Assembly (NCBI GenBank): GCA_034620365.1
Contig: JAQGEQ010000289.1
Location: 248,001-312,000, forward strand
DNA length: 64,000 nucleotides
Direction of reading: 5' to 3'
Origin: Pegea sp. RAD2-039
Taxonomy: Eukaryota > Chordata > Thaliacea > Salpida > Salpidae
Under the pieces are notes generated by a model that saw only the letters and a list, made by a program, of their open reading frames with translations, made no database searches and was not told the DNA's origin. Each line of letters opens with the position of its first letter. Within the stretch, counting starts at the first letter, position 1. The position numbers and the translations under genes were made by a program. Below, one piece after another: positions 1 through 64,000 of the stretch.

Positions 1-3000
1 TATACTATTAAGAAACACAAATCACAATCTGATAAAACTTCAAGGAGTTAGTTGAAGTCTGAAATTTGATTTTATCTGAAAAAGTAATAATTTCAAGTAC
101 TGACTTGAATTAAATGACAAAAATTTCTAGCAAAACCAACATTTTTAAAATTTGTTTGAATTGAATCGGTTTTAAAAATAAATGAATTAACAATTTTAGA
201 GCATATTTGAAAAGAGTAGTTAGAGTATTTTAGGTCTGATGATAAATTTTGTGAAAGATTATCTAACAACAAATAATATGATTAAAAATTGAAGCTTTTG
301 TTTGCAGTGATTTTCTCCTTACGACCGCTTCACCTATGACGTCATCTTTTCTATTTCATTTCCAAAGTAAAAAGATTTCTACAAAACCTTTCAGTGTTTC
401 AAATGAAATTATTTCAAATTATTTGCTAGAATCGTTTAGCTGTTTATTATGAAGCATCATTCACAAATATACATTTCTCATTAAACAGAAATTTTATGAA
501 TGAAACTTTCCTGATTAAAATCTAATTTCAGTTTCACCATTTTCCATTTATATTTTTCAAACAAAAATAAAAACACCAAAAACTACTCATAAAATCTTTT
601 TTAAAATGACATTTAATAAAATAGAAATAATAATCGTCAAAATAATCCTTAAAACTTTTTCTTCTGATGCTTAACTTCTCTGTAGTTTTGAATCAAAAAG
701 ATTTTCATTTTTTTCCTTTTTGTTTTTGTCAGCCAGAATTTAAAGTTTTTCCTTATACAGATAGAAGGTAAGTGTCTGCTGCAAAGGACGGCCTCTGGGC
801 TGCTGGCTGTTTTGCACGCTTCAGTAAACACTGCAACAAAAACTGGAATGATTTTTTTGAGAGTTAGACTGATATATTTCACCAGCTGCTACTAAAATGA
901 ATAATATTTTATCTTTTTTAATAGTTAGTTATCAGATAATTAATGTTTAGTTTAATAATCTTTTATCATTTTTTGTTCAAAAAAAGTTAAAACTTTTATT
1001 AATTTTGTTGTTGTCGTTGCAACTTAAATATTTTGATATATCATTTTTGTTACGTGTAAATAAAATATTGAAACATTTTGATTTATTAATTTGTTGTAGG
1101 TTATCCACAGCAAATATCATATCTTTGTAAAAACTAATAGAATAAAATTTAATTTAATTTTCATTAAATATTTTAAAAATTATTTAATCTATAAAAAAAT
1201 GTAGACTTTGAAAAATTATTATATTTTTTCGATTATCTTTGTGGGCCAAAGCTTTAAGTGGAAAAGAAGGTGAAACCAAACTCCCTCTTCGCTTTGTAGT
1301 CAGATCCAACTGAGCAACTCTATAGATTCCCACTCTATAGATTTGTTTTTTAGTTACACGGCTCAGTGACCTAATGAAGTGACATTGAGGTCAACCAGTT
1401 GTAGGTTGTTTTTCTGGGTGAACTCACATAACCTTTTTTCTCTCTAATCAATCAGAAGACAGGATAAGTATTTGATCACCGTTCTGCCAAATTGCTAAAA
1501 GTTTTTGATTTTTTCGGATAAAATAATTTGATCAAAACATATTTCAACTAAAACCAATTCTAACGTGGCTGAAGACTTTTCTATATTTTGTAATCAGTTG
1601 AAATTTATTAATAACCTGTCTTAAATACTCAGGTTTTTCTGCAAGCCATAAAAACATTATTCACAGATTATTAAACTATCTTTTCTCGCATAACAGACTT
1701 TTTTTATAATCAACTAAAGAAAATTGATCTGCGTCCAAAAGATTTTTGTACACTTCTTGAAAAACTATTTATTTAGTTTATTATATTTGTAGGAAAATGA
1801 TAGATATTAGATTTTTAAACTCTTATTCAATTATTATCATTATTCAAATTCGACCATTTTTGTACAAAACAGGCCACAATTATTATTCAATTATTTCAAT
1901 TTGTAACAATTTGGTAAATACCTTCATCACTTTTGATAATCTAAAAGCTTACCTCTCAAACAGCTTCAAAATAACCATAAAAAGAAATTCAAAATTTCCT
2001 TTTTTACAGATCAACAAAATTTATGTCGAGTAAATTAATAAAAGTTAAAAAACCCAAAACAGTTTATTATATAAATTTAAATCAGAGATTTCATCTTTCA
2101 GGGAATTAGTAATTCACATATTTATGTTTTTTAAATTACTATCACAACAATAATAATCAAACTTTTATTTTTAAATTCTTTTTTGTCAGATATATAATCT
2201 AATAAAAGATTTATTTTTAAATCGAAAGTTAGTTTTTAAACAAATTTAATTTACTATAAATTTTAATTTATTTCACTTTTGATCTTTTAAGAAAACTTGA
2301 GTTACGATTTTGCTCCTAGTAATCGCTGAAGACAATTTTGTTGCAATGAAAAGACTTGAGTTTAACTTTAAGTAAAAAGAATATCAAATTAACTTTTGAA
2401 ACTAAAATTGTTTAATTTGCTGCTTTTTCTAGATTTTTGATTTGTAAGTTTAGCAACTAAAATAAATTTAAACTCAATTAATTTTCAAAACTTTGAGAAT
2501 AATACATTTTACATCTTTCATCTCTAACAAAACTCAATAAAATTGTCAAAAATTTAGTTGATAATTGTCAGTAAATGTTGAAATGTTTGTATTTATGTCG
2601 AAGTATTTTGTAAAAGTTTTTATTATAAAAAGAGTATAGTAATAGTTTTAGGAATATTTTTACACAAAAAAGAATAATAAGCAAACAACAACAAACTGAT
2701 TATTAAGTTAATTGTTTCTATCTTTGTACATTTTCTTTCATTAGTATCATCTGTAAAATAAAATCAGAAAAAATAAACAGTATCTCAAACATGATCTGAA
2801 TTAATGATAAATTCCACAGTCTTGTTACAAATCTGATAATGGTTCTGCAAAATATATTTAAAAAGATTATAAAATAGAATATCAGAAAAGTTTACATCAA
2901 TAAAACAAATAACTAAAAGTCATCAAAAGTTATTGTGATTTATTGATTAGAAAAAACAAAAATATATAAATGTAAGTCATTAATTTATCTATAGATATTA

Positions 3001-3029
3001 TAGTTGGAAATATTTGGTATTCAACTAAC
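1..3029. other. AT-rich non-coding stretch
   Basis: No reading frame here has recognisable homology, codon bias or a convincing splice structure. A single TGACGTCA palindrome lies at 337-344. The segment around 1350-1400 resembles a stretch near 10325-10365 (both contain an 'acacggc...gtgacatt/gtgatatt...ggtca' pattern), which suggests an old dispersed repeat, but the match is weak. Confidence 0.5.
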
Positions 3030-3135
3030 CAGTGTTCGAACCATTTTTGGTCTTTTATCTCTCAAATCTTTTACTATTCGGAACAAATCAATCTGATTAT
3101 TCATTTGTTTTATGATTTGAAGTCCTGAGCCGTCA
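3030..3135 (-). pseudogene. Truncated copy of a PTP D2 catalytic-loop exon
   Basis: Read on the minus strand this matches the exon at 6398-6533 of the receptor phosphatase upstream. It begins with a QCDGSG-like loop and continues into [18 protein letters not shown] and MVRTL, ending at the same GTTAGTTG donor. Compared with the intact exon it lacks the segment equivalent to [13 protein letters not shown]. The acceptor AG of the intact exon is not preserved, and a stop lies just upstream in frame. No other exons of a second phosphatase gene are recognisable nearby. I read it as the remnant of a partial duplication of the neighbouring gene's 3' end. The alternative is an exon of a decayed paralogue. 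Confidence 0.7.
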
Positions 3136-4505
3136 CATTGAAAAAGATTTTTCTAAATATAGTAACAAGAACTTCAACTACTGATATTTCATTTACAACT
3201 TAAAGTTTTGAAATTAGTTGAATAAATAAATTCTACTTTACTTGCAATGAAGCAAAAGTGACGAATTATTTTGCTAAATTGAACTTATCTGTTCTATCAA
3301 TTTGACAATTTTATTAAAGAAAATGTTGTTAGATGAACTGTTGTTGTCAACAAAACACTCAAAAAATTGTAAATTTTTGAAATACTTTTAAAATTATTTA
3401 TTCATTTAAATCAAAAAATTCGAAAATGTGATTACTAAAACGGTTTTGCGATTTTTTTGCTTTTGCAATGATACTTATAAAGCGATGTGTAACAGAATCA
3501 GTCATTTGAAGTTATACAGTTTTAGAAATGTTACATCTATAAGATTCATCTGAGATGATGAATGGTGGAACTTCAACTGAATGGAAATTTCAAGAGGTAG
3601 TTCTTCGAGTGCTTTTCCTCACTTTCTATTTGAAAGTATTCTTTTATTGCATGGGAATAACTCTTCAGGTAAAAGTGATGTTGCATCAGTTTACATCTGA
3701 TTATTCAACTTTTCAATCAAATGTAAATGAGATTTGCAAGTAGGAACTCAAATTTGTCAAACTAACAAGATGGACTAGTTTCATTATCGTTTTTTTTTTG
3801 CATATTTTTTAGTTTTCTGAAGTTAAATATCGAAAACTGGAAAAGAATTTAAAACTTTTCCCTTTGTGATTACTAAAATATTTTCACAATAAATAAATGG
3901 CTTCAATTGCTTTCTACCAAACTATAAAAGGAATCACCGAAGATTTTGCATCAAAACAAACTGAATGATGAAGTTGATCTTTAAAGACGGAAGACTCTAA
4001 AGACTCTTTTGAAAGTGCGATACTCTTTAGATTAAGATCTACATCTCGATTTGCGATCAGATCTTATTTTGTGGATGTTTGTGATGATGACGATGTTTCT
4101 AAAGCTTAATTACCAAAATTCTTTCGCCTTTGAAAGGACACTGAGTAAAGTGACGAACTGCCTGTGAAACTGCAGCTTCAGATGTGTGATGGATGAAACC
4201 TGTTTCTCGAGAAAGAGATGCCACTTATCTTTTTCATCAATTGTTTTGAAAGTTCTAAAAGTTTTCGAGTTTCAAATGATAAACTTCTCTAACAGCTTTA
4301 TCATATTCTATATTATACTTTTCCACTTAATAGTCTACATCTAAATGTTGTGGAACATTTGCTTCAAATTTAAATTGAATTTTTCTTGTTTTATATTTAA
4401 ACTCTACCAATTGTGAGCAAGCAGTTGAAGAAGCAAGTTTGCACAAAAATAACTTTATACTGAAAATAAGCTTCACAGCAGTCTACTAGTAAAATTTATT
4501 TACTA
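3136..4505. other. Non-coding stretch with weak repeat similarity
   Basis: No gene is supported. An open frame at 3555-3743 (+) has no recognisable motif. Near 4138-4165 the sequence 'gacactgagtaaagtgacga' resembles the interspersed repeat seen at 37185-37375, 15664-15850 and 43568-43760, so a diverged fourth copy may lie here. Confidence 0.4.
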
Positions 4506-4935
4506 AAATTTGAAAGTTACACATTTGTCAGGTACACTTGGTTGATAGCAAACTATGACTTCTCTAATCTCTTCATTTGTTCTTGCAACTTCTTTCCATT
4601 TGTTTGCTACTTCATTGTAACATTAGACAATTTCTAAAACTTCATCTTCAGATGAACCACAGATGAAGCTGTGTAAATGTGAGTAACAACGAAAGAGAAA
4701 ATGATTATTTTTGAGTCTCACTGCCAAAAATATTCCTCTGAAATTTCTCTTTCAGCTTATTCTATATGACCTTAGATCTCTTAGTAAATTCATTTCTTTT
4801 AGAAGGATTTGAATAGGATTTTTTCTCTTTGAATTTCTTTCTTCAGATACTTTGAAGTGTAACATCGCTTACCCAGAAGTAACATCCCTTTAAATTTAAT
4901 AAAAAATCTTCAAAATCAGTCACTACATGGTTAAA
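4506..4935 (-). pseudogene. Kelch-like (BACK + Kelch) pseudogene remnant
   Basis: On the minus strand, 4935-4844 reads HVVTDFEDFLLNLKG followed by WVSDVTLQSI and a stop. This resembles the BACK domain of KLHL proteins (FLxL then a 'SSDxLxV' type motif). About 170 nt further on, 4675-4506 reads FICGSSEDEVLEIV, then a stop codon, then CYNEVANKWKEVA, the characteristic pattern of a Kelch blade (VECYNPxxNxWxxVA) with the glutamate codon changed to TAA. The parts are in different frames with stops between, so no functional protein is possible. KLHL proteins are usually Cullin-3 substrate adaptors. The family call rests on short motifs and is moderate. Confidence 0.45.
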
Positions 4936-5278
4936 AATCTCAATAATGAAGATGCTTATGATGGTTTTCGATCTTATCTTTCAATAAGTGGCGATTTATC
5001 AATAATTTCCTCAAGAAAATCTGTACCAGGGCAGAAGTTGTTGCCTATATACTAACAAAACCTTCTTCCCGGGTTTGTTATATAGAAGTTTTCTTGCCAC
5101 TAACATGTGTCCACAAAATGTTACTTTTTCAGTTGATGTTTTGCGTATCTTGGAAGTCTTGTTTTTAAACCAAACTCACACGGTCTTCCACCTGAGTTTC
5201 AACATAATCTAATTCAGCATCATTTCCAAAGGTAATTCTAATATCCACTTTTCTTTCAGTTGCCACTTCAAAAAGTAT
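4936..5278. other. Non-coding spacer
   Basis: No gene is seen. The segment around 5028-5120 ('gtaccagggcagaa' and 'gccactaacatgtgtccac') resembles sequence next to the repeat at 37185-37400 ('gtgccagggcagaa', 'gccactaatatgtgtccac'), so part of this spacer is probably interspersed repeat. Confidence 0.4.
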
Positions 5279-5347
5279 CTCTAACATAACTATTTAAACG
5301 AAAAAATAACTTTGGTTTGTCACCAAAACAGCTGATTAAAACAAACA

Positions 5348-5419
5348 GGGGATATAGCTCAGTGGTAGAGCATTCGACTGCAGATCGAGAGGTCCCTGGT
5401 TCAAATCCGGGTGTCCCCT
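5348..5419 (+). tRNA. tRNA-Cys(GCA), copy 1
   Basis: A 72-nt cloverleaf. The acceptor stem GGGGATA pairs with TGTCCCC, the D arm is GCTC/GAGC, the anticodon stem is TTCGA/TCGAG and the T arm is CCTGG/CCGGG. The anticodon loop CTGCAGA gives anticodon GCA. There is no intron. A run of six T follows, a normal RNA polymerase III terminator. Confidence 0.95.
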
Positions 5420-5543
5420 TTTTTAATTTTCTTTTAAAGATTTGTAATTCTCTCACATAATTATTTGAATAAAAAAATAAATTTGATTTATCACCAAAAA
5501 CAGTTCATTGAAAATTAATTTCAAAAAATTGAAGTTGAAACAT

Positions 5544-5615
5544 GGGGATATAGCTCAGTGGTAGAGCATTCGACTGCAGATCGAGAGGTCCCTGGTTCAA
5601 ATCCGGGTGTCCCCT
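5544..5615 (+). tRNA. tRNA-Cys(GCA), copy 2
   Basis: Identical in sequence over 72 nt to copy 1, with the same GCA anticodon and a following T-run terminator. It is the second unit of the tandem array. Confidence 0.95.
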
Positions 5616-5730
5616 TTTTTCATTTTCTTTTAAAGATTTGTAATTCTCTCACATAATTATTTGAATAAAAAAATAAATTTGATTTATCACCAAAAACAGT
5701 TCATTGAAAATTAATTTCAAAAGAACTTGA

Positions 5731-5780
5731 TTCGAGAGCTGCAGATCGAGAGGTCCCTGGTTCAAATCCGGGTGTCCCCT
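5731..5780 (+). pseudogene. 5'-truncated tRNA-Cys pseudogene
   Basis: Only the 3' part of the tRNA-Cys unit remains: an anticodon-stem TTCGA, a 3-nt insertion, then the anticodon loop, T arm and 3' acceptor strand. The 5' acceptor strand and D arm are deleted, accounting for the short third unit. It cannot fold as a tRNA and lacks the A box. Confidence 0.9.
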
Positions 5781-5904
5781 TTTTTCATTTTCTTTTAAAG
5801 ATTTGTAATTCTCTCACATAATTATTTGAATAAAAAAATAAATTTGATTTATCACCAAAAACAGTTCATTGAAAATTAATTTCAAAAAACTGAACTTGAA
5901 ACAT

Positions 5905-5976
5905 GGGGATATAGCTCAGTGGTAGAGCATTCGACTGCAGATCGAGAGGTCCCTGGTTCAAATCCGGGTGTCCCCT
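5905..5976 (+). tRNA. tRNA-Cys(GCA), copy 3
   Basis: A full 72-nt copy, identical in structure and anticodon (GCA) to copies 1 and 2, followed by TTTTT. It closes the tandem array. Confidence 0.95.
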
Positions 5977-6253
5977 TTTTCAAACTTTGTATGAAATATT
6001 TTTGCTTCAGAAAATGCAGTCTTATTAATAAAAATAAGATCTCGAATTTCTGCAATTTCTTTTATAAAGTTGAAATGCTTTTATTATTAACGAAGTGGTT
6101 TTAAATTTAATGTTGAAAAGCAATATATTTTGCAATTAAGTTTTTGCTGAAATACGAATACGAAGTTGAATTAAGATAAAAATAATCAGGTTTTAAAATG
6201 AAAATCACATTTGTACAAAGATTACATGATGAAGATTCGAAGACTTTCACATC

Positions 6254-9200
6254 TTATTTGAGAGGTTGAAAGTTGACATAAGTTTGAAGAGATTCAATAA
6301 TTAGAGCTGACACTCGATAACAAAGTTCGTATTGATCCTAGAAAATTATGAAAGTTTTAATTTCTAGGTGTTGGGTGTCTTGAAAATCCCAACTAACCAG
6401 TGTTCGAACCACCAGTGGTCGTTTATCTCTCAAATCTTTCACTGTTCGAAATACATCGATTTGGTTATCCACTTTTACTTGTTCACATATTTGTAAAAGA
6501 GCTGAAAACACACCTCCGTAACTTGATCCATCGCTTTATAGTGGAAAAAGATTAATTTTTTTAGAAGTAAAGTTTGTCAGCTGCATTTTATTATATTAAA
6601 GCTGATAGGGTAGAGGCTTTATCTCGTTTAGAAATCAGTTGTCTGTTTGGTAGTTAAAGACGAAGTCGACAATTTAGTAGACATTTTTGTAATATTACAA
6701 AAGTTATTTAAAGATAAAAAGTAGAAAATCAAACCAAAAACTCACTACAATAAAACATAAATACCTTTAAAAGTAAATTAATATCAAAATTATTTAGAAA
6801 CAAATTGATCATATTCCACAAACTTAAACTGACTAGCACTGGAGAAGTATTGATGATCTGTCAGTCCAAATATTTTCAATTTCTTTTACTAAACTGTAGA
6901 TTCTGTTGTTCAAACCTTTCTTCTTTTCTGCATTCCAAGTTTTATCATTTAAGCCATCGATTTGAAATTGCTTTAAAAGACTTCCATTTGGCTACAGAAA
7001 ATTCATTTAGTTAGAAAAGTTTATAAAAAGTAAACTTTCTACTTCATTAATAGTTTTATGTTTTAAGGAACCAACCTTCGTGTCTGAAGTTACAATGAAA
7101 CTGTTGATAAGTAAGTTCTCATTGGCAACTTGTGATTGATATTCTATCTGAACATTTCCGAGTTGTTTCACTTTCTGTTTATCATTGGGCCAGTACATAA
7201 GAGAACTTTCCTTTAAAATCAAGTTATCGAAAATAATTAATTTATTAATAGCAAAAGTGTTTTTATCACAAATATAAATGAAGAATTCAAAATGTTTAGA
7301 TACTAATCTACATAAAAGTACAACTCAAATATTTAAAAGTCAATATTTGATTTAATTTAAATTCAAAATATTCAGCTGAACGCTTATTTTATTTTTGTAA
7401 ATTTCAATTTGAAATAAAAATTCGTTAAAATAATTTTGAAATAAAACTTACATCATCATTTACAGTGATCACATAAGAAATTGAATTCTCTAAAATCATT
7501 TGGAAGAAATTGTTTGCTGTTGACTTTACTGGATGTTGAGATAAAATTATCTTTCTTTGTCTGATACTCTATAAATGAAATGAAATAATTTGAAGAAGGG
7601 TGCCTGAAAAGAGAACCTTTCACATATTCTCACAAATAATATGATTATTATATAATAAGATAGAAATATACAGAAAAATAGATGTAATAAATAGTAGTTC
7701 ATTAACCCCATACAATATAAAAGTGAATAATTACATAAAATGATAATTATATAACAAAAAGAAAGTCTGATATTAAAGCAATTAAAGCAACAAATTTAAA
7801 ATAAAGAAATACTTTGATGATGGAGGCGTTTAAGTAGAAATCTTCACTTCGAGAAGAACAGCGAAACAGATTCTTATCATCTATTAATAATTTTGTGATT
7901 AATTCTCAAAAACAAGACTTGATTGTTAATTGTAGATAAAACCATATTTAGCTTAAAACTTAAAATTAACTGACAAGGCAGGACAGATGGATCCAGGTTA
8001 AAGATCTTCACATCGCGACTGAGAGCTTCTTTTTGTAAAGTATTTGTTGGTGGAATCAAATCCAATTTTTCAAACTCTTTTTTGATATGATCTTTAAGTC
8101 TGGGTGAAGAAGAACAAATTTTAAATTGATTTATTTTTGAGATTAAAGCAACTTTTTATCGTTTTTGAGAAGATCTGAGAATGATTGGAAAGATTGTTGA
8201 GTATCTCCAAGAACATGAAGCTCTACAATCAGTTTGTGCAAAAATATATATTGCTTCTGTAAACACAAATTTATAATTTTATATTTTTAAATTGAGAAAA
8301 ATGAGCTTGTAACAAATTTTATAATAACCAATTGTTTTAAATTGTGTCTCAAATACTAACAATAGATTGAATCATATCCATTCGTTGCAATCTCAATTCA
8401 TACAGAGTTTGGTAGAAATCGACATGATCTTTATCTTTCAACATTAAACTTAAGTTGTCTAATCCAATAAAAGTCCCAGTTCTTCCTACTCCCGCACTTT
8501 TCATGAAGCATAAGAAATAAACATTTGAGTTGAAGTGATTTAAGATTGTTACTTTAAGTGTTTTTACCTGCAATGAACTACAACAGGCTTGTTTGAAAGT
8601 TCTGATGAGTCAGCAAATCTCATAACTTGTTTGTGAAACTGTAAAATGGAACTTGTACTTTCAGGAACACCGTGATCTGGCCAACATGTCAAATGAAATT
8701 GTTTAATTGTTCTGCTTTCCTGTAAATTATAAAAGATTTATTATTTGTATGCTTATTGATAAACAAACTAATTTGTTAGTCGAATTTATCAATTGATGAT
8801 TAAATCTAAAAATTTACTAAGTTGATTATTTTACTTTGAATTCTGTTCTAGAATTAAAAACCATTTGCTTTAGTTTAAGTTGGTTTTACGTTTATCAGTT
8901 TAATATTTCACTTTTTTGAACTCAAAGTAAAGACATTAAGACAGTTTTTATGGTTTTACTGCTAAAATCAGATGAGTTCTCAGTATCTTCGACCACCAAA
9001 CACAAGATTAGTTTCAAGAAAAGATATTTTTGACTCAGTGCTGTTGGTCGAGGAGTTTTCACAAGTCAATGTGCTAGAAATAGGTAAGTCCTCAACACCT
9101 TCGACGACCATACATAAGATTTGTTTGTAAAACTAATTTTTATAACTCAATCGCCAATCAACAGTTTTTACGCAAAACTTAACACAAAATCGAAAGTTTA

Positions 9201-12200
9201 CAAATCGACGTTTGTTGCTAGACGAGTAAATTGAAAAGAAATAAAAACTTACTTTACTTTTTTGAAGTTTCAAACTCAATGAAATTGTTCTGACTACAGA
9301 CAAGTCATATTCTTCAGTATAATTCACAACAACCTTAAATTCTTCTGTACTTTCATTCCAATAATTTTGACATTTTGTCTGAAGAAGATGTAATAAAAGA
9401 GTTTTTGATTAAAGAAAAAGTTCTTTTATAAACTTACAAGAATTTAAACATATTTCAATAAAGCTAAAAAAATAAACAACTTTTGAAACACATTCTTAGT
9501 TGTTTGTTCATTTAAAGCAGATAACTTGAATGATAAATAAAAGTAATAATTAAATCAAATGTTGGAATTTATAGAAACAAATTATCAATGTTCAGTTTTA
9601 TTGATTTCATTTTTAAATTTCAACCTTTTTGTTTTCAACTAGATTTGTCAACATGACGATTACTCTGCATTCAGTTTCATAAATCATTCTCCAAAAGTCT
9701 TTTGTGGTGTTTCTTGTGGGTCCTTGTGTTGCAATAAACCTTTTTTTGATGTTATAACCCTGGTACAAGTGAATTTATTCCCAAAAACAACAAAATTGTT
9801 GTAAAAACCTACATCAATCCAACTTGCATTGATGTAATCGGATATATTTGAGTCTCCATGAGTAGGTAGCACAACACGAGTTTCATCATCTGTAAATTCA
9901 TTTCTAGATTTTTCAATTAGTTAATTTGGAAATAATAAGAAATTGAAACTTTTTTTTGTTTCCAAATTTCAAACTACTAAAATAAGGAATAAAAAACTGA
10001 ATGGGAAATTCGATGAAAATTTTTATTGAAAGAAAAGTTTTGAAGTTTTTGGATAAAAATAGATTTCATGAATGAGTTTTTGGAATTAAAAAGTTTTAAA
10101 TAATTGAAATTTGAAGAAATTTTTTCGGAAGTAAATTCAGTTTAATAAATAAATTAATTGAAAAATATTTTCAAATATTTCTATTAAAAGTTTAATTAAA
10201 AAGATCTAAGGAAGTTTTGTTTGAAGCTTTGTAAGCAGATGAAAGGAAATTGACATCCACACTTCCTCACATAAGATCTTATCATAGTGAACATTGGTAT
10301 CCATTATTTGGACCAAATGTTCGGTGACACGGCCTAATGATCTAGGACAGTGATATTGTGGTCAGCGTTTCTGTCTAGTTTCACTGCCGTGGTCTTCTTC
10401 TGAAGTAGCCACAAGATAGTGGCACTATTTACATAGATTTGAGGAAGATACTTTTTCGCGTTTGAAAGATGGCGTAATAGAGCGTATCTTCGACGACGAT
10501 TCGGACTAAATGGATTATCAACCAACCCAACTTGTTCATCAGTCGAATAAATAGATTACAATAAAATAGATTTTGGATTAATCATTGAAATCAAACAAAC
10601 AACTTCTTGATGAAAGAAATATTTCAGATATTTGATTTGATGTAAATACAAAAAAATCAAATTACTTTTAACTTTTATAATAAAAGTCTTACATTTTTTT
10701 TTAAATTGGATTTTAAATTAACAGAAAATCAGTTTTTATCAACAAATTTGTTCAGAAAATTTTAAGAAAGTTTTATTAAGATTTGTATTTACAAAATTTC
10801 TTGAAGTTTTATAGCTGGTTGCTTGCAATTAATTATATCTCAAATCATTTCTTAAATATTAAAGGAAAGTATCTTTATGAAGAGTAACAAGTTCTCAAAA
10901 GACTTTCTAATTTGAAATCAGCGAAATTGTAATAATAGAAAATTGAAGACTCACAAGGAAGAATATTTTGGTATCGGTTCTTTCTCGAGTTTTGGATGTT
11001 TTTACCAAAAGTAAATGAAAATTCCAATCTACGAAGCTCTTGTTTCAAATTCTACAAAAATGTTTTAATTTCTAAATAGTTTTTCAAAATAGATAAACTA
11101 CTTGCAGCAGAATTAAGGTTAGTTAGCTTCAAAATTGTTTATACTTAATTCACTCAACTGAGTATACTTTAAACTCTCAGTTAAGGTGATAAAAATAAGA
11201 TTCCTCTGTTTTGGAGCTTGTTGGTTGAGTTTAAAAACTTTAAGTTTTAATTATTAAAAAACTCATTTGGTAAATTAACTTCAGACTTTTGGTTTGAATT
11301 GAAACTTTTGATTTAATGTTACAATCTACTAATTAAAATTTAAATTGAGCTAAAAATACTTGGAATTGATGGTTGTGGATTTGGAAGTTCTTTTTTCTTG
11401 CATCTGTGTAAGCTTGTAAGAGATCTTTCTTTAAAATTGAGGTACTTGATAATGAAGTTTTGATATTAATGATATTCATGTAAATATGTTCTTCTTCTGC
11501 TTCTTTAAATAAACAAAATTTTTATGTTTTTGATAATTTAGTTAAAAATTATTCAAAGTTAATTATAAATTTTTAGAATTTATATAAAAAACAAGTTTAC
11601 GAAATTAGTTTAAAATGATTTTCAAGATAATTTTATTGTTTAAATTTTGTAGGAAAATATTTCTTGACTTTAACTTTTAACAATTTGAATTTTGTTGAAA
11701 TTTCTTCAAAGTTACCAAAAGCAACATCCGTTTCACATTTAGAATTTTCAAGATTTTTTTCAACATTTGTTTTTCGCTTGATGAGATATCTAGAAAGAAA
11801 TAATCAAAATAACAAAATTATTTAAAAAATTTATCAAGTTACATTATCAAGAATAATAAGAAGAAGAATGTAAAAGATGTAGAAATAGTTATTCCAATCA
11901 TAATATTCCAGGACTTTTTAGAAGAATCTGAAAAAAGATTTTTGAGTTTTTCAAATTTGATTTCAAATTTTATAAATCAAAATTTGTACTTATTATACAA
12001 ATCAAATTTTCAGTTTCTTTTCCTAATTTATTTCCACAACTCATCAAACTGAATGAAAAATTAAGTTTCTTCCATTTGAAATTTCTTCCGATCACAAACA
12101 TCTTTTGATCCTCATCAAAGTCTTCAATTTTCACTTTTTCGTCAAGATTTGAAACATTAACAGATTTGATATTTATCTAAGAAATAAAGATTTAAATATT

Positions 12201-15200
12201 TAGTTTAGTAAACGATCTTTTAAAACTAAACTGTTTTTTAATCTGACTTTCAAATACTTTTCAAATTTTAACTTACTTGAACAAATTCAATTTGATAATT
12301 ATCAAGATTTTCAGATAACTTGAACTTTACTCTACAAAATCCTTCTTCAGTTGAATCAATTCCAGTGACGTCAACAATATTGGGAAATCCCCCTTTAGTT
12401 TGAAATATTTCTTCAAGTTGAATTGGTTTTGACCAATATTTTGGTGTATATTGCACCTAAAAATTAGATTTAAAAGTGAAAAAGTTGATAAATCTTCACT
12501 TATACAACTTCTTACTTTAACTGTGTAGTTAGTTTGAGGTTCCAACTCCTCTATTTTGACTATCGCTTTTTTAGATTGAAGATTTGAAACAAGTTGATTT
12601 TGATTATCATAAACAGTTAAATTAAATTGTGTTAATGAAAATGTAAAGTCGTTCAATTGAAGTAATATTTGATTTTCTTTACAAATCTTTCTATTTACTT
12701 GAGATTGTTCAAGTGAAGCAGCTATTGAATAAATAATTAATTAATTTATCAACAAAAATATTTTATTAGTAAAAAAAACTCACCAATAAAACAACATTGA
12801 AACTCAGAAGAAAAATCTTTGAGTAAAATATAAATGATAAAAATTTGAGAGGAATTTTTCAACTAACTTACTTTGAAAACTTCCTTTTTTCAATTCACAA
12901 ACTTTCTTCGAATTTTCATTATTTTTTTCGATTAAAACTTTGAAACTTTTTGGTTTTAGCTTTTCTGCATCTGAAAGAAAAATTGAAATTAAATCTTTTT
13001 CAAGAGATTTAGATAAACAACAGATCAGTTGTTTGGATTTTTACAATTTTTGTGGAAATTTGACAAACCTGAATTAAGATAAAATGTTTTATTTTTTTCA
13101 ACAGATCCAATTCTATTTCTTACTTTGGCAACACAGATAATCGCTAATTTTGGTGGAAAAGAAATTGGATTAATAATTGAGATCAAACTTGTTGCTGTCA
13201 TCAGCTTCTCATCATTTGTATTTCGGATGATGAAGACTTTATCATTCTTTTCTAACAACTGATTGTTAATCTTCCAAGATATTGATGGAAGAGGACGACC
13301 TTTTGCAGAACATGAAATATTCTTCGATTCCAAAACTTTAACTTCTTCAAGAGTTTTGGTTTCGATTTTAGATAGAAAAGAAATAACTAAAAAAATATCA
13401 ACAAAATTGATTCCACTTCAAGATAGTTTATAGAAATTAATAAAATTTTATCAATAAAACAAATAATTTTGAAGAAGATTTACTCCAAGAACTTTTGATG
13501 AAGATTATGTTGGATGTTTGATTTATTTTAATCTTTTAAATTGATAATGAGCAGTTTGACTTTTACAAATGAACGAACAAATTTGAAGTGATAATTTAGA
13601 TTTATAGTTTTGATAATGAAATTTTGAATTTCTTTAAATATTAAGTTTATAAATTTATTTTATATCTAAAAAAGTAAATTTGCAATTTGAAAAGAAAAAG
13701 TTTTTCAAATTTCTGAATTTACTTCAAATATAAGATTCAGATTTTATAAAATCCTCGTTTTTCAAGAAGTAAAAACTTTAATCAAACCTTTTACATTTGC
13801 AGATAAATTTTTGATGATCTCTAAGCTCCCTGATGTCATTTGTTGATAGAAGATGCAATTATATCTTCTTTCTTCTTCAATGGAAGGATTCACAAAATGA
13901 AGAATTGAAACTTTGTAGTTTGTTTTATTTTTATATTGTTGATAAATTTGTTGTTCTTTGTCAGTTGTTATAGTTTTCCCATTTCTGTCAAAAATACAGA
14001 AAATTAAAATGATATTTGATACTTTTTAAATATTTGGATAAAAATTTGAAATAGAAAAACCTTTTCCATTCTACTCTATAGGAATTGTTTCCGTAAATCC
14101 TACAAATGATGCTTTTGGATTTATCTGTAATATTTATGGATGATCTTGAAATAACTCCACTTGCAGATTCTGATAAAGATTTGAAACATTAAAATTTGAA
14201 AATGAAACTTTTTAAGTAAACTGTTTATTTCGAAATTATATTTTAATTAACTTTCTTATTTAGGCTAACTTACTATTTTCACAAATAAACTTGTTTTTCT
14301 TTAAGCATTTTTCATCGAACCAATATCCAAAAAACTTTGAGCTTAACGCGATATTAACACATTTTTCATTTGATTCATTTGGTTCACCCTTGTAGTTAGG
14401 GTTTATATTTTCTTCTTTTATCCAATCAGTCTTCGTGTTCCAATGTTTATAGGAAACCTTTTCTCCATCAGACCATTTCCAGATGCTATTATTATCATTT
14501 TCTTGATGTAATCCGATCCAAAATCCAGATAACCATTCTTTCTTATTATTAGAAAGGTGGTTAAATTTATACTCAACAATTTGTTGATTGATGAAAGTTT
14601 GAGTTTCGTTAGTTTTAACATGAGCGAGGAATCCATCAAATTTGTTGCAAGTTTTGTTTGCTTCACTAATGTTACAACTTTTATTATAAAAAGTGTAAAA
14701 ATTATTTCCGAATGAAGCAACTTTGATGGTTGTTGGTTTCTCAGTTGTAACTAAAATATAATTTATTTTGTTAAAAGTTTTGAAAACTGTTGAATTTCTT
14801 GATAATTACGATTAAAATGATCAGTTAGTACTAATGTAAAGAACAAACTAATGTTTTGATGAGTTACTTTTGTCAATATTGCTAAAAGTAGAAATAGTAA
14901 AAAGTTTTTAGAATTTATATCCAATGATTCAAATGTAATGATCAAATAAATACATTGACCAGGTTTATATAGTTTAGCCATATAATGTAAGTTAAAATCG
15001 GTTTAATTAAGTTTAGATGTATACTTCAACTTTGTATTTATTAATAAAACATCAGACATTTGAAGATTTCGAAATTAAAAGATTTTCTGATATTTTGTAG
15101 TTTATAAATTTACAGACAAAAAAGAAAATTATTCTGAGAAATAGTTTTTACATCGAATTTTTATAAAACAAATAATTAAAATACGGAAACTTGCAGTTGT

Positions 15201-15369
15201 TAATACTTAGCAAAGTGTTTTTAGGCTTCAAACGATTACAAGTTTGGCGCAAATTTGTTTATTACTTACAACAAATAAAAAGTTGATCAAATATAATTTG
15301 TCACTTACCACTAAATGAAGTTAGAATAAAGTAAATGAAGAGAAGAAGAAACATTTCCTTTTCTTCCAT
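6254..15369 (-). CDS. Receptor-type protein tyrosine phosphatase (CTLD-Ig-FN3 ectodomain)
   Basis: A 27-exon model encodes about 1,270 residues. The start at 15369 opens a signal peptide ([19 protein letters not shown]). One exon (14750-14274) then carries a C-type lectin domain with FWIGLHQ, WKWSDG, EPN and FICE motifs. Next come two Ig-like domains (14169-13788; 13386-13069, with CSAKGRP and W), an FN3-like region (12970-11999), a transmembrane helix (11927-11843) and two phosphatase domains. D1 (11051-8153) has the NRY motif, WPDHGVP loop and [10 protein letters not shown] signature, so it should be active. D2 (8099-6254) keeps the fold but its loop reads QCYDGSSYG, lacking the catalytic arginine. 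The last exon ends [12 protein letters not shown] and a stop at 6256-6254. The protein should sit in the plasma membrane, bind a ligand outside and dephosphorylate phosphotyrosine inside. The lectin-plus-Ig ectodomain does not match any vertebrate RPTP I know. Confidence 0.88.
7597..7645 (+). repeat. Short dispersed repeat, copy A
   Basis: This intronic segment (GAAGGGTGCCTGAAAAGAG, then ACATATTCTCACAAAT) matches a segment at 38931-38985. In the second copy GGTGC and GCACC can pair as a short hairpin stem; here the stem is damaged. The family is unknown. Confidence 0.5.
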
Positions 15370-15663
15370 TTTCACAAAGAACTTTGAAGGTGTCTTTGAC
15401 TCATAAGATTACTTTATTTTCAAACTATTTTATTATTTGAAAGATGTTGATGATTTGTACAAAAAATTATAAAATCCTGAAACAAATATCTAAAAGTGAA
15501 GAAGTGAACTAAATAAGAATATTTAGAAAATTTACAAAACTTAATGAATATTGGAACCTGACTTGTTTGCTTTGAAGTAATCATCTAATTCTCAACAAAT
15601 ATTTTCTTAATAATTTATCTAATTAATTTACAAATTTTTTAATATCAAAATTATAAACAAATT
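15370..15663. other. Upstream region of the receptor phosphatase
   Basis: AT-rich sequence 5' of the minus-strand phosphatase gene; its promoter should lie here, but I see no clear TATA box or other element. Confidence 0.3.
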
Positions 15664-15850
15664 TGCAAAACTCCGAATTTAAAGCCGGAGTTGGAAGTTC
15701 GTCGTTGTACTCAGTGTCTTTCTGGAAGCTCCTGTGACATCAGTTGGGTGTAGCTGCATCAGTTCTTCTGTTCCGCTGCATTTCCTTGTTGGCGTGGAGA
15801 GTAGATACCAGCTACATGGGCAACAACTGCATCTCCATAACTTCTTCTTT
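15664..15850 (+). repeat. Interspersed repeat family R1, copy 1
   Basis: The block from 'aactccgaatttaaagccgg' through 'ggtgtagctgcatcagt' and 'gctgcatttccttgttggc' recurs at 43568-43760 in the same orientation and at 37185-37375 inverted. Read on the minus strand all copies can encode LHPTxVTGASRKTLSTT, but each frame is short and open only locally. This is a dispersed, probably non-autonomous mobile element of unknown class. In this copy the site that is TGACGTCA in copy 3 reads TGACATCA. Confidence 0.75.
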
Positions 15851-17883
15851 GTCTTACAGCATTGCAAACAATAAATAAACAAATTTAATCAACTCTTTAT
15901 ATAAAAGGTTTCCATCTGATTATTTATTAAAAGATTAAATAAGCTTTTTATTTATTGAATTTTTGTTCCTTAAATGATTTTCCTTTTTTAAATTTTAAGA
16001 AAAGTTTTCTTTAAAATATCTTATTTTATTTATGAGAAGAATTGAAAGTTGAAAAGTTTACTTTCTACTTGAACCCGGAAACAATTTTATTTATCTGTTT
16101 GTTTAGCTAATAAAAAGTTTCAATCATTTGATGAATAATTTTCAGAAACTTGAAATAAACCTGAATGTTTATAAATAACTATCAAGAGTTTTATGGTCTT
16201 GAATTATTTTATTCTGAATTGATATTACTTTGTTAAACAACCAAAATAATTTATTCTTTTCAAGAAAGTATTGTTTCACGATCGACATAAATTAATTTGA
16301 ATTATTTATTTAATTATTGTGTAATTAGCAGTAAAATGACAAATTATTATCATGATGAATAACAGCGAAGTATTTTGCTGTTGATGTAAATGACTTAAAT
16401 GTCTTTCTTATATAGGTGGTTGTCGTCCGGTAATAGGCTATGTTGTAGGTAACGCGTATCTTTAGTATTTTTATCGTTGTTGTTAGTCGCCTTAATAATT
16501 TGAATAAGGTTCTACATACAGAGTCATTAACATTATACATTGTTACAGTACTAATTTGTTATATTGGTTAAATTTAAGAAATTGATTAGTTCAATTAATT
16601 CAAGTCTTGATTAAATAAAAAGTATTAATTTTAGATATATTTAAAACTAACTGTGAACTTGACAAAGTTTTAAAAGATTTGTGCTATGAATAACTTGAAT
16701 GAATGTCTGCAGTAGATAGTGATGATAAATAAGAATTAAGAAGTTAATAAATAAATTAAAATTTCTACTAAGAAGTTAAAATATTTTTAAAAGTTTTCAA
16801 TGTTGAAACTAAAATATTGTCTGCTCTGTGTAACCATCATAACAAATATTTGCTTTTATCAAACAAATTGGTAAAAATCTATTGAATTATACAAAAGAGC
16901 TTTAGAAGGAGAGTTATCTTTGTCCAATTAAATTATTTGTGTAATTAAACGTAAATAAAAATCAAATTTGTTTTTGTAAAAAGTTTAATTTCTTTTAATA
17001 TTATAATTTTAACTCATATGAATACCTTATAATATTCTGACGTGTTATAAAACAGAATTGGAGAAATGTCCGATAAACGTTTAATTATAATTAACTGAAT
17101 TTATCTATTTTTAAAACTGTTAAATAAGTTTATTGGAACATTGTATAATAAACATTGTTTTATTTCATTCATCACAGCTGTTTAAATTAATATTTTAAAA
17201 TGATTTACTTGTTGTACATACTCTGTATTTCTAAAAGGCACTTTTTAAAGTCTGTATTTTTGAATTTATTTTTAAAATATTTGAACAAGATATTCTATAA
17301 TTATCATTCTATCGTATTTTTTTAATTATCTTTGAACTAAACTAATAAGAGATACTTTTTAAATTATAGGCTTCCATCACTAATTTAACTTTTATAATTA
17401 CAATTATTAAATTAACTTTTGAAATCCTTTTTTTTTATTAATTATTTTATTTTAAAATTAGTCCATTTTGTTTTTCTTATTTTAAGCCGTTGCTATAGTG
17501 CCGAAATCAAGCTTGATACAAGTTCAGCTTTTAGTAAAAGTATTTTATTGAAATGATTTAATATTTCTTACTTGGGTTTTCAAATATCCCTTTATCTATT
17601 TTTTGGAATTTTAAATAAAAACAGTAATAGCTAATGAATTGAAAAATTGTTTTTACATTTTACAATATAAACCTTTAGATATTTATGTTTCAGATAATTT
17701 ATCATTTCTTCGTAAATACATTCATTAGCTTCGAATAATTGTTTTAAATTGTGTTTTACAAGAAATCTTTTATTTCAAGTAAAAATTTGATTAATTCTGT
17801 TATACTAAGATAATTATAATCATTAATTTATAAATAGAACATAATTACAGATGATCAATTTTTAGTGGAGATAAAAGCTTACA
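15851..17883. other. Intergenic AT-rich stretch
   Basis: No gene is supported. A short frame at 16325-16540 (minus) contains no recognisable domain. The first FBXO36 exon begins at 17884 and its promoter should lie just upstream, but no distinct element is visible. Confidence 0.4.
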
Positions 17884-19639
17884 ATGAAAAAAAGTTTTTT
17901 ACCTTTTTATCACTCTATTATTTTTGATGAATCTAAGCAAGCTCCTTCACCTTCAAAAGATTATATCAATCTAAAACTGAATTTAAAAGAGGTGATGATA
18001 GTTACAATCACGCATAAAATATAAATATTTAATAATGAGATTGGTGTTCATTTAGGTACTTAGTAATCAGCATTATTGATCAGCATTAAATGTCTATAAC
18101 CATTTTTATCTTTATTTTCTTCAATAATAGTTTACATGATAGTTATAACTCACTACTAATAAACTACTTCTGAAGCACATCTAGTAAGATAGTACTTAGC
18201 CTAGGTGAGTCATCATTATTATTATGGATTCTTATATTTGATGAAATATGGAATCACTAGATAATGTTACCATGAATATAAAAATATATTTTTTGTTATT
18301 TTTAGTCAAACTTTTGAATTATTATAAAATGTTGATAAAGTTACAATTCTGTTGGTTAATTTTTTTTATAACTTTTTAGGTACATTGGACATGTTGGAAG
18401 ATAGACCCTCAGTGTTTAAGGAATGGAATTAAACTTCGTCCAAACTGCGTCAAAGTTGATCAAGCAGATTTCTTAGAAGATTATGAACTAAAAAGTAATC
18501 ATTTCTGATAGTTTTAAAGATTTATATTTCCTATAATTTCAAATTACTACTTTTAAATTTGCAGAAAATTTAAGAAATAAACATTTTTTATAAACTACTT
18601 TTTAGTCATCTAATATCTGGTTGAAAATTTATTTAGATCTATTCTACAGATAATGTGCTCAGAGTGTTTGGAAAAAACGTTTTAATCCATGTCACAGAGC
18701 TTTGTAGAGGTAACTACAACTACTTTTGCAAGATACCTGACAAGCTACAAATGCTAATTATTGATAATTTGGAGTTGGAAGATATCTTAAACTTAGCCCA
18801 AGCAAGTAAACACTTTCACAAGGTAGTTTGTGTTTTCTATCTTTCAATTTCTAATTTATTGATTTCAAATTTACAATTTAAATCAAAAATTAGATCAAGT
18901 TTTACTTAATATTTTTCTATAATTTATTAATAATTTACTTTTGGTAATAAATTTTCAAACTAATCAACCCTTTTTACAAGAATATGTTAAAAAATTTGTT
19001 GATATTTCATAGTAAGGATTTAATATTCTGAAAGAAATTATTATTAACTCTTTGCTTTCTACAGTTTCTTTCAGAGAAATTATTTTGGTTTAGATAATTT
19101 ATATCATGTAAAAAAGACAAATATAAAATAACAATTAATTGATAGTATCAGGAAAGCTGGTTTAAACCCCATGAACTTAATAGCAGTTCCTTGTGGCTGT
19201 AACTCTTCTGATTGTCACAATTGTGTCTTGATAACTTAGAACAATAATATAATCATTATAATAGAATAATAGAATAATATAACTTAGTTTTATGAGGGGC
19301 TGGCTTAACCATACTCCGTATAGAAACAAAATTTGCAATAGAACAAATGAATTTTCAATTTCACTAAAGTAGTAGTTGATAATGAGGTAAATTTTCAGTT
19401 GTGTAACTCTGAACAAGTGTGGGAAAGAATTTCTAGGATTCGGATTGATAACATCACGGATGATATGAACAAATTTGCCAGTTCTGTTGGATGGAAAAAA
19501 GTATGTTTGAAAATATCTTCAAGTTCTTCTACAGCTAATTATATTTATTTAAAAGGTTTTTTTCACTAATAAATTACAGCTTCGAGCCCAAATACGTCGA
19601 CATCAAAAAGATAACCGACTAGAAGAAGGGGATTATTAA
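17884..19639 (+). CDS. FBXO36: F-box only protein 36 (FBXO36) orthologue
   Basis: Five exons (17884-17991, 18380-18494, 18650-18822, 19399-19500, 19556-19639) join in frame to 193 residues; the human protein is close to 190. The N-terminal motif PSPSKDY, the following W-K-I segment, and the F-box (KIPDKLQMLIIDNLELEDIL, then ASKHFHK) match FBXO36 in order. So do the VWERI and C-terminal FFTNKLQLRAQIRRHQK segments. F-box proteins recruit substrates to SCF ubiquitin ligases through Skp1; the substrate of FBXO36 is not evident from sequence. There is no repeat domain for substrate binding, as is usual for this family. Donor GTGATG of exon 1 is weak, but the reading frame across it is good. Confidence 0.9.
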
Positions 19640-19698
19640 ATGTTTTTTTTTGAATTTATTTTTACTGTCGCTGCTTTGATCTTAAATGCTGAAATACA

Positions 19699-19704
19699 AA
19701 TAAA
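19699..19704 (+). terminator. Poly(A) signal for FBXO36
   Basis: AATAAA lies 60 nt after the FBXO36 stop codon. It is the first such hexamer downstream. Confidence 0.5.
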
Positions 19705-22336
19705 TATTCGAAATTTGTGTTTAAGATTATATTTATATTTGGACAGATTGTACCAAATTGTTTTGGTAATATTTTGTAAGTTTGTTTTGAGAGCAAATTA
19801 TCGAAAGAAATAATTTCCAAACTTGTTTTAGTGACTAGTCAGAAGATTTACACAACTTTTGTATGATGAAGAATTACTTGAATGGTCTGATGTAATTAGC
19901 TTTAATCAATTGTGTTTAAAAATAGAATAAAAGTATTCAGAAATACGAAAGTATGAATTTATTTCCTTTAACAAAATATCAGTGATGCAAATTGAGTCTT
20001 TGAATGTCAATCACTTTTCTAATTAACTTGTACGAGTTTCTATTAGTTAATCTATTTAATTTTCTTTTATCATTTGACTCCAAAAATTTGAGTTTGTAGA
20101 TAGATAGTAAGAGGTCAGGACACAGTTTGAGTTGAAATAGGCGCTTTGCAGAGGAAAAACAAAACATAAACTTTACAAGATACAAATCAACTCAAAGATA
20201 TAATTAGATAGTAAAATATTTCCATTGTTACAGTAGACTGGCTCACAATCATATTGTTAGAAGAAGATGTAGCTAATAATGTTGAATTAATCTTCCAGAA
20301 TCTGTAAGCTTCCAAATTAATACTAGTCTCTGATATATGCTAAATGAAAAACTTTTAAAATATTCAGACAACGATCTACATTTAAACTATTAGTGGATCC
20401 TAAATAACAATCTAAATTGTTGATTATCGGATCTTATCTTCTATCTGATTAATCTATTAAGCATAGCTGTAATTATAGATTATACAGACCGTGTGGTGAA
20501 CTCGGAACAATAGAGAAATAAAAGTAAGGCCACTGCTCAACAAAACTAGTGTTGAAAGAAAAAATAGAATGCTTCAAAGGCAAGTTTTTGTAAAGTATTA
20601 TAAAGTTAGGAGTACAATAAGATACAAAAAAAAGTAAAGAAAATGATGAAAATTGCGAATTAACATAATTTAAAAAGAGATAAATGAGTTTGGTGCAGTG
20701 ATGGGATCGGGAAGAAAAACTAAACTGTGGTTACTCTATTAAAAAACTATTAGTTCATTGGTTGTTATCAAGTTTATTATTTAGGTTAATCTTAAACGAT
20801 GACCCAATGAAGACTTACTCGGAAGATTGCGATATTTAAGTGCTTCATGTATATTTTAAAAGTCGAAATAAATCTTAAATATTATCTTAAATATTGCCGA
20901 GCAAGTATCTAAAATGAAAATACTGTTTTGGAATTAAGAAATGTTTTGATATTGTTTTTCGAATGTGAGGTTATCAACAGAGTTCTTGAGTGAAACTTTT
21001 TTAATAATTTTCAGACTACAAACAACTCAAAAATCTTCACCAAGTCAACTTTTGTCAAAAGATATTACGTGTGTGAGCCAAAGTACAAATCAATCAATTA
21101 ATATAATGCAAGAAATAGTGACATCACTTGATGTGAAGCAAAAACTTAAAAAAATCGAAATTTTTAGTTAAAAAACTAGTTTCTGTCCACAGTACAGATT
21201 TAGATTTTTACAGTCACCTATAAATGGACTTCTATCAAATTTGTAAACTCTTTTCTACTACTACTTTCACATCTTACTTGGTCATCCTTTACCTAGCTCA
21301 GTGAATCGGAAAAGGTTAATTTGGCAATATGCTTAAAAATGTTTGAGATTTTATTTTTGTTAGGCGATTTACTTAATGAAGAATTTTAAAATAGCTCACA
21401 ATTTCAATCGTAATAAAATCATTTGTTCTCGAATATTTTTCCACGCTCTCTTCTCAGAATATTTAAAAAGTAATTTTTATTTGAACTTGACTTAATTTAT
21501 GATATATAGTTAAAAGAACTTTCAATGTTCCACTTTATCTAAGCTGTTTAAAAAAATCATCAAAATGGTTTATTTTTTTATTACTATATATTTGATTTTG
21601 ATTACTTATATAGATTAATTATTAAATAAAATGTATATCGATAATTATAAGTTAGAAATGTTAATTGAGGGTCAACCTTTTATCTTTAGTTTATGTAGAA
21701 TTTAATAAAAAAGTTTTTTTTTGATGACGAAGCTATTTGAAGTTCATTGAAAATATGAATTCTTTATAGAAAGCTCTAAGTAAATATTTTACAACTTTAA
21801 CTTTAAAATTTGTATAATTGATTTTTAGATATCAATGAAATATTTAAAAATATAATTGAAAACATTATTCTAATATATTACATAAAGCTCAACAAATTAT
21901 AGCAACTCAATGCAGAAAATTTAATTCTGTTTTGATAACAAGTTGAGGTTATCGTACATGCAAGAACTTTAGTTTTGTTCTTTTATTATTATTATTAGTT
22001 TTTTTTTTCCTAAAAATCATTATTTGTTTTGATTTGTTTTTTTAATGTTCAACATTAGGAATAATTATTTTTTATTATTAAACTTTTTACAAATTAATTT
22101 ATAATTTATTTTTTTTACTATTAAAGGTGTTTATTAAGTTTGTTTTGGTTGATAATTATATTGTTATAAATAATAAATCTAATTAAAAAAGTTGTAACGT
22201 TTTAATATAATATAAAAAGTGAATATTTAAAGTAACATTTTCTTATATTTTCTATAATTATTATTTCAGAACATTGTTTGAAATCAATTTAATTAATTTC
22301 AATTAATATTGAAATCATAGGTTTGTTGTAAAAAAA
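19705..22336. other. Intergenic stretch between FBXO36 and TPP2
   Basis: Very AT-rich sequence. Frames at 19979-20185 and 20965-21171 show no domain, no flanking splice consensus and no codon bias. Nothing functional can be supported apart from the assumed TPP2 promoter near 22,300. Confidence 0.4.
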
Positions 22337-25300
22337 ATGGAAAACATTGATACAAGCTTCCCTCATATTTATATGACCCCTAAAGTAGAAATTGGTGCAA
22401 TCAATTATCTTCAAAAGTATCCTTCTTGTGATGGAAGAGGAATCAAGATAGCAATCCTTGATACAGGAGTTGATCCTCTTGCTCCAGGTTTACAGGTTTG
22501 TGTTAAAAGTTCCTAATCTTAGAAATATTCTAGTTTGTCAACTTTAGTGGTTGTTGTTTATTTGCAAATAACTTTTTACTATTGTTGTTATTCATTAAAT
22601 TTGTATTTTTTGATTTCTAACTTTTACCTCTCCTACTTTTTTACTTTATTAAGATGACTTTTCATTATTTTTGCAATTATTTTATTCTGTGTTTGCTATA
22701 AGAGCTGCAGAATTCGTCATCTTCAGCCACGTGTCGAATAAATTAAGTTTCTATCATAGCTAGTTTACAAAATGAAGTTAATGTTTGTAAATTATTTATT
22801 ACAAATGGTGGGTGTCACTACTAATAACCAATTTACAATTTAAAATGATAATGAAGACTATTTTTATCATTATTAGGTTACAACAACAGGTGAACCAAAA
22901 ATCTTGGACATTATTGACACTACTGGTAGTGGTGATGTTGATACAAAAACAATCTCACAAGTTAATAGTGATGGTGAATTACAGGGGTTGACTGGCCGTA
23001 TACTCAAAGTTGGTATCAAATGATTGATGAGTTTGTTGAGTGATTCAAATAGTTTATAAATGTTTAAATCTTCAACATTGAGATAAAGAATAATGAAACT
23101 TAAAAGAAAATTTAGAAGTTGTTAAGATTTTGAAAATGTTTTTTGTGTTTGTGAAAATTATTTTGAAAGGTAATACATGAGTTCAAATATAACTTTTACT
23201 AAAATTATATTTATTTATTTCTCAGATAATTTATTAAAGATAATTTAATTATCACCAATAGTTTGATTTTATCTTCTTAAAATATCAGTTTTGTTTAAGA
23301 AACTCTGCAGTGAACTTTTTTCAAGGTTCCGGCAGATTGGAACAATCCAACTGGACTCTATCATCTTGGCAGAAAAAGTCTTTATCAACTATATCCAAAA
23401 GCTCTCAAAGATCGTTTGCAGGTCGACTTGATGTCAAATGTTTTTCTTAAGTTCCTTTAAAAAAGATTTCTTATCAATCATATTTCTTAACTATAGAAGG
23501 AGAAAAGAGAGAAGAAATGGAACACCATTCATAAAAAAACTATCACAGATTGTATGTCAGCTATTTCTGATTTGAATAAGTCAGATTTGAATCAGGTTTG
23601 CTGCTTCATCTTAGATTTAGTTTTTATCAAATAGAATTTAATATTATCAGATTTGTTGTAATTTCATATTTTCTTATTTAGGAAGAAAAACTAATAAAGG
23701 AAGATAAGGAAGCTCAATTGGAAGTTTTAGATAAGTTAGATAAAAGTTGGTGTGATTGTGGCCCTGTTGTTGATTGTGTTGTATTTCATGATGGTGAAAA
23801 TTATCAGTAAGAAAATTTATACTTAAGATGCCTAGAATCTCTAAAATTCTGATTTCCATAGAGCTTGTGTTGATACTAGTCTTGTAGGCGATCTTGAGTC
23901 TTGTAAGTTGATGCAAAGCTATAAAGAGAAGTTACAAGTCAGCACTTTTAGTGGTGATGACCTCCTGAACTTCTCTGTCAATATTTATGATGATGGGAAT
24001 GTTTTAAGCATCGTGACAAATGGAGGTTTGTGATTGGCTGTTTGAAAACATGCAAATATCAAAGTGTTACTAGGATCACATGGGACACATGTGGCTGCTA
24101 TCACTGCTGCTCACTTCCCTGATAATCCCAAGTTAAATGGGGTCGCTCCAGGAGCTCAGATCATTGCTATAAAGATTGGAGATAGTCGCTTGTCTACTAT
24201 GGAGACTGGGAGTGCTTTAGCTCGAGCTGTAAGTAGAATTTGCTGCTGAAACACTTCAATCTCACCAAGTCTTTAATAGATGTCTGAAGTGGTGAAACAT
24301 GGATGTCATCTAGCTAATCTTAGCTACGGAGAAGCTAGTCATTGGCCAAACCAAGGGTAACTTTTATTAACAACAATTTGGTCGATTTGTAAATTGGCTT
24401 CAAATTCACTTTTTTGTTTCAGAAAAGTTTTGAAAGAAATTGAAGAAGCCGTCACAAAAAATAACTTGATATTTGTCTCAAGTGCCGGTAACAGCGGCCC
24501 TTGCCTAACCACTCTTGGTGCCCCAGGAGGGACCAGTCCACATGTTATTGGTTTGTTGTTGTCATTTTGTTAAAACCATTTTCTGATTTGAACTTTAAGG
24601 TGTTGGGGCCTGGGTATCACCTGAGATGATGACCGCTGAGTACTCTTTAATGGACAAAATACCTTCAAACCAGTACACATGGTCTTCAAGAGGTCCATGG
24701 TCAGTTCCACATGAATGAACATCGACATATTCTCAACTTTCACAATTGCAGTGTGGATGGTTCTATAGGTGTAACAATCTCAGCACCAGGTGGCGCTATC
24801 ACATCTGTTCCTAATTGGACGCTACACGGTAGTCAATTGATGAATGGAACATCAATGGCGTCACCAAACGCATGCGGAGGACTCGCTCTTGTTCTTTCAG
24901 GTATCTAAGCACGTGACTAATGACGTGTTTGACCTGTTTGTTTGTTAGGGTTGAAATTTCATGAGCTGACTTGGACTCCATCTGCTGTTAAGAAGGCGCT
25001 CGTCACCACTGCAGCTTTTCAAAAGAATATTGAAACATTTGCGCAAGGAGCTGGTCTTCTACAGGTACTAGTCACGTGATGGAAGCTTCTCAAGTTTAAT
25101 TGGTCGGTTTTAGGTGGTGGAGTGTTTGGAATTCTTGAAAAAATATTCGAATCGAATTGATTCAAAGATTCATTTCAAGATCACAACAAATAATAAGACA
25201 CATGGTGAGTATCAGACTGAATTGAGAAGTATTTCCTTATTTGGTATTTCAGGGATCTATTTCCGTTCGTTACACGAATGTGAGAAACCGAAGTCAGTAG

Positions 25301-28300
25301 CAGTAACTATCGAACCTACTTGGCATCCATCAGCAAGTGAGTGAAGCTCCAATTGATCTCATTCAGAGCTTCTGATCTCGATTGATGTAGAGTCGGAAGA
25401 GAAGATTGCCTACTCATCTAAACTTTCACTGATCAGTACATCAACTTGGCTATCAGTTCCGACTCATCTGAAGTTGATGAATATGGTTCGAGCCATCAAC
25501 GTAAAAGTTGACGCGCGATCGCTTCGATCAGGAGAACATTACGCGGAAGTTCGCGCTTATGACGTAGATGCGCCTGATTTTGGACCAGTATTCACAGTAC
25601 CAGTGACAGTGGTCAAACCTCAACCGTTTGTTGATTTGAAGTTGTTTCTGAATTCTGTTTAATTTGATTTGTTTAGAGTTGAAGAAAGACAAATATTCGA
25701 AGATGTAAGAGTGTTCGGAGCTGGTCAGATCCATCGATCATTTTTCCAAGTCCCACAGAATGCCACGTGGGCAGGTTCGAACTGTGCTGTGATTGGTTGA
25801 TTTGTTTTTAAATGGTCCAATTACAGAGCTTACTGTGACAAATTTGAATAATGAAAGCCCTGCTAGATATGTTCTTCACTTCGTTCAACTTGTGAAGCAA
25901 AAAGCTTTTCGTAATCACGAATTCTATAAGTTTGTCTCAATACCTGAACAATCTACTTACTCGTGGGCGTTTGCTGTACAGGTCAGTCCCAGTCTCTTTG
26001 TGATTTTTTGATGTCATCTTGATGTTCAAGGGCGGAGTAGCTATTGAAATGTGTCTAGCAAGATGGTGGTCTAATTCAGGAGATTCAGAATTGAAATGGA
26101 AACTTCAGTTTAGGGGTGTAGGACCAAGTACTCGTAAACTATCAATGGTCACTTCACAACTTTCTATCTTCGATTTTCACAAAATCTTTTTTCAGCATGC
26201 TTCAAATGGAATATCTTCTTTCCAATTGGTCAGTTTGGCGCGTGAAGAAATCGCCCCAACTATTACTCTCAGACAATTAGTACAACCCCTGCGCCCATAT
26301 GATCACGTGATATGTCCTTCGAGTAGTCGTGATGTTCTCATCAGCGGTATCCCGCTCTTCCAAATGATCAACATCTACAGCTTCACCATGGTAACGTGAC
26401 GTTATCATCACGTGGTTCGCTAGACTTTAATTTTCAGAACAAGAATGGAGAAGTTCAAATCACTTTTCCTATTTTATCTGATCTCTTATACGAGAACGAA
26501 TATGTGAGCCAAATTTGGCTCCTCTACAACACCCATAAAGAGTTCATGGGTGCTGGGGATGCCTACCCCAACCAGGTTCTTAAATCTTTCAAGCAATCTT
26601 TAATCTAAAGTCGAAATTGTTTAGTATAATGTGAAGTTAGATAAAGGCGAATATACAGTCTTCCTACAAGTCAAACACGAGTCACGTGACCTGTTGGCTC
26701 GCTTGAAAGACTCACCTCTAACTGTAACTCACAAACTACCTTCTCCTATTCCTCTCGATGTATATTCCAATCATCGAGAAGCTCTGATTGGTGGAAACAA
26801 AATGGCTTCTGGTGTTGTCACTAGCAACGAAGCTGTTGCTATCTATGTAGCGCCACTAGCGGAAGACAAGTAGACAGTTTTGTTTGATTTAAATGTTTCT
26901 ACAGATTTATTTATTTGTAGAATCCCAAAGAATACAAGTGGAGGATTCTACTTTATCGGATCTTTGACTCTTCCAAAAGATGAAGTTGCAAAGAAAGCGG
27001 TGAGTTGAAAGATACTTCCTCCACTTCTCACTAACACCTCTTTCATCTTCATATGATCACATTTTTTTCAGCAGAATCTTCACCAAGGTAAAAGTTCCCT
27101 CAAAAATCTTCAGGTGAAACTAAATCATCTTTTCACTCCTTCTTCATCCTTTGAAACCCCTCCTCTTCATCTTTAGTGACTTTTTTATCCAAAATCTCAT
27201 TCCAGGACCTTTATAACTTCACATACATTCTCATGCAACCTGCCAGCAAACCTAAAGCTAGAGGTTCATTCAACAAACGCCCCAATCAATCCTCATCTAC
27301 TACTTCTTCTTCTTCTAAACCTTCCAAACCAGCTGATGAAAAGATGAAAGAAGAGCTACGAGACACTAAAATATCTTGGATCGTCAAGTCAGTTACTCGA
27401 TCTTTCATTCAGCATTTAATCAGTTGATGATGTTTTAGTCATCAAAACTACGATGTTCTCGATGAACTAAGAGCAGAGTGGCCCGATCATATTCCTTTAT
27501 ACGTCTCTACCTTACAAGCCTTGGATTCGGCAACTAACGAAAATGTGATACTTTTGTATCTAGAAACTTCTTAATTCTTTTTATTAACGACAATTTAACT
27601 TGGATAATTTTGCATTTCACTTCTATTGGTGCTACATCAGATCATTTTTATTTAATTGACTCGTAAATAAAGATCAAATCTTACTTTTAAGGGCATAAAA
27701 CTCCAGATAACTCAGCTGGTTAAAGGTGCTGAGAACTTGATTGCTTTTAAGCGATGAATAATGATTTATTAAAAGATTAATCAAAGATCTTTGCTAAACT
27801 CAGACTCTTTTCATTTTTACAGAAAAATCTTTCACTGATTATAGAAATAGCTGATGAAGTAATCAACCGAATTAATCAGGTCGAACTGCTCTCAAATCTT
27901 AGTAAAAAAACTGATTCAAAATCCGAACTGAAAATGTGAGTGAGATCCAGGCCCAGAGGATCGAATCTTTACTACAACTTCTTTTACAGTGAAGCAGATA
28001 AACAGAAGGCGCAGTTGTTGACATCTCTAATTTCTAAAGGACAAGCACTAGCTGATATGATTCGTAAAGAAGTGATGCTAGAAAGCGATTCACTTGTCGG
28101 AGTCAATACTAGCATCTCAGGACCACTTGAAAAAGTCCATGAGATTTATGAAATGCTTTTCAAGATTGTTGAAACTAAAGAATCAATTGTTCAGCCTTTC
28201 TTATATAAATTTGGCCTTGCTACTGGCAAGTTAGGGTTGTCATTGAAAGCTGCTTATCGAATGTATGAAGAGAAGGGAACTAAAGAACTTTATGAAGACT

Positions 28301-28449
28301 TGATGATGGTTAGTATTGATATCATCTCTTCACTTGTGATTTATTTCATTTATTTATAGTGCTGTGGTCTTCTTGGTTGGAATCATGTGAAGATTTACAT
28401 GGAAGAGAAGATTAAAGTGAAGTTTCCTAATGATTATATCCCATTTTAG
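22337..28449 (+). CDS. TPP2: Tripeptidyl peptidase II
   Basis: About 27 exons splice to roughly 1,248 residues, the same length as human TPP2 (1,249). TPP2 is a giant cytosolic subtilisin-family exopeptidase that removes tripeptides from free N termini downstream of the proteasome. All catalytic residues are present: Asp in ILDTGVD (about residue 42), His in SHGTHVAA (about 261), oxyanion Asn in SSAGNSGPC and Ser in [13 protein letters not shown] (about 447). The long insert between Asp and His, typical of TPP2, is there. The C-terminal half matches the family throughout (for example [15 protein letters not shown] and the PDHIPLYV segment). A Ser-rich linker lies in the exon at 27206-27387. 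Many introns are only 48-54 nt. The start codon gives [10 protein letters not shown], aligning with the family N terminus. Confidence 0.95.
22690..22745 (+). repeat. Short dispersed repeat pair, copy A
   Basis: Located in TPP2 intron 1, this block ('gctataagagctg', then 'gtcatcttcagccacgtgtc') matches a block at 31628-31685 in HECTD2 intron 2 ('gctataagagctg', 'gtcatgtgcagccatgcgt'). Both are intronic and in the same orientation. The family is unknown. Confidence 0.5.
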
Positions 28450-30472
28450 TGATTATTTCATCTGTTTATCTAACTCATATAAATAACAAATATATCTTCT
28501 CTTGGAATATTTTCATTCTTCAAAAGTTAATAAACCTTTACAAAGTGTTACAATCAATAATCTCATTTTCTTTCCACATGATGTAACAACCCTCTTGCAA
28601 CAGTTTAATGCATGGTGCTTTTAATATAGTTACAGGAATCTTCTAATTTCTTGTTCTTGCTTCGGCTTTAAGTTCTTTTGATTTGTAGTGCTTTATAATT
28701 GGAATATTTTCGTCGTAATTTTTGACCAGTAACCTGCTCGTTTTGTAAAGGCAAATATAAACATTATTTTGTTGTATAAGTTTATTGTTAATTTAATTCT
28801 GTTTCGATCATTTGTTATTTAATGGAATTTTCATTCATCTAAAAAATGTTATCAACTTCTTCAATAAAATCAATTTAATCTTAAGGCAAATATTGGTTGG
28901 TGAAAGAAAATTTGTGTCTTAATATCTACAAATCGAATTCTTATAACTTACTACTATTGTAGTAAATTAAATTTCTTTAAAAAAGTTTAATTGACAATTT
29001 GAAATGGATTTAGTTTGATATTTCTTCACCACTGAAACGTTTTAGATAAGAATTCGTTTCACGATAATGTTGAAAATCTTTTTAAGCTAACAATAAAAGA
29101 GATGAAAAAAACTTTATGAGTTTACAACAAAATTGATTTGAAATTTGTCGTTTAGTTAATGAAGTGAAACAACAATTTTTTTGAATTAAACAACTGAAAA
29201 AAGAGCTTTTCCTTCTAAATAAAAAACTTGCAAATTGTTAAAATAAGCGAAAAAAGGTTTCTCTTTCAGCATTTAAACAAAAATGTCATGCTGTTGAAAA
29301 AGTAAAGATATTTAGATGGAAAATATCCTCAAAATAAAAGTTATACTTCTTAACAGCTTTATTTAAGCTTTAAATAATTTTTATTTAAAGTTATTTGCAT
29401 CAATTAGTTTTTATACAAATTGCAAAATCAACAAATTTACAAAAATGTACAAGTCGATAATACGCCATATTGTTCAACCTTAAAAAACTCTTCTATCTCA
29501 TTGGAAAAGGTTATTCAAATTGATGTTCCTTTTAAGATTGATTTTTTTATCAGAAATTATTTGAGTTTTAAATAAGAAATTTAAGATAAACAAAGAATTA
29601 ATTCGAATGAATTACTTCAAACTCAAAAGACTAAGTGTATTAGTACTTAAACTTCAACAAACCAACATATGCCTTCTAAAACACCAAAAATTTTATCATA
29701 CTTAAATATAAAATTATTTTAACAACTAAACATAAACTTAGAGCTTTAAATTTGAATAAAAAACTTCAACTTGTATTTTATCTAATTTGTTACTTTGTAA
29801 TTTCCACCACTAAGTGGCGTAGCGTACCTCGCTACAAACAAACTACAAATTTTTATCAATCTAAAATTGACATTTGACTTTTTGCAGCTTCAAACTTGTA
29901 GTAACTTAAAGCTTTATATTTAATTCGTTGCAAAGTGAGAAAGTCAAGTGCCTACTAAAGCTTTTGTGATTATTAGTTTTTGCTAGTTGCCAAATTACTT
30001 TATTTTATACTTTAGCTGATAGTTAAATAATTTTGTAGAAAAGTATTCTAATAAAAATTTCTGATTATTTGTAAATAATTTGAGTTCAAGTCGGCTAAAG
30101 ACATTAGCAGAGATGAAAAAAAGTTATTTTTGTAGTTTGTTATCTCTTGTAAATGTATTTTCATTTTTTATTATTTTTATCATTTGTTTTAAATTTCATA
30201 AATCTAAAAACTGTTTATGGTTTAAAAAAGTTGTTTAAATTTAAATTCTATTTGAATTGAATAAAGAATATTCATACAATAAAAACATCTGAATGTATTT
30301 GTGGTAAGGTAAATCATATTCTAATGACCATCAAAAACCATATTTTTTAGTTTGTTGTTTTTACAACGACATGGATTTATCAGATTAAAAAATAATTACA
30401 TCCGGGCTTTTATTAATCATAATATTAAACTGATGAAACTACAATTCAAAATCACTTTAACTTATCTTTAAA
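28450..30472. other. Intergenic stretch between TPP2 and HECTD2
   Basis: An AATAAA poly(A) signal for TPP2 lies at 28529-28534, 80 nt after the stop. The rest is AT-rich with no supportable gene. Confidence 0.5.
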
Positions 30473-33400
30473 ATGGAAGAAGCTAAAAAGCCTTCTAAAT
30501 TAAGAAGCAAAACATCTCTAAAGAAGTTTTCTGATTCCAACTTCTCTGGACGAAGATCTAATCTTTGGAATGATGATAATGTGAATTTTTGTGGACATTT
30601 ATTATCATTTAAAAGTTTTAGGTTTGTGAATTTTTTAACTTTTAGATCCAGCTTATTTTAGAAACTTTAGGAAATAAATTTATTAGTGTTAAGGACTAAA
30701 AGTAAAATAAAATTGTCTTTATAAACAAATTTTGCTACTAACAACACAATTGTACTTACTTATGTGGGTACTTATCTAAAATAATTATTTGTCTAAATCC
30801 AAGTCAAAGAAGCTACACATAACAAACAAATCTAGAATCTTCTTTTATCATAATTTTGTGAGCAACAGAATTTATTTAATTAAAGTTAACTCTTAAAAAT
30901 CAAAAGTTTTTTACCTGAATAACTTAGTAATGAAAGTTTTTAAAGAAAGCTTAGTGAAATTATTTTTAAAAGATTTTAATCATTAAATAAGTAGTTCAAA
31001 CAAGATATATGTTCATGTAGGTCAAGCTCTAACAAAACAAGCTCTTTTATGGGAAACAACATTTGAGATACAGACTGTTTAAATTGTTTTTTTTAATATA
31101 AAGTTCTATTGGTCAATACAAACAATTTCTATGTTCAATCATTCTATACAATAGTGTAGTAGCTGCTACTTTGATACATGTATTGTCAAATCGTATTTCT
31201 TAGATTATTTGTTTTAATTAATTTTCTTTTTAGATTGGAACTTGATAGATATAAAGAAGACTCAAGTGCTTTATACAGATTAGAGAGATTCTATGAAAAC
31301 TTGTTTGGCTCTTTTGAATCATTAAATAAATGTTTCCAACGAAAACAGAACAAGTAAATTTTTAATTACTTTTTATTTCGTAACAACTTTATTTAGTTAT
31401 TTAAATTATATAATCTCTTTTAAATTGTGCTAAAAATTAAAATAATTTCTTTAAAAATGATATACAGCTGCCAGTTCTTTTTCATTTTCTTCACTTATAT
31501 TATTTTTGATTCATGAATTATATATACTCACACTTTTGCGGTGTTCCTATTTTCTTTTCCAAATTAATTATCTTAAATTGTGATACTTATGACCTTTCTA
31601 TTATCGCGTCGCTCATATTCTTTTGTGTCCGCTATAAGAGCTGTATAATTTGTCATGTGCAGCCATGCGTTGAATAGATGAATACATAGGACATGAAATG
31701 ACTAATTGTTAGAGTGTTTTATGTTTAGCAAACTGATGTTCAACTTGTAAATTTTTCTGAGAAATAATAAAAAAGAAAACATTTGTTTGAAATTTCATAA
31801 AAGCTGAAATATCTGTTTTTTGTACTTCATCTTAATCTTGTTTTGATGTTTAAATTCATGAATATTTCGACTTGTAACATCACAAAGTTTTGAAAATCAA
31901 ATCTTAAAATAAATAAAGTACAATTTTAAAAAGAATTAAACAGTTTTGATTAAATTAAATGCAAATAATTTGATGATTTGTAAAAATGTCTTTTGTGTGT
32001 TTGTTCTTTAAAACGTTTGATAGAAAACAAAAGGAAAAAAATATTACTTGATCTTCAAAAATGTTCTATAAATATCTGTTTACATAATTAGTGATCAAAT
32101 ACTTCTTATATGCTGGTTTGAAAATACATAAATATTAATAAGAATAAAATTAAGTAAAAAAAAAACAGTTTTTTGTCGGACAACTTATTTAATTTTGACT
32201 TTTCTGATTTCACGGTTAAAATGTTTGTACTTAAGGCGTGAAAAGCATTCTGATATAACACGGACATCAGAAACATGTTTAAAGCAAATAGAACCTCAAT
32301 CTATATTATCAGATTCAAATACTGACCGAAAATTTGTCGCATCTGTCTACCAAGGACTCGTTCAGCTGGTAAGATAACATTTGTTGCTAAAAATTTCGAT
32401 TTTAATAAAAAATGTTAACTTTGAATCACCGTAGTTTAATTTTTCAATCCTGCTTGAGTTTTGTTTTAAATTTAGAGGCAGGTCTTTAAATACTTCTAAC
32501 TTTTTTATACTTTGTTAAATTTTTAGCCAGATCAAGTCAAGAAAAGTGTATTGCTGGGAATGACGAATTGTTTGTTGAAGCAAAGAGACAAGTAAGATGT
32601 GAAATTCATCAATTATTCAAATGTACCTTTCTGAAAACCATCTCAAAAAATTCCCAATAATTTCATCTGTAAAAATACTTCAAAAAATTTCTTTATATTT
32701 ACATCAATTGAAAGAAAGTTTGTTGCTTCTTTGTAGTTTTTACTGAATAAGCCACGAAACACAACCATCAATAAAAGCAACTTTGCTATTGTGATGTAAC
32801 TACATCAATATTGTTTAATCACGTGCAAAGTCTTAACACATCGCTGTCTGCGCGCGATTTTAACTTTCTCGCTTATTCGGAAAGTTTAATAAGAAACACA
32901 AATAAAGTTTGTTTCTAAAGAAAACTGTTCTCACAGTGAACCTACTGAAGATATATTGCGTGGATATTTCATTTTGATGCAGAATCCAGTTTTCGCTGAA
33001 TGTGATTCGTATGTCGTGTTTGCTCATCTAATAAAACAGCTTGCATCGTTGACACCTACAAACAAACTGCTTCTTTGCCAGTGGCTTAGAAGGTAAGTTC
33101 TATTCATGTTTAAAAGTGTTATGGAGTCTTCAGAATCAGTTGAAATTCAATTTCTTAAACTTACTTCATCTTAGAAGTTCTTGTTTACAACTAATTTGAT
33201 AGAAGGAACAAGAAATATGGTTTTTACATGTTAGCACCTGTTTCTGAAATATTTAATTGTTCTTTCTTGATTCAAAAACTATTTTTTGTGGTTTATTATC
33301 AGTCAAAAATTGATGAATATATTTCATTTGTTTGTATGAAGCAAATTATCAAATTGATAAATCACTTAGTAATCCTTTCTACCTCATAGACATCTTATTG

Positions 33401-35857
33401 TCAAATCTGAGACTTTTTACAAAGAATTCAAAGAGCTTGTAAGAGTAGAAGGGTTTGTTGTTACAAATTGATGATATTCTGATGGATGATTTTAATCAAA
33501 ACCTTTCCTACTTTAACTGTTTTCTTTTCTATTTAACCTCCCTCTTCAAATTACTTTGTGATTTAAAGGTAGTCAAGTTTTCATTTCTACCAACTTCTAA
33601 TTTTAAATCAAATATTTGATTAGAAATTTCAATTGTTCAGATTATCAACACCTAAATTCAGACCTTTAGTAAGAAATATCCACACTTTTATATCAAGAAG
33701 TATGCAGTTGATGAAGCAACAAAACTCGTTAACAGACTGGTGGATACCATCATCACTCGATGTCCTACAACTTCTCAGTCAGTTTGTTTCAACTGATTTA
33801 TCTTGATCTTGAAACTTCTAATCTTTAGATGATGCTAACAATTACGTGAAACCTAGACTAATTTCCTTTCGAGAATTTTACAACGAATCTATAAATCATA
33901 TTGATATTTTAAAAGAATTTGACAAGTGGAAGATATCTTTAAATCATCAGTTAGTTTCTCCTTTATTATTTTTATCTTTTTTCTACAAACTCTTCTCTAA
34001 AACTGACTTCAACAAACACTTTGTTGTCACGTGATCTTCCTCTAAAGATTTTGAAGATCATTTTCTGATTTTAGATTCAACTTCTGCAAATATCCCTGCA
34101 CCCTAACCCTTGTTTCTAAGCAACGCATCATACGTCACGAGCAGGAACTAGAGATGATCAGCAACGCGCGTCAAGAGATCGAAACTCAACTGAGAAGGTT
34201 TGACGCGATGTGATGACGTCACACATGACTGATGACGTCACCATGTAGAAGACGAGCGCCACCCACCGACCAACTCTTCCTTAATATTCAAATTAGACGT
34301 CAGCATCTTCTACAAGACTCTCTTGATCAGATCTTCTTGTGAGCTTGCAACATCCATTTAATCTTATTAAAGTGTGTCTTTTAGAAATAAGGATCGTTTG
34401 AAGAAGAAGCTGAGAGTCGAGTTTGTCGGAGAACCTGGTTTCGATATGGGGGGAATCACCAAAGAATGGTTCCTGCTGCTTCTTCGACAGGTTAGTGAGA
34501 TTAAATCTTTTGATTAAGGAGTTGATCTTAATGATGTCTTTCAGATTTTAAGACCTGATTACAACACGTTTGTGTATAATGAAAAAACGAGATGTTACTG
34601 GTTTGCCCATAACTCTTCTGATAATTCTTCGGATCTATTTCTCGTCGGAGTTGTATCCTTTCAAAAAGTCAAAATAAGATTAAGTCAAAAAAATTATGCG
34701 TCGACCGGGAGTCGAACCCGGAACTAGTGCTTGGAAGGCACCAATGCTAACCGTTACACCATCGACGCTTATACTAATATTTTGATTATACAATTATTAA
34801 AACTATTTTTGATTTTATAGTTATTGAAACTTCTTAATTAATTGTATAAAAGTTACTTGGTTTAGCTGTTTACAACGGAATCACACTTCAGTTTCGAATG
34901 CCAATCGTTTGTTACCGGAAACTGCTAAACGTGTGCACCAATCAGCGACAATCATCGAGTCACGTGCCTGTCACGCTTGATGATTTCCGTCTTGTTGATC
35001 CGGTAGCGGAAATATCAAGCTTCTCAATTTAACTCTTCTTCATCTCAGGACATGACTCACGGATTGGAGGAGCTTCTTAGATATGAAGGTGATGTAGAAG
35101 AAGATTTTGATCTGAGGTTCGAAGTTGATGATCAAGACATTGGTCGCGTGACTACCAGTTCGTTGCTACCCAACGGAAGAAACATTCCGGTTACTAATAG
35201 CAACAGACATCAGTATGTCCAGCTGATTGTGGATCATAGATTAAATCGATCAATCCACAGGTTTGTGAGTTTCATTGAAGACATTTTCTAATCTTCATCT
35301 TTTAGACAATTTTCTGCTTTTTCTCGAGGATTTCTCTCTGCTTTCTCTTCCGAAGCTCTTTCATTTTTATGTCCTGAGGAGCTGGAAGTCCTCATATGCG
35401 GTGTCGTCGGGTTTTCAATCACTGATTTACGGAAGTATACGACTTATAAGGTTCATTCCCGGGTTTTTTTCGATTATCAATTTAAAGTTGATTGATGAGT
35501 TGTTGGTTTCAGGGTTATACTGATACAGATGTGACTGTCAAACACTTGTGGCAAGTTTTATCTCAACTGTCACATTCAAAACAGAAAAAGTTCCTTCATT
35601 TTTGTACTGGTGGCGATAGAATACCTGTCTGTGGTTGGCAACAACTTAAATTTACTATCATAAAAGCGCCAACATCAGATAACATGTTACTACATCTGTT
35701 ATCTGCTTAAGTAATTCTAAATTTCATGTTTTTTAGGTTACCAATGGCGCATACATGTTTCAATCAGCTGTTGCTGCCCGCATACAGCAACAAACAAACA
35801 CTTGCTGATAAATTGACTATTGCTATCGATAATTCCGAAGGTTTTGGATTAGAATAA
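30473..35857 (+). CDS. HECTD2: HECT-type E3 ubiquitin ligase, HECTD2-like
   Basis: Seventeen exons join in frame to 720 residues; human HECTD2 is 776. The central region ([13 protein letters not shown], then [13 protein letters not shown]) and the segment [13 protein letters not shown], then [15 protein letters not shown] follow HECTD2 closely. The HECT domain runs from about exon 11 ([20 protein letters not shown]) to the C terminus. The last exon has the catalytic cysteine in [11 protein letters not shown] and ends SEGFGLE, a standard HECT ending. Such enzymes take ubiquitin from an E2 on the cysteine and pass it to substrates. The start at 30473 gives a basic, Ser-rich N terminus; the true start could be elsewhere because this part is poorly conserved. 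The intron 34653-34852 contains a tRNA-Gly on the other strand. An AATAAA overlaps the stop codon. Confidence 0.93.
31628..31685 (+). repeat. Short dispersed repeat pair, copy B
   Basis: This matches 22690-22745; it lies in the intron of HECTD2 between exons 2 and 3. Confidence 0.5.
34697..34768 (-). tRNA. tRNA-Gly(TCC) inside a HECTD2 intron
   Basis: A 72-nt cloverleaf on the minus strand. The acceptor GCGTCGA pairs with TCGACGC, the T arm is CCGGG/CCCGG, and the anticodon loop CTTCCAA reads TCC. It lies entirely within the 200-nt HECTD2 intron 34653-34852, antisense to that gene. Its mature sequence is identical to the three copies at 47639, 48963 and 50082, but its flanks differ. Confidence 0.95.
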
Positions 35858-37184
35858 ATAGTTGACGTGAAATGGACTTTTCGCCCATTTTTAATTTTAT
35901 ATTTAATAGAGGCTGAAATAATTATCTACTTAAAAACTCTTTGATAATTTGTTAGACGAAGAAATCTTTTCTAGTGAAAATTTTTCTGATAAAAAGAAAA
36001 AGATCTTCAATAGTTTTGATGTTATTTTACCGATGTTGCAATAATAACATGTTTTATTAAGTAGGCTACTCAAAAAACAATTTTTCTTTTTCAAAACTTA
36101 ATAGTATTTCTGATCAGTTATTTACTTGGTCAAAAGTGTTCATATAAAGAACTTTTATCGCCTTTAAATTTACTATTTATGCAGTTTACATTCATTTGTA
36201 ACTTGACTATTAGTCCTAACGCGATTCCATCCATGTCTTTGTTAAATGTTCCTACTGTAGTTAGTTTGGTTAACACGCTGTAGCAACTTTATTTGATTAT
36301 TTAATAAATCATGATATTAAAATTGATACTTAGTTCTAATTTTAGCATTATAAGTTGTTTTTAGATGATTTGAAAGATATGTTTCAACCATAAAAATATA
36401 TATTTTGGTTTGTTTTAATCATTAAATATCAGATAAAATTGAAAAGAATGTTGAACAAAAGTCTTAAATGAAATCATTTTTTTAACAAAAAAGTATTTAA
36501 TTTAAATACTGTTTGATTATTTATTAGTAATTTTCTATTTCAAACTTTGATATTAACAACATAATCATTTGTTGATTCTATTTTTTTAATATTTATTATT
36601 ATCTAAAATGAAAATTAGACAAACAGTTGGATTGTAATTAAAATAAATTTGGAAAGTTAGTTTAACTAAGAAGTTTGCGAATCAAACTTAGTTTTTCGTC
36701 ATAACACAAAAAACTGCTTCAAAGGTGTATCTAATTATTTTTCTTAATAATAAAATTTGAAACAAAATTGTTTAGGATAGAATTATTTTAAGTTCATTAA
36801 ACCAACTAGAAGCAAACAAAAATCGTTACTTATAATAAATCGTCTTTTGAAAAAACTCTTTGAATCGATTTTTTTAAATTTAAAGACTGAAACAAAATCT
36901 GGAACACCTACTTATTCGGATAAAAATTCTTGAACCAAAACACAGACTCATTTCTACAAGTATCAGTTGTCTCACACAACACTTATTTGTTTAACGAAGC
37001 TGTTTTATTTATAAATGAACACTTTAACCAACATTTTAAAGTAAACACTTTCATGAAAATTGCATAAATGTAAAACAAACCGGAAAAAAATTTGCTACAA
37101 ATATTCAAAAATCAACGAGTGTTTTTTGCCTGCTTCGGTATTTATTGTTCGACAGGCTTCGGTCGCGAACGGCCACACATATAT
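35858..37184. other. Intergenic AT-rich stretch
   Basis: No gene can be supported. The right end (37130-37184) is already similar to sequence associated with the R1 repeat. Confidence 0.4.
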
Positions 37185-37375
37185 GTGCCAGGGCAGAAAC
37201 TATGGAGATCCGGAACAGAAGGAATGATGCAGCTACACCCAACTGAAGTCACAGGAGCTTCCAGAAAGACACTGAGTACAACGATGAACTGCCTACGAAG
37301 CTCCAACTCTGGTTTTAAATTCGGAGTTTTGCTTCTCTTAGAAATGTTGTCACAAAGCAGACTAACTTATATGTA
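37185..37375 (-). repeat. Interspersed repeat family R1, copy 2 (inverted)
   Basis: The reverse complement matches 15664-15850 and 43568-43760. The similarity includes 'tttctaagagaagcaaaact', shared with copy 3 only. On the + strand it opens a short frame containing LHPTEVTGASRKTLSTTMN. At the variable site this copy reads TGACTTCA. Confidence 0.75.
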
Positions 37376-38930
37376 AATACATTTCATTGCCACTAATATG
37401 TGTCCACCGATCGAACCCGGAACCCGTTAGATTGTAGCAGATTGCAGCGGAGCGGTTTTGTGGGTCTGGTTGCACATCTAACACCATCATAAACAGATTT
37501 AGTGTCACCCTTTGCTGCTGTAGCTTCATATTTTTGCTTTTGCAAAGCCAAAACTTGTTAGCACTCTACAAAAAGAATTCTTGCAAATCTACGAAATGTT
37601 TTTCTAGTCTCGCACAAATTGCTCAGAGTTATTGCACGTGGTTCATGCTGGTGCTTTACATGCGCTTGACTAGAAGATTGACCGTTAACTTCAGTCAAAT
37701 GATAAATCTCTTCACAGAAAGAGATGCTTTTCCAACTAATTATGAAAATTTATAATAACTATAACATTAACTCTTGATTGAATTTGTTGTGAATTAACTG
37801 GCTAAGTATAACATTTTTGCTTCTTTAAATTTGAATCTAGTCTATCACCAAACAACCCGAAAAAGTTCAAGTCTGACAGAGATAGAAAAATGACTTTAAA
37901 CAAATCTAAAACAGCTTTTGCTTTTACAATCCAAGTATTTAGTTGGGGAGAATGTGATATATTTGGACTATATATCAGAATATTATTTTGTCGCTTCAGT
38001 AAATGTTTCATCAAATTATTATGGTGCCCCCCCCCACTTCCAGCTTTGTCTGTCATCATCCATTTAGTGGCTGTTATCTTTGTGTTTTGCCTTTTACAAT
38101 TGAATAAAGCTCTCTCAAAGAGTTATTTTCATTACAGAATGGATGATTCCTAAATCAATTTCAGTGCCTTGGTTAATTCATTTCATGGATCTGTCTCTTT
38201 CATTTTTCTTTTCTGTTTTTTACAAAAACTGACAAATAAATTGCTGGTTTGTTTGATTGGTATTGATTCCCACATAAGAAGTAAAATTATAAAATAAACT
38301 TTAGCTTAAAAAGTTATTTTTTAACAGTGTTACCTAAAAAAGATTAATAAATTGTAGTTATTACAAATATATTATCACTAATTTACTATTATTACTAATA
38401 ATTGAAAAATTAATAATATTCATCTTAAATAGATAAACTTCAGAATTATTTAGAATAAATAGTGAACAATTAAACTCATAAAATCTATATATGTAATCAA
38501 ATATATTCTTAAAATCTAATATTCTAATAATTTAAAAACATATTTATATAAAGTTCTAAAAAAAGTTCATTTTTAATGAAGTACAATTTATACATTTCCA
38601 AAGTTTATAAATTGATAAATGTAAAAATCATAGTCATTTGCAACAATTTACAAAAATTTCAAAAGTTTATATCAAAAATGTAGTATTTATAAAAAGTGTA
38701 TATTTAATAAATCTAATATAAGATAACTTATCAAATTAAAACTGTTATTTTTGTACTAAGTATTTTTAGTATATGTAATTGTTTGAAAAGTTACAATTAT
38801 ATCTAGTACAAATAATAAAGTTGGTTCAAAATCGATAAATATTCAAAATAAAACAATTTAAATTTCTACAGTTACAAGTTTGGTGGTTTTATCTAATTTT
38901 ATTTATTTATTTATTTATTACAATAAATGT
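37376..38930. other. Intergenic stretch, no gene seen
   Basis: Frames at 37534-37755, 37802-38059 and 37890-38153 have no recognisable domain. A run of ten C lies near 38026-38035, unusual in such AT-rich DNA. Near 37425-37465 'gattgtagcagattgcagc' resembles the 28-bp satellite unit at 42523. Confidence 0.4.
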
Positions 38931-38985
38931 GAAGGAGGGTGCCTAAAAAGAGCACCTCTCGCTAACACACATTCTCACAAATTAG
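38931..38985 (+). repeat. Short dispersed repeat, copy B
   Basis: This matches 7597-7645. The core GGTGC, CTAAAAAGA, GCACC can form a 5-bp hairpin and is followed by ACACATTCTCACAAATTAG. Confidence 0.5.
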
Positions 38986-40573
38986 ATCTATTTGACGTTT
39001 TTATTTCATGAGCAGAAGAAAAATGTTTCCGTTTTAATAGAAAAATAAACTAAAGAACATGAAATGTTGACTACCCAAAATTAATTTACCATCTAAGAAA
39101 TAATTTAATCAAAATATCATTTAAATACTATGTTAGTAAATATAAGAAAATTTGGTAAAGACTTACCAACAAATAACTTAGAGATATACCAAAATAAAAA
39201 ATAATAATATTTTACTTAAGTTTTAAAAACACAATTCAGTATTTAAAAAACTTCGAGTAAAGATGATAATAAGACGACGACCATTGTGGGGCTAATAACT
39301 TAAAACAAACTTAGCATTTCATAATCTAAACTATTAATATAGATAGTATTGTACTAAAAGTATAAATGCTTTAAGATTAGATAAATATTAGCTTGAAAAT
39401 ATAAGTTAAAAAATAAACGCTTTATGATTAGTAAAATACTAGTTTAAAAGTATGTTGAAAGTTAATTAAGTTTTAAAAGTTATTATGACTTTAATATATT
39501 GTTTTTAAGTTTATTTTACAACTAATTTGATTCATCTGTTCCATATAATATTTATTCTTTATTAAGTACGGTGTAAAACGATACTAAATCTTTACTAAGG
39601 CGTTAAATTCATTTATAACTTAAACACAACTGGTGCAAATAATAATGTTTATAGTTTAACTTTATAAATCATCTTTCATTAAAATGTTCATTTTTTATAA
39701 GTGCATTTAAAAATAACCAGTGGTTAAAACTGACTTACATCTTTATTTTGCTCTTTTCAGGAATCACATTCGAACAAATCATAGTATAGTTCTTGTGTAA
39801 AACTGACTTCGTAAATTACTTCAAGTATTGACAGATATTGATAAATTAAAATAAGTTCCGAATTAAATATCTTTCAGTTTTTCTAAAACATTTTGTACAA
39901 CTTATAGAATGTTTAAAATCAAGTTGTTGCGATTATCTCTAATTCTGACAACATTTTTTTTTACCAAAAGATGTTCTGAATGTTGAACAATAAATTAAGT
40001 ATAAAAAACTTCACATTTATTTACAGCAGGTTCTTGATAATGGCTAAATTTGAATCTCAAAATGACTTTAAGAACTTTTTCGCATTACATCAAAGAATTT
40101 TTGTAATTGACAAATGTTATATGTTTTGTAAGATATAAAATTTTTTTTACAACTTTCAGTTTATTGATAGTAAAATTGTTTTTTAATAAAAAGAAAATTT
40201 GTAGAAACTTTGAAACAAATTTTTTCCACTGAAATTATTTTTAAAATTTACAAGTAAACATTTCACTTTTAATATTTAGCAATTAATAAAAAGTTTTAAT
40301 AATTAAACTGCATCAAATTTAAAGTTTGAAAATTTTAAGTAAATATTTTGATAGCTTGTAAAGTCAGCAGTTAATATTTCAAAAATTGTCAAATTTAAAA
40401 GCAGAACTGTTCAGCAAATCATCTTTATTGTTTATTTTTTTATCACAAATAAAAACTATTTTTGAAATGTTATCGAGCTTGTAAGATCTTGCTGAAAATT
40501 AATTTTTTATTAAGTTTATTTGACTTTTCACAATTTTATTTTTGCTTTGAAACTTTGCAAGCACGCGTGTCAG
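38986..40573. other. AT-rich intergenic stretch upstream of the triokinase gene
   Basis: No gene is supported. Base composition changes sharply near 40,560, where the GC-richer triokinase locus starts. Confidence 0.4.
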
Positions 40574-40634
40574 TGACGTCACGCCAAACTCAAACAATGT
40601 TTATGATGACGTCATCTGCATTTTATCTTTATAG
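40574..40634 (+). promoter_or_regulatory. CRE-type palindromes and a splice acceptor before the triokinase ATG
   Basis: Two TGACGTCA sites lie at 40574-40581 and 40607-40614. The sequence 'ttatctttatag' runs directly up to the ATG at 40635 and has the form of a splice acceptor. The coding region has no introns, so this suggests either a 5'-UTR intron or trans-splicing of a leader right at the start codon. TGACGTCA is the consensus for CREB/ATF factors, but it is so common here that a promoter role cannot be assumed. Confidence 0.45.
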
Positions 40635-42353
40635 ATGTCACGGTCAAATAAGTTACTAATCAATGACGTCACTGACTGCGTCGATGAAATGCTTGATGAT
40701 GTCATCCGTATCAACCCAGGACTAGTCCGGTTGCCACGACATCGTGTCATACTTCGTGATGACGTCACACCGGCGCGCGACAAGGTTAGCGTGATAAGTG
40801 GTGGTGGGAGTGGTCACGAACCATTCGCCAGTGGTTTTGTGGGTCAGGGCATGCTAACTGCTGCTGTTTGTGGCTCTGTGTTTGCTGCGCCACCTAGCGA
40901 TGATATCATCGCTGCAATCGAAGCAGTGACGTCATCAACAGCGGGCTGTGTGCTAGTAGTAGCTAATTACACAGGTGATCGTCTCAACTTTGGTATCGCG
41001 GCTGAAACAGCGCGAAATCGCGGTTTGAACGTCGAAACAGTGATAGTAGGCGACGATTGTGCTGGTAGTGGACGGCGTGGCTTAATTGGTGTTGTCATGG
41101 CGATGAAGGTCGCAGGCGCAATGGCTGAAGAAGGCCAATCAGTGAACGAGATTTGTCGCGTTGTCAACAATCTTTCCATGACAACGATCGGTTTGAGTTT
41201 GGGCGGATGTTCGATTCCCGGAAGTGACGTCACATCCTTTAATCTGCCACCAGATGAAATGGAGCTGGGTCTCGGCGTTCATGGTGAAGCAGGAGTGAAG
41301 CGCGTGAAAGTAGCTTCTGCTGACGTCACAGCTGACTTCATGATCGACTACATGACGTCACATTCGCGCGTACAACAGTGGCGAGAGGTCAGTGTAACTG
41401 TTAACAATTTGGGAGGATTATCTCTCATCGAGTTACATCTTGTCGCGCGTCGCTTCATGCAGCGATTACGTCATCACTTCAACATAATCGTACGCCGATG
41501 CTATTTTGGCCACTTGATGACGTCACTTGATATGAGCGGTCTGAACATCAACGTCACTCAAGTTGATGACGTCATCATCAAATGGTTGGATGCAGGCACA
41601 AATGCAGCCAGCTGGCCTCGAACTTGTCGTTCACGTGACAATAGTAACGATCTCAACGAGCGTTTCTACGCTGATGACGTCATCGATCACGTGTTGCCAC
41701 TGCTAGTGGCAAGTAAACGATCGATGACGTCATATCATGACGTCATGAGATGTTTGAAAAAAGTTTGTGAAAAGTTGAAGAAGGAGGAAGATAATTTGAA
41801 TCATTTGGACTTGATTAGTGGCGATGGTGATTGTGGGAGCACCTTAAAAAGAGGCGCTATAAGCCTTCTACACACTTGCACAAGCACCTCGCCCATTCCT
41901 CTATCGCGTATATTCATTGATATCGCGCGATGCGTCGGATCGTCGATGGGAGGGTCTTCAGGTGCTCTCTACAATCTCTTCTTCACTGCTGCTGCTTCGA
42001 AAGTCGATGATGACGTCACAGTTAACGCGGTGATGATGTCACGATGTCTTTCTGCTGGTATCGAAGCTATATCTAAATATGGAGGTTCTAAGCCAGGCGA
42101 CCGCACGATGTTAGATGCTTTAGCGCCTGCTAGTGACGTCATGAAGACGATTGTACATGAGCCAGTTGCTGAGATTTGTAGGCAGATGGCTGATGCGGCT
42201 GCTAAGGGAGCGCACGACACAATAGAGATGGCTGCTAAGGCGGGACGCGCGAGCTATGTATCTCCTCATCTAGTCAACAAACCTGACCCAGGGGCGGTGG
42301 CTGTTTCTATCATCTTCGCCGCTATTCGCGACTTCTTTGTTACAAATCAATAA
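40635..42353 (+). CDS. TKFC: Triokinase / dihydroxyacetone kinase (TKFC)
   Basis: A single uninterrupted frame of 572 residues; human TKFC has 575. It phosphorylates dihydroxyacetone and D-glyceraldehyde with ATP, and in animals can also cleave FAD to cyclic FMN. The N-terminal DhaK domain has SGGGSGHEP and the substrate-binding histidine in GVHGEAG (residue 216). The C-terminal DhaL domain has the metal/ATP motifs DGDCGSTL (about residue 397), SMGGSSGALY and GDRTMLDAL. It is the only intronless confident gene here and is clearly GC-richer than its surroundings. Thirteen TGACGTCA palindromes lie inside the coding sequence and produce repeated DDV, SDV and MTS tripeptides. No residue essential for catalysis seems lost. 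Confidence 0.95.
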   Translation: MSRSNKLLINDVTDCVDEMLDDVIRINPGLVRLPRHRVILRDDVTPARDKVSVISGGGSGHEPFASGFVGQGMLTAAVCGSVFAAPPSDDIIAAIEAVTSSTAGCVLVVANYTGDRLNFGIAAETARNRGLNVETVIVGDDCAGSGRRGLIGVVMAMKVAGAMAEEGQSVNEICRVVNNLSMTTIGLSLGGCSIPGSDVTSFNLPPDEMELGLGVHGEAGVKRVKVASADVTADFMIDYMTSHSRVQQWREVSVTVNNLGGLSLIELHLVARRFMQRLRHHFNIIVRRCYFGHLMTSLDMSGLNINVTQVDDVIIKWLDAGTNAASWPRTCRSRDNSNDLNERFYADDVIDHVLPLLVASKRSMTSYHDVMRCLKKVCEKLKKEEDNLNHLDLISGDGDCGSTLKRGAISLLHTCTSTSPIPLSRIFIDIARCVGSSMGGSSGALYNLFFTAAASKVDDDVTVNAVMMSRCLSAGIEAISKYGGSKPGDRTMLDALAPASDVMKTIVHEPVAEICRQMADAAAKGAHDTIEMAAKAGRASYVSPHLVNKPDPGAVAVSIIFAAIRDFFVTNQ

Positions 42354-42408
42354 GGTCATATGCGCTTTTCATCTAGACTTTTCAAAGGGAGTTTTTCTGC
42401 TTTGTACA

Positions 42409-42414
42409 AATAAA
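42409..42414 (+). terminator. Poly(A) signal for TKFC
   Basis: AATAAA lies 56 nt after the stop codon, just before the satellite array. Confidence 0.5.
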
Positions 42415-42522
42415 ATATTGATCTGAAAATTTCGGTAAAAGTTTGATGAATTTGTCATTCAAGATTGTCTCAGTACTTTCAAAGATTTATTTGAATCAAA
42501 AACAATAAATGAGGCAATCTGA

Positions 42523-42788
42523 AAATAGTTTGCATCTAGCAGATTGCAGCAAATAGTTTGCATCTAGCAGATTGCAGCAAATAGTTTGCATCTAGCAGAT
42601 TGCAGCAAATAGTTTGCATCTAGCAGATTGCAGCAAATAGTTTGCATCTAGCAGATTGCAGCAAATAGTTTGCATCTAGCAGATTGCAGCAAATAGTTTG
42701 CATCTAGCAGATTGCAGCAAATAGTTTGCATCTAGCAAATTGCAGCAAATAGTTTGCAGATTGCAGCAAATAGTTTGCAGATTGCAGC
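42523..42788 (+). repeat. 28-bp tandem satellite
   Basis: Eight head-to-tail copies of a 28-bp unit (AAATAGTTTGCATC followed by TAGCAGATTGCAGC) occupy 42523-42746; the eighth has one changed base. Two 21-bp copies follow (42747-42788), lacking TCTAGCA. Copies are otherwise identical, so the array is young. There are no spacers. Confidence 0.95.
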
Positions 42789-43567
42789 AAGTTAATTTTT
42801 TTAATATGAAAACAGTTCCAACTGTAAATCTTGTTGCATAGATGTTAGAATATCAAATTTTAGGGAGTGTTTCTACCTTGAATTAAAATTTTGATAGTAA
42901 AACTCTGTGACATTTTTTGTAAACAAAATAATCGTCTTTATCACAACATCTAAAGATTTCATCAAATATATGATCAAGCAATTTAGAAGCTTTTTGAAAA
43001 GTATTTTTTGATAACCCATCAATTTTCCTGAGTTTCTTCTTTAAGTATCTATCTCTACAATAGTTTTGAAAACAGCGAATAAAACGCTGGTGATCGTGAA
43101 GTTTTTACAATTTAAGGTGCTTTTACACGAAGTTCTTACAAATTAATAGTGAATATAAGTTTGAAATTACAAAAAATTATTAAAAATCTGAACTTTCAAG
43201 AGAACTTCTTAAAATATTTGTTAATCTTTAAAAGTTGAAGAATCAGCCCTCTTTTCTATCTTGCCTTCTTCCTATTACTAAATGAAAGTGACTTATTTAA
43301 CTGTAAGCTTATCACGTCTCCGCTAAGTGGCGCTAGTACTCAAAGTAATCAATTACATTCTTAAATAGAGTTTGTTCGCTATCTTACAGGTGATGAACAG
43401 ATCTTTTGTTTTTGTATAAGATCTTCAAAGGTTTTTGTATTATTTTGACTCATCAAACTTTGCAATTAAGTTACTCTGTGTCGTATTCCTCAAGCAAACT
43501 GACATTTGAAGGTTGTCGCTTGTTATTCATAAAAACCAGGGTAGAAGGACCTTGTTGGTCTGTTTTA
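42789..43567. other. Intergenic stretch
   Basis: No gene is seen. Confidence 0.4.
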
Positions 43568-43760
43568 TGACAACATTTCTAAGAGAAGCAAAACTCCGAA
43601 TTTAAAGCCGGAGTTGGAGCCTCGTAGGCAGTTTGTCGTTGTACTCAGTGTCTTTCTGGAAGCTCCTATGACGTCATCTGGGTGTAGCTGCATCAGTCTT
43701 TCTGTTCTGCTGCATTTCCTTGTTGGCTTGGAAAGTGGCAACAACTAGATCTGCATGATT
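43568..43760 (+). repeat. Interspersed repeat family R1, copy 3
   Basis: Close match to copies at 15664-15850 and (inverted) 37185-37375. Here the variable site reads TGACGTCA (43669-43676), where the others have TGACATCA and TGACTTCA. Confidence 0.75.
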
Positions 43761-44479
43761 TGTTGGAAAATATAAATCTCTTCTCAAATTAACAACTTTC
43801 ACGGTTGTGTGACAGGATAGCTGCTGCTGCTTCCTGATGAGATGTGCAGCTAAGTCTACTTTCACGTGCCGTGTACTCGAACGTGTAAAGTATTGTAAAT
43901 ATGGGAAAGATGCGGTTCACAGGTTGAGAAGATTAATCTTTAATTACCCTTTAACTGAAGATTTGTTGTCTGCTTAGCTTTACAAATAATTTTCTTCTGA
44001 CTTTCAAATTGTTAACAATTTTCAAATATCTTTTATTTTAAAGATAATAGAATTACCAGAACAATAAACTTTTAATCTTCAAAAACTAGATTTTTTCACT
44101 CTGACATGAATTAAAATGGGTGATTGAAGTTTTTAAATCTTTCTCAATTTAAATAACTTATCATTTGATCGACAAATCAAAGAACTTCTTTTATCTTGTT
44201 TTTTTGTATAGACAAATGAAGCTTTTAAATTTCTTTTTTAATTTTGAAACGGTAAACCTTAAACATTTTGATTTTGGCTGATGTACAATTTACTGAAACA
44301 ATAGAAGTTAATCAATCAAATATTTGGAAGAATTACAAAAAATGTTTCAGGCTTCATTATCCTTTCAGTAAAACAAAAACTAGTTCATCAAACATTTGAC
44401 GCTTTCTGATTTGTTAAATGAAGATTTTGATTCTAAGCTTTTAGTGGTAAGTTAGTTGATAAAATCTCTTTTTCTAGGA
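43761..44479. other. Intergenic stretch 3' of the aquaporin gene
   Basis: No gene is supported; the sequence returns to AT-rich. The aquaporin 3' UTR should lie at the right end. Confidence 0.4.
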
Positions 44480-45508
44480 TCACAATTGAACTTGTGTCCT
44501 TGAAGATGAAGTTGAATCCTTTTTCAATAATCTTTTAATCCATATCTTATCAGAAGGAGCAAAAAACAACCTAAAAAAAGAATTAAAAACCGAAGAAAGA
44601 AGATGAAGACTTACATGTAGATAACTGAGAACAAGATCGCCCCTGAGAAGTCTCCCACCCACCAAACCCACTGCCTCGTCCAATCATTCATGACCAGGGC
44701 TGGTCCAAAAGCACGAGAAGCATTCATACAGCAACCACCAATCCATTTACTTGCAATAACCAATCAAAAACCAGTATTCAACCACAAACCATCTTACCCT
44801 CCAAGAATGCCTTGAAAGACGGTGAAACCAATCGCAACTGGACCAATAGGCTGGTCATAGTCCTTTTGAACCACGGTCACTACCGCAAATAGGACCATAA
44901 TACCTGTGACAATTGCTTCATGAAAGATGACAGCCGCGATATTTGCTCCTTCTTCCACTATGATCGGTCCTGGAGCATCTTCCTTGATCACCTACAACAT
45001 CACGTCATCACTCATCGATGACATCATCAGCAGGCGATTACGTAAGCAAAGTAAGCGCCTAGAGTAGAGCCAAGACACTGAGCAATGATGTAGGGTATGA
45101 GTCGGATTGGATGTAAGACTCCACAGATGACGAATCCCACCGAAATTGCCGGGTTGAAGTTGATGATGCTGAAACGCAGTATGACGTCATCATTGTCATA
45201 TTAATCACGACTCACCAAATCTTCCAGAAAAGCACGATGATCATGAAAGTAGCAACTCCAGCTTGAAGAGCCGGAAGCAGCGCTGTCAACAAGTATTCGC
45301 CTCCAACATCAGCTGATGACGTCACGCTTTTGAAAATCATCAATTAGATCATTGAATGAAAATGTCGCTCGAATTACTTGAGGGTCTCGACGATTTTCGC
45401 GGGAGTCGCGATTATTGATCCCCAATAAGAATGAATGATCAGGGCAAAGAATTCGGCCAACAGCGGTTGTAAAAGCCCGAAGTATCGCTTCTCGCTTGAT
45501 AACGTCAT
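44480..45508 (-). CDS. Aquaporin (MIP family), AQP8-like
   Basis: Six exons (45508-45378, 45326-45216, 45168-45042, 44991-44798, 44749-44615, 44570-44480) join in frame to 262 residues, a normal aquaporin length. The first half-helix has an intact box, INFNPAIS. The second, in the context GGCCMNASRAFGPAL, has NAS in place of NPA but keeps the pore arginine and FGPA. That context resembles AQP8-type channels (MNPARAFGPA). Aquaporins conduct water, and AQP8 types also ammonia or peroxide; selectivity here cannot be predicted. The hydrophobic segments fit six membrane helices. The C terminus is short, basic and Ser-rich (STSSSRTQVQL). Several short introns contain or adjoin TGACGTCA. Confidence 0.88.
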
Positions 45509-46101
45509 CTTGTAAGATCGGTTCAAATGATTAAGTTGAAGCAGCTGTAATATGATTCGATGACGTCATTTCCATGACAGCAGAAGCGAGTTGAGTTCAT
45601 TCAAAAAAGCAATAAAATAAAAGTTTATCAAAGCGTTTGTTGATCAAATAAAATCATGAATAAATCAAATGTTAGTTTGCTGAAAGACTACAATTAAAAT
45701 GAACTAAATTTCATGACTGACTCCACAAAATACTAAAATTTGATACCAAATTACTTTCTTTACTGATTTACAAACCTTCTTATAATAAGCTTTTGCAGTT
45801 TTAAAAATGATTAATACTTTGTTAGTTTTGTAAAAATAAATTTTAGTATCATCCTAACAAATCTTTCTTTTAACTCACCTCTAAAGTGATGATAACTACT
45901 TTAAAAGCTTTTAAATAATCTTAATCTCGCTGAAAACTGCTATTAAAAAATGTACAAACTTCACAAGCTCTAGTGGTTGAAAAATTTCAACAATTTCTGT
46001 TTAGAAATTTTTAATATTTGATTTCAAAGATAAAATTGAAAATTTGTAAGAATCAATTCAATTAAAACCAGGCGCGTTGGTTCCTTAACATTTTATTGGT
46101 T
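45509..46101. other. Spacer between aquaporin and claudin-like genes
   Basis: It holds the aquaporin 5' flank, with TGACGTCA at 45561-45568, about 55 bp upstream of the ATG on the minus strand. The rest is AT-rich without a gene. Confidence 0.4.
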
Positions 46102-46914
46102 TTAGACATAAACGTCGGTCTCGTGACTAGTTTCATCTTTTACAACATTCTTTACTTGATTACAACCCACAAAAGCAAAAATAAAAAGTCCAATGAAAGT
46201 CAGAATACATCCAAACCAAGATATAAAAAATGCTCCTCCTAAAGTGTGTCTAAAAATTCAACATTAAAAAAGTGAAAATTTTATGAATCATTCGGACCTG
46301 ATAACAGAACCTCCTCCTTTAGCCATATGCTCAGAGTCGAAATGATGTTGTTGAATGATTTCAATGGCCCACTTATTAGTATGAATCATGAAAAGCAGTA
46401 CAGCCAACCAACCTAACACTACACAAATCCATTTCATTATATTCCAATTTTCCTAAAAATTCATTTTAGTCACCACGAAAGCTGTTGAAGAGAAGTTACC
46501 TTTCGCAAGTTGTTCTTTTTCAAACTTAGAAGCATCGCAGTGAAAGAAGAAATACAGAAGATCATCGATATTCCGCCCAATAATCTACCTTATAAGGAAA
46601 AAGCTTCGAAATTGAAACAGCAAAAGATCACTTCTTACTTGTTTTAATGATAGATGGAACACCGACGAAGACTTTGGTACTCAAAAAACATCTCATTATA
46701 AACCAGTTTGTACCATGACAATGAGACCAAATTCCCAAGTACTAAAATTGGATTTCCGGTCACGTGGTGTCAAGTAGCATAAAACATTCACCTCAATAGT
46801 GACGTCGTCGTCGTCGGGATCAATTTTGCGCCAGTTTGGAAGAAGGTATGACGCAATAATAAGAGCGTAGCCACAAACACATATAAAAGCCAGGGCAAAA
46901 TGTGAAAAAGCCAT
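46102..46914 (-). CDS. Claudin/PMP22-superfamily four-pass membrane protein
   Basis: Five exons (46914-46704, 46671-46639, 46588-46500, 46452-46298, 46249-46102) join in frame to 211 residues. Four hydrophobic segments are seen: near the N terminus (FALAFICVCGYALIIASYLL), then ISMIFCISSFTAMLL, WICVVLGWLAVLLFMI and FFISWFGCILTFIGLFIF. The first extracellular loop has a W and a single LC, so the full claudin W-GLW-C-C signature is not kept. The protein ends DVYV; a terminal YV is the PDZ-binding motif typical of claudins. It may act in epithelial junctions, but another PMP22-like role is possible. The ATG at 46914 is chosen because the frame further upstream has no other ATG. The gene is tandem with the aquaporin on the same strand. 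Confidence 0.7.
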
Positions 46915-47638
46915 TTTGTTGACAACTTTCAAATCTGTTTAAATTTCAAACAAATAAAGTGAATTAAAAAAAAATACCAAAAAACTTTTCACAAGAAACT
47001 GCTTGAAAATAGACTGGAAATAAGAAGGATCTCAAATGAATGAGTCTTCTCAAATCTGGACATTTGAAAGTTACGGATGAATGAACAGCGTTTTTTGTAA
47101 GAATTTTCCAATGGATACGTCTCATTGAACATTCTCATTGAGTCTTGGAACTTTCCAGAATCTTTTTCGTTCTTATTTCTCGGATCCAATTTCAGGTTTC
47201 AGGTGAAGATGTTAGTAGTGACATCTTCGAACTATTGAATCACGTGAGGCGCGATTAGCGATGACGTCACCCTTAAATCCACAATATTTTAAGTCTTGAC
47301 GGATAAGGAAATTTGTAACTGAAACTTCACTCCAAACTTTCCCGAAAAAATTAGTAAATTGATAAGAGCTGGAAGATTTGAAGCGTTTTATGACTCGCAT
47401 GACGCTTTTGGATAAAATAATCATAATCGACGATTGTTGATTAAGAATCATTCTTAAAAGCAATTTTGGAAAATTTTTTTGTTATTTTTAAAATTTTAAA
47501 AAAAATATATTATAAGAGATAATAGAATTGATATTTTGAATTTCTGCAAAAATGTTTTGAGCTATTTTAATAGGTGTTAGGCTCTAGTTTAAAATCTACT
47601 AATTAAATAAAAAAATTTGTTTCAGATCATACTTACAA
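46915..47638. other. Upstream flank of the claudin-like gene
   Basis: Minus-strand frames at 46989-47189 and 47212-47463 show no recognisable domain, and I do not call a gene. TGACGTCA lies at 47262-47269 and TCACGTGA at 47240-47247, so this GC-richer block may be the promoter region. Confidence 0.35.
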
Positions 47639-47710
47639 GCGTCGATGGTGTAACGGTTAGCATTGGTGCCTTCCAAGCACTAGTTCCGGGTTCGACTCCC
47701 GGTCGACGCA
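47639..47710 (+). tRNA. tRNA-Gly(TCC)
   Basis: A 72-nt cloverleaf identical to the tRNA in the HECTD2 intron, with anticodon TCC in loop CTTCCAA. Its 3' flank contains 'aaaacacctttgatattttt', also found behind the copies at 48963 and 50082. Confidence 0.95.
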
Positions 47711-47906
47711 TAAATTTTTTCAATTTTAAATCAGCAACTTAGAAATAACGATAATAATATATCTAATTTTGAAATCTTTTTTGATTGATAACTGCAAAAC
47801 ACCTTTGATATTTTTATAATTTTTAACTTGTAAAGTCGTTACTCAATTTGTTGAGTATTTTACCTATTTTAAAGAAAATTAGTCAATTAAAATAATAAAA
47901 CCTTAA

Positions 47907-48737
47907 AAAAATTGTTTATCTTCTTTCTATTGTATAAACAAAATTAGTTTATTGTCTAATTTATGTATATTACTTTAGTATTTGATATATGTTAAATAAG
48001 ATTGATTTTAGGCGAGCGACAAACTTGTTATCAAGTGCAATTTTTAACAATTCTTTATAATATATTCTTATTTTCATCAATTATTAAATTAGCGTTTGTC
48101 ACTAAAACAGTAAAACTGAAATCAAATTTAACCACTAAAATAAATTTAATTCATTTTGTAGCTTAATGATTCACACATTTTTTAGATAGATTTATTGAAC
48201 TTTGTAGCAACAAAATCTTTTACAAAATGTTTTAAGACAAACTTTATCTTTTTTATTAAGAATATTTTTATTTCTTTATGTACATACGACAGAAAACTTA
48301 TTTTCATGGAAAAATGTATATATTTAAAAGGGTAATAAAAATGTAAAACTTTGTTCAAAATTATTTTTATAAAATTTTCTTAAAAAAAATGTTTTCTTCT
48401 TTTTCTATTGTATTGAATTTTAACATTTCAAGAACAAAAATTTGTATTTTGGAAACATTCCTCATATCTCGCTTACGCCTCTTGTGGAAATAAAAATATA
48501 CAAAATGACTTTTTTAAATATTTTTATGACGTAAATATTTGATCATGTGGCAACAAAGCTACAAATAGTCCTTCTAAAATATTAAAATATCATTATTTTC
48601 TATTGATTTCTTTTTATGTTAACAAAAATTGTTGTTAATCAGTCCGCACTTTCTGTATTCTACATTTGAAATAAGATGATATCTAAACCTTGACAGAAAT
48701 TACATCAACAAAATTTAGTTTATCATATGGTATCAAA
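47907..48737 (+). repeat. Left arm of an 831-bp inverted repeat
   Basis: The reverse complement of 50975-51805, of equal length and nearly identical; one substitution was seen in the parts compared base by base (near 48024). The arms enclose 2.2 kb holding two divergent tRNA-Gly genes and a LINE fragment. No target-site duplication is evident at the outer ends. Confidence 0.92.
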
Positions 48738-48962
48738 TGAAATCTTTTTGAGCACAACTAGCATGACCGTTCTCGGTCGAAGCAATCTTTATTATTTCAT
48801 TTAAGGATGTAAAACATTTGATTAAACAATCCTCATTCCTAACAAAATGTATTAATCTATTTGATCAATTCTGTTCGAAATATTTAGAAGACTTAACAAG
48901 TTAAAAATATTAAAGGTGTTTTTCTAGCTAAAATAGAATTTAAGAAAATAAGAAAAAAATTA

Positions 48963-49034
48963 TGCGTCGACCGGGAGTCGAACCCGGAACTAGTGCTTGG
49001 AAGGCACCAATGCTAACCGTTACACCATCGACGC
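48963..49034 (-). tRNA. tRNA-Gly(TCC)
   Basis: A 72-nt cloverleaf on the minus strand, identical to the other tRNA-Gly copies. It lies inside the large inverted repeat, divergent from the copy at 50082. Confidence 0.95.
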
Positions 49035-50081
49035 TTGCTACATATTTTGTAGCTAATAAATAAGTTAATTATTTTTGTACAGAGGCTTAATGCCTAAAAA
49101 TAGCTTAAAATTTAAAACGTTTCTATAAAAGTTCAAAAAAATATATTTTTTTGAAGTTTGCGAGCTAATAAATCCACCAAAATATTGATCTGATAATTTA
49201 TTAATAGCTTTATTGATTTAGATAACTATCGAAAACGTAGTTCATCACTTGATAGAGTTTAAGTAGATTGAAGATTGATTAAAGACTTTTTAGTACTTTT
49301 ACTGAAAATATTGAAAACTACAGAAGATATCGATCAGGATATAAAAACATCAGAAAGTTTTTTTATTGAATCGAATAAGATTAATTAAGTTGAATATAAA
49401 AAATGAAGAACAGAAAAGTAAAGAACAGAAAAATGAAGAACAGAAAAACAAGGAACAAGCGAAAGGTTATGTATGAATGATGTTTAAGAAGGTATCACCA
49501 GGAAATCACTCCAAAATCCTTCTTGTTGTAACTTCAATGTTCCAACTTTGACTTTCTCTGAAATCAATAAACTCAAGATGAAACTGAAAACAGTCGATCA
49601 CCATTTTGATAATTATAAAAACTTCAACAACAAAATAACAATTAAAATTTAGTTTTTGTTGTTGAACTGTTAGAAGTAAAATCAAGATGAGAGTAATCCG
49701 CGAGATGCAAAGATTTTTATAAGTTAGAAGAACTTTCAGCAGATTTAATCTTAATTTGTTTTTTACCCAGATTTAGAAGCGCTTTTTCAAAGCAAATATT
49801 TTATGAAGAACTTTATAAACTTCTTTTAAAAGATGTTTTCAAATTTAAGTAACTAAAATGTCCTCATGATGATTTCAAAACAATTTTTTTATTAAATATT
49901 CTAAAAATATTTTCAAAGAAATATTGATTATTAATAAAACAATTAAGGAAAACTTGAAATTTTATAAAATCAAATTCCATCAATTGATAAAAATCAAATC
50001 TTTTATTATATCTTTAATTTGAAAATTCTCTGAAATAACAAAAGTTTATTCAATATTTTTGAAAGGATCTGAAAACACCAA
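49035..50081. other. Interior of the inverted repeat between two tRNA-Gly genes
   Basis: AT-rich. It has a small tandem repeat at about 49401-49450 ('aagaacagaaaaatg'-like units, three to four copies). No gene is supported. Confidence 0.4.
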
Positions 50082-50153
50082 GCGTCGATGGTGTAACGGT
50101 TAGCATTGGTGCCTTCCAAGCACTAGTTCCGGGTTCGACTCCCGGTCGACGCA
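50082..50153 (+). tRNA. tRNA-Gly(TCC)
   Basis: A 72-nt cloverleaf identical to the other copies. The 3' flank carries 'gataactgcaaaacacctt', shared with the 47639 copy. Confidence 0.95.
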
Positions 50154-50424
50154 TGATTTCTTATTTTTAAAATCTTTTTTCATTGATAACTGCAAAACAC
50201 CTTCGATATTTTTATAATTCAATAAAATACTTTGTTATGTCTTTAAGCTTTTCCAAATAGAAATCTATTCAACACAAATGATTATTTTATATTTTTCCAT
50301 CTGAAGATCTCTTTTTGATATAATAATAAAGGCACCTCGGCCGAGAAGGATTACAGGTTCTGCTCAAGAGGTGTTGTCAAAAGCAAAGCAAAAAGCAGTG
50401 AAATGCAAAGGAGCTAATCAGTTT

Positions 50425-50935
50425 TTAGGGTTTCTTTCTTTTCTTTGAAGCTGGTTTGTTTTCTCTCTCCTTTAATTGCACGCGGAGTAGAGATCGCCAT
50501 TTGGAGTGATCCTCTGCGATAACCTCCCAATTATTGGTATCGTTACTAAGCAACTTCATATCGCGCTTACATGTATCCTTGAAGCGAAGACAGGAACGAT
50601 CGATATTCATTTGCCTTTTGATAGTTCCTTATACAACAGATCCTTCAGGATCTGTGCGTCTTCCATCCGACGGACGTGTCCGAGCCAGCGAAGCCTTTAC
50701 CTCTTAGCATGCTGTACATTGCTGTCAGTCCAGTGCGCTTCTAGGCTTACTATTTTAAGATCTTTTACTAGCTCATTGTGCGTAATATTCGACGAAGACT
50801 ACGGAAGTGAAAGATGTTGAGTTTATTTTCGTTTGCTTTCGACAAAGTCCAAGTTTTGCTGGCGTACTGCAGACATATGCTGTGTAGATGGCAGTCTTGG
50901 TTTCGATGGAACTTAAAATTATCTCAGACCCTGGA
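50425..50935 (-). mobile_element. 3' end of a dead LINE (non-LTR) retrotransposon ORF
   Basis: Read on the minus strand, pieces in changing frames spell the region downstream of the reverse transcriptase in many LINEs: SIETKTAIYTAYV, YASKTWTLSKANENKLNIF, RSLRRILRTMS, LRWLGHVRRMEDAQILKDLL, then LRFKDTCKRDMKLL and WEVIAEDHSKWRSLL, ending in a Lys-rich tail at 50425. At least two frameshifts and an internal stop are present, so it is a fossil. It lies just inside the right arm of the inverted repeat. Confidence 0.85.
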
Positions 50936-50974
50936 GGTGAAAATACAAGTGTACCAGATGTTTTACTTTCTCAT

Positions 50975-51805
50975 TTTGATACCATATGATAAACTAAATT
51001 TTGTTGATGTAATTTCTGTCAAGGTTTAGATATCATCTTATTTCAAATGTAGAATACAGAAAGTGCGGACTGATTAACAACAATTTTTGTTAACATAAAA
51101 AGAAATCAATAGAAAATAATGATATTTTAATATTTTAGAAGGACTATTTGTAGCTTTGTTGCCACATGATCAAATATTTACGTCATAAAAATATTTAAAA
51201 AAGTCATTTTGTATATTTTTATTTCCACAAGAGGCGTAAGCGAGATATGAGGAATGTTTCCAAAATACAAATTTTTGTTCTTGAAATGTTAAAATTCAAT
51301 ACAATAGAAAAAGAAGAAAACATTTTTTTTAAGAAAATTTTATAAAAATAATTTTGAACAAAGTTTTACATTTTTATTACCCTTTTAAATATATACATTT
51401 TTCCATGAAAATAAGTTTTCTGTCGTATGTACATAAAGAAATAAAAATATTCTTAATAAAAAAGATAAAGTTTGTCTTAAAACATTTTGTAAAAGATTTT
51501 GTTGCTACAAAGTTCAATAAATCTATCTAAAAAATGTGTGAATCATTAAGCTACAAAATGAATTAAATTTATTTTAGTGGTTAAATTTGATTTCAGTTTT
51601 ACTGTTTTAGTGACAAACGCTAATTTAATAATTGATGAAAATAAGAATATATTATAAAGAATTGTTAAAAATTGCACTTGATAACAAATTTGTCGCTCGC
51701 CTAAAATCAATCTTATTTAACATATATCAAATACTAAAGTAATATACATAAATTAGACAATAAACTAATTTTGTTTATACAATAGAAAGAAGATAAACAA
51801 TTTTT
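50975..51805 (-). repeat. Right arm of the 831-bp inverted repeat
   Basis: Inverted partner of 47907-48737. The outer end is the CAATTTTT at 51798-51805, and similarity stops abruptly on both sides. Confidence 0.92.
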
Positions 51806-53013
51806 GACCTTTAAACTGAAAATGGCGACCATTTTAAAGTTCAAGGTAAATAAATTTCAAAATTGAAAAATATTGAACATAAAAGATTTAACTGTAATAA
51901 ATATTTTAATACTTGATTTATCGAGTAAAAGCTGAAATATTCAAGAAGCTTTTGCGAACCGGTAAATAATGTTATCTTTTCTGTTGTATTTGCCTTTAGT
52001 AACCAAATAACAAATATATAGATATAAATAACAAATACATAATAGTTTAGCTATTTTTACTCAGTAAACTATTAAACTGCTTTTTTTAATTACAAACATT
52101 TAAAGTTACAACCAAACAAAACGTGATTATTTTAGAAGATATAGATATACAGACAAGCAAATCTAGTTGTAAATACGAGAACATTATGTCTTATTACTTA
52201 CAGTAATCTGTTTTATTTAAAGAATGTGTTTATAGAAAACACGAAAAAGTAATGTTCTTGTATTGTTTGCTTAAAGTTTAAATCATAGCCTGATTATTAA
52301 AAAAGAGACTAATGTAAAATTAATTTACGACTGTTTTTAATAACAAAGTTTGTTTACAAGCGTAATATACTTTTAATTTAAGCAGCGTGTTCAGCAATGA
52401 GAAATCCATGTACTACAGGAGAAATCAGTTGAAAAACAACTTATCTCCAATATTGATCAATTCTATTAAATTTTTACGATGGAGCTCTCCTATGCTTAAA
52501 GTTTTTGTTTACTTTTATTAATTAAGCCGTAGCCAATAAAAAAACTAACTAAATTATAGTCCTGTAGAGTTTTTCTATCTTAATAGATTGAAATATAAAA
52601 AGATTGAGTTTTTAGAAATCAAACTTATTCAATTTGTTTAAGAACTTGAGCTGTTTCATAAGCTTGTTTTATTAATATTCTTTCAAGTAATTTAACTCTA
52701 ATAGATTGAAAATTCTCAATGTAAAGTTTTTTTAATTTAGTGGTTTGAATGATTGTTATAACACTATAACATGTTTCACTTTATTAAACTTAAAAGTTTA
52801 TTAAACCAATGAAACTTAATCTTCACATGATGAAACATCTCTTTCTTCTCATGCTGATATTTTATTGGATAAAAGCAAGCGTTAATGACGTCACATTGTT
52901 GTAATAACAAATCGGTTGTTCGATTAAGCTAAATTTAGTTGTCCAGAAGTTTCTGCTAATATTGATCACCCTCAAATATAACCGCTCAGTTGGCTTATTT
53001 TTACAAAACAATA
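51806..53013. other. Upstream region of the HSF-like gene
   Basis: AT-rich with no gene. TGACGTCA at 52886-52893 lies about 120 bp before the HSF-like start codon and could be a promoter element. Confidence 0.4.
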
Positions 53014-55788
53014 ATGTATCATCCTTACACCGGATTTTCTTCTACTGCTACTTTGTTTCCAAATAAACTTTTTCGTATGCTGAGTGACCCAAAATGTTTT
53101 TCTATGACGTGGGGTGGTGGTGGTTTTCATCTGATGGTCAATACTCGCGAATTTGAAAATGAATTGCTCGCTGGAACAGTTCTAAGGTGGAAATATCAGC
53201 TAAAAACAACCTCGACTACGAGCTTTATTAGACAGCTACATGCTTATGGGTTTAAAAAAGTTATGGATGATACTGAAAAACATGGTCCTGAGTCTAGCTT
53301 TATTCGGAGATATTATCATCCGTAAGATCTTACTTTTATGATCTGTGTAAACGAAACAAGTATAATTTATATAAATTTATTATTTGATCATAAATATAAT
53401 CAAAATTTACTCAAGTTTTCACGATACTTTTCATTCAATCTTTTTTGTGTTTGGGTTGTTATCATATTTTTACTTTTATCTTAAATATTTAGTTTAATAA
53501 TTCCTCTAAAGTAAACTTTAATCACATTAAAAAAAATAATTTAGTTAAGCTACTTTTAACTTCTCTCAGTTTAATTACAATTTGTTTCCTTTTTATTATA
53601 ATGCTTTAATTACTATTTAATTAAATTAAAAAAATATTTTCTAATCTAATTGTATTAATGTGTTAATTAAGTTTTAAAATTATAATTTAAAGAATTTTTA
53701 TTTAAAACCTAAAAAATATTTTATCAAAGTTTTTACAGCTTTTGTATTTTTACTGTCACCTTGATTTTGAAGTTTTAAGTATTTATAAAAATTCATTTTT
53801 ATAAAATATTTTTTTAAAGTTTTCTTTGATCAAGTCTTTATGCAATTAAAAATCTTAATTAAAAGTTAATCTGATTTTTTTACAATTACATCAAAATAAT
53901 CTTAACAATCTTTATGAATACTTTTTCAGATATTTCCAAGAAAAACGACCAGATCTTCTGCAGTTCATGAAAAGAAATAATCGCTCATCTAGTTTAAAAA
54001 ACAGAAATCTGTTTCCATTAGATACTTTAAAACATACATACCACGTCACTTATGACCATTTATTTAATAAATCACCAGTTTTACCAGCTTTACAACCAGC
54101 TACTCACATTGCCACAGTATCTGTAAAAACCGAATCTGGAACAAACAATTGTCTTCGTATTCGAGAAATCAATAGTGATGAAGATAAAACTATCCGAAAG
54201 CATAGACGCAAAGCTCAGCCTCGTAGACATCCATCATTTGCATCTTCTCAAAGTCAGATACCAATAAACTATTTTAGATAATTTCTAAAATTCTAATTTT
54301 TGCTCTAATTTATGCTTTAGTTGTTTATTTTAAAGTATAACTTTTTTTGGTAAATTTTGGTTTATATAGCTAAATAATTTCTAGATTTTTCATATAAGCT
54401 TTTGATAGTATCCAATTACTTATAATTGTTGATTTTTTATTGAAATAGAATCCACTGTGGTTGAAGATACTTCAAGTTGTAATAGTAAAAAAATTTGTTT
54501 ATTTAATAAAGAAGAAGTTCTATCTCAGATGAAAAAGGAGGTTTTTGATCAGTCAAAAATTTTAGTAAAAGAGCTGAATCCGCCTTCAACAAGTAGATAT
54601 GGTTGATGAAGTTTCATTATTCTATATTCAATTCAAACGTTGTGGCTTACTGATTAATTATTTTAAATTGTTTTATAGTTGAAGAAAACAATTTTCAAAA
54701 AGAGACAAAGACATCAATAAAATTAGAAAATGAAAAATTATTAGATGCTTCGACAAGTTGGTTTAGTTTCAATTCTGATTCCACATCACTTTTATTGATA
54801 CTTTCAATCATTCTTATGTTAACAGATGGAACTAATTCACGAATTCATATGCCACCCGGAACATTTTTACAACCAGCTTATATAGCTTGGTCTACAACTA
54901 AAGTTTATTGTCAAGAAAGTAAGCAATGGGTGCTGCAACGTCAACGTACAGTGATTCCTCTAAGTTCTGCCCGAGACTTCAGTGAATTTAGATGGCCTTG
55001 TGCTTCATTAACTACGCATTCTAAAGGTTTGATTACTTTTCCCAATTTTACTCTAGTGTCTATTAACAAAACACTATTGCAAAACTTTATTTAAAACCAT
55101 ATTTTGAATTTTATATTCTTTTTTTCTAGACCATATCATTAGTGCTGATTCAAATTGTTCAATTTTGAAACAAAAAACGATATTTTCATCAACAAGTGGT
55201 TTCAACAACCAACCAACAAGTGGTTTCGACAACCAACCAACAAGTGGTTTCAACAACCAACCAACAAGTGGTTTCGACAACCAACCAACAAGTGGTTTCA
55301 ACAACCAACCAACAAGTGGTTTCAACAACCAACCAACAAGTGGTTTCAACAACCAACCAACAAGTGGTTTCAACAACCAACCAACAAGTGGTTTCAACAA
55401 CCAACCAACAACAAGTGATTTTGACAACCAACCAACAACAAGTGGTTTCAACAACCAACCAACAAGTGGTTTCAACAACCAACCAACAACAAGTGATTTT
55501 GACAACCAACCAACAACAAGTGGTTTCAACAACCAACCAACAACAAGTGGTTTCAACAACCAACCAACAACAAGTGGTTTCAACAACCAACCAACAACAA
55601 GTGATTTTGACAACCAACCAACAAGTGTTTTCAACATCTTGCCAACAACAAGTGGTTTTGACAACCAACCAACAACAAGTGGTTTCAACAACCAACCAAC
55701 AACAAGTGGTTTCAACATCTTGCCAGCAGAAACAAACAGTTTTCTTTTAGATTTTAAAATTATCAGACCTACTGATAAAATGGGATAA
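53014..55788 (+). CDS. HSF-type transcription factor, HSFY-like, with repeat tail
   Basis: Six exons (53014-53321, 53930-54252, 54449-54601, 54679-54756, 54826-55026, 55130-55788) join in frame to 573 residues. An HSF DNA-binding domain lies at about residues 13-120: FPNKLFRML, the SFIRQLHAYGFKKV recognition-helix region, then RRYYHPYFQEKRPDLLQFMKR. The closing part resembles HSFY/HSFX (FYYNPxFxR) more than classical HSF1. No coiled-coil trimerisation heptad region is obvious, as in HSFY. The middle is unrecognised. The last exon encodes about 170 residues of tandem SGFNNQPT repeats. The ATG at 53014 gives MYHPYTGF; the frame runs further upstream but has no other ATG. The 69-nt intron 54757-54825 is a multiple of three with no stop, so it could be retained. 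Classical HSFs bind nGAAn elements; the target here is unknown. Confidence 0.8.
55195..55724 (+). repeat. Coding minisatellite, SGF(N/D)NQPT repeats
   Basis: More than 20 units of 24 bp (SGFNNQPT) or 27 bp (one extra threonine) lie in the last exon of the HSF-like gene. Variants include SGFDNQPT and SDFDNQPT. The splice phase fixes the frame as SGFNNQPT, rich in Asn, Gln and Thr. All three forward and at least two reverse frames stay open over much of the array, so longer frames on the other strand here are not evidence of genes. Confidence 0.93.
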
Positions 55789-56184
55789 TTGTTGTTATTT
55801 CTATTGTATGTTGAATTTTGCTCAATTATATCGGCAACTGAATTTTTTGATGACTCCGTCAATTATGATTATTCTTTACAGTGTTAAAAATGTTGTTTTT
55901 GTTACATTATTTTGTTAAATAAATTTCTAGCGTTCTTACCCTGTGTTCAACTTTCCTCGAAGATTAACTATTTGTCAGAAATTTAGGGGAAACCTCCGAA
56001 ATGTTATAAAATATTTTATAAGCTAAAATGATTTTCATCAAGTAAACTTAACCAAATAATTAATTTGTATAATTTTAATAAAAATATCATCAGAAAGTAC
56101 ACGAGAAATAATTTCATAAAATACTTAACAGAAGTTCTTAAATAGAATATATAATTGTGTCTATAACCAAAGAAGTTGAAGTAA
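55789..56184. other. Spacer between convergent HSF-like and KCNT genes
   Basis: It holds the 3' ends of two convergent genes. AATAAA at 55918-55923 could serve the HSF-like gene, 130 nt after its stop. Confidence 0.5.
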
Positions 56185-59100
56185 TCAAGAATTTATAAGA
56201 ATGGAAGTTTCAATCTTTCTGTTAGTGGCTTCTTCACCGGTTGAACTCGGTAACTTAAGCTCTGGTACAATTACATACCTGTCAACCAAGAAATAGGTTA
56301 ATCTGTATTTAATCCAAATATTTATATCATTAAATGGGTTTACACTAAACAATTATGATATAAAAATAAAGTTTAAAACTTACAAGAAATCTGCTTTAAG
56401 TAGTTTTACATGTGCCGCAGGGTTAAGCATGATATAACCTGATCTATCATCTTTGCTTTCATCGTTGTAAGACCATTTGTTTTGGTTCGGGAGATCTAGC
56501 TCTCGCATCCTGGTCTATAATTCAATAATAGGTGAAGATCGGATATATCAACAATTAACAGTTCTTTAAAATTGAAGTTGAATGTAATCAGTGAAATACT
56601 TTTATCATTTCGTTGAGCATTTCTTTGTCAGTTTTCCTATTATGAGCTTGATGAAGTTGTCTTAAATTCTCTCTTCTTCTACTTGGAGCGCGTCTGGAAT
56701 CAACCAGCGAAATATTTGCATATAATTTGCATATAAAAGGGATCAATTACTTGTATCTTCTGCTACTTTGCTTCCTAAGTGAAATATTATCTCCACGGCA
56801 ATCATCATCAGAAAAAACTGGAAAACTTGGAGCTGAAAAGGAAGATGTAACAATCTCTAATATAGATCATCTTCTCTACCTCGTTTGAAAATGGAAATAG
56901 ACGACGCGCGCCGCCTTTTTATATCACGAACAGGTTCTTTTTCAACTCTACGGTAAATACCAAGAGCTATATAGCCATATTTGGAACTAAGCTCATTAAA
57001 AACTTGATGGTAGGTCTTTCCCTCATCTTCATCCATAATGTTGTACTAACAAAAATGTTAGAAGTGACTCAAGATGCATGTGTCTCACCTTATCCAAGTG
57101 ACCCGATCCGGAAGTATATTGAAGGCCAATCATGATCCTTAGAAGAGTAGGAAGATAATCTTTGATGAAAGATTGATAAAGAAGAGTATCTAACATCCCG
57201 CAACTAAAGACTCGTCCAGATGCAAAGGCGGGGCGGAAGAGATACGGCAAGCTGCAGTTCTTTTCAGTCTTTCGCTCCTATCACGACACAATGACGTCAT
57301 AGAACACGTGACGAGAAGTCCTAACCTCTCTAAGTTGATATAAGTGATCTTGAGGAGCGTTGAAATGCATAAACCTCATATTTGAAGCATAAGTAAGTTC
57401 CAAACATACTGGGGTTGAAGGAAACAACTCGAACATTGTTTGCGTGGCAACCAGTTGTCTGTAGAAGTCGAAGTCGAGAAGCAGCTTGATGACGTCACTT
57501 GTAATCACCTTGAATCAGCCATATGTTCCTCTTCAGCATGAACCGATGTGTCCCGATCTACTATGATTACGTGACACGCTGTTGTTACACCCGCGCGAAG
57601 GAAAGAGTTTAACCTAAGAGCACATCGCATTTTTACCTTTTCAATTAACAAGTTTGAACTTTATGACGTCACGCAGTAGTCGCGGTTTATACGTCACCGG
57701 AACTAAAAGCTCATGCAAGTCGCGTGGTTAAAAAAACACAAAAATTAATAATTAATATTTTGGTTTGTTCAAACATCTTCTAACTGTCAATGATTTTGCT
57801 GCTAAAAAAAGAAAAAAACTTTCCATGCCTCAAAATTGATCTCAAAATCATATTAGTGCAAAAAACAAAATTCGTAGAAAATAAAAAATGATTATTTAGT
57901 TCCGCTCGAGTGAACTCACGTGGTACTCAAAGTCTTCCTGTGAAAGTAGTTTTCAGTTTCAACCAAACATTTCTAGCCAATCAAAAACTACAAGTAACAG
58001 CGCGTCGCAAACTCACATCTAGTGACGTCACACACACATGGTTACTGACCTGCACGTATCAGCTGATCCAACACACGCACAAGGGTTCGCGCTAATCCCA
58101 AAATCAAGCACTTAATGACGTCACATTACGCACTGACGAACGTCGAAACGAAAAGTAAAATGATGACGTCACAACTAACCCGCTGATAGCACCAAGCATG
58201 TAGTAGACCATCGGGAAGCAGCTGATGGAATTGAGAAATATTGATTCAGGAGTGTGCTCCATGAGAAAGATGATTGGATGAAGACTGTCACGTGATCGGT
58301 GATGAGCTCTCAAAGGTAGAAGAATATTGAAAAGACTTTGAGATGAGAACTCAACACAAATGATGATTGGTGGTTTCGGCCAATCATAATCGAACGCGCT
58401 TAATGACGAGCAGTGTTCACACGCCTGTGACGTCAACGTGATGATGTAGTAGATAGGATGACGTCATACACTCACGCGGTCGAGACGCATGCAACAAAGT
58501 CGCGCCCTTTGTCGTAATAAGTGGCACATAACTGGCGAACTGTGGCCCACATAGGGTAGGACAGGTGGAAAGCCGATATCGGTACTGATGACGTCATAAA
58601 ATCAGCGTGGTCATCGTCGATGATGACGTCACGAACCTGCCCATCGTGGTTGAGGATAATCCATCATCTACAGAGTCATCTATTCCACCTCTGACGTCAT
58701 CACTCGTGACTTCTTTTAACTCGCGACTTTTTAAACTTGTTTCATCTGTAAAGTAGTGACGTCATCAACGCGATAAGCGAGAAGTAGTGACACAAACCAG
58801 TCTTCTTGTAAGTGTGGAGCAGATTTGATTGGATGCTTGGTGTCTTAGCAACGATTTTCGCGTTTTCTTCTTCAGTTAAACAGATGTAGAAAAGTGAATC
58901 TGTTCTTTCGATCATAACTTCATTCCCAGGATTTAATTTAATCTCTCCATTCCTCTTCAACGCGAATAAAGTCGCCCCATATCTACCATCATCAACCTGT
59001 ACATCTGTCCCACACTTTCATACACTGTCTTACTTGACGTGGGCCGATACTGCGGCCCTACTGAACCGACTTCCGACCAGTTCACCAAAGAAACGGCTTT

Positions 59101-61443
59101 CACCCACCTCTGCACAATAAATCTCATTTCCTGCGCTCTTTCCAAACTCTCGTTTCCATGACGTCTGCAAGTTACGGCCCTCTCTGCCCAAACGAGGTCA
59201 ATAAATTGCTAATTGGTCCACAACTGACCTGCCCTTGGACGTATGGGCCAGAAGTGTGATGAGAGTTGAAAGTCCTGGCATGTAACTATTCATGGCTAGC
59301 AACGCAAATTTCATCTCTTCGTCACAAATCACCTAGCAACGATCAGTAGTTAAAGACAAGTAGTTGGTGACCAGTGGACCAGAAACCTGGTCAGCAAATC
59401 TAATATGAAGTCGACTTTCAGGTCGAATAATTTGGACATAAAGTGGACATTCAGGAGCGAAATCTTTGACCGCCATCGCGCGAAGGATCGTCTTCTCATC
59501 AGCTGCTCGTTTATCTACTTCCTGTCGTGACGTCAGAATGAAACAAGCTTCCGCCACATCCATCCTAGCAACGATGACGTCATTTGGGATGTGACGTCAC
59601 TATGCGACTGACTTGACGCGAAGTAGATCGGTTTCGCGAAGAACAGATCCTTGAATGAAGATGACACGCTCCGACCAGATGGGGATTTGTAGGAAGCTTT
59701 TGAGGGAGGGGTCGAGTTCACATGGAGCGGCAAGGACCACGTAAAACCGTTGGAGGATCGAATGAGAGTAAAATTCATTCAAAAAGTCCTGGATCACATC
59801 AGTCCGCAAATCTTTAAACAATGGGTTGTTATGACAACACACCCATGATGACGTCACTCACCACTCGCACAAACAACCACGTGTTTTTCAAGACGCGCGC
59901 GACGCCGACTGTACTCGCCGCCCTGCCGCTGTCTTTCCGCCCAAATGAAGGACATCTCTTCGAGCTGCGTAACGTCACATTTACGTCATCAAGCAATCGA
60001 TCGTGATGACGTCACTTGCTTGCATTGGGATGATTCCTAACGCGATGAGGATGATGACGATGACGAGAACGCGCGAAGGCCAAATAGTTGGCGTGAAATC
60101 GCCGTAACCAACAGTACTGAAGGTGACTACGACGAACCAGAAGGAATCAAACAAATCAATTCGCTGTTTTCCCGCTCTTTCGAGGTGCTCCACGCCACAC
60201 ACACTACACAACACCTTTGTTGATGACGTCATAAACACATGGGAGACGTCACCAGGTGGTGATGAGACAAACGAGGGTTGCTACTAGCAGTAGGACTTGG
60301 TTGAACATCGCAGTTTGTTGACGTTTAGCAGCTCGGTGAAGATCGTTCTGCAGAAGAAACGATGACGTCATCGACAAACGATTATTTTGTATGACTCACA
60401 ACAATACTTTCCAATCCAATCTTAGCTGACCAGATGTTGAGAAAGATTGGGATATAAAGACATCTTCCAGGCGGCCAGAAGACCTGTTTGAACTTGGGTT
60501 GAAAAGAAGTGAGAAAATGGCGGTTTGAAAGCTTGCCCCGATTAAAAGTGGCGCTGAAGAAATAGATAGAAGAAACCATTTGATAGTTAGAAATTGTTGC
60601 AGTAAATTTCCTTTATAATTGACATAAACTGAAAAAGATTCAGAAGTGATGTTGAGAAAAGCGAGTGATGCCTGAAAAAGATAAAGATGAAGTCAACAGA
60701 TCGATTCCAACCTAATTACCTGTATCACATAAATCCAATTTTTTCTATCGACCCATAGCAGCGGTTGCCATGCAAATGTATATTGATTTGCCCATGTTTG
60801 GTTGTGTAGCAACGGGTAGTGTATGCACGAGTTATCACAGCTGTTGAAAAAGCTGATTATCGACAGAAAAAGTCGGGATTAAACCGACCAATCAGAAAAG
60901 AGGTTATTGTAACTGTTCCAAGTTCGTACTAAGTAGAAAAATACTGAAAGAAAGTGGACAAGGAACTTAAAGAGACGGAATCGAAGACCTAAGATGAAAA
61001 GTAATGTGATGTTGATGTTGTCATAGCAACCAACACCTCACTCACTAACAACTTGGTTGACGACCAAATAGTATCTAAGGCGTTCAGCGAAACTTCTTTC
61101 ACTGACAAAATATCTCATTTCAAACCTGTGATCAAAAAAAAACATTTGAAAAAAAATCAACGAAAAAAAAGATGAAAAAAAAGATGTAAACAAAAGATGT
61201 AAACAAGCCACGTGACTACCTCTTACACGGAGCTTCATCAAACATTGTTTTTGAAGTTTTTGTGATTTTTGTCAACTCCACCTTACCACTCTTTTTCTTC
61301 TCTCGTTTTTTCCTCTCTCGTTTCAAATCCATGTCAATCATCTTATCATTTGTCACGTGGCTTGTTATTTCGTTCAATACAAACAACAACAATGGTGTCG
61401 CTTTCGACAACGATCGAAAAATGCAAAAGTCTTTGTGGACCAA
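56185..61443 (-). CDS. Sodium-activated potassium channel, Slo2/KCNT family
   Basis: A multi-exon gene closely following vertebrate KCNT1/KCNT2. The N terminus has [18 protein letters not shown]1 lies near 60,988-60,900, and the S1-S2 loop and S2-S3 follow to 60,400. [20 protein letters not shown] precedes the pore. The pore has FSTVGYGD, with the K+ filter at 60115-60098. RCK1 includes DFLNEFYSH, then NEVDK-type [19 protein letters not shown] and [15 protein letters not shown]2 includes [30 protein letters not shown] and the [20 protein letters not shown] segment. The C terminus ends ETSILINS at 56185. In this family the RCK domains gate the pore in response to cytosolic Na+ and Cl-. The start is uncertain: exon 1 could begin at 61443 or 61341 ([10 protein letters not shown]). 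Introns are tiny (38-53 nt) and packed with TGACGTCA; one appears to be a GC-AG intron. Confidence 0.92.
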
Positions 61444-63442
61444 GCTTAGAGTATTTCGAAAAGTGACTCACGACAATTTCTTACTTTTAATAATTCGCTT
61501 TCGTTCTTAGCTTCTTATTTAATAAATTTCATTAAAAACAATTATAGCATATTTTTATTTCAGGTGTACCAACAAAAAACATCCGCTAGGTGGCAATGTT
61601 CAGTTATTTGATATCTCACCTGCTTCCCAGTACTTCAGCTGAATGCTTATTATTATTTTCATTCAGCAAAGACTCCTCTGCCATCTTCCCAAGCCAGGGA
61701 AATACCCTTAACTGATTTTTCTTTATTTATTTTTGGAAGTTATTCACACAACCCTAGCTGAAGAGAAAATTGATTTAAAAACAAAACTTTTGACTTTATT
61801 TAATAGCCTCAGGAAACGTTCTTCGTGACTAATATCACTTCTAACCTTTCTATCAACAAAAGTTCTAGAAATCGATCATCAGCAATAAACGCGACTTTAA
61901 AAAGTAAATATCGATCGAAAAGTATTAAGTTCTGACTTCTCTAACAAGCAGCACAAGAAATAAACAACATCAACCTAAACCAAGGTATTGAAGATAGAGG
62001 AAATGACGTCATCGTGTTTGATTATACTTTATATTTTTCTTTGATAAAATAGAATTGATAGCGTCATCTAATAATATCAGTTTACCGATGGAATGTCAAG
62101 GAACAATTTCTGGACAGAAAGTAAATGGTGTTTCTAAGCAAAAATTACTGAAGCGTTTCGACATTCTTATTGGTTGTTGGTCATGTGACTAATAGCTGTT
62201 TACTTTTGTCAAACAGGTCGATATTAGTAGCAAATAAAATCTATTTTGTCATGTACTTTTTCAAAAGAGTTTAAAAAAGATAATTGCAAAATAATCAGGG
62301 GCTTTTTATGTAAAAACCCTTTTTTTCACAACGAAGTTTTAAACAACAAAATTAGTAAGAAAGGTTAGTGATGAATGAGTAAAAATGTTTTATGAACTTA
62401 TAAAAGAATCAATAAAGTATCAATTGTATATCCAATGACATTTTTCATAAACTTTCTCTTTCATCCAAATAATTTGATTATTTAGTTGAACTTTTGCTGC
62501 TAAACAATCTAATTTCAAAAATAAATATTTTCTATCAAATTAATCAGAAAACTTTGACGTAAAAATGCAAATAATTTTTGAACCTTATCTTCATTTTAAC
62601 AAAATTCCCTCAAACTTTTACGAGTTTTTTCATCCGAAACACTTTCTTTCAAATGAATTATCTTCTTCATTTTTTTAAATAAATCATTTTAGATTTGTTA
62701 ACTTTGAAAATCTATCTAAATTAAAACGCAAAAATCGCCTGAAGCAACATTAAAAAATGGTTTATTAAAAAATCAGGTAGTCAAATTTTACAGTTTTAAT
62801 CCATAAAATTATTTATTTCTCTAAGAAATTACTATTTTCCATGACAACCATAATCTAACACGTCAAACAGTTCCGCGTGACTAATTCTAAACCTTAAAAA
62901 AACTGTAATGTTTATTACTAATAAGTTATATCACGTTTAAATCGAATACTCGTCGGTGATTGGCTAATAAAAGACATAACAATAAGTCCATCATCTTCAT
63001 AAATAAACCTAAAAATAAAATCTAACTTTCATTTCGTTCTTAACAATCTACGTTAACTTCTGCTGATGACAGAGAAGAGACGTTTGCAATTAACTTTTGA
63101 CTAATGTCTGTAAATAGAATTAAACATGAGATGAACATAAACCCAAACGCTCACCCGAATAACCGTCCAGTAATTTGATTCTTTAAAAGTCCTTGAATTC
63201 TAACAATTACAAAAAACTTGACAACAATTTTCTGCTCCATTTCATTTTAATAAAAAAATTTAAATAATATTCACTTTAGAAATAAAGCTGTTAATCTATA
63301 AAACGTTCAGTTATGGAGTTTTGTGAACGTTTTTTTAGCTAATTCAATTATTTATAAATGTTTTTATTTATTTAAACATATTTTTGTGTCTCAGACTTTG
63401 AGCTTCCAAAGCAAGAAATAAAATCAGAAGAATATTCTTATT
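61444..63442. other. Upstream region of KCNT and intergenic stretch
   Basis: No gene is supported. TGACGTCA lies at 62004-62011. A short frame from ATG 62088 (about 33 codons) has no support. Confidence 0.4.
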
Positions 63443-63621
63443 ATGAAAACAAGAGTATTTGTTCTTTTATATTTATTAGTTGCTGTAAAAGCAAGTTCAT
63501 TTTTCATAAATTATTCAAAATACTTTTAAATATTTATTTTGCAGGCTCATCACGAAATGAAATTAAAATTGAGATCTTAAAAAGAAGTGAGAAAAAGTTT
63601 AGAAAAATAGTCAGTATTTAA
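63443..63621 (+). CDS. Possible small secreted cationic peptide
   Basis: ATG at 63443 opens a strong signal-peptide-like sequence (MKTRVFVLLYLLVAVKA). A donor at 63495 and acceptor ending at 63544 define a 50-nt intron, the same size as many confirmed introns here. The join keeps the frame and gives a 42-residue product whose tail is SRNEIKIEILKRSEKKFRKI, rich in Lys/Arg with dibasic KR, ending at the TAA 63619-63621. It could be a secreted peptide precursor. Alternatively exon 2 may splice on beyond the window. The family is not recognised. Confidence 0.4.
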
Positions 63622-64000
63622 CTAAATCTAAATTGTGTAATAACTGCATGGTTTTTACAGTTTTAAAAAAGAATTTTTTATGCAAATAAATAGAAATATT
63701 TTGAATATTTCAAAATATCTATTAGCAACAACTTTATAGATTGTTTAGGTCATTGAAAAAAAAATACTTTTAAAGTTGTTCAAATATTTTAAATTCAATT
63801 TTATATTTTCAAAAAATAGAGTTTGAAATTGACAAAAACAAATCGAAATATTGATCAACAAACATTTTTTAAACTGCAAAATATTTTCTTATTTGTTTAT
63901 TTTAAAGAAGTTTTCATCATTATGTTATATAATAGTTTAAAAGGTGGAATTATATCCAAATAAAAGTGAATGAATTGAGTGAAAATCATTATTTTGATAC
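63622..64000. other. AT-rich end of window
   Basis: No feature is seen; further exons of the small secreted candidate could start beyond the edge. Confidence 0.3.

Follow-up and report, generated by a model that had tools for sequence, protein, structure and literature searches.

The question raised by this locus is why a single eight-letter palindrome, TGACGTCA, is repeated so often in the window, by which we mean the whole stretch of 64,000 bases that was analyzed. An earlier note had arrived at about 45 copies by hand, with about 0.5 expected at about 70% AT. The window contains exactly 45 copies at an AT content of 70.0%, and 100 dinucleotide-preserving shuffles of the window gave a mean of 0.53 TGACGTCA with a maximum of 3. 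The two clusters that had been singled out, of 15 and 19 sites, were recovered with the same counts (Table 1). The note had also named a genome-wide count near expectation as the outcome that would overturn it; instead, the genome of 105,744,746 bases holds 27,792 copies of TGACGTCA as compared to 969 of the reversed word ACTGCAGT, a control that lacks the CpG. Projecting the shuffle rate of the window onto the genome gives ∼880 copies, an excess of ∼29- to 32-fold. With 703 sites per Mb, the window exceeds the genome-wide average of 263 per Mb ∼2.7-fold. In 20 sampled 3-kb pieces (60 kb), the positions of which were picked by hand on contigs known to carry site pairs, 11 sites were found and were confined to four pieces; the distribution is patchy. 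A more extreme example is contig C24, where 147 sites occur in one 20-kb stretch that consists mostly of one long gene, with a peak of 82 within 10 kb. A second CpG-centered transcription factor palindrome, the E-box TCACGTGA, is in excess as well (4,614 versus 237). The genome count and the 20-piece sample rule out an accident local to the window, and the genome count, the shuffles, and the dense-DNA counts given below rule out chance or base composition as the source.

Table 1. Positions of TGACGTCA sites and associated genes in the window.
Feature	Position	Strand	Details
Dense cluster, 15 sites	40574..42141	.	2 upstream of the ATG, 13 in coding frame
DAK upstream sites	40574, 40607		61 and 28 bp ahead of the ATG
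DAK coding sites (13)	40664, 40760, 40927, 41225, 41321, 41353, 41518, 41567, 41675, 41725, 41738, 42011, 42134		
Dihydroxyacetone kinase (DAK) gene	40635..42353	+	Single exon, 572 aa, Dak1 and Dak2 domains
Dense cluster, 19 sites	57292..60370	.	
First ten sites of this cluster	57292, 57490, 57664, 58023, 58116, 58164, 58428, 58459, 58589, 58624		
Last nine sites of this cluster	58692, 58757, 59528, 59575, 59592, 59849, 60007, 60224, 60363		
Slo2/KCNT-type potassium channel gene	56380..61684	-	Two-part home-made model, 21 introns
Probable aquaporin-type gene	44611..45568	-	Sites 45182, 45317, 45561
Two sites, 34214 and 34233	34214..34240	.	Start of predicted HECT-like gene (34232-35857, +)
Site in 184-bp dispersed repeat copy	43669..43676	.	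Copy at 43554-43737; subfamily carries the site
Isolated site	337..344	.	
Isolated site	12366..12373	.	In open frame (12330-12740, -)
Isolated site	47262..47269	.	
Isolated site	52886..52893	.	80 bp upstream of HSF-domain open frame
Isolated site	62004..62011	.	Upstream of channel gene
Tripeptidyl-peptidase II (TPP2) gene (contrast)	23911..28359	+	Zero TGACGTCA

The sites are associated with genes. The earlier note had placed some of them between genes; this holds for few, as 41 of the 45 lie in or within ∼100 bp of predicted genes, the exceptions being 337, 43669, 47262, and 62004. The DAK product matches Pfam Dak1 (E 6e-98) and Dak2 (E 1e-42), with the PDB relatives 1un9 and 1un8, and its 13 coding sites translate as x-Asp-Val-x (nine) or x-Thr-Ser (four). 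A second copy of this gene, sought for a comparison of site gain and loss, was not found. The gene models were made with a home-made predictor of spliced genes, a simple one that had been trained on a few frames. In its model of the channel gene, eight sites fall in coding codons and nine in introns. The model is supported by the match of its predicted 835-aa part to KCNT1 (5u70_A, E 2e-166), and Slo-like_RCK is also matched (E 5e-12). The aquaporin-type label is our own reading of a gene from which a single exon was searched against Pfam, with no match, and the HECT label is likewise ours. An Rfam scan of the window returned tRNAs only. The claim that these are not ordinary promoter CREs is borne out, since 13 of the 15 sites in the DAK cluster are in the coding frame and neither DAK nor the C24 gene shows a concentration of sites upstream of the transcription start.

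The octamer overrides both codon and amino acid choice. The C24 gene was split into pieces by the predictor and its codon counts are therefore approximate; of its 147 sites, 95 are coding and 40 intronic in the predicted model, and the 95 compare with 10 when the protein is held fixed and 0.5 when codons are shuffled. The coding sites occur in each of the two codon phases that are permitted, 46 in one and 49 in the other. Where Asp-Val occurs in a context suited to the octamer, it is written GAC-GTC in 62 of 66 cases. Across six predicted genes, Met-Thr-Ser occurs 44 times (1.25 expected) and Asp-Val-Ile 39 times (2.0 expected). TGACGTCA is packed so densely into the exons and introns of certain genes that their proteins have changed. 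The same excess is present in introns, which are GT-AG and near 50 nt in length: 55 short introns contain 39 sites as compared to 0.054 expected. The earlier note was right to see a highly iterated palindrome that coding and intronic DNA share.

The form of the motif points to a protein that would read it. In 37.8 kb of dense DNA, pooled from pieces selected for sites (C24, paired loci, and C1 loci) together with others, the exact word occurs 233 times as compared to 0.84 expected (278-fold), and all one-mismatch forms together 60 times as compared to 16.7 (3.6-fold). The top neighbor is TGACGTAA (21 versus 1.3 expected), the CpG-decay form TGATGTCA occurs 14 times (2.8 expected), and the extended half-site GATGACGT, with full sites excluded, 29 times (1.4 expected). 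The fuller motif, common to exons and introns, extends to 14 bases and is nearly symmetric (TGRTGACGTCAYCA). When the 147 sites of the C24 gene are read on its sense strand, 95% have R at -1 and 91% have Y at +1, with G at -2 in a fraction of 0.53 and C at +2 in 0.45, and the pattern is similar whether the sites are intronic (34) or coding (85). CREB/ATF/Jun bZIP proteins prefer R/Y flanks and take TGACGTAA as their second-best word, and the flanks and top neighbor found here agree with these preferences as generally understood. Cognate factors are encoded as well. The bZIP_1 profile was found at 12 places in the genome among the matches listed, which include a Jun-like bZIP (locus L064, E 1e-15) and a protein with a CREB-like basic region and zipper (locus L065); the subfamily labels are our own reading of these sequences. 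Sites are spaced by 20 to 22 bp in 14 of 56 and 12 of 52 intervals in two sets (26 of 108 pooled, 11.6 expected), in bins picked after inspection of the data. A 10.5-bp periodicity was not seen, and a 14-bp preference is largely due to loci selected for that spacing.

Dense DNA is also linked to a CpG-undepleted state. Among 80 pieces with their sites masked, the 11 with the highest site density have a CpG o/e of 1.12 and the 36 that are site-free have 0.68, and the corresponding GpC values are 0.90 and 1.03. The comparison includes pieces picked for their sites, and GC is nearly as good a correlate, the rank correlations with site density over the 80 pieces being 0.57 for CpG o/e and 0.53 for GC. 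The proposal that sites cluster where GC is higher is correct in that density tracks GC, but GC as the sole cause is rejected. The TPP2 gene (identified by a Peptidase_S8 match and TPPII_Ig-like-1, E 4e-27; 19 predicted introns, CpG o/e 0.69) has no site at a coding GC of 0.41, while several 500-bp pieces of C24 with a GC of only 0.27 to 0.32 carry three to seven sites; other such pieces carry none or one. The CpG link may be a consequence of the sites rather than their cause.

The reading that we tentatively put first is that TGACGTCA, in its full form TGRTGACGTCAYCA, would be bound by dimers of at least one bZIP of the CREB/ATF/Jun type and was multiplied under a weak but persistent binding-dependent force. 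Among the roles offered by the earlier note, the binding site of an abundant bZIP appears to fit best; a chromatin mark, for which the link to CpG-undepleted DNA speaks, and a repair or recombination bias are the other candidates. The R/Y flanks, the rank of TGACGTAA, the half-site excess, and the CREB/Jun-like genes are all in keeping with a bZIP. Sites would have been added one by one across part of the genome, and the force may be selection that favors gene bodies densely occupied by bZIPs. Such occupancy would keep dense genes open and unmethylated in the germline and thus preserve the central CpG, and genes outside this state would lose their sites through CpG decay. If the enrichments are at mutation-selection balance, the scaled strength in dense DNA would be ln(278) to ln(726), or ∼5.6 to 6.6 per site. 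The genome-wide value would be ∼3.4, tiny for each site and yet sufficient to reshape exons. The site-dense genes (DAK, the Slo2 channel, a long coiled-coil-like gene, and a septin piece) form no obvious regulatory class, which counts against this reading, as does the weaker flank symmetry of the channel gene, in which G at -2 reaches just 0.21 of 19 sites. The coiled-coil-like gene is that of C24; Pfam searches with seven pieces of it, some overlapping, gave no family above the cut-off, and its resemblance to spectrin/nesprin was judged by eye. A further dense gene piece is topoisomerase II-like by eye, with no Pfam match.

Selection for occupancy should also meet diminishing returns, and the lack of visible saturation at 82 sites in 10 kb suits a drive that acts per site better. 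We regard such a molecular drive as possible but rather unlikely. Alleles that carry a bZIP site would be favored in germline repair or recombination through site-favoring gene conversion, with no benefit to the organism, and the bound TGACGTCA would spread within the unmethylated compartment, in exons as well as introns, despite opposing selection on the proteins. The force does act on exon and intron, in both codon phases, and at the expense of proteins. However, ordinary break hotspots convert themselves away, and the drive would need an unusual bias toward the site. A tie between CRE-like words, bZIPs, and meiotic recombination is known from the fission yeast M26 motif ATGACGT, which is bound by Atf1-Pcr1, although a full CRE in ade6 is reported as unbound and inactive (both in passages of PMC9775316 that treat M26). 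For the uptake sequences of Neisseria and Haemophilus, molecular drive has been proposed and a graded drive of protein-bound words argued, with enrichment falling as mismatches accumulate, in the relevant section of PMC1939737.

Improbable, in our estimation, is an origin of the cyanobacterial type, in which the palindrome is made by a DNA methyltransferase that is sequence-specific and works in connection with mismatch repair, a model stated in PMC4390886. The word is palindromic, exact, and spread over coding DNA, and C5 methylase matches occur at 11 places among the matches listed, of which seven fall within open frames 832 to 873 codons long. The one copy examined, however, is DNMT1-like: it combines a C5-methylase domain with a pair of BAH stretches, and an enzyme built in this way should target CpG and not an octamer. 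The neighbor spectrum and R/Y flanks resemble bZIP specificity.

That the sites were brought in by very short insertions of a few codons in exons, and not by point substitution, is very unlikely. In DAK, seven of 13 sites lie at most one residue from a residue missing in the Citrobacter-type 1un9 (1.75 expected, P 0.0003), and one of the four channel sites in aligned regions lies inside a 10-residue insertion relative to KCNT1. The enzyme 1un9 is distant, and sites and indels should both gather in variable loops, which accounts for this association without causation. In addition, the alignment is gap-free at six of 13 DAK sites and at three of the four channel sites (e.g., ILTSR versus ILSSR), and the flanks past the octamer are variable, whereas an inserted module would be expected to be constant.

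Little probability remains for two further proposals. In the first, bound or unmethylated CpGs mutate less and sites decay elsewhere, with neither selection nor drive. The CpG o/e link and the deamination product TGATGATGTCATCA (420 places versus 0 reversed, a weak control that lacks TGATGATG-like simple repeats) agree with this, but reduced loss at one CpG cannot yield a 278- to 726-fold excess over eight positions plus flanks, nor does it explain the excess of Met-Thr-Ser and Asp-Val-Ile; it is rejected as the sole cause. The second, a splicing signal or an RNA stem from site pairs, draws on the concentration of sites in predicted genes and on the 10 of 55 short introns with at least two sites. 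Against it, 27 of the 55 have none, RNA pairing needs no uniform word, and the neighbor spectrum fits bZIP DNA specificity.

Mobile or tandem repeats are scarcely credible and are refuted as the main source, since homologous flanks were found for one pair (identical, on C1) among 303 sites, three 22-mers that each recur identically on a second contig, among the matches listed, share just 22 to 32 bp with their partners, and the site in the 184-bp dispersed repeat (carried by 18 of 41 aligned copies among the matches listed) is followed by G at +1 in 15 of these 18 as compared to 4% of 305 local sites. The C1 pair, the repeat copy at 43669, and a site pair repeated five times at 1,740-bp spacing on contig C38 are real exceptions. 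With one homologous flank pair among 303, the sites arose separately.

TGACGTCA is similar to cyanobacterial HIP1 (GCGATCGC) as a short palindrome that lies, genome-wide, far above a compositional model, with one-mismatch forms much less enriched, and as a word of both coding and non-coding DNA; HIP1, too, is present in non-coding DNA. We know of no agreed explanation for highly iterated palindromes. TGACGTCA differs from HIP1 in that it is patchy and is a bZIP-type site with bZIP-like flanks and neighbors in what, from its gene set, we infer to be an animal-like nuclear genome (105.7 Mb, GT-AG introns, a KCNT-type channel, and CREB/Jun-like genes) rather than a prokaryotic one. The nematode SL1 was absent even with two mismatches allowed, COX1 was not found in a family search, and neither was the arthropod cuticle family, in a search that had no positive control. 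TGACGTCA is like the Neisseria DUS and Haemophilus USS in that a word predicted to be recognized by a protein is multiplied in coding DNA, with a much stronger excess of the exact form than of its mismatched variants. The bacterial words work by way of transformation, and we know of no DNA uptake route of this kind in animals; TGACGTCA also differs in being palindromic. With the promoter CRE it shares the identical octamer, the R/Y flank preference, and encoded cognate factors, but it occurs tens of times per gene, in exons and introns. In vertebrates, CpG-island promoters contain CRE and the E-box TCACGTGA, the same two CpG-centered palindromes enriched here; TGACGTCA lies instead in gene bodies, including exons, at a much higher density. 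To our knowledge, M26 has not accumulated as a motif. It is like TGACGTCA as a CRE-like word within coding sequence to which a bZIP dimer binds (PMC9775316), as is predicted for TGACGTCA. A section of PMC1939737 describes one-mismatch forms of Synechocystis HIP1 as far less enriched and gives weaker eukaryotic cases, such as AAATATTT at ∼5-fold on Drosophila 3R. A search of the open-license literature found no comparable eukaryotic palindrome.

In this eukaryote the palindrome itself reveals its probable reader as a bZIP dimer, which turns selection versus drive into a testable question. A regulatory-type DNA word that overrides protein sequence bears on inferences of protein selection and codon bias in this lineage, and the link to CpG-undepleted genes bears on the mutual influence of transcription factor sites and mosaic DNA methylation. 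If drive were the true reading, TGACGTCA would be a eukaryotic counterpart to the uptake sequences of bacteria and to their highly iterated palindromes.

The eight-letter palindrome TGACGTCA, a bZIP site of the CREB/ATF/Jun type, occurs exactly 45 times in the window, as compared to a mean of 0.53 and a maximum of 3 in dinucleotide-preserving shuffles. The earlier note had counted about 45 copies, with clusters at 40574-42141 (15 sites) and 57292-60370 (19 sites), and both clusters are present at those counts. It had also allowed for a genome-wide count near expectation; across 105,744,746 bases (387 contigs, with the window at C19:248001-312000), 27,792 copies were found as compared to 969 for the reversed word, which served as control. 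Close pairs, with starts 8 to 38 bp apart, number 5,280 genome-wide and 0 for the control, and a word count made without prior choice returned TGACGTCA as the top octamer in the window, the C1 loci, contig C24, and the paired loci. A stretch of contig C24 that is mostly filled by a long coiled-coil-like gene (the C24 gene) carries 147 copies in 20 kb and no reversed word. The distribution across the genome is patchy; in twenty 3-kb samples, taken from contigs already known for TGACGTCA pairs, 11 copies were confined to four samples. On contig C38, a TGACGTCA pair is repeated five times at a spacing of exactly 1,740 bp, probably as a tandem array.

Read along the sense strand, the 147 sites of the C24 gene are preceded by A/G in 95% and followed by C/T in 91%, and the next flank positions outward favor G/C and then T/A, each in about half. 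The flanks are similar for intronic (34) and coding (85) sites. At the 19 sites of the Slo2/KCNT-type potassium channel gene, the G on the left side at -2 is less pronounced (0.21). Because of these preferences on either side, the fuller motif is a near-symmetric 14-mer, TGRTGACGTCAYCA. A second, weaker palindrome, the CpG-centered TCACGTGA, was counted 4,614 times genome-wide (control, 237), and 88% of its 32 local copies have R before and Y after.

Within genes, TGACGTCA overrides coding. The C24 gene model, a simple prediction, has ∼3,700 codons and many introns near 50 nt, and its coding sites are split between the two phases free of in-frame TGA (46 and 49). Each gene was compared with its own synonymous codons redealt with the protein fixed and with its codons shuffled. 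The C24 gene has 95 coding sites (means of 10.3 and 0.5, respectively), the dihydroxyacetone kinase gene (DAK) 13 (1.25 and 0.08), the channel gene 8 (0.29 and 0.06), and the tripeptidyl-peptidase II gene (TPP2) 0 (0.00 and 0.03). The excess over both controls indicates that synonymous and amino acid choices are both shifted. Codon contexts were counted in six predicted genes (C24, DAK, channel, aquaporin-like, TPP2, and HECT-like). Where Asp-Val can form TGACGTCA, GAC-GTC is used in 62 of 66 cases (5.4 expected), as compared to 0 of 18 where it cannot; for Thr-Ser, ACG-TCA is used in 56 of 61 able contexts, which follow NTG (2.3 expected), and in 8 of 51 unable ones (1.9 expected). The tripeptides Met-Thr-Ser (44 versus 1.25 expected) and Asp-Val-Ile (39 versus 2.0) are likewise in excess. 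The presence in coding and intronic DNA alike that had been claimed was borne out: in 55 short introns from the C24 gene and the channel gene, 39 copies were counted (0.054 expected), 28 introns having at least one and 10 at least two. Inside the C24 gene, what looks like an intron (L035, ∼4700-5530) also holds an array of AGAAGATGAAGATCAG-type words with long minus-strand open frames encoding KEDQKKIKRRS repeats; similar words occur in the C1 loci.

Among 80 pieces of the genome, CpG o/e with sites masked is 1.12 in the 11 with more than three sites per kb and 0.68 in the 36 that are site-free, and GpC o/e is 0.90 and 1.03, respectively. Rank correlations with site density are 0.57 for CpG o/e, 0.53 for GC, and -0.18 for GpC. 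Such CpG depletion is usually taken as a trace of germline methylation. The deaminated full motif TGATGATGTCATCA occurs 420 times versus 0 for its reversed word, which is a weak control. C5 methylase domains were matched at 11 places, seven within open frames of 832 to 873 codons, and the one frame examined (L068) has two BAH stretches and the C5-methylase domain in a DNMT1-like arrangement. Two frames on C57 lie ∼4 kb apart in opposite orientation, and further long frames lie on C32 (three) and C52; our guess is that they are retro- or transposon-borne copies.

Features of the window and of other contigs, with CpG o/e where determined
Feature	Location	CpG o/e	Remark
TPP2	window	0.69	no site
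HECT-like gene		0.94	
DAK	window	1.16	
Channel gene	window	1.05	
C24 gene	C24:84001-104000 (most of)	1.13	
C5 methylase frames (L067, L068)	C57:819728-821071, C57:825001-826344, C249:1740707-1742050		∼860 codons
TGACGTCA pair, five-fold	C38:687004-693985		
Dispersed ∼184-bp repeat	window 43554-43737, 37213-37366, 15665-15802		
Inverted 835-bp duplication	window 47907-48740, 50971-51805		99.8% identical, amid tRNA-Gly(TCC) genes
tRNA-Cys genes	window 5347-5976		three, near-identical, on tandem units of ∼165-196 bp
tRNA-Gly(TCC) genes	window, elsewhere than tRNA-Cys		four
24-bp minisatellite	window 55190-55717		∼21 copies, several frames open, just downstream of HSF-domain gene

TGACGTCA behaves in the manner of HIP1, the cyanobacterial highly iterated palindrome (PMC4390886), and of bacterial uptake sequences (PMC1939737). 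The bacterial resemblance noted earlier holds for behavior and fails for membership: the host is eukaryotic, which places TGACGTCA in neither class. PMC1939737 gives 5,648 copies of the Synechocystis HIP1 decamer (5 expected) and 1,830 one-mismatch forms (160 expected), argues for graded molecular drive on uptake sequences, and includes the palindrome AAATATTT, ∼5-fold enriched on a Drosophila arm, among over-represented eukaryotic words. In fission yeast, a CRE-like word within coding DNA acts in recombination, and a full CRE in that gene is reported as inactive (PMC9775316). In the open-licence literature searched, no nuclear genome of a eukaryote was described as carrying a palindrome iterated to a comparable degree.

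The TGACGTCA excess could be held at a balance among mutation, drift, and a directional force. Assuming balance, the fold enrichments would give scaled strengths of ∼5.6 to 6.6 per site in dense DNA (ln 278, ln 726) and ∼3.4 genome-wide (ln of ∼30). A site-favoring drive that spreads the word, the closest rival to selection for occupancy, is favored by the absence of any visible saturation and by the price paid in protein sequence; however, it would need a bias opposite to that of ordinary hotspots, and we consider it unlikely.

Some sites could have come by insertion rather than substitution. In an alignment of DAK with the Citrobacter-type kinase 1un9, 7 of 13 sites are no more than one position away from a residue missing in 1un9 (1.75 expected at random, P 0.0003), whereas 6 of 13 lie within gap-free alignment. 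Similarly, one of the four channel sites in regions aligned with KCNT1 is within a 10-residue insertion, whereas three are gap-free (e.g., ILTSR versus ILSSR). Variable loops would collect sites and indels alike, and thus the gap association is no proof of insertion. Judged from their flanks, the sites are separate in origin: only one pair among 303 has homologous flanks, and identical 22-mers on different contigs comprise three pairs sharing only 22 to 32 bp. The dispersed repeat around the site at window 43669 carries TGACGTCA in 18 of 41 aligned copies, 15 of them with an atypical G after the word. A first look gave 820 genome candidates for this ∼184-bp repeat, the closest copies among 40 scored being on C19, C77, and C140.

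Creation of sites followed by decay would be expected to leave far more near-misses than were seen: in 37.8 kb of dense DNA, 233 exact copies (0.84 expected) stand beside 60 single-mismatch forms (16.7 expected). Prominent among the latter are TGACGTAA (21 versus 1.3 expected), the CpG-deamination product TGATGTCA (14 versus 2.8), and TGAAGTCA (12 versus 3.6). The extended half-site GATGACGT occurs 29 times outside full sites (1.4 expected), and thus enrichment extends beyond the full octamer. Sparse DNA has two exact copies (0.29 expected) and 21 single-mismatch forms (14.4 expected).

TGACGTAA is a usual second-best site for CREB/ATF-type bZIPs. The bZIP_1 family was matched at 12 places in the genome, and the two best matches are a Jun-like protein (E 1e-15) and one with a CREB-like basic region and zipper, labels that reflect our reading of the basic regions. 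Non-coding stretches of L036 (∼2680, 3510, 5860, and 6120) hold GTTGCCATGRCAAC-like words, one of which directly adjoins TGACGTCA; we take these words to resemble RFX X-boxes and the adjoining arrangement that of X1-X2 boxes. From the sequence data at hand, our tentative reading, which we put at somewhat below even, is that bZIP binding underlies the force on TGACGTCA, with selection for gene-body occupancy as its likeliest form.
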